20,000 nucleotides of DNA from a virus: IMG/VR virus record IMGVR_UViG_3300048784_000182, positions 1 to 20,000 of that record; one strand, 5' to 3'. Shown in pieces: positions 1 to 20,000 of the stretch; positions within the stretch are counted from its first letter, which is position 1, and each line of letters opens with the position of its first letter. Both the position numbers and the translations under genes were made by a program. The notes under the pieces are model-generated. The model was not told the DNA's origin. It worked only from the letters and a program-made list of their open reading frames with translations, and searched no databases.

Positions 1-2
1 TT

Positions 3-341
3 TATGACAGTCACAACGCATATAATACCTCTACAGGGTTATACACCTGTCCAGTCTCGGGAAAATACTCAATAAAGTCTGGAATTACCGTAGGTGCGGT
101 AGCATGGAACGCGGGCGATACGTTCCTAAACCAGGTGTACCATAACGGCTCTCTGGACTCCACCGGGCGCCTAGACATCCAGTCTACACAGGCGTCGTTT
201 CAGGCTTTTGCTGGCGTTTATACGACTGTCAACTGCCTAGCCGGAGACACTATCAACATCGAAGCGTTTTCTTCGGAAGCGGTCACGCTGAACGGCGGAG
301 CGCAGGCCAACTGGCTTTGTATCGAACGGGTAGGCAACTAA
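3..341 (+). CDS. C-terminal part of a C1q-like virion/tail protein (5' end outside window)
   Basis: The frame is open from the left edge of the window to TAA at 339-341, so this is the 3' end of a longer gene; an internal GTG at 135 is only a valine codon. The 112 visible residues are beta-rich and Gly/Ala/Thr-rich. They show the pattern of C1q/TNF-like jelly-roll domains found at the tips of phage fibres and decoration proteins: TCPVSGKYSI near the start, a YHNGS turn, then AGDTINIEAF and a final WLCIERVG strand. By family knowledge such domains form trimers and bind surfaces. The gene meets the next gene, on the opposite strand, with no bases between the stop codons and no visible terminator. 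The role in the virion is inferred from the fold pattern only. Confidence 0.72.
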   Translation, partial: YDSHNAYNTSTGLYTCPVSGKYSIKSGITVGAVAWNAGDTFLNQVYHNGSLDSTGRLDIQSTQASFQAFAGVYTTVNCLAGDTINIEAFSSEAVTLNGGAQANWLCIERVGN

Positions 342-722
342 TCACTTAAACAACAAACTGGTCACATCCACGAATAGCTGCTCTTCGCAATTGTTCGTGG
401 ATTGATACTCTTTCGACCACTTGATTAAGATTCCATTCACTCTTGGAATCCCATCTGCCCCATCAATCAATTGAATATCTACTGTAGATCCTGAGTCAAT
501 TGCCTTAATTTGACCTTCGAAAGACTTAGCATACAGCGGTGCCAATGCCGCTAATAAACTAGTATTTACAGTGGTGGACATCATGTCTTCCATGTCATTG
601 ATCATCTTCAGGACAAATTCCTCAATGTTTTTGCCTCTGGAAGCTATCTCTTCTCTAAGTTCTTCTTTGCGTTTTACCTTCGCGGCAATTTGGGCTAGAA
701 GCCCATCTTTGATCTTACCCAT
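342..722 (-). CDS. Hypothetical protein, 126 aa, last gene of the leftward replication block
   Basis: I do not recognise this protein. It has a charged helical N-terminal third (residues 1-45, rich in Lys/Glu, possibly coiled coil), a Met-rich segment MINDMEDMMS at about 40-49, and a C-terminal half that looks beta-rich and ends in VTSLLFK. The ATG at 720-722 overlaps the end of the primase gene by eight bases and is preceded by a weak purine-rich site (AAGAAG), so translation is probably coupled to the primase. Position as the last gene after primase suggests an accessory replication role, but that is only inference from context. Confidence 0.75.
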   Translation of the reverse strand: MGKIKDGLLAQIAAKVKRKEELREEIASRGKNIEEFVLKMINDMEDMMSTTVNTSLLAALAPLYAKSFEGQIKAIDSGSTVDIQLIDGADGIPRVNGILIKWSKEYQSTNNCEEQLFVDVTSLLFK

Positions 723-1590
723 CGATCTTCTTTATCTTTGAGAGCAAGAACTTAGCAAAGTCTTGCTTCCCAAGTTGCTTAGCCTTATCGTTCCAGTCTT
801 CGGTACTTTCAGTGAGAGCGTAATGAGTTGCAGAATTGGCATCCTTAAACTTGCGAAGCATGTTCATGCCTGCATCATCAGTATCAGGAGCAATGATGAT
901 TTTTAGACCTTGGTCTTTGAGTTCTTTAAGTGCTTCTTTATGATGCTTCGTAGCGCCAGCCCCGTTGCAAGAAATAGCCCGCCAGGGATTATTATTAATC
1001 CCACCGTACACCATGTTGAGCGCTTGGTTAATAGAGATCGCGTTGAACGCGCCTTCGCACACAATGACACTTTTAACGTCGCCAATAAAGCGCGCTTGAT
1101 TCCACCCATAAAACAGCAGACCTAACCGAGTGCCCGGAAGCGTATCCATCTTTTGAATCTCGCCATCTGGGTGAACTCGCGGTTCCACAAACCTAGTTTG
1201 TGCACCACAAAAATGATTTTCGAAATAGTACGGAAACACAATTCCGTTCCTATCTACATCATAATACATGTCTCCCTCAGGTGTGAGCCCTCTACTCTTA
1301 ATATAGTTCACACCGATTTCAGAACGAGTATCCGATAGGGGAATAAACCTTGCAGGCCAAGACATTACTTGCAGTTCATCTGGAGGTGCTTCCTTATAGT
1401 CAAAGTCTCCTCTTAAGAAGTCAGCAGCATCTATTCCTGCATGCCAGCAATAAGACCTTAGAGAGTAACCGCGTTGGCACTTGCCAACGCAGTAAACCCA
1501 TTGGGCTCCATCTTCAGGATCGATGTGCCAATGCAGGCAGTTGTTCTTCTTACCATCTTTACAGATAAGGCACTTTTTCGTATCAATCAT
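715..1590 (-). CDS. DnaG/T7 gp4-type DNA primase (zinc-binding domain + TOPRIM)
   Basis: A 291-aa primase that would make RNA primers for replication. The N-terminus carries a zinc-binding domain with C7-x2-C10 and C34-x3-C38, with C18 and H20/H22 between. A TOPRIM domain follows: the conserved glutamate motif VIVCEGAFNA with E179, and the DxD motif APDTDDAG with D236 and D238. It lacks a fused helicase; the helicase is the separate gene 25 bases upstream (1616-2644), so primase and helicase are split, unlike T7 gp4. The ATG at 1588-1590 has no clear Shine-Dalgarno; a T/A-rich stretch (TTTTAA) lies six bases upstream, a poor match to the -10 hexamer seen at other starts here. Family assignment is firm from the two motif sets; the gene name is left open. 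Confidence 0.9.
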   Translation of the reverse strand: MIDTKKCLICKDGKKNNCLHWHIDPEDGAQWVYCVGKCQRGYSLRSYCWHAGIDAADFLRGDFDYKEAPPDELQVMSWPARFIPLSDTRSEIGVNYIKSRGLTPEGDMYYDVDRNGIVFPYYFENHFCGAQTRFVEPRVHPDGEIQKMDTLPGTRLGLLFYGWNQARFIGDVKSVIVCEGAFNAISINQALNMVYGGINNNPWRAISCNGAGATKHHKEALKELKDQGLKIIIAPDTDDAGMNMLRKFKDANSATHYALTESTEDWNDKAKQLGKQDFAKFLLSKIKKIDG

Positions 1591-1615
1591 AAGTATTTAA
1601 AAGTGTAATCGTGCT

Positions 1616-2644
1616 TCATACTTGCTTCTTTAAATTTTGTCCAACATCGTAATCAACCCCAGCTGAAAGAGTATTTGGTAAAACCAACCGATCTAATTTT
1701 CGCTCTGTCTGCTCTCTAGCACTCAATTGCTTCAAGTAACGACCTTTTTCAAATGGACACACTATTTGATGACCTTGTGCGACTCCGAAACGATCCTTAT
1801 GGCAGATAAAAGAGCTAGTTGACTCTTCAAAATTAGGTACTACCTCTATTATAACAGAGGCGGGTTCAACTATAGCTGAACACTCTTTAATCCTCATGTC
1901 GATATCTTTAGACGGACGCTTGCCCTGTGAGTATAGCTGAACAAACAGTACAACTGGGATCTCACATCCCTTAATGTACTGACCTAACCATATGCGCAAG
2001 TCATTTAGGACGTCGTATCTGGTCCTATCTTTATCGTTTATAGAATCCTTGATAAGTTGAAAATAGTCTATCAAAACGCAAGAGAAACCTTGTCCCTTGA
2101 CGTTCTCCATCAGTTTCTTCACACCCTCTATCTTTGTGGTAACGCCGTCTTTGTAAACAACATCTATGACCTTTACATACTCTGCGATTTCCTTAAACAG
2201 ACGAAAGCATTCCATCTGCTGATCCTGCGGCATGTAACCCTTTTTATAGTCATTAAAGCTATAACCTTTCTCTAAGCAAGCTATGCGAAAGATAACATCA
2301 AGCTCTGTCTCTTCATTTGAAATGACTAGAACCTTCTTCTTTTGTTTCCATAGTGGATAAGATATATTGGCCGCTACCGTAGATTTGCCGGAACCCGTAT
2401 AGGCGCAGAACAAATATAGGTTTTCACGCGTGAAGGGGATTGCAGCTGTGAGCGACTCATTAATTAGTGTAAGTCGTTCGCTCAACATCTTGTTGTAGTT
2501 GTTAGCGTTTGTAAACATTTTCCGCAAAGAATCTTTGTTACCAAACGAATCAATGTCGTCAAACGAGATGTCAATCTCGTTTTTAGGTGCTATTCCGGCC
2601 TTTTTAAGTTGTGCGTCTATTTGTTCCTTAGTCAACGTGGCCAT
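1616..2644 (-). CDS. DnaB-type replicative helicase, RecA-like core
   Basis: A ring-helicase ATPase core of 342 aa. From the ATG at 2642-2644, the Walker A motif GSGKST is at about 84-89, the post-strand glutamate motif ISNEET lies near 108-113, and Walker B CVLIDYFQL is at about 189-197 with D193. The downstream FVQLYSQGKRPS segment fits the DnaB motif region that senses ATP and contacts DNA. The usual DnaB N-terminal primase-binding domain is absent; about 75 N-terminal residues of another kind replace it. The frame also opens at GTG (2653) and ATG (2647), but an AGGTG site six bases upstream favours the ATG at 2644. The start overlaps the 172-aa gene upstream, so the two are probably co-translated. 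It should work with the adjacent primase. Confidence 0.9.
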   Translation of the reverse strand: MATLTKEQIDAQLKKAGIAPKNEIDISFDDIDSFGNKDSLRKMFTNANNYNKMLSERLTLINESLTAAIPFTRENLYLFCAYTGSGKSTVAANISYPLWKQKKKVLVISNEETELDVIFRIACLEKGYSFNDYKKGYMPQDQQMECFRLFKEIAEYVKVIDVVYKDGVTTKIEGVKKLMENVKGQGFSCVLIDYFQLIKDSINDKDRTRYDVLNDLRIWLGQYIKGCEIPVVLFVQLYSQGKRPSKDIDMRIKECSAIVEPASVIIEVVPNFEESTSSFICHKDRFGVAQGHQIVCPFEKGRYLKQLSAREQTERKLDRLVLPNTLSAGVDYDVGQNLKKQV

Positions 2645-3146
2645 CATCTTCACCTAAAATGTCTTCTACTGGGTTATATACTTCAGATTGCAGTCTACGT
2701 TCTAATTCTTCAGTATCTAGCACGGGGTAAGAATCTGCGTGCTTACGCTGTAGTTTGTATTCCTTTGCGGACATTGAGCCGTACACCTTTGGTTCCCCAT
2801 CATGATCTTGCTCTTCCGGAAGAGGATAGACATGATAAAAACTGTTTGTGGCTTTATCTCCAATATCTTTATGCCACCCGTCGATAAACTCCTTCTCAGT
2901 TATCTCAGCATTATTTGGACTTCCTTTAACCATCTTCCATGTGGCCCTTGCTAGACCTGGAGACGGAAGATGAACCTTAATTGCTTGCTGAAGATAAGCG
3001 TGCGCTTCCTCAAAGGTCGCACCGGCGGAATTAAAAGCATCAAACAACTCATCAAAGTTTGAGCTTACAAATTCTCTGGAACGATCCTTTTCACGAAGAG
3101 ATGCCTTCCACTTTTCGTAGATGAGATCTAAATTACCCGTTGGCAT
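2628..3146 (-). CDS. Hypothetical protein, 172 aa, upstream of and overlapping the helicase gene
   Basis: I do not recognise the fold. The protein is hydrophilic and mainly helical by composition, with a basic N-terminus (residues 10-30), a motif FDELFDAFNSAGATFEEA near 28-45 and a very acidic C-terminus (EDILGEDDGHVD). It overlaps the helicase gene by 17 bases and is itself overlapped by the small upstream gene by 14 bases, so the four genes 3336 to 715 form one translational chain. A gene in this position could be a helicase loader or single-strand-binding mediator, but no motif shows it. The ATG at 3144-3146 is preceded by AGAAGAG as a plausible ribosome site. Confidence 0.8.
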   Translation of the reverse strand: MPTGNLDLIYEKWKASLREKDRSREFVSSNFDELFDAFNSAGATFEEAHAYLQQAIKVHLPSPGLARATWKMVKGSPNNAEITEKEFIDGWHKDIGDKATNSFYHVYPLPEEQDHDGEPKVYGSMSAKEYKLQRKHADSYPVLDTEELERRLQSEVYNPVEDILGEDDGHVD

Positions 3147-3336
3147 TCTCTTCTGCCTCTTGGGTAATAATCTGCCCTGTCTTTAGATTGGTGATTTGAA
3201 TTTTTGCAGAGTTGTTGATCTTGTCTAAAAATAGCAACTCGATCTTGTATTCGTCGTTGATGATAAAAGGTCTACTACGACCTAACCACCAATATAGCTG
3301 CGTCTTCAACTTGTTGGCGTAAGAAACATCACCCAT
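3133..3336 (-). CDS. Small hypothetical protein, 67 aa
   Basis: A short protein of 67 aa beginning MGDVSYANKLKTQL. It contains a YWWLGR aromatic patch near residues 14-19 and an alternating hydrophobic C-terminal half that suggests a small beta domain. The frame can be extended upstream to a TTG at 3348, but that codon lies inside the Shine-Dalgarno sequence GGAGGT (3341-3346), so the ATG at 3334-3336, four to five bases downstream, is the real start. This is the strongest ribosome site in the leftward block. The function is unknown. Confidence 0.75.
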   Translation of the reverse strand: MGDVSYANKLKTQLYWWLGRSRPFIINDEYKIELLFLDKINNSAKIQITNLKTGQIITQEAEENANG

Positions 3337-3360
3337 AAAAACCTCCAAATGGTAATTCGA

Positions 3361-3726
3361 TTATACGATCGGATTGACAAACTCTTCTAAAGACTTGTCC
3401 TTCTTGCGGCTGTTACAGCTAAAACATGCAACAACAATGTTTGAGGAGTGAAATCGTTCTCCACCTTTGGATAGAGGTTTAACGTGATCTAGAGTTGCTA
3501 AGTCTCTATTAAAATCGCTCTGTTTCTTAAGTGGTCCAGCTTTGCAGTAGAAGCACATAAGAGTTTTATGTTTCTTCAAGTGTTCCCTTAGGAACCACTT
3601 GCGATACTTAAGCCAAGATTTATAGCTTATGGGGCGTGGAGCTAGTCTTTTAGTGAGAAGAACGAGAGCTGCTAAGCTCTGTGGATGGGGCTCATTTACC
3701 AAAACGTTATGGTTAGAATATCTCAT
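3361..3726 (-). CDS. HNH endonuclease, 121 aa, directly downstream of structured RNA1
   Basis: A compact HNH nuclease. The C-terminal half holds a CFYC zinc pair (about 58-61), the catalytic LDHVKPLSKGG segment, and NIVVACFSCNSRKKDK with the asparagine and the second zinc pair. The N-terminal 50 residues are basic and may contact DNA. There is no RuvC domain, so it is not an IscB- or Cas9-type protein. It differs from the three related HNH genes elsewhere in the window. The ATG is eight bases after the closing stem of RNA1 and has no Shine-Dalgarno, so translation may depend on the RNA or be weak. It is most likely a free-standing homing nuclease, but an RNA-associated role cannot be excluded. 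Confidence 0.88.
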   Translation of the reverse strand: MRYSNHNVLVNEPHPQSLAALVLLTKRLAPRPISYKSWLKYRKWFLREHLKKHKTLMCFYCKAGPLKKQSDFNRDLATLDHVKPLSKGGERFHSSNIVVACFSCNSRKKDKSLEEFVNPIV

Positions 3727-3734
3727 AAAAATGA

Positions 3735-3919
3735 GTCAGCGCACCGGGCTTGATTCCGGCTCTCGCAGTGGGCGCTAGTGATATGCCTCTGCGAAATCTA
3801 TGCAAGTGATCCTGCACACTAGCATCGTCCTAGGGTATACGATAAGTTTAGTCCTAGCTTATCCGGCCGTGCCTTCCCCAGCCTACATTGCATGCGTGTC
3901 CATCCACGCCGACGCTGAC
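3735..3919 (-). ncRNA. RNA1: predicted structured RNA with two pseudoknots, unknown family
   Basis: About 185 nt without an ORF. The predicted transcript begins seven bases after TATAAT (3926-3931), exactly at GTCAGCG (3913-3919), which pairs perfectly with CGCTGAC at 3735-3741. Inside, read leftward, are a GCGTG/CACGC hairpin with a GATGGA loop, a GGCTG/CGGCC hairpin, a GATAAG/CTTATC hairpin (3858-3863 with 3841-3846) whose loop bases 3853-3857 can pair with 3830-3834, and crossing stems 3817-3823/3774-3780 (7 bp) and 3789-3794/3763-3768 (6 bp). A CCGG/CCGG hairpin lies next to the closing stem. These pairings are read by eye. Not a standard tmRNA, RNase P RNA or group I intron. Confidence 0.6.
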
Positions 3920-3925
3920 CATCAA

Positions 3926-3931
3926 ATTATA
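3926..3931 (-). promoter_or_regulatory. Extended -10 promoter for RNA1 and the leftward block
   Basis: TATAAT preceded by TGG gives an extended -10 (TGnTATAAT). No convincing -35 is visible. Six bases separate it from the first base of the RNA1 closing stem. It faces away from, and lies only eight bases from, the -10 of the SF2 helicase gene on the other strand, so the two promoters may compete. Confidence 0.65.
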
Positions 3932-3938
3932 CCATGAG

Positions 3939-3944
3939 TAGAAT
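3939..3944 (+). promoter_or_regulatory. -10 element for leaderless SF2 helicase mRNA
   Basis: TAGAAT followed by six bases and then the ATG at 3951. A partial -35 (CTGACC, 3915-3920, spacer 18) is possible. No Shine-Dalgarno lies between, so the mRNA probably starts at the A of the start codon. Confidence 0.5.
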
Positions 3945-3950
3945 CTCCAC

Positions 3951-5342
3951 ATGTTGAGCCACATAGCGATTTATAACGACCGCCTCATCATCACAGATCC
4001 CTCGCAAGAGATGCGCAAATTCATCCATAGCGAGCTTACGTACACAGATAAGTCAAAGCAGTATCAACTTAGACGCATGGCTAAGAACATGTGGCAGCGA
4101 AACTCTCCCGCTTATAAGCAACTTCAAAGTCAAGTCAATGGTACACTGTATGAAGATGTTGCGCCAAATCAGATGGCCGTTTCATCCTGCTTTGTCGAAT
4201 TACTAAAGGGTAAGTTTGACTCTATTCCTGTAGATTTAAGAAAAGACACCGGTAAGAAGGTTTCTCTTCCTTGGGTTAAGAAGCCTTATGACCTGAGAGA
4301 TTACCAAGAAGAAGCAGTGTCGCTAATGCTAAGTAATCCAAGGGGACTTATTAACTTAGCTACTGGGTTAGGTAAGACTCTTCTCGCGACACATTTCGTT
4401 CAGCGATACAAGAGACGCGCGTTGATCGTGTGTCCATCAGAATCAGTAGCGAAGCAGTTTTACGAGCAGTTTGTAAACTGCTTTGGAAAGAACAAGGTGG
4501 GTTTCTATGGAGGCGGAAAGAAGAACATTAGCGAGATTACAGTTGGTATCGCTGCTTCTATCACTAAAAATATTACCGCCTTCCAACAAGCAGACCTTGG
4601 TGTGGTTATTTTTGATGAGACACATCACACTCCGGCCACTACCTTCTTTGATGTCAGTCAGGGTCTTTCTAAGACAGGCAAGATCTTCGGATTAACTGCC
4701 ACCGATTATCGCTCAGATGGTAAAGACGTAATGATCACCGCTGGCTGTGGACCAGTCTTAATCCGTCGCGATATTAAGTGGGGCGTCGACAACGGCTGGC
4801 TTGCTGAACCATACTTTTTTGTGAGATGCGTAAATACTTCTGGCAGGGATTATAAAGATGACAAAACGCGGTCATATAAAGAACATGTTTTGCGTAGCAA
4901 AGAAATGAAGGACCAGATATTCGACGATGCACAAAAAATGATGCAGGCTGGGAAATCTGTCCTAATCCTCGTAGATGAAGTAGCCCATGGAGAAGAACTC
5001 AGTAAGCTATTGGGAATTCCATTTGCCACAGGATTGGACAAGAAGTCACAAGACTATGTCGATCAACTTAACGCTGGAACAATACCTGGTTTAGTGGGAA
5101 CTGATGGTAAAATATCTGAAGGAACTGATACAAAAAATGTAGATGTTCTGATATTAGCTAACTTTGTAGCTTCAAAAGGACCAGTAATACAATGTGTAGG
5201 AAGATCACTGAGAAGACAGGGAACCAAGACCAAAGCCATAATTTTGGATTACATTCCGATGGGCTCAACAATGCTAAGTCGGCACGGATTTCAGAGAGTG
5301 GAATACTACAAGGAAATCTCGGACTATGTCAAGGTGATTTGA
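3951..5342 (+). CDS. SF2 DNA helicase, UvsW-like
   Basis: A 463-aa superfamily 2 ATP-dependent helicase. After a 110-residue N-terminal region it shows a Q-like LRDYQEEAV (about 115-123), Walker A LATGLGKT (136-143), Walker B FDETHH (221-226), motif III FGLTATDYR (246-254), and motif VI QCVGRSLRRQ near the C-terminus. The order and spacing fit the UvsW/RecG-like and type III restriction helicase group. In T4-like phages UvsW remodels forks and R-loops; the same role is inferred here. The start is leaderless in appearance (see the -10 at 3939). The stop TGA overlaps the TTG start of the following HNH gene, suggesting coupled translation. Confidence 0.9.
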   Translation: MLSHIAIYNDRLIITDPSQEMRKFIHSELTYTDKSKQYQLRRMAKNMWQRNSPAYKQLQSQVNGTLYEDVAPNQMAVSSCFVELLKGKFDSIPVDLRKDTGKKVSLPWVKKPYDLRDYQEEAVSLMLSNPRGLINLATGLGKTLLATHFVQRYKRRALIVCPSESVAKQFYEQFVNCFGKNKVGFYGGGKKNISEITVGIAASITKNITAFQQADLGVVIFDETHHTPATTFFDVSQGLSKTGKIFGLTATDYRSDGKDVMITAGCGPVLIRRDIKWGVDNGWLAEPYFFVRCVNTSGRDYKDDKTRSYKEHVLRSKEMKDQIFDDAQKMMQAGKSVLILVDEVAHGEELSKLLGIPFATGLDKKSQDYVDQLNAGTIPGLVGTDGKISEGTDTKNVDVLILANFVASKGPVIQCVGRSLRRQGTKTKAIILDYIPMGSTMLSRHGFQRVEYYKEISDYVKVI

Positions 5343-5920
5343 CATGCCAAAATGTTCCATCTAAAAAGGGACTTTGTGAAAAACACTACAGAAGACTGTG
5401 GAGAGCCCTTAACAAAGAGCATAATGAAAAATATTCAAAAGAATATCATCAAAAAATAAGAAAACCAATATTACAAACTAGAAATAAACCAAAAGAGAAA
5501 AATTGTTTACGCTGTAGTAACTTGTTTACTAGAATTGGCTCTAATCAAAAATATTGCAGCAAAACTTGCCAGAATAACATTACACACAAGAAAAAACGTC
5601 AAAATCCAGAATTTAAGCTAATCCACAACATTAGATCGCGTTTAAGAAAAGCACTGAAAGGTAAGTCTAGAGACAAAGGAATCTTGAAACTTTTAGGTTG
5701 TTCAGCGAACGAAGTTAAGTTGCACATTGAATCTCAATTTAAACTAAATATGACTTGGGATAACTATGGATCACTGTGGGAAATAGATCACATACTACCA
5801 TTAGCAAGTTTTGATTTGTCAGATACTAAACAGTTAAAAGAAGCTTGTCATTACACTAATCTTCAACCGCTGTCGAAAGAAGAACACAAAATAAAGTCAA
5901 TCATGGAGAATAAAATATGA
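5339..5920 (+). CDS. HNH endonuclease A, 193 aa, coupled to the SF2 helicase gene
   Basis: The frame is open from 5192, but the sequence before 5339 is a shadow of the helicase. TTG at 5339 follows AGGTG and starts MTCQNVPSKKGLCEKHYRR, a small Cys/His finger often found at the start of phage HNH proteins. A CLRC/CSKTC zinc pair follows at about 55-75. The C-terminal nuclease block is LLGCSANEVKLHIESQF, MTWDNYG, LWEIDHILPL and HYTNLQPL. This block is strongly related to the genes at 13370 and 15592. It overlaps the helicase stop by four bases. It is more AT-rich and Lys/Asn-rich than its neighbours, fitting a mobile homing gene. The TTG start is inferred. Confidence 0.82.
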   Translation: MTCQNVPSKKGLCEKHYRRLWRALNKEHNEKYSKEYHQKIRKPILQTRNKPKEKNCLRCSNLFTRIGSNQKYCSKTCQNNITHKKKRQNPEFKLIHNIRSRLRKALKGKSRDKGILKLLGCSANEVKLHIESQFKLNMTWDNYGSLWEIDHILPLASFDLSDTKQLKEACHYTNLQPLSKEEHKIKSIMENKI

Positions 5921-6138
5921 ATTTCAAGAAGCCGATAGAACAAGTAGCCCAAGATGCTGCCTATGAAGCATTTAACAAGGCCAGTTCAATGATAGGCAAT
6001 ACCGCTTACACTCCTCCTGGTCAGTTGGGACAGAACATCTCAATGGCTATCCAGGAAGGTGTCAAGGCAGCACTTCTCAGCATGATGCAGCAGGTGTACA
6101 CCGATGCTCAGTTTGAGGAAGATATTAAGCTTAGATAA
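5917..6138 (+). CDS. Small hypothetical protein, 73 aa
   Basis: A 73-aa helical, Ala/Gln-rich protein. The ATG overlaps the stop of HNH gene A (ATGA) and has a GGAG site about nine bases upstream. A stretch rich in Met and Leu (VKAALLSMMQQVYTDA, about 49-64) suggests an amphipathic helix and self-association. The last codons lie just before the -10 element of the endolysin gene. No known family is recognised and no signal peptide is visible. Function unknown. Confidence 0.72.
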   Translation: MNFKKPIEQVAQDAAYEAFNKASSMIGNTAYTPPGQLGQNISMAIQEGVKAALLSMMQQVYTDAQFEEDIKLR

Positions 6139-6140
6139 GT

Positions 6141-6146
6141 TATAAT
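6141..6146 (+). promoter_or_regulatory. -10 element for leaderless endolysin mRNA
   Basis: TATAAT, then six bases, then the ATG at 6153. There is no -35 and no usable Shine-Dalgarno, since the GGTGA present abuts the start codon. Confidence 0.55.
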
Positions 6147-6152
6147 TGGTGA

Positions 6153-6602
6153 ATGCAACTCAGCACCAATGGTCTACAGTTTATTAAGTCATTCGAAGGT
6201 TTTAAGTCTAGTCCATACTTAGACTCTGCTAACATACCAACTATTGGCTATGGAACTATTCTTTACCCTAATGGAACTCGCGTCTCAATGACCGACAATC
6301 CTATTACGGAATTGCTAGCTGAACAATTCCTGCTTCATGACATTAGTCAAAAAACAGCAGGCGTAGAGCACGTTGTTGCAGGTTCTGTAAACCAGAATCA
6401 GTTTGATGCACTTGTGAGCTTTGCATATAATTTGGGCTTAGGTTCTCTACGAGGATCCACGCTTTTAAAACTTGTAAACGAGAATCAATTCTCAGATGCA
6501 GCTGATGAATTTCTTAAGTGGAACCACGCCGGCGGACAGGTTGTTGCTGGCCTAACTCGCCGCAGACTTGCTGAACAGCAACTATTTTTAACTCCCGTTT
6601 AA
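6153..6602 (+). CDS. Endolysin, GH24 (T4-type) lysozyme
   Basis: A 149-aa muramidase that cuts the glycan strands of peptidoglycan at lysis. The catalytic triad matches T4 lysozyme in spacing: E15 in FIKSFEGF, D24 in PYLDS and T30 in IPTIGYGT (E-8-D-5-T). The conserved QFDALVSFAYNLG helix and the C-terminal GLTRRRLAEQQLF are also present. No signal peptide or signal-anchor is visible, so export presumably needs a holin; none is evident nearby, although the membrane protein at 12558 is a remote candidate for a lysis role. The gene is single-domain and of normal length for the family. Its own -10 element sits in the end region of the preceding gene. Confidence 0.93.
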   Translation: MQLSTNGLQFIKSFEGFKSSPYLDSANIPTIGYGTILYPNGTRVSMTDNPITELLAEQFLLHDISQKTAGVEHVVAGSVNQNQFDALVSFAYNLGLGSLRGSTLLKLVNENQFSDAADEFLKWNHAGGQVVAGLTRRRLAEQQLFLTPV

Positions 6603-6609
6603 TTCATGG

Positions 6610-6615
6610 TATAAT
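6610..6615 (+). promoter_or_regulatory. Extended -10 promoter for the tRNA-like gene
   Basis: TGG-TATAAT, identical over the extended -10 to the RNA1 promoter on the other strand. The predicted first base (6622) is two bases before the mature tRNA 5' end. A weak TTTAAC lies 17 bases upstream at the -35 position. Confidence 0.6.
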
Positions 6616-6623
6616 CATCTCAA

Positions 6624-6703
6624 CGGGCGGTAGCTCAGACGTGAGAGCACTGGGGCGTAAAAAACTCCGGAGGTCGGTGGTTCGTTACCATCCCGCCCGA
6701 CCA
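6624..6703 (+). tRNA. tRNA-like gene with an enlarged anticodon loop, identity unclear
   Basis: The acceptor stem is seven perfect pairs (6624-6630 with 6693-6699), followed by A and an encoded CCA. The D-arm is GCTC/GAGC (6633-6636, 6645-6648) with an eight-base loop lacking the usual GG. The T-arm is GGTGG/CCATC with loop TTCGTTA, where the normally conserved A58 is T. The variable loop is AGGTC. The anticodon arm is odd: stem CTGGG (6650-6654) with TCCGG (6666-6670) leaves an 11-base loop, or nine bases if one more G-C pair forms, instead of seven. No anticodon can be assigned safely. It may be a decayed tRNA, a frameshift suppressor type, or one that needs internal processing. Almost no 5' leader is predicted. 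Confidence 0.65.
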
Positions 6704-6806
6704 TTTTAAAGAAAGGTAAATATGCTGTAGGTTTCCAAGCCACCCTAAACTCGTAGTGAATGCCCAACGGATTTCCATTCTGTAACATTTAACTAGGAGT
6801 ATAAAC

Positions 6807-7364
6807 ATGAAAGAACAACTTAGAGCACTTAAACTCAACTTAAAAGAAATCGCTAAAGAAATCAAGAACCAAAAGAAGATCCGTAAGCTTCACCATCCTC
6901 ATCACGACAAGTACAAGGGTGACTACCATGTCCTCTTACTTAGATCTGAATTCAGGCACAAGCACATTGCCTACTGTCTAGCGAGAGGTCGCGCCATCGA
7001 GAAGATCGACAGCGGCAAGCCAGACATGGAGCGCGTTGAATGGATCTTAAAGACGATGCAGCCAGAATCCAAAGAGAAGCTGTATGTCGTCGTTAACGAG
7101 ACGCTCACCCCTTCTCAGCAAGCTGTCCAATCTGCCCACGCAGTAGCAGAATTCTTGAGAAAGAATCCCCACACTATGTGGTCCAACGGGTACCTAATTC
7201 TGCTTAAGGATAAGCCGGGTTACGGCGGAAACATGAGACCCTATCTGTATAGCAATATGGAATATGCAGAATTTATCGAGCCAGATCTCGACAACAAAGT
7301 AACTGCGTACGCATGCTTCGGTCAACATGTAGAGAAACAGATGAAGGATAGAAAATTAGTATAA
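6807..7364 (+). CDS. Peptidyl-tRNA hydrolase 2 (Pth2)-like protein with a basic N-terminal extension
   Basis: 185 aa. The C-terminal half begins KLYVVVNETLTPSQQAVQSA and continues HAVAEFLRKNP, the opening strand, Gln-rich turn and helix typical of the Pth2 fold (compare VVR..L..GQ.A.Q..HA in the family). Pth2 enzymes free tRNA from stalled peptidyl-tRNA. The first 60 residues are strongly basic and His-rich (KEIKNQKKIRKLHHPHHDKY) and may bind RNA. The ATG at 6807 has a good AGGAG site eight bases upstream. The gene sits between the two tRNA genes and ends as the RNA2 promoter begins, so an RNA-related job is plausible. Family assignment rests on the motif pattern only; active-site residues were not verified. 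Confidence 0.62.
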   Translation: MKEQLRALKLNLKEIAKEIKNQKKIRKLHHPHHDKYKGDYHVLLLRSEFRHKHIAYCLARGRAIEKIDSGKPDMERVEWILKTMQPESKEKLYVVVNETLTPSQQAVQSAHAVAEFLRKNPHTMWSNGYLILLKDKPGYGGNMRPYLYSNMEYAEFIEPDLDNKVTAYACFGQHVEKQMKDRKLV

Positions 7365-7365
7365 T
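7360..7365 (+). promoter_or_regulatory. -10 promoter for RNA2 and the amber tRNA
   Basis: AG-TATAAT overlapping the stop codon of the Pth2-like gene. The predicted first base, after a six-base gap, is 7372, the first base of the RNA2 closing stem. No -35 is visible. Confidence 0.6.
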
Positions 7366-7371
7366 GATCTC

Positions 7372-7524
7372 GTGCGGCATCTCGGATAGACGAGAAAACC
7401 GTTGGGAATGACCTAAATAAAGACGCTAAACAGCCCGGGGCTTTTCTAGAAGTGCCTTTCATAATACCGGGGATAGGCGGAGACACACCTCCAAGGTCAG
7501 TGAGACTCGAAAACTCACCCGCAC
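7372..7524 (+). ncRNA. RNA2: predicted structured RNA with tRNA-like outline, unknown family
   Basis: About 153 nt with no supported ORF, lying between a -10 element and the amber tRNA. GTGCGG (7372-7377) pairs with CCGCAC (7519-7524). Two bases later comes a hairpin TCTCG/CGAGA (7380-7384, 7391-7395) with a GATAGA loop, as in RNA1. Inside, TGACCT (7409-7414) pairs with AGGTCA (7494-7499), CCCGG (7434-7438) with CCGGG (7467-7471), and GGAG (7479-7482) with CTCC (7489-7492). A 3' hairpin GTGAG/CTCAC (7500-7504, 7514-7518) with TCGAAA in its loop abuts the closing stem without a gap, like a T-arm. I see no tmRNA-style tag reading frame. It is probably co-transcribed with the tRNA. Confidence 0.58.
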
Positions 7525-7537
7525 ACAATTTTAATAT

Positions 7538-7614
7538 GCTTCCGTAGTTCAGAGGCCTAGAACGGGGATCTCTAAAATCCTGCGGCATCGGTTCGAATCC
7601 GATCGGAAGCACCA
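7538..7614 (+). tRNA. tRNA-Sup(CTA), amber-codon-reading tRNA
   Basis: A well-formed cloverleaf. Acceptor GCTTCCG/CGGAAGC (7538-7544, 7604-7610), discriminator A and encoded CCA (7612-7614). D-arm GTTC/GAAC with loop AGAGGCCTA. Anticodon stem GGGAT/ATCCT (7565-7569, 7577-7581) and the seven-base loop CTCTAAA, giving anticodon CTA (7572-7574), which reads UAG. T-arm ATCGG/CCGAT with the canonical loop TTCGAAT. The variable loop is short (five bases), so it is not a Leu, Ser or bacterial Tyr type; the charged amino acid cannot be told. TAG still ends several genes in this window, so the tRNA would act as a suppressor on them. Confidence 0.9.
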
Positions 7615-7617
7615 ATC

Positions 7618-8361
7618 TTAAGTAACCCACCAATCACTGTATGGATTTTTTGGATGTGGCTGATAATAGATCTCAGCCACACCTCCCATCCCGCTTGGGA
7701 AATCTTCGTACAACCTATTCTTCCAAATCCTAAAAGCAAACCAGTTGAGGATTGAAACTTTACTAACGTTATTTCCTAGATGCCACGCAAGTCTTCGAGG
7801 ATCTGCTTGATTAGTAGGAGTTCCAAGGCAACTGAACAGCAAGACCATCATGCTATATGTATACAGTGGGAATGCAGCGAGTCTTATCATATAATGCATG
7901 GGATTTTTCATGCTAGGAAATGCGGCAGAAATCATCGCGCACACTAGCTGGGGTTGTCTGAACATGAAGGAATCGCCTGTCCACATCCCAGGATCTTCAT
8001 TGTTGAGGCATCCAAAATTCTTGATCATGCACTTTAGAAATATCCTCGGGATAGAGGTAATTCCTAACTCCATGCAGCCGTTCAACGTACCATAGTAATC
8101 GTCTACCTGTTCTTGCCCGTCATTTTGGCCAACTGGAACTCGGCACAATGCCCCTTTGGGGGTAATGCACGAGTTGATTCGGGCAGCAAAATCGTCAATG
8201 TCATTTTGAGTTGCATACCCATGCTTCTTTAGCATGATGAAGTATTCAGATGTGTACATAGGACCGTTATCAGAACCACCGACAGTGCCGGGGGAAACAG
8301 GCTCTGGGGCTAAAAGGTTATTACCGTCGATATAAGGTTGGAAATCGCTTTTAATAGTCAT
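7618..8361 (-). CDS. Hypothetical protein, 247 aa
   Basis: I do not recognise this protein. It is rich in aromatic residues, Cys and Met, with notable stretches DNGPMYTSEYFIML (31-44), VDDYYGTLNGC (86-96) and a hydrophobic segment about 160-180 (LAAFPLYTYSMMVLLFSCLG) that could be one membrane or buried helix. The C-terminal end is Trp/Pro-rich. It stands alone on the minus strand between the amber tRNA, three bases past its end, and the divergent 8374-8613 region. The ATG at 8359-8361 has no Shine-Dalgarno but a TAAAAT exactly six bases upstream. Enzyme-like in composition, but no catalytic motif can be named. Confidence 0.85.
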   Translation of the reverse strand: MTIKSDFQPYIDGNNLLAPEPVSPGTVGGSDNGPMYTSEYFIMLKKHGYATQNDIDDFAARINSCITPKGALCRVPVGQNDGQEQVDDYYGTLNGCMELGITSIPRIFLKCMIKNFGCLNNEDPGMWTGDSFMFRQPQLVCAMISAAFPSMKNPMHYMIRLAAFPLYTYSMMVLLFSCLGTPTNQADPRRLAWHLGNNVSKVSILNWFAFRIWKNRLYEDFPSGMGGVAEIYYQPHPKNPYSDWWVT

Positions 8362-8367
8362 ATGACT

Positions 8368-8373
8368 ATTTTA
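8368..8373 (-). promoter_or_regulatory. Extended -10 for the leaderless 247-aa gene
   Basis: TGT-TAAAAT read leftward, then AGTCAT, then the ATG ending at 8361. No -35 at 17-18 bases. Confidence 0.5.
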
Positions 8374-8433
8374 ACATAGTTTTATAGTTGCCCTCTTTAG
8401 CTCCTAAGTTATAAGGTCCTCTCCGTCCCCTAC

Positions 8434-8473
8434 TTCGCTCTTCGAAGAAGAGCGAACAGCGCGCTTGCGCGCT
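8434..8473. repeat. Two tandem perfect hairpins in the divergent intergenic region
   Basis: TTCGCTCTT (8434-8442) pairs with AAGAGCGAA (8448-8456) around a five-base loop, nine perfect pairs. Immediately after, AGCGCG (8458-8463) pairs with CGCGCT (8468-8473) around CTTG. Neither has a T-run, so simple terminators are unlikely. They sit between divergent genes, where a terminator would not be expected. Possible roles are part of a small RNA or a protein-binding site. No gene is visible in 8374-8493. Confidence 0.7.
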
Positions 8474-8493
8474 TAAGCGATTGTTAGAATGGA

Positions 8494-8499
8494 TAGAAT
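8494..8499 (+). promoter_or_regulatory. Possible -10 element for RNA3
   Basis: TAGAAT, the same hexamer as at the SF2 helicase start, five to six bases before the RNA3 closing stem. A second TAGAAT lies ten bases upstream. Weak evidence. Confidence 0.35.
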
Positions 8500-8504
8500 A
8501 GATA

Positions 8505-8585
8505 GGTTGGGGTAAGTACTCTCTTATGATACCCGCGAACAATGCACTTTTAACTCAGTACCCAAAATATTTTTACCCCGCAACC
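8505..8585 (+). ncRNA. RNA3: possible small structured RNA upstream of dUTPase
   Basis: About 80 nt. GGTTG plus GGGTAA at 8505 onward can pair with TTACCC and CAACC ending at 8585, eleven pairs with a two-base bulge. GTACT just inside pairs with AGTAC. The GGGTA segment also has other partners (TACCC near 8529 and 8559), so alternative folds are possible. It ends 17 bases before the dUTPase -10 element. No ORF of note. It resembles RNA1 and RNA2 only in having a closing stem at the predicted first base. Confidence 0.35.
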
Positions 8586-8601
8586 ATGAAAAATTACTCA
8601 G

Positions 8602-8607
8602 TATAAA
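8602..8607 (+). promoter_or_regulatory. -10 element for leaderless dUTPase mRNA
   Basis: TATAAA, within TATAAATA (which equals the T4 late promoter consensus), followed at six bases by the ATG at 8614. No Shine-Dalgarno and no -35. Confidence 0.5.
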
Positions 8608-8613
8608 TAACCC

Positions 8614-9129
8614 ATGAACAACGATAATAGGGATGAAGTACTGGCTAAGGTGAAAGAGAACTATTTTAAGATTGAAGTTGAAGTGCTCAACGGCGGCAAG
8701 TTGCCGCACAAGGTCAATCGTACTGATGCCGGTTTTGATCTCTACGCTACAGAGGATGTCACCATCTTCCCTGGACAGGTCCAGAAGCATCCCCTCAACA
8801 TCAGGATGAAGCTTCCCGCAGGTACTTGGGGTAATATCACCTCCAAGTCTGGTCTTGGTGCTAAGGGTCTTCTAGTGTATGCTGGCGTGATCGACCAAGA
8901 GTATCGCGGCATTCCGCATGTGGTCATGTCTAATATTTGGGTGATGCAGTCCATCGACCCAGAAGGCTTCCCACTGATGCGGGTTGAGCCAATCATAGTT
9001 AAAAAAGGTGAGAAGCTCGCTCAACTCATCATGAATCCATATTCGCCAGAGTATTACATTGAGCATGTTGAAACTGTTGATACGAATACTGTGCGCGGAG
9101 CTGGTGGCTTTGGAAGTACGGGCAAATGA
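8614..9129 (+). CDS. dut: dUTPase (dUTP diphosphatase)
   Basis: 171 aa, trimeric dUTPase family, converting dUTP to dUMP and pyrophosphate to keep uracil out of DNA and supply dTMP synthesis. All five motifs are in order: DAGFDLYA (motif 1, about 38-45), SKSGLGAKG (2), AGVIDQEYRG (3, with the catalytic Asp), KGEKLAQLIM (4) and the C-terminal RGAGGFGSTG (5). Motif 2 has SKSG where PRSG is usual. A short insertion between motifs 3 and 4 (MQSIDPEGFPLMR) makes it longer than the common 150 aa. About 20 extra residues precede the domain. The stop overlaps the next start as ATGA, so the two are co-translated. Confidence 0.94.
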   Translation: MNNDNRDEVLAKVKENYFKIEVEVLNGGKLPHKVNRTDAGFDLYATEDVTIFPGQVQKHPLNIRMKLPAGTWGNITSKSGLGAKGLLVYAGVIDQEYRGIPHVVMSNIWVMQSIDPEGFPLMRVEPIIVKKGEKLAQLIMNPYSPEYYIEHVETVDTNTVRGAGGFGSTGK

Positions 9130-9491
9130 ATCACGTTCATACGCCGATCACAACCTTGGCATCAGGGACTTCAATTTCTGTCCCTATTTATATCACTAGG
9201 GACCCTGATAACATTGTTCTTATTAAGTCATTCCATGTGAGTTCAACTGGAAGATTTAAGTTTACATTGCTATCTGGATCTACAGTGATCATGATTCTCT
9301 ATACGTCTGATACGACTTTTAATGTGGAATCTCACTTTGATCGAGAAGTGAACCCAATGGATAACCTCCGTATCTTTGTTCAAAATTTGGATCGTATATC
9401 AGTTGACGCTCACGTATTTCTTAACTATGAAGACACTTATCAGAAGTATAGTAATCAGTTTCATAGTTCCCTAGAGAACCATCTTACATAA
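9126..9491 (+). CDS. Hypothetical beta-rich protein, 121 aa
   Basis: Unrecognised. The ATG overlaps the dUTPase stop (ATGA). The sequence alternates hydrophobic and polar residues through most of its length, with many Thr, Ser, Val and Ile, typical of a small beta-sandwich; examples are FKFTLLSGSTVIMILYT (about 44-60) and LRIFVQNLDRISVDAHVFL (about 81-99). The C-terminal 20 residues are polar and Tyr/Gln/Asn-rich. A small virion or ligand-binding domain is possible, but nothing specific supports it. The gene is followed by the -10 element at 9505. Confidence 0.78.
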   Translation: MNHVHTPITTLASGTSISVPIYITRDPDNIVLIKSFHVSSTGRFKFTLLSGSTVIMILYTSDTTFNVESHFDREVNPMDNLRIFVQNLDRISVDAHVFLNYEDTYQKYSNQFHSSLENHLT

Positions 9492-9504
9492 TGTTCTAAC
9501 TGAG

Positions 9505-9510
9505 TATAAT
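9505..9510 (+). promoter_or_regulatory. -10 promoter for the methyltransferase gene
   Basis: AG-TATAAT. An in-frame ATG at 9509 overlaps the hexamer, so it cannot be in the transcript. Predicted transcription starts near 9517, just before a GGGAG ribosome site. A palindrome GCTCC-CACG-GGAGC (9511-9524) overlaps the predicted start and could be an operator. Confidence 0.5.
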
Positions 9511-9529
9511 GCTCCCACGGGAGCACACC

Positions 9530-10285
9530 TTGGACAATTACTCTAACATTTTTCAAACAAACGTCAGGATTAACAATCTAGACGCCCTTTCTCCGGACGC
9601 CATCTGGCCGAAAAATACAGAAATTACTATTACCCGTATCCCAATTAGAAAGCGTGATGGCTTCGACCCTGATAAGTTCAAGGAGTTCGCGGCTAAACTT
9701 AAGAGTCACATGGTCCCAAATGGTATCGTATTCCTTGTTTGCTATGCTCCCATAGAAGCCAAGTGGCGTCCATTTGAGATTGCTAAGATGATGGTTGATG
9801 AGGGTTTTACTCACATAGACAATATAGTCATTAAGAAGACTTGGTTTCCTGGTAAGCGTTCAGAAACTAACTTAGTCAACTCACATGAGTATGTCTTGCA
9901 TTTTTGTAACGGCGACGTGTGGAAATTGGATCGCCTGCCAATCAGGCAGTACATGAAGATTGACAATGAGATATCTTGTCCAGGTAATACCTGGGAGATT
10001 GAGACTGGTTCTCTAGATGAGGCATATCCGGTTGACCTTGCTGAACTCCTGATACGAATGACTGATTGCCTTCCGGGCTCAGTAATCTTTGATCCTTATT
10101 GTGGTGGAACAGGGTCACTTAGAGCTGCACTTAAGTTAGGTCATAGTTTCTTTGGGTTTGAGCAAGATTCCAAGCAGATTAAAAAGTACGAAAAGGTAGT
10201 AAAAGAATATAATAAGGAGATGGACAATGCCGTTAGGAAATACGCCAAACCAAATAAGTCAGGCCGTTCAAAATCTAATAAGTAG
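9530..10285 (+). CDS. Divergent DNA N-methyltransferase (beta-class order), motif IV degenerate
   Basis: 251 aa from TTG at 9530, which has GGGAG six bases upstream; the longer frame from ATG 9509 is rejected because that codon lies in the -10. The C-terminal half has ELLIRMTDCLPGSVIFDPYC followed by GGTGSLRAALKLGHSFFGFE, the SAM-binding motif I region (DPYCGGTGS at 188-196) and acidic motif II. Upstream are NGIVFLVCYAP and NSHEYVLHF, usual in type II N6-adenine/N4-cytosine enzymes with circular order IV-then-I. The catalytic DPPY/SPPY expected near the N-terminus is replaced by TRIPIRKRDG, so activity is doubtful. TAG stop. The last 59 bases overlap the next gene. Confidence 0.78.
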   Translation: MDNYSNIFQTNVRINNLDALSPDAIWPKNTEITITRIPIRKRDGFDPDKFKEFAAKLKSHMVPNGIVFLVCYAPIEAKWRPFEIAKMMVDEGFTHIDNIVIKKTWFPGKRSETNLVNSHEYVLHFCNGDVWKLDRLPIRQYMKIDNEISCPGNTWEIETGSLDEAYPVDLAELLIRMTDCLPGSVIFDPYCGGTGSLRAALKLGHSFFGFEQDSKQIKKYEKVVKEYNKEMDNAVRKYAKPNKSGRSKSNK

Positions 10286-10673
10286 TGGATTGTTCGCGCA
10301 ACCCGCAAATTTGACTTTGCCAAGCATGACAACAACGAACATATATCCTTCGATGCGCCCTCTCTTTACAGTTAAAGCCGGAAAGGCCTTACACAATAAG
10401 ATACATAATTTGGTTCATCAAAGAGATGAAAATCATGGCGGTCCAGTAGTGTTAACTGAGTTTTTAGCAAAATTGGGTCACAAATCGGCTAAAAAGGCAT
10501 TAACCAATGGCACTATAAGTTATCGTAGAGTTATAGATCTAGTTATGTTTATGGGCAGTACTTGTAGTCAAAGTACAGTCATTGAAGGTGCTAAAAAAAT
10601 AGCTTCAGCTATAAATGACTTAGCAGAAAAAGGCTATATCACTGGGGGCAATGGTGCCTCTCAGTGTTATTAG
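10227..10673 (+). CDS. Hypothetical protein, 148 aa
   Basis: Unrecognised. The ATG at 10227 has an AGGAG site seven bases upstream, inside the methyltransferase gene, so the 59-base overlap is real. The N-terminal 45 residues are Ser/Thr/Pro/Asn-rich and probably flexible. From about 50 on the protein is helical and basic, with HNKIHNLVHQRDENHGG, LAKLGHKSAKKAL and a C-terminal GAKKIASAINDLAEKGYI, the latter suggesting a winged-helix-like end. DNA binding is possible. It ends in TAG and overlaps the following 56-aa gene by 23 bases. Confidence 0.8.
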   Translation: MPLGNTPNQISQAVQNLISSGLFAQPANLTLPSMTTTNIYPSMRPLFTVKAGKALHNKIHNLVHQRDENHGGPVVLTEFLAKLGHKSAKKALTNGTISYRRVIDLVMFMGSTCSQSTVIEGAKKIASAINDLAEKGYITGGNGASQCY

Positions 10674-10821
10674 TTTAGACGCCAGTCTTCCAGAAGACTC
10701 TAGATTTGTTGTTGTATCCTATATAGCTGTAACCGATGCAGGACAAAAGTATCTGGAGACGAATCACACTAGTCTATTCTTTCCAGAAGGCGGAATGCCC
10801 AAAAAAGTTGGAGATCAATAA
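10651..10821 (+). CDS. Small hypothetical protein, 56 aa
   Basis: A short gene in the +1 frame, beginning MVPLSVISLDASLPEDS and continuing RFVVVSYIAVTDAGQKYLET, with a hydrophobic beta core (FVVVSYIAV) and an ending GGMPKKVGDQ. A G-rich stretch (GGGGG) lies two bases before the ATG. It fills the only gap between the 148-aa gene and GroEL, and its TAA shares a base with the GroEL ATG (TAATG), the typical arrangement for translational coupling. The residue composition is protein-like, while the other frames here are Cys/Arg-rich or stopped, which supports this frame. Function unknown. Confidence 0.7.
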   Translation: MVPLSVISLDASLPEDSRFVVVSYIAVTDAGQKYLETNHTSLFFPEGGMPKKVGDQ

Positions 10822-12542
10822 TGATTTACGAGAAGAGCAAAGCAAAGAGTATTACGGCAGATCGCGCAAAGATCCGTAAGATTGTTAGCGATACTATTAC
10901 TGAAATGGCTCAGATTGTGGGAGCTACCCTTGGACCTGGTGGTAGACCAGTGATTCTAGAGCGCGATGGCTTGTCTCCACTTGTTACGAAGGATGGAGTG
11001 ACAGTTGCAAAAACTCTCGGAATGGCAAATGCTGAAGCTAATATTATTATCGAGTCCGCCAAAGAAATCTGTCTCCGCACGGCTAAGCAAGCAGGCGATG
11101 GCACGACTACAGCTATTGTACTTGCTAGCGCAATTACTAAACACGGCTTGGATTTCCTAGATAACAATCCAAAGTACAACCCACAGAGAATGGTAAACGA
11201 GTTGAATGATCTATATGCCAATATAGTAGTTCCATTCTTAAAACAGCATGCTAAACCTGCCAAGGAACGTCATGAACTTATCAATGTTGCTACTATTAGT
11301 GCTAATGGAGATGTAGTTATCGCTGCTGCAGCCGTGGAAGCAGTTATCGCTGCTGGTGAAGATGGTCAGGTTCTCATTGAGGAAGCTGATGATTCAGGTA
11401 TTCGGGTAGAAACCATCGACGGTTGCATCGTTACCAGTGGTCTTAAAGATATTGGTTCTATCGGTCTAGCATTCATTAACGATCGTTCCTCACAACAGGC
11501 CAAGATGGATAATGGACTTGTATTCTTGTATGACGGCACGATGAATGACTTAAAGGTTCCTGCGGCCATTCAACAAGCTGTGGAAGGTACTGAATTCTAT
11601 GGCAAGCCTATTTTAGTTTTTGCTCATGGCTTCTCAGATATCGTCTTGGATAAGTTTGCCAAGAATTCCAAGGGCGGATACATGGTTGTTCCCGTAAAGA
11701 CCCCATTGGGTGGTGTTGCCAACTCGCGCTCTATGTTCCTGTACGATATGGCGGCTTACACGGATGCTGATGTCGTAGATCCAGGTAACTTAGATAGTTA
11801 TGTTAGTGGAGAGAACCTTGAGGAATCGTTTGGCTCCTTCATAACTGCAAAGATTAACATGTTTGAGACTTTCGTTACAAGCGAAATTGATCACGAGAAG
11901 ATTGAAGCTCGCATTGATGAACTTAAGTCAGTTATGTTAGTTGCACCTAGCGATCGTGAACGCATGTTTGCTAAGGCAGCAATTAGTAAGTTGACTGGCG
12001 GCGTATCGACTATCTGGGTTGGCGGTGGATCTGAACTTGAAGCTCGTGAGAAGAAAGCTCGCGTAGAGGACGCTGTTGAAGCTGTCCGTTCTGCTATTGC
12101 CGAGGGCATTATTCCTGGCGGCTGCGGTGTTCACCTAGTTCTTTCTGACTTAATTGCCCGTCACCCAAGACACGTTAAGTCATGGGATATCATGGTGAAG
12201 GCTCTCAGAGCTCCATTCGAAATGCTGCTGTCAAACTGCGGTGAGGATTTTGCAGATATCTGGAATGCTCTTGAACCTCACATAGTTGGCATGCAGGAAC
12301 CACCTAAGTTCATATTTGATGCAGACAAGCACTGCATTGTCGATCCCGAGCTTGCAGGAATTATTGAACCAGCTAAGGTGTGCAGAGTTAGTTTGGGCAA
12401 CGCGCTCTCGGTTGCATCCTTACTAATCACTCTCGGCGGCATTGTTGTGGTACCTCGTGACTTTGGTCTTGAGAATCAGTTGGCACTTAGTAAGCAAGCC
12501 TTCCAGGATATGATGGCGGGCGGTGGAGTTGGCCAAGAATAA
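10821..12542 (+). CDS. groEL: Phage group I chaperonin, GroEL-like
   Basis: 573 aa, a full-length GroEL-type ATP-driven folding chamber. The equatorial signatures are present: TLGPGGRP (36-43), TKDG (56-59, D58 matching GroEL D52), GDGTTT (92-97, D93 matching D87), and EKKARVEDAVEA (410-421, D417 matching the catalytic D398). The apical region (about 195-375) is very divergent: the YLSPYFIN strand that binds substrate and GroES in the host is replaced by IGLAFINDR. The tail is MMAGGGVGQE rather than GGM repeats. No GroES gene is seen in the window. Phage chaperonins of this kind are known from large phages such as EL and OBP. The start has GGAG upstream and is coupled to the 56-aa gene. Confidence 0.95.
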   Translation: MIYEKSKAKSITADRAKIRKIVSDTITEMAQIVGATLGPGGRPVILERDGLSPLVTKDGVTVAKTLGMANAEANIIIESAKEICLRTAKQAGDGTTTAIVLASAITKHGLDFLDNNPKYNPQRMVNELNDLYANIVVPFLKQHAKPAKERHELINVATISANGDVVIAAAAVEAVIAAGEDGQVLIEEADDSGIRVETIDGCIVTSGLKDIGSIGLAFINDRSSQQAKMDNGLVFLYDGTMNDLKVPAAIQQAVEGTEFYGKPILVFAHGFSDIVLDKFAKNSKGGYMVVPVKTPLGGVANSRSMFLYDMAAYTDADVVDPGNLDSYVSGENLEESFGSFITAKINMFETFVTSEIDHEKIEARIDELKSVMLVAPSDRERMFAKAAISKLTGGVSTIWVGGGSELEAREKKARVEDAVEAVRSAIAEGIIPGGCGVHLVLSDLIARHPRHVKSWDIMVKALRAPFEMLLSNCGEDFADIWNALEPHIVGMQEPPKFIFDADKHCIVDPELAGIIEPAKVCRVSLGNALSVASLLITLGGIVVVPRDFGLENQLALSKQAFQDMMAGGGVGQE

Positions 12543-12545
12543 TGA

Positions 12546-12551
12546 TATGAT
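12546..12551 (+). promoter_or_regulatory. Extended -10 for the leaderless membrane-protein gene
   Basis: TGA-TATGAT followed at six bases by the ATG at 12558. No Shine-Dalgarno lies between the GroEL stop and this start. Confidence 0.5.
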
Positions 12552-12557
12552 TGAATA

Positions 12558-13016
12558 ATGACTACCAAACAATTATTAATCATAGGCAGTATCGCGCTAG
12601 CAACCGCTTTTGCTTTTGGCAGATGGAGTGCGCCTGAAAAGGTGAAGATCCAAACTGTAGAAGTTGAGAAGAAGGTTGAAGATAAAAAGATCGCTGCCGA
12701 CGACCATAAGCTCACAACCATTACAGAGACTGATAAACCAGATGGTACAAAGGTGAAGACTACGGTGATTGCAGATGATCGCACATCTAAATCTGACGAT
12801 AAGACAGTAGATAAATCTACCAAGACTGAAACTAAAGAGATTGAGAAAAGTTCTAGCAAGCTTACGATTTCTCTCCTAGGAGCTGTTAACGTCACCGATC
12901 CCGGTCTTCCTACATATGGTATAGCTATCACGAGACCAATTTTAGGTCCAATTACTGTAGGCGCATTTGGCTTTCAAAATGGACTGGTTGGGGTGAGCAT
13001 AGGTCTTACCTTCTAA
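12558..13016 (+). CDS. Membrane-anchored phage protein, 152 aa
   Basis: One N-terminal hydrophobic segment (residues 5-21, LLIIGSIALATAFAFG) preceded by a lysine acts as a signal anchor. A long Lys/Asp/Thr-rich linker follows (25-103), with heptad-like VEVEKKVEDKK and DKSTKTETKEIEK stretches, probably extended or coiled outside the cytoplasm. The C-terminal 50 residues form a glycine-rich beta region (YGIAITRPILGPITVGAFGF and VGVSIGLTF). Proteins with this layout are common in phages but of unknown function; an envelope or lysis-related role (spanin-like) is possible, though no lipobox is present. The start appears leaderless. Confidence 0.82.
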   Translation: MTTKQLLIIGSIALATAFAFGRWSAPEKVKIQTVEVEKKVEDKKIAADDHKLTTITETDKPDGTKVKTTVIADDRTSKSDDKTVDKSTKTETKEIEKSSSKLTISLLGAVNVTDPGLPTYGIAITRPILGPITVGAFGFQNGLVGVSIGLTF

Positions 13017-13017
13017 T

Positions 13018-13365
13018 ATGCCCAAATATCGATTCTTTTGCGAAAATTGTCAGGTTGAAATAGAGCGCTATGCTTCTCCAAAAGAGGAGAGGACAGAGTG
13101 CGGCATGTGCATGTTGCCAATGCAGCGTCAATTTCCTGGCAGTGGTTCTCAGGCCGTTCGAGAGGTTGTAGATACGTTCACTAACGTAAGAACTGCTCCC
13201 GATGAAAAGGCTCAAAATAAGGCTCGCAAGACTGAGCATTTTTGGGAAGTCGAAGTTCCTAGACTAATTCAGACATATTCACTGCAAACGTGTCTTGAAG
13301 AGGCGTGGTTAATTTACAATGATAAAGGTGAACTAGTGATCAATAAATCACCTTCTAAGCGATAA
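13018..13365 (+). CDS. FmdB-like zinc-ribbon protein, 115 aa
   Basis: The N-terminus MPKYRFFCENC with C8-x2-C11 and C28-x2-C31 (CGMC) forms a zinc ribbon of the FmdB type (compare MPxYxYxCxxC), about 40 residues. The rest is charged and helical, with a Trp-rich FWEVEVPRLIQTY and a Lys-rich C-terminus, of unknown role. The ATG follows the preceding stop by one base with no clear Shine-Dalgarno or -10, so coupling to the upstream gene is likely. FmdB-type ribbons are often suspected nucleic-acid or protein adaptors; in phages their job is unknown. Confidence 0.8.
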   Translation: MPKYRFFCENCQVEIERYASPKEERTECGMCMLPMQRQFPGSGSQAVREVVDTFTNVRTAPDEKAQNKARKTEHFWEVEVPRLIQTYSLQTCLEEAWLIYNDKGELVINKSPSKR

Positions 13366-13369
13366 GAAT

Positions 13370-13921
13370 ATGGCATGTAACAAAGAAAATAAGAAAAGAT
13401 TAAACAGGGAGTGGCGAAGAACTCATAGTGATGCTATTAATGAACGCCAACGACAACAGTATCGCGACAATCACAGCGAAGCGCTTACATATCAACGTGA
13501 CTATCGATCAAAAACTAAAGAAAAACAAAGCGAATATAACAAATCGGCATACCAAAAACGTAAACTAAGATACCTTAGTGATGTTAATTTTAAGTTGGCA
13601 GCTAGTTTACGCAATAGGTTGGGTCGTGCAATAAAGGGCAATTATAAATCTGGTTCTGCGGTTAATGACTTAGGTTGTTCTGTACAAGAGTTTAAGTTCT
13701 ATATAGAATCTAAGTTTCAACTAGGAATGACTTGGGATAACTGGTCTAAAGATGGTTGGCACATTGATCACATAAAGCCATTGTGTAAATTTGATTTAAG
13801 TAATTCAGATCAACTAAAGCAGGCTTGCCATTTCACCAATCTTCAGCCACTGTGGGTAGAAGATCATAAGCGAAAGACTGCTGGTGAAATCTATGAAAAT
13901 ACTTTCAATAAAGATAAGTAA
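13370..13921 (+). CDS. HNH endonuclease B, 183 aa, upstream of Rad50
   Basis: A homing-type HNH nuclease. The N-terminal 65 residues are extremely basic and polar (RREW-, RQRQQYR- and KTKEKQSEYN-like segments) and lack the Cys finger of the sister genes. The C-terminal block DLGCSVQEFKFYIESKF, LGMTWDN, GWHIDHIKPL, HFTNLQPL and a final DHKRK is closely related to the genes at 5339 and 15592. It overlaps the Rad50 start by 29 bases. The start has no Shine-Dalgarno. Its position, together with gene C on the other side, brackets the Rad50 gene. Confidence 0.85.
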   Translation: MACNKENKKRLNREWRRTHSDAINERQRQQYRDNHSEALTYQRDYRSKTKEKQSEYNKSAYQKRKLRYLSDVNFKLAASLRNRLGRAIKGNYKSGSAVNDLGCSVQEFKFYIESKFQLGMTWDNWSKDGWHIDHIKPLCKFDLSNSDQLKQACHFTNLQPLWVEDHKRKTAGEIYENTFNKDK

Positions 13922-15629
13922 TATTTTAAGCATTGAAGATGCTTATGTTGAGTTTGATGACTCGGGGCTTATGCTCGTCCAGGGGTGGAACTATGATGTC
14001 GATAGAGCAAATGGAGCAGGAAAGACAGCAATATTCAACGCTATCACATTCGCTTTATATGATAAACTTCCTAGAAAAATTACTGCAACGGAAATTCTAC
14101 GCAGGGGATCTAAAAATGGATCGGTTGCGTTGTGCGTGGAAGTTGGCACAGAACAGTATATCGTTAAGAGATCACGCCCTAAAGGCGTCGTTTTCTTCAA
14201 AGGCACCGAATCTTTAACAGTAACACAAGAAGGTTGGGAGAACATTTTAAAGTTGAACTATGAACAGTTCATTCTATCTATGTATGCGGCCCAAGGCGTA
14301 ACGAAGAGATTTCTATCCATTAACGACGGTGACAAGAAGGAGTTCCTTCTTCAGCTCCTCAACTTGCAGGAGTTCTCTTCTTGTAAACTCATTGCGGACC
14401 AAAAAGTCAAAGAATTGGAATCATCCTGCGCGTCCATTCAATCTAAACTAGATTCCATAGACTCTAAGATAGACGCCTACAGCGAGTCATTGTGTGCTGA
14501 TGATGTTATTACTTATCACATTTCTCTAGCCAACCAAAACATTGTAGATCTCACTACTGTTATTAGTAAGGCTCAAGTTGTTACGAGACCAGACTTGAGT
14601 AAGTATCAAAAGCTTGAAGAAGATATCTTAGTAAAGAAAACTGAGTTCACAAGAGCAAAGACTAGAAGAGAGATGCTTCATGAACAGTACAGAAGAATAC
14701 AAGGTAAGATTCAGCCATTCAATGCAGCTAGATCTTGCTCGGAATGTGGATCTGCGCTTGATACGTCTGCTGCGGAAGCTCAACATAGCAAATTATTGGT
14801 TTCCCTTAAGGGCGAACTTGCTGGGATCAAACTCGAGATTGACCATTGTGATAACATACTCCTTAAAGAAAAAGGGGTAAATGAACTTCAAGTAAAACTC
14901 CGTGACAAGAAGAGAGAAGAATCTAAGGATTATGAGATAGCAACTGCTACTGTTGCTGACTTACAAGCTAAGATCAACTTGAAGCAGTTGGAGCTCAAAC
15001 AACTGAACGTAAAACTACAAAACAACTTAGAATTAAACAATAAGATCAAAGACCTATCTAACCTACGTGCACAAACTGTTAACAATAGGGCTACCATATC
15101 ACGAGAGATTGAGCTTTATAAGACCATTTCTGCCATGTATTCGCCCACTGGTGCTCAGGCCTATATCCTTGATTCTGTTATAGAATCCTTCAATGAGAAG
15201 GTAACTGAATATGTAAATCTTTTGTGGTCAAATCTTACCTACGAACTTATGTCCTATAAGGAAAATGTTAAGGGTGATGTTACCGCAAAGTTTTCTGAAA
15301 CACTGGTCATGGATGGGAAACCCATCTCTATTGGCAGTTTGTCTGGTGGAGAATTTAGGGCTTTATCTCTATGTGTAGATTTTGCACTTGTAGATGTCAT
15401 GGAACGTCAATTTGGTATATCGATGTCCCCGATCATCCTAGATGAACAGACAGAGGGATTAGATGCCTCGGGTAAGGAACTTATAATGGAACTACTTTCT
15501 GAGTTGTCTAGTAGTAGAATGATTATAGTGATTGATCATGCAAGTGAGGTGGCCGCATCTTTTAGCAAAGTACTAAAGATAGAGAAGAGAAATGGAATCT
15601 CAAATATTATTAAACCAGAAGATATGTAG
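13893..15629 (+). CDS. Rad50/SbcC/T4 gp46-type recombination ATPase
   Basis: 578 aa, close in length to T4 gp46 (about 560). ABC-type ATPase halves flank a coiled coil: Walker A NGAGKT (40-45), a zinc-hook CSEC (C282, C285) at the coil tip, signature LSGGE (483-487), Walker B IILDEQ with D517/E518, and the H-loop VIDHASE. With a gp47/Mre11 nuclease such proteins process DNA ends for recombination-dependent replication; no nuclease gene is in the window. The frame opens at GTG 13884, but GGTGA five to six bases before ATG 13893 makes that the better start. Its two ends are overlapped by HNH genes B and C. TAG stop with TAA two codons later. Confidence 0.94.
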   Translation: MKILSIKISNILSIEDAYVEFDDSGLMLVQGWNYDVDRANGAGKTAIFNAITFALYDKLPRKITATEILRRGSKNGSVALCVEVGTEQYIVKRSRPKGVVFFKGTESLTVTQEGWENILKLNYEQFILSMYAAQGVTKRFLSINDGDKKEFLLQLLNLQEFSSCKLIADQKVKELESSCASIQSKLDSIDSKIDAYSESLCADDVITYHISLANQNIVDLTTVISKAQVVTRPDLSKYQKLEEDILVKKTEFTRAKTRREMLHEQYRRIQGKIQPFNAARSCSECGSALDTSAAEAQHSKLLVSLKGELAGIKLEIDHCDNILLKEKGVNELQVKLRDKKREESKDYEIATATVADLQAKINLKQLELKQLNVKLQNNLELNNKIKDLSNLRAQTVNNRATISREIELYKTISAMYSPTGAQAYILDSVIESFNEKVTEYVNLLWSNLTYELMSYKENVKGDVTAKFSETLVMDGKPISIGSLSGGEFRALSLCVDFALVDVMERQFGISMSPIILDEQTEGLDASGKELIMELLSELSSSRMIIVIDHASEVAASFSKVLKIEKRNGISNIIKPEDM

Positions 15630-16272
15630 TTCTTGTAACTCTTTATGTTTATTGGACTTTTTTGATAAAGATAAGTGTCAAAAAGACGGTCACAAGAGTC
15701 AATGTAAGGCATGTAAAAGCAAATACTCAAAGAGTCATAATGCTGATAGCAAGGTTAATGAAAGAAATAAATCACTTAAGAAGATCTATTGCTTAAACAA
15801 TTTAGAAAAAGAACAACAATATAGAATTACGCATAAGGTACAAAGTCGTAAGGCCCAGAAAGATTGGTACCTTAGGAACAAGGGCTTGCTAAAAGAAAAG
15901 CGCCGCATCTACGCGAAAATAAGAAGTAAACATGATATTAACTTCAAATTATGCAAAAACCTGCGCACTAGGTTATATTGTGCTTTGAAAGATAACTTGA
16001 AAACAGGTTCTGCGGTTGAAGATTTAGGTTGTTCTATCGCGAAGTTAAAGATACATCTTCAACTTAAGTTTACTAGACGCCCTAAGAATAGTGCCCAAAT
16101 AATGACTTGGAATAACTATGAGTATAGTGGTTGGCACATAGATCATGTCAGGCCATTGTCTAGTTTTGATCTTTCTGATCCTGCGCAACTTAAAGAGGCT
16201 TGTCATTACACTAACTTACAGCCTCTTTGGTCAGAAGAAAACTTGCGTAAGTCTGATTCTGTGCTACAATAG
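15592..16272 (+). CDS. HNH endonuclease C, 226 aa, overlapping the end of Rad50
   Basis: Starts at ATG 15592 inside the last 38 bases of Rad50, with AGAAGAG just upstream. An N-terminal zinc finger ICSSCNSLCLLDFF then QCKACKSKYSK (C12, C15 and a later C-x2-C pair) is typical of phage HNH genes, as in RSQCKACR-type proteins. A basic middle region is followed by DLGCSIAKLKIHL, MTWNNYEYSG, WHIDHVRPLSSFDL and HYTNLQPLW. A small insertion (RRPKNSAQI) separates two conserved blocks compared with genes A and B. The TAG stop codon overlaps the -10 element of the next gene. Likely a homing nuclease. Confidence 0.87.
   Translation: MESQILLNQKICSSCNSLCLLDFFDKDKCQKDGHKSQCKACKSKYSKSHNADSKVNERNKSLKKIYCLNNLEKEQQYRITHKVQSRKAQKDWYLRNKGLLKEKRRIYAKIRSKHDINFKLCKNLRTRLYCALKDNLKTGSAVEDLGCSIAKLKIHLQLKFTRRPKNSAQIMTWNNYEYSGWHIDHVRPLSSFDLSDPAQLKEACHYTNLQPLWSEENLRKSDSVLQ
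16265..16270 (+). promoter_or_regulatory. Extended -10 for the leaderless 102-aa gene
   Basis: TGC-TACAAT at the end of HNH gene C, six bases before the ATG at 16277. No Shine-Dalgarno. Confidence 0.45.
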
Positions 16273-16276
16273 ACTT

Positions 16277-16585
16277 ATGCAGGACCTCATTGAAAAAATT
16301 GAAGAGCTAAAGAAGGCCTTAGGGGCCATGAAGCCAAAAGAAAATACCCTAGTTCCTGCTCTCAGCTTGCCAGCAGTTAAACCTCTTTCTATATCAGCTT
16401 CGTCTGGTGGCTCGGTGAAACCACCTAAGTTACCAGGCGTTGCTGCAGCTTCTGGCAAAGATCCAAAGAAGATGGCCGAACAACTTAAGAATCCTAGACC
16501 CACTAAGCCAAAGGTAGAAGTACTTAAGACGGATAAGAACGGTCAGTGGTCGCTGAATAAGTTCGGCGAAAACAATTCAGTATAA
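16277..16585 (+). CDS. Hypothetical Pro/Lys-rich protein, 102 aa
   Basis: The frame is open from 16145, but the part before 16277 is a shadow of HNH gene C; ATG 16277 follows a TACAAT at six bases and is chosen as start. A short N-terminal helix (MQDLIEKIEELKKALGAM) is followed by a long low-complexity region rich in Pro, Lys, Ser and Ala (for example SLPAVKPLSISASSGGSVKP) with no obvious fold, ending DKNGQWSLNKFG. It looks intrinsically disordered. Possibly a scaffold or linker protein; the function is unknown. Confidence 0.72.
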   Translation: MQDLIEKIEELKKALGAMKPKENTLVPALSLPAVKPLSISASSGGSVKPPKLPGVAAASGKDPKKMAEQLKNPRPTKPKVEVLKTDKNGQWSLNKFGENNSV

Positions 16586-16586
16586 T
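16581..16586 (+). promoter_or_regulatory. -10 element for the leaderless GTG-started HNH gene
   Basis: AG-TATAAT overlapping the stop of the previous gene, six bases before the GTG at 16593. No Shine-Dalgarno. Confidence 0.5.
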
Positions 16587-16592
16587 CTAATA

Positions 16593-17147
16593 GTGAAAAA
16601 ACGTCCCCCATACAATCAGGAAGTTGCAATCCGCGGTGCTCTGCGCCGCGCCTTTTCTCGTTCTCCTTTGGTTAGAGAAGTTCTTGAAGAATCTCGCCAG
16701 GAATTTCCCCGCTACAAAAAAGATGGCACTAGACATAAGAGAAACTGGGTTAAGAGACAATGCCAGGTTTGCAATGAATGGGTTCCTAGTGGCCATATAA
16801 AAGTTGACCATATAGATCCTGTTATCTCTGTGTTAGAGGGCAAACAAGATTGGAACACGTTTGTTGACCGCCTCTGGTGCAATACCTTAGGAAAAGCCAA
16901 TCTCCAGCGCATCTGTGATCCTTGTCATAACATTAAGACTCAGGGTGAAAGAATAGCGCGCCTTACTAAGCAATACACAGAAGAACTAGATGAGATAGAG
17001 TCACGCTTTAGTAGCATGCTCCCTATCTTGATAAAACCAACAATTAAGTTATTGAACAAGTATATTGCCAAGAAGAAGACTAAGGGTCTTGAACTGATAG
17101 TACAAAGAGCTCAGAGATTAAAAGATCGATTGAAACAAGGAGCATGA
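16593..17147 (+). CDS. HNH endonuclease, separate subfamily, 184 aa
   Basis: Begins at GTG 16593, leaderless in appearance. A basic N-terminal region (RRAFSRSPLVREV) is followed by the nuclease core: CQVC (57-60), HIKVDHIDPVI with D72-H73, the N103 segment NLQRICDPCHNIKT with the second zinc pair C108/C111 and H112-N113. A C-terminal helical tail of about 65 residues is Lys/Leu-rich. This core resembles the stand-alone HNH proteins common in phage genomes and is not the same subfamily as genes A, B and C; it lacks their DLGCS and YTNLQPL blocks. It could be a homing enzyme or take part in DNA processing. TGA stop, adjacent to the next ATG. Confidence 0.87.
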   Translation: MKKRPPYNQEVAIRGALRRAFSRSPLVREVLEESRQEFPRYKKDGTRHKRNWVKRQCQVCNEWVPSGHIKVDHIDPVISVLEGKQDWNTFVDRLWCNTLGKANLQRICDPCHNIKTQGERIARLTKQYTEELDEIESRFSSMLPILIKPTIKLLNKYIAKKKTKGLELIVQRAQRLKDRLKQGA

Positions 17148-17438
17148 ATGAGTGATGTTAAGAAGGTTCTTTCAAAGAGTTTCGTAGACAACCACGAGAA
17201 CGTCACTGAGGACGTGGCTGCTGACCTAATCGTCAAGGCCGAAATGAAGGTTAAGGAAATCAAGGAAGAGCGTGCAGCCGATGGTAAGTTGGAGCAGGCT
17301 AGACAGATTGTTAAGGATCTTAACGGCGCTTACACCAGTGCTATCAAGTACGAGCAGGCCAAGATTGCTTTCCTCCTCGAGAAGATCGAAGAGATCCAGA
17401 GCGGTGCCGTTAATCCTAGCTCAGGCGCCAATTCCTGA
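17148..17438 (+). CDS. Small helical (coiled-coil) protein, 96 aa
   Basis: Directly follows the HNH stop, with an AGGAG site five bases before the ATG. Almost all helical and charged; heptad-like spacing of hydrophobic residues runs from about 25 to 85 (LIVKAEMKVKEIKEER, ARQIVKDLNGAYTSA, AFLLEKIEEI), suggesting a coiled coil or helical bundle, ending in a Ser/Asn/Gly-rich tail. Codons look more evenly GC-rich than in the HNH gene upstream, like the following virion-type gene. A scaffold, chaperone or small structural role would fit, but no family is recognised. Confidence 0.8.
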   Translation: MSDVKKVLSKSFVDNHENVTEDVAADLIVKAEMKVKEIKEERAADGKLEQARQIVKDLNGAYTSAIKYEQAKIAFLLEKIEEIQSGAVNPSSGANS

Positions 17439-17444
17439 TATAAT
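17439..17444 (+). promoter_or_regulatory. Extended -10 promoter for the virion-type gene
   Basis: TGA-TATAAT. Unlike most others here, the start codon is 28 bases further on and is served by a strong AAGGAG site at 17462-17467. AAGGTC (17445-17450) and GACCTT (17467-17472) form an inverted repeat around it, a possible operator. Confidence 0.55.
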
Positions 17445-17472
17445 AAGGTCAACTTAGTTTTAAGGAGACCTT

Positions 17473-18339
17473 ATGTCACTTCGCGACTCTTATTTTAATG
17501 GCCCTAACGGAATTCAACAGCAGATGGATGCTGCTTTTGCTAATGGTATCGCCTACGTAGGTGTAGGAGCTAATGATGTTTCTACCCTATCACTAGGCGA
17601 TAGAAATGGCTCCAACCTGGCTGCCGGCATCGGTAGCCCTGGACTATACTTTACTTATGCTACTCCATCAGCTAACTATGTGATGTGGATGTATGTCAAT
17701 GGTGAAGTTGCTCCAAGTGTGGCTGGTACTCTAGTTCAGGTCACTATCTTGAGTGGTGATAATTCAACTGCAGTAGCTTTGAAGATTGCTGCAGCCATGA
17801 ATGCCATTGTCAACTCTCCTTTTTCTGATGTTGCAAGTGCCTCTGTTGTTTCTATGTCGAATAGTGTTTCGGGCGTAGTTATTCTTCCTGTGTCTGCAGG
17901 AACTCTTGGTGGAACTGCTGTAGTAGCTCAAGCTCAAGCCGGTGTTGCTCCTACTGGACAATACTCTGCTCTTCAGACTGCTCTACAGCAAGCTGCAGCT
18001 GGCGGAAAGCAAGATTTCAGGCTTGTTACTATGGGCACTGGTAACATGAACACTTCTATCTTAAGAGCTTGCAATGGCAACAATCTAGCATTGAGGGCTT
18101 TCTTCGCCGGAATTTATCAGGCACTCGCAAGTCAGCAAATCTACGATTATCAGGTTAGACTGCAACTCGATATCAGTACGTCATCTTCAACTAATGTTAT
18201 TTTTAACTTTAGTTTTGGGCGCCGTTTTATGAATGCACCAGTTAACTTAGATTCTTTGACTTGTCCTCCATCTGGTAGTAATGGAACTGGTGGTGGTTCA
18301 AGTTGTGGCTGTGGCGATAACTGGTCTCGTGGCTATTAG
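17473..18339 (+). CDS. Putative virion structural protein, 288 aa
   Basis: Glycine-, alanine- and serine-rich, almost without charged residues, typical of phage capsid or tail surface proteins. The segment YVMWMYVNGEVAPSVAGTLV then VTILSGDNSTAVALKIAAAM (about 70-115) matches a module seen repeatedly in phage structural proteins (a Tyr/Trp strand, Pro-x2-Gly turn, then a hydrophobic helix). The C-terminus has a folded RRFMNAPVNLDSLTCPPSG strand followed by a GTGGGSSCGCGDNW tail with three Cys. It has its own promoter, the best ribosome site in the window and a strong terminator, so it is probably highly expressed. Which virion part it forms cannot be told. TAG stop. Confidence 0.78.
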   Translation: MSLRDSYFNGPNGIQQQMDAAFANGIAYVGVGANDVSTLSLGDRNGSNLAAGIGSPGLYFTYATPSANYVMWMYVNGEVAPSVAGTLVQVTILSGDNSTAVALKIAAAMNAIVNSPFSDVASASVVSMSNSVSGVVILPVSAGTLGGTAVVAQAQAGVAPTGQYSALQTALQQAAAGGKQDFRLVTMGTGNMNTSILRACNGNNLALRAFFAGIYQALASQQIYDYQVRLQLDISTSSSTNVIFNFSFGRRFMNAPVNLDSLTCPPSGSNGTGGGSSCGCGDNWSRGY

Positions 18340-18353
18340 CACTCAAAGAGTAT

Positions 18354-18391
18354 AAGCGTACCTCTATAAAAGTTCGCTTTGGTCTCAGAGG
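18354..18391 (+). other. Possible H-type pseudoknot downstream of a TAG stop
   Basis: AAGCG (18354-18358) can pair with CGCTT (18375-18379), and CCTCT (18361-18365) with AGAGG (18387-18391), in crossing order. It begins 14 bases after the TAG of the virion-type gene. Readthrough would add only nine codons before TAA, so a role in 3' end structure is as likely as recoding. Confidence 0.4.
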
Positions 18392-18407
18392 CAACGCAGG
18401 GATTGAG

Positions 18408-18436
18408 AAGGGCACTACGGTGCCCTTTTCTTTTTG
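18408..18436 (+). terminator. Rho-independent terminator
   Basis: AAGGGCAC and GTGCCCTT form eight perfect pairs around a TACG tetraloop, followed by TTCTTTTT. It ends the virion-type transcript and lies just before the -10 element of the next gene. Confidence 0.93.
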
Positions 18437-18442
18437 TATAAT
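18437..18442 (+). promoter_or_regulatory. -10 promoter for the polymerase transcript
   Basis: TATAAT directly after the terminator T-run. Six bases later is an ATG opening a 43-codon frame, and the polymerase ATG is at 18523. No -35 is possible without overlapping the terminator stem. Confidence 0.5.
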
Positions 18443-18448
18443 CTGTGC

Positions 18449-18580
18449 ATGAATTGTATTGGTTGCAATATATTGATTGAGCTGGGAAAAAGATCATTAC
18501 AAGAAAACGCAACAGGAGTTTTATGGCTCGCTTTAAAGAAGTTTGTCAACTGCACAATCATAGCAAGTATAGTCTTTTAG
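18449..18580 (+). CDS. Possible small leaderless ORF, 43 aa
   Basis: Begins MNCIGCNILIELGKRSLQEN, with one CxxC pair, at the same six-base distance from TATAAT as the other leaderless genes, and ends in TAG inside the polymerase gene, overlapping it by 58 bases in another frame. The first half looks protein-like; the part over the polymerase gene is probably constrained by it. It could be a small zinc-binding peptide, a leader that tunes polymerase expression, or nothing. Confidence 0.35.
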   Translation: MNCIGCNILIELGKRSLQENATGVLWLALKKFVNCTIIASIVF

Positions 18581-20000
18581 ATGCCGTTCCTTCTCCAGAA
18601 GAGTGGGTTGGATGGTGTCTCGAAACTGGTTGTCCTGCGCTAGCTATCAGCGACCATGGCACTGCTATCTCTATGTTCGATGCCTTGAAGTCAAAAGATT
18701 TCATTAAGGCGTATAACAAGGAGCACGGGACAAGTCATGCCCTAGACGCAGTTACTCTAATTCCTGCAGTTGAGTTATATGTAAAGCTCAATGCAGAAGA
18801 TAAAAGTCATTATCACATTACAGCATGGGCAGCAAGCACTGAAGGTTATCACAATCTTATGAAACTTTCATCGTTAGCATATAACGATACAGTTTCATTC
18901 TTCGGATCGGTCAAGGCTCGTGTAACATTTGAACAAATCAAACAATATAAAAAGGGTATTAAATTTGGCACAGGATGTATTGCAGGTCCGATTGGTAAAG
19001 CCTTCTGGGATAACGATAGAGCGCTTGCAGAAGAGCGATTCCTTATGTATCGCGAAATTTTTGGTGAAGAACTATACATTGAGTTCCACTGTAACGATGT
19101 CACTCATAACTTTAATAAACAAACTGGAAGTTTTGACCCTATCCCAGGCGACGAATGCTCTTGTGACGGTAATAAACAAAAACACTACAACCTCTTTCTC
19201 CGGGACATGGTTGATAAATACGGGGGCAAGCCTATTCCCGTAACGGATGCTCATTTCATAGCGCCGGAAGACAAAGTTATCCAGGATTGCCTACTGAAGA
19301 ATGGTAATTCAAACGGTTGGTACTTCTATGAGTCGTACCATCAACTTAGAGCGGAGCAGATGTATGATAAACTCAAAACGCATCTTGGAGAGTGGCTTGA
19401 CGAGGGACGATTTGAGGCCTGGATCGAGAATACTTTTGAAGTGGCGAATAGCGCAAAAGATATCAAGGTGGAGTACACATACCACCTCCCACGAGTCGAT
19501 ATCCCAGAACATATCCAGGCAAAAACTCCTGATTATGATAGACAAACTTATTTTTACATGATGGAGCTGATCAAGGGGCATGGTCGTTGGAAAGACGATC
19601 AAGTCTATAAGGATCGCTTCAAGCAAGAGCTAGACGTCATCATGAAGAATGAGAAGCTCAACTTCATTCCATATTTCCTTATCTATGAGGATATCGGCAG
19701 ATTTGCTAGATCTCAGGGCATCTTGCAGAACATTGCCCGTGGTTCTGCTGGCGGTTCTCTGCTGAGCTACTATCTGAAGATCATTCATGTCGATCCTATT
19801 AAAGCCAACCTACCTTTTGAGCGATTCCTGTCACATGCTCGTATTAGAGCGGGATCTTTCCCAGACATCGACGCTGACATTGGTGATCGTGCTAGATCAC
19901 TTATCATGGATTATCTGAGAACTAGATATGGAGCAGGTTTTGCCCAAATCTCTACGTTTCAGAAGATGAAGACGAAGAATGCCATTAAAGACGCGATGTT
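18523..20000 (+). CDS. C-family DNA polymerase (DNA polymerase III alpha-like), N-terminal part
   Basis: Starts at ATG 18523 with an AGGAG site six bases upstream and runs off the window; 492 codons are visible. The N-terminal PHP domain begins with QLHNHSKYSLLDAV and ISDHGTAISMF, followed by the conserved VTDAHF. An insertion with CSCDG near the middle of the PHP domain is unusual. The polymerase palm follows: ARGSAGGSLLSYYLKI, then HVDPIKANLPFERFLSHAR, and the catalytic PDIDAD at 447-452 (two of the three catalytic aspartates), then QISTFQKMKTKNAIKDAM. This is the replicative polymerase type of bacteria; several large phages carry one. With the primase and helicase it forms the phage replisome. 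The fingers and C-terminal domains lie outside the window. Confidence 0.95.
   Translation, partial: MARFKEVCQLHNHSKYSLLDAVPSPEEWVGWCLETGCPALAISDHGTAISMFDALKSKDFIKAYNKEHGTSHALDAVTLIPAVELYVKLNAEDKSHYHITAWAASTEGYHNLMKLSSLAYNDTVSFFGSVKARVTFEQIKQYKKGIKFGTGCIAGPIGKAFWDNDRALAEERFLMYREIFGEELYIEFHCNDVTHNFNKQTGSFDPIPGDECSCDGNKQKHYNLFLRDMVDKYGGKPIPVTDAHFIAPEDKVIQDCLLKNGNSNGWYFYESYHQLRAEQMYDKLKTHLGEWLDEGRFEAWIENTFEVANSAKDIKVEYTYHLPRVDIPEHIQAKTPDYDRQTYFYMMELIKGHGRWKDDQVYKDRFKQELDVIMKNEKLNFIPYFLIYEDIGRFARSQGILQNIARGSAGGSLLSYYLKIIHVDPIKANLPFERFLSHARIRAGSFPDIDADIGDRARSLIMDYLRTRYGAGFAQISTFQKMKTKNAIKDAM

Follow-up and report, generated by a model that had tools for sequence, protein, structure and literature searches.

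A -10 box six bases before start codons points to leaderless expression in a clade of large uncultured phages

In the viral record IMGVR_UViG_3300048784_000182, analyzed here as a window of 20 kb (20,000 nucleotides), and in related large uncultured phages of the same clade, -10 boxes lie six bases before the start codons of a set of genes. Leaderless transcription by a sigma-70-type RNA polymerase of the host is by far the best explanation and is considered highly probable. In this reading, the polymerase of the host, carrying its sigma-70-type housekeeping factor, would recognize an extended -10 box, T-G-G-TATAAT, with no -35 element. The seventh base downstream of the box, and hence the A (or G) of the start codon, would be the first to be transcribed. 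The mRNA is thus predicted to begin with 5'-AUG (or GUG) and ribosomes would initiate on that 5' end with no Shine-Dalgarno sequence, and downstream operon genes as well as some other promoters would rely on ordinary ribosome sites. At the level of sequence, the leaderless use of these -10 boxes has strong support: they are enriched across whole genomes and footprinted among relatives, position -1 carries a pyrimidine, a terminator abuts the box, and two non-coding RNAs show the same spacing.

Boxes and Start Codons in the Window

The initial annotation had described TANNNT hexamers exactly six bases before eight gene starts. The six-base gap was found to be exact at all eight sites in a sequence check (Table 1), and the hexamer description applies to seven of them, as the last base of TATAAA at 8602 departs from TANNNT. 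The binomial chance of at least seven TANNNT hexamers at one fixed distance among 22-30 gene starts is 6e-7 to 6e-6, and correction for 31 distances raises it to 2e-5 to 2e-4. TANNNT-N6-ATG counted anywhere in the window is not enriched (18 seen versus 14.3 expected) and was dropped as a measure at arbitrary genome places. TATAAT-N6-ATG occurs three times versus 0.25 expected, and nine times versus 2.6 if one mismatch to TATAAT is allowed; within the window, the signal comes from boxes close to the consensus and from gene starts. As gene starts, six or seven of the eight sites are supported, 12558 and 18449 being the weaker ones. The arrangement had also been called the main promoter form, which is fair within the window but does not extend to the whole phage, where about 7-8% of called genes show it. 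Elsewhere, boxes precede tRNAs, structured RNAs and genes that have an ordinary short leader and a ribosome site.

Table 1. Coordinates of boxes, genes and RNAs in the window, with the state of orthologous sites in relatives (L numbers).
Feature	Position	Strand	Context	Relatives
-10 box TATAAT	3926..3931	-	divergent; 7 bp from plus-strand helicase box	box pair kept: L002, L039, L049, L001, L007, L008, L032
-10 box TAGAAT	3939..3944	+	6 bases before ATG 3951, DNA helicase 3951-5342 (phrog_16)	TAGAAT-N6-start kept, spacer differing: L002, L039, L001 (GTG), L049, L007, L008, L032
Structured RNA B, ~193 nt	3727..3919	-	leader of minus gene 3361-3726	box-N6-RNA B: L049, L002, L039; RNA B absent: L001, L007, L008, L032
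-10 box TATAAT	6141..6146	+	6 bases before ATG 6153, endolysin 6153-6602 (phrog_7)	box kept in most, with a gap of 6 or 7 nt; GAGGGA replaces box in L004
-10 box TATAAT	6610..6615	+	before tRNA-like gene 6624-6703	
-10 box TATAAT	7360..7365	+	6 bases before structured RNA A	
Structured RNA A, 156 nt	7372..7527	+		begins ~+7 after box in every homolog read
-10 box TAAAAT	8368..8373	-	6 bases before ATG 8361, uncharacterised protein 7618-8361	TACTAT/TACAAT/TAGTAT-N6-ATG: L002, L005, L003, L012
-10 box TATAAA	8602..8607	+	6 bases before ATG 8614, dUTPase 8614-9129 (phrog_135)	same box form: L005, L007, L015, L078; box + ~12-nt leader with CGGAG: L002, L003, L012
TATGAT (weakest case)	12546..12551	+	6 bases before ATG 12558, uncharacterised protein 12558-13016	box not conserved; AGGA-type ribosome sites, no box
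-10 box TACAAT	16265..16270	+	6 bases before ATG 16277, uncharacterised protein 16277-16585	box-N6-ATG in ~12, often overlapping TGA stop of upstream SbcC gene
-10 box TATAAT	16581..16586	+	6 bases before GTG 16593, HNH endonuclease 16593-17147 (phrog_1985)	box-N6-GTG: L102, L003, L004, L005, L006; 7-8 nt gap: L007, L091, L106
-10 box TATAAT	17439..17444	+	contrast: ordinary short-leader gene, TAAGGAG ribosome site, ATG 17473	
Terminator-like hairpin + T-run	18408..18435	+	ends directly before polymerase promoter	ends ~1 nt before DnaE box; same layout, different stems
-10 box TATAAT (DnaE promoter)	18437..18442	+	6 bases before ATG 18449	
74-nt insertion	18449..18522	+	opens 43-codon ORF 18449-18580; AGGAG 18514-18518 before DnaE ATG 18523	only in window

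Enrichment and Conservation in Relatives

The window comprises only 20 kb and the long relatives 177 kb. Whole-phage counts come from the two longest close relatives, G001 and G002, with genes called by a simple home-made caller. The distance scan of a whole phage genome that had been proposed as a check yielded a peak at distance 6 in both: a consensus-like box at this distance precedes 13 of 181 called genes in G001 (about 1 expected, P 2e-10) and 15 of 214 in G002 (about 1 expected, P 2e-13). In the closest relatives the sharp peak at 6 also appears if the scan is done independently of any gene calling, and in G003 and G005 such a scan shows a peak also at 7. Over 12 clade records TATAAT-N6-ATG was counted 99 times versus 21.5 expected per control distance, with the most sites of any in G018 (27); 11 other phages show no excess (41 versus 43.9).

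Leaderless-type starts in the clade span many replication, nucleotide metabolism and head genes. Orthologous starts that keep the box with differing spacers were found for the helicase (five genomes) and for DnaE, portal and thymidylate kinase (four genomes each), and ribosome sites appear in relatives where the box was lost or the start moved. It is hardly credible that the pattern reflects chance together with the reader's picking of eight sites for a degenerate TANNNT motif. The lack of TANNNT-N6-ATG enrichment over the whole window and the unconserved box at 12558 would fit such a view, but independent relatives have their maximum at this distance too (P as low as 2e-13), and the box columns are conserved next to a variable spacer. 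For the pattern taken together, chance has been refuted.

Promoter Anatomy and the Predicted RNA 5' End

The element can be written as T-G-G-TATAAT-N5-pyrimidine-ATG, i.e., an extended -10 box lacking a -35 element. A logo of 39 sites shows G at -13 (30 of 39), TG at -15/-14, a pyrimidine at -1 and a purine at +1, and it contains no -35 consensus. A pyrimidine occupies -1 at 30 of 40 box starts versus 284 of 586 other starts (P 0.0016). The description of the starts as mostly devoid of Shine-Dalgarno and -35 sequences was borne out by this logo and by Shine-Dalgarno-like bases at only 1 of 13 box genes in G001 and 1 of 15 in G002. This scarcity arises partly because the box physically fills the Shine-Dalgarno place, and for this reason the anti-association of the two was not used as evidence.

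Two structured RNAs, A and B, begin at about box +7 and thereby calibrate the transcription start independently of any reading frame. For RNA A, 43 pairs are predicted, 21 of which show two-sided changes; a homolog outside the seed was picked up in G013 by its model R1 (E 4.7e-31), and an Rfam search gave no match. RNA B has a predicted minimum free energy of -72 kcal/mol and the closing stem GTCAGCG/CGCTGAC. Very short leaders, with transcription starting 1-5 bases upstream of the start codon or slightly inside it and the six-base gap being approximate, would accommodate the 7 or 8 bases seen in some orthologs of the 6153 and 16593 genes and the additional peak at 7 in G003 and G005. In view of such orthologs with gaps of 7-8 nt, a leader of 1-3 nt keeps some probability. 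Very short leaders are nevertheless unlikely, as the closest relatives peak at exactly 6, the pyrimidine at -1 is followed by a purine at +1 and the structured RNAs begin at about box +7.

A tRNA with a CUA anticodon prompted an analysis of TAG recoding. This idea was discarded, since TAG serves as an ordinary stop codon and reading through it lengthens frames no more than reading through TGA.

The DNA Polymerase Start

At the DnaE start of 20 relatives, the box columns reach an identity of 0.97, compared with about 0.35 at positions -6 to -2 and 0.31 upstream, and position -1 is mostly C. In all DnaE relatives with a box six bases upstream, the ATG after the box is the DnaE start. In the window, the start at 18449 is parted from the polymerase gene by the 74-nt insertion, and the polymerase gene has a ribosome site.

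Initiation that is independent of a Shine-Dalgarno sequence is known from unstructured, A/U-rich leaders. Instead of being a promoter, the hexamer might accordingly act as an unstructured landing site for ribosomes, dependent on S1 or on A/U, within a longer leader, and it does sit in the Shine-Dalgarno place. This is very improbable given the extended -10 bases TGG upstream of the box, the terminator directly before the DnaE box, the same box and spacing at untranslated tRNA and non-coding RNA genes, and the presence of the same box elsewhere with normal leaders and ribosome sites.

Phage Factors and Host

The initial annotation had also raised phage-directed initiation. In such a system, a sigma factor of the phage or a helper of initiation, e.g., a CAU tRNA with a C1:A72 mismatch, would specialize infected cells for leaderless mRNAs. 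G001 and G002 do carry a CAU tRNA with C1:A72, which is typical of initiators, and an extra initiator tRNA was reported to favor leaderless mRNAs (PMC9031893). However, the anticodon stem of this tRNA lacks the three G-C pairs seen in initiators, and the tRNA was not found in G018 with its 27 sites. Moreover, Pfam models, which strongly divergent genes, e.g., one for a gp55-like late sigma factor, would escape, matched no Sigma70_r2 or Sigma70_r4 region and no RNA polymerase beta-prime in G001 and G002, nor was S1, S21 or IF3 found over threshold in these two genomes; one r4-like match over the cut-off lies in the distant G005. The proposal thus gained no support and is rated as quite unlikely. 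A broader scheme is likewise viewed with considerable doubt. Here the clade would keep a leaderless class specifically for essential genes (polymerase, helicase, portal, thymidylate kinase) in order to exploit a distinct ribosome state during infection. In some members the initiator-like CAU tRNA would assist, and in the course of evolution genes would change from one mode to the other, leaderless or with a ribosome site.

The data suggest that the host accepts leaderless AUG mRNAs and probably GUG mRNAs. There is no specific indication of Actinobacteria or Deinococcus as host, and two scans, by DnaE alignment and with a single DnaE sequence, found no relatives in contigs of bacterial genome bins.

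Implications

In this whole phage clade, the sequence alone reveals putative leaderless starts, which can be traced through evolution. DnaE, dUTPase and endolysin show the predicted leaderless form in some relatives and a leader with a ribosome site in others, and the same gene in both modes constitutes a natural test of when the modes interchange. The clade also carries a warning for viral metagenomes, as gene prediction that relies on ribosome sites may put the start codons of such genes in the wrong place.

Comparison with Known Systems

Among cultured phages, the Myxococcus phage Mx1 (OR576727) is the nearest relative found, with matches in GroEL (33%) and helicase (26%); its annotation also lists a recombination endonuclease (SbcC-like) and DnaE near GroEL. 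Mx1 shares these replication genes with the clade but not the promoter form, as it contains 2 TATAAT genome-wide versus 15 expected and shows no box peak; it is annotated with its own sigma factor, of which no homolog was found in the relatives. T4-type late promoters (TATAAATA), which are read by a phage sigma factor, place the box at leader distance, in contrast to 6 bp in the clade, and T4 shows no excess at 6 bp (8 versus 7.1 per distance), whereas the clade does.

Leaderless mRNAs are known for phage lambda cI and for P2; lambda is covered in PMC3160421 and both phages in PMC4633059. Leaderless translation of a phage gene is common to these and, as predicted, to the clade, but they represent single genes, whereas the clade has a recurrent promoter form for essential genes. 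For cluster O mycobacteriophages such as Corndog, leaderless SigA-like promoters were predicted (PMC4351075); these are three promoters in a mycobacteriophage, compared with many genes and evolutionary evidence across relatives in the clade.

Leaderless genes with an adjacent -10 box are found in Deinococcus-Thermus, Actinobacteria and other bacteria (Zheng et al., 2011, PMC3160421; Life Sci Alliance 2025, PMC12340547). As in these, a hexamer resembling a -10 box lies about 12 bp ahead of the start codon in the clade, leaving a gap of 6-7 bp; the hexamer is enriched at its distance, there is no clear or consistent -35 or Shine-Dalgarno sequence, and the box is conserved among orthologs next to a variable spacer. 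The bacterial cases come from cellular genomes and make up 20-60% of genes, compared with 7-8% of called genes in this phage clade, and the degenerate TANNNT of high-GC hosts contrasts with the near-perfect TATAAT and extended TGG seen here. Leaderless expression is a known mode that has received little study, which has very probably been kept across the related phages of one clade.

Spacing between -10 boxes and start codons

The initial annotation had reported eight TANNNT hexamers in the window, each six bases ahead of a start codon, and all eight are present as described. Across the whole window, TANNNT-N6-ATG itself is not enriched (18 seen, 14.3 expected); boxes close to the consensus are, with TATAAT-N6-ATG found 3 times against 0.25 expected and boxes with at most one mismatch 9 times against 2.6. 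For at least seven TANNNT hexamers at one fixed distance among 22-30 window gene starts, P is 6e-7 to 6e-6, or 2e-5 to 2e-4 when 31 distances are allowed for.

The proposed scan of a full phage genome was run on relatives in place of the window's phage, which is represented by a 20-kb fragment, and it gave a sharp peak at distance 6. When ATGs were counted after every TATAAT independently of gene calls, the related viral record G001 had 14 at this distance (0-6 at other distances), G002 had 11, G003 8 (and also 7 at distance 7) and G007 7. With gene starts from a simple home-made gene caller and a cut-off of at least 5/6 consensus positions, G001 has boxes at distance 6 before 13 of its 181 genes and G002 before 15 of its 214, with about one expected in each. 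Together, 12 clade records contain 99 copies of TATAAT-N6-ATG versus 21.5 per distance at control distances 10-19, or 92 versus 19.9 leaving out G016, which appears to duplicate part of G017. The signal is also seen in G018 (176 kb; DnaE 65% identical; 27 sites). In 11 other phages, including T4, SPO1, phiKZ, P-SSM2, K and Mx1, the count is 41 versus 43.9.

Element anatomy and conservation at orthologous starts

The window, a 20,000-base IMG/VR virus record, encodes a DnaB-like helicase, a primase-like protein, a DNA helicase, an endolysin, a dUTPase, a DNA methyltransferase, a phage GroEL, an SbcC-like nuclease subunit, HNH endonucleases and the start of a DnaE-type DNA polymerase; three homing-endonuclease-like ORFs lie between conserved genes (table). 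No DNA-level match was found among phage records. The close relatives are uncultured viral contigs with 82-90% identical GroEL, two of which (G001, G002) are 177 kb; 49 DnaE loci were found among the relatives.

Alignment of 39 sites gave the consensus T(-15) G(-14) G(-13) TATAAT N5 Y(-1) ATG; no consensus emerged at -35. As read from these sequences, the element is a predicted extended -10, and the pyrimidine-purine step at the start behind it is the form usual for bacterial initiators. A pyrimidine at -1 is found in 30/40 box genes versus 284/586 other ATG starts (P 0.0016).

TAGAAT-N6 before the helicase start 3951 is kept in seven relatives, and the six-base box at 16277 in about a dozen, often with the upstream gene's TGA stop codon supplying the TG of the extended -10. 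Boxes at 8361 and 16593 (GTG) are kept in four or five relatives each, and most relatives have one six or seven bases before the 6153 start. No conservation was seen for the start at 12558, where relatives have AGGA-type ribosome sites. In the long relatives the form also precedes genes for the portal protein, thymidylate kinase, helicase, DnaE, a tail-tube initiator-like protein and a VTC-domain protein. At 3926-3944, divergent -10 boxes on opposite strands lie just 7-9 bp apart, an arrangement kept in seven relatives and predicted to be a compact two-way promoter.

At the DnaE start, identity among 20 relatives is 0.97 in the box columns, approximately 0.35 at -6 to -2 and 0.31 at -45 to -31, with mostly C at -1. 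About 1 base before the box lies the end of a hairpin with a T-run, whose sequence is not the same in most relatives; RNA made upstream should therefore stop before the gene, leaving about 13 bases for a new transcript start. The site at 18449 stands as a real promoter, but it is probably not the start of a conserved gene, because a 74-nt insertion (18449-18522) lies between the promoter with its ATG and the DnaE ATG at 18523. None of the DnaE starts read in relatives has this insertion, which supplies AGGAG four bases before ATG 18523; the old start now opens an ORF of 43 codons. In several distant DnaE relatives that lack the box, ribosome sites occupy its position. Two arrangements occur in the dUTPase family: TATAAA-N6-ATG in some relatives, and in others the box and six bases followed by a leader of ca. 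12 nt that contains CGGAG ahead of the ATG.

Structured RNAs, tRNAs and the predicted transcription start

Two structured RNAs, RNA A and RNA B, are preceded by boxes of their own. RNA A begins exactly six bases after TATAAT in the window, and its homologs (table) begin at most 2 bases from the seventh base after TATAAT, TATAAA or TATAAG. Two-sided changes occur in 21/43 pairs; no Rfam match was obtained, and the RNA was not found in G014-G020, Mx1 or T4. In the window, L049, L002 and L039, RNA B starts on the seventh base downstream of its box. Its closing stem GTCAGC/GCTGAC is constant among relatives, its interior is variable and it is missing from several, so that it looks like a modular or inserted element. 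As genes for RNAs lack a start codon, the six-base gap most likely marks where transcription begins; at coding genes the predicted first base would be the start codon's own A or G. Some sites have seven- or eight-base gaps, and leaders of 1-2 nt may thus also occur.

RNA A sits ahead of a tRNA with CUA (amber) anticodon. Such tRNAs are kept across the clade, yet TAG serves as an ordinary stop codon. A CAU tRNA, found in G001, G002 and G004 only, has the initiator-like C1:A72 (U1:A72 in L067) but lacks the three G-C pairs that initiators carry in the anticodon stem.

Coordinates of RNAs, tRNA genes and inserted ORFs in the window and in loci (L) or records (G) of relatives
Feature	Position	Strand	Remarks
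RNA A	window 7372-7527	+	156 nt, conserved; own -10 box; covarying stems
RNA A homologs	L001:5326-5481; L002:5876-6030; L003:396-552; L004:7129-7284; L014:5688-5844; L162 (G013:16470-16629)
RNA B	window 3727-3919	-	ca. 193 nt; MFE -72 kcal/mol; leader of minus gene 3361-3726
CUA-anticodon tRNA	window 7538-7614; L040:2173-2248; L049:7144-7299; L059:3839-3916; L079:8331-8486
CAU tRNA	L044:19578-19656	-
CAU tRNA	L053:7564-7642	+
CAU tRNA	L067:10075-10153	-
Homing-endonuclease-like ORF	window 5192-5920
Homing-endonuclease-like ORF	window 13370-13921
Homing-endonuclease-like ORF	window 15592-16272		lies between SbcC and the 16277 gene, which has kept its box

Proposed mechanism and host

The box promoters are most likely read by the host RNA polymerase with a sigma-70-type factor, since neither sigma-70 region 2 or 4 nor a beta-prime subunit was found in G001 and G002. 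Ribosomes would then begin on the 5' AUG or GUG of the mRNA. In mycobacteria a 5'-terminal AUG or GUG suffices (PMC4633059), while in E. coli leaderless GUG works poorly (PMC9031893); conservation of the GTG start at 16593 is thus a hint that the host accepts leaderless GUG. Among phage contigs of bacterial genome bins, no relative was found with a DnaE alignment or a single DnaE sequence.

Comparison with known systems

Among cultured phages, the nearest one found was Myxococcus phage Mx1 (OR576727, 170 kb), whose GroEL and helicase are just 26-33% identical; its annotation lists GroEL, a recombination endonuclease, DnaE and a helicase. In Mx1, which has an annotated sigma factor of its own, TATAAT occurs only 2 times versus 15 expected under a dinucleotide model, a deficit suggesting that host-like -10 boxes are strongly avoided. 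Boxes about 12 bp before start codons were described in Actinobacteria, Deinococcus-Thermus, Acidobacteria, delta-Proteobacteria and others (PMC3160421), and in Deinococcus the -10 box lies 6-7 bp from the start codon (PMC12340547). For cluster O mycobacteriophages leaderless promoters were predicted, one divergent pair among them (PMC4351075). The leaderless form with an adjacent -10 box is itself already known; new here are the clade in which it occurs, its demonstration on a genome-wide scale and the series of forms traced through evolution.
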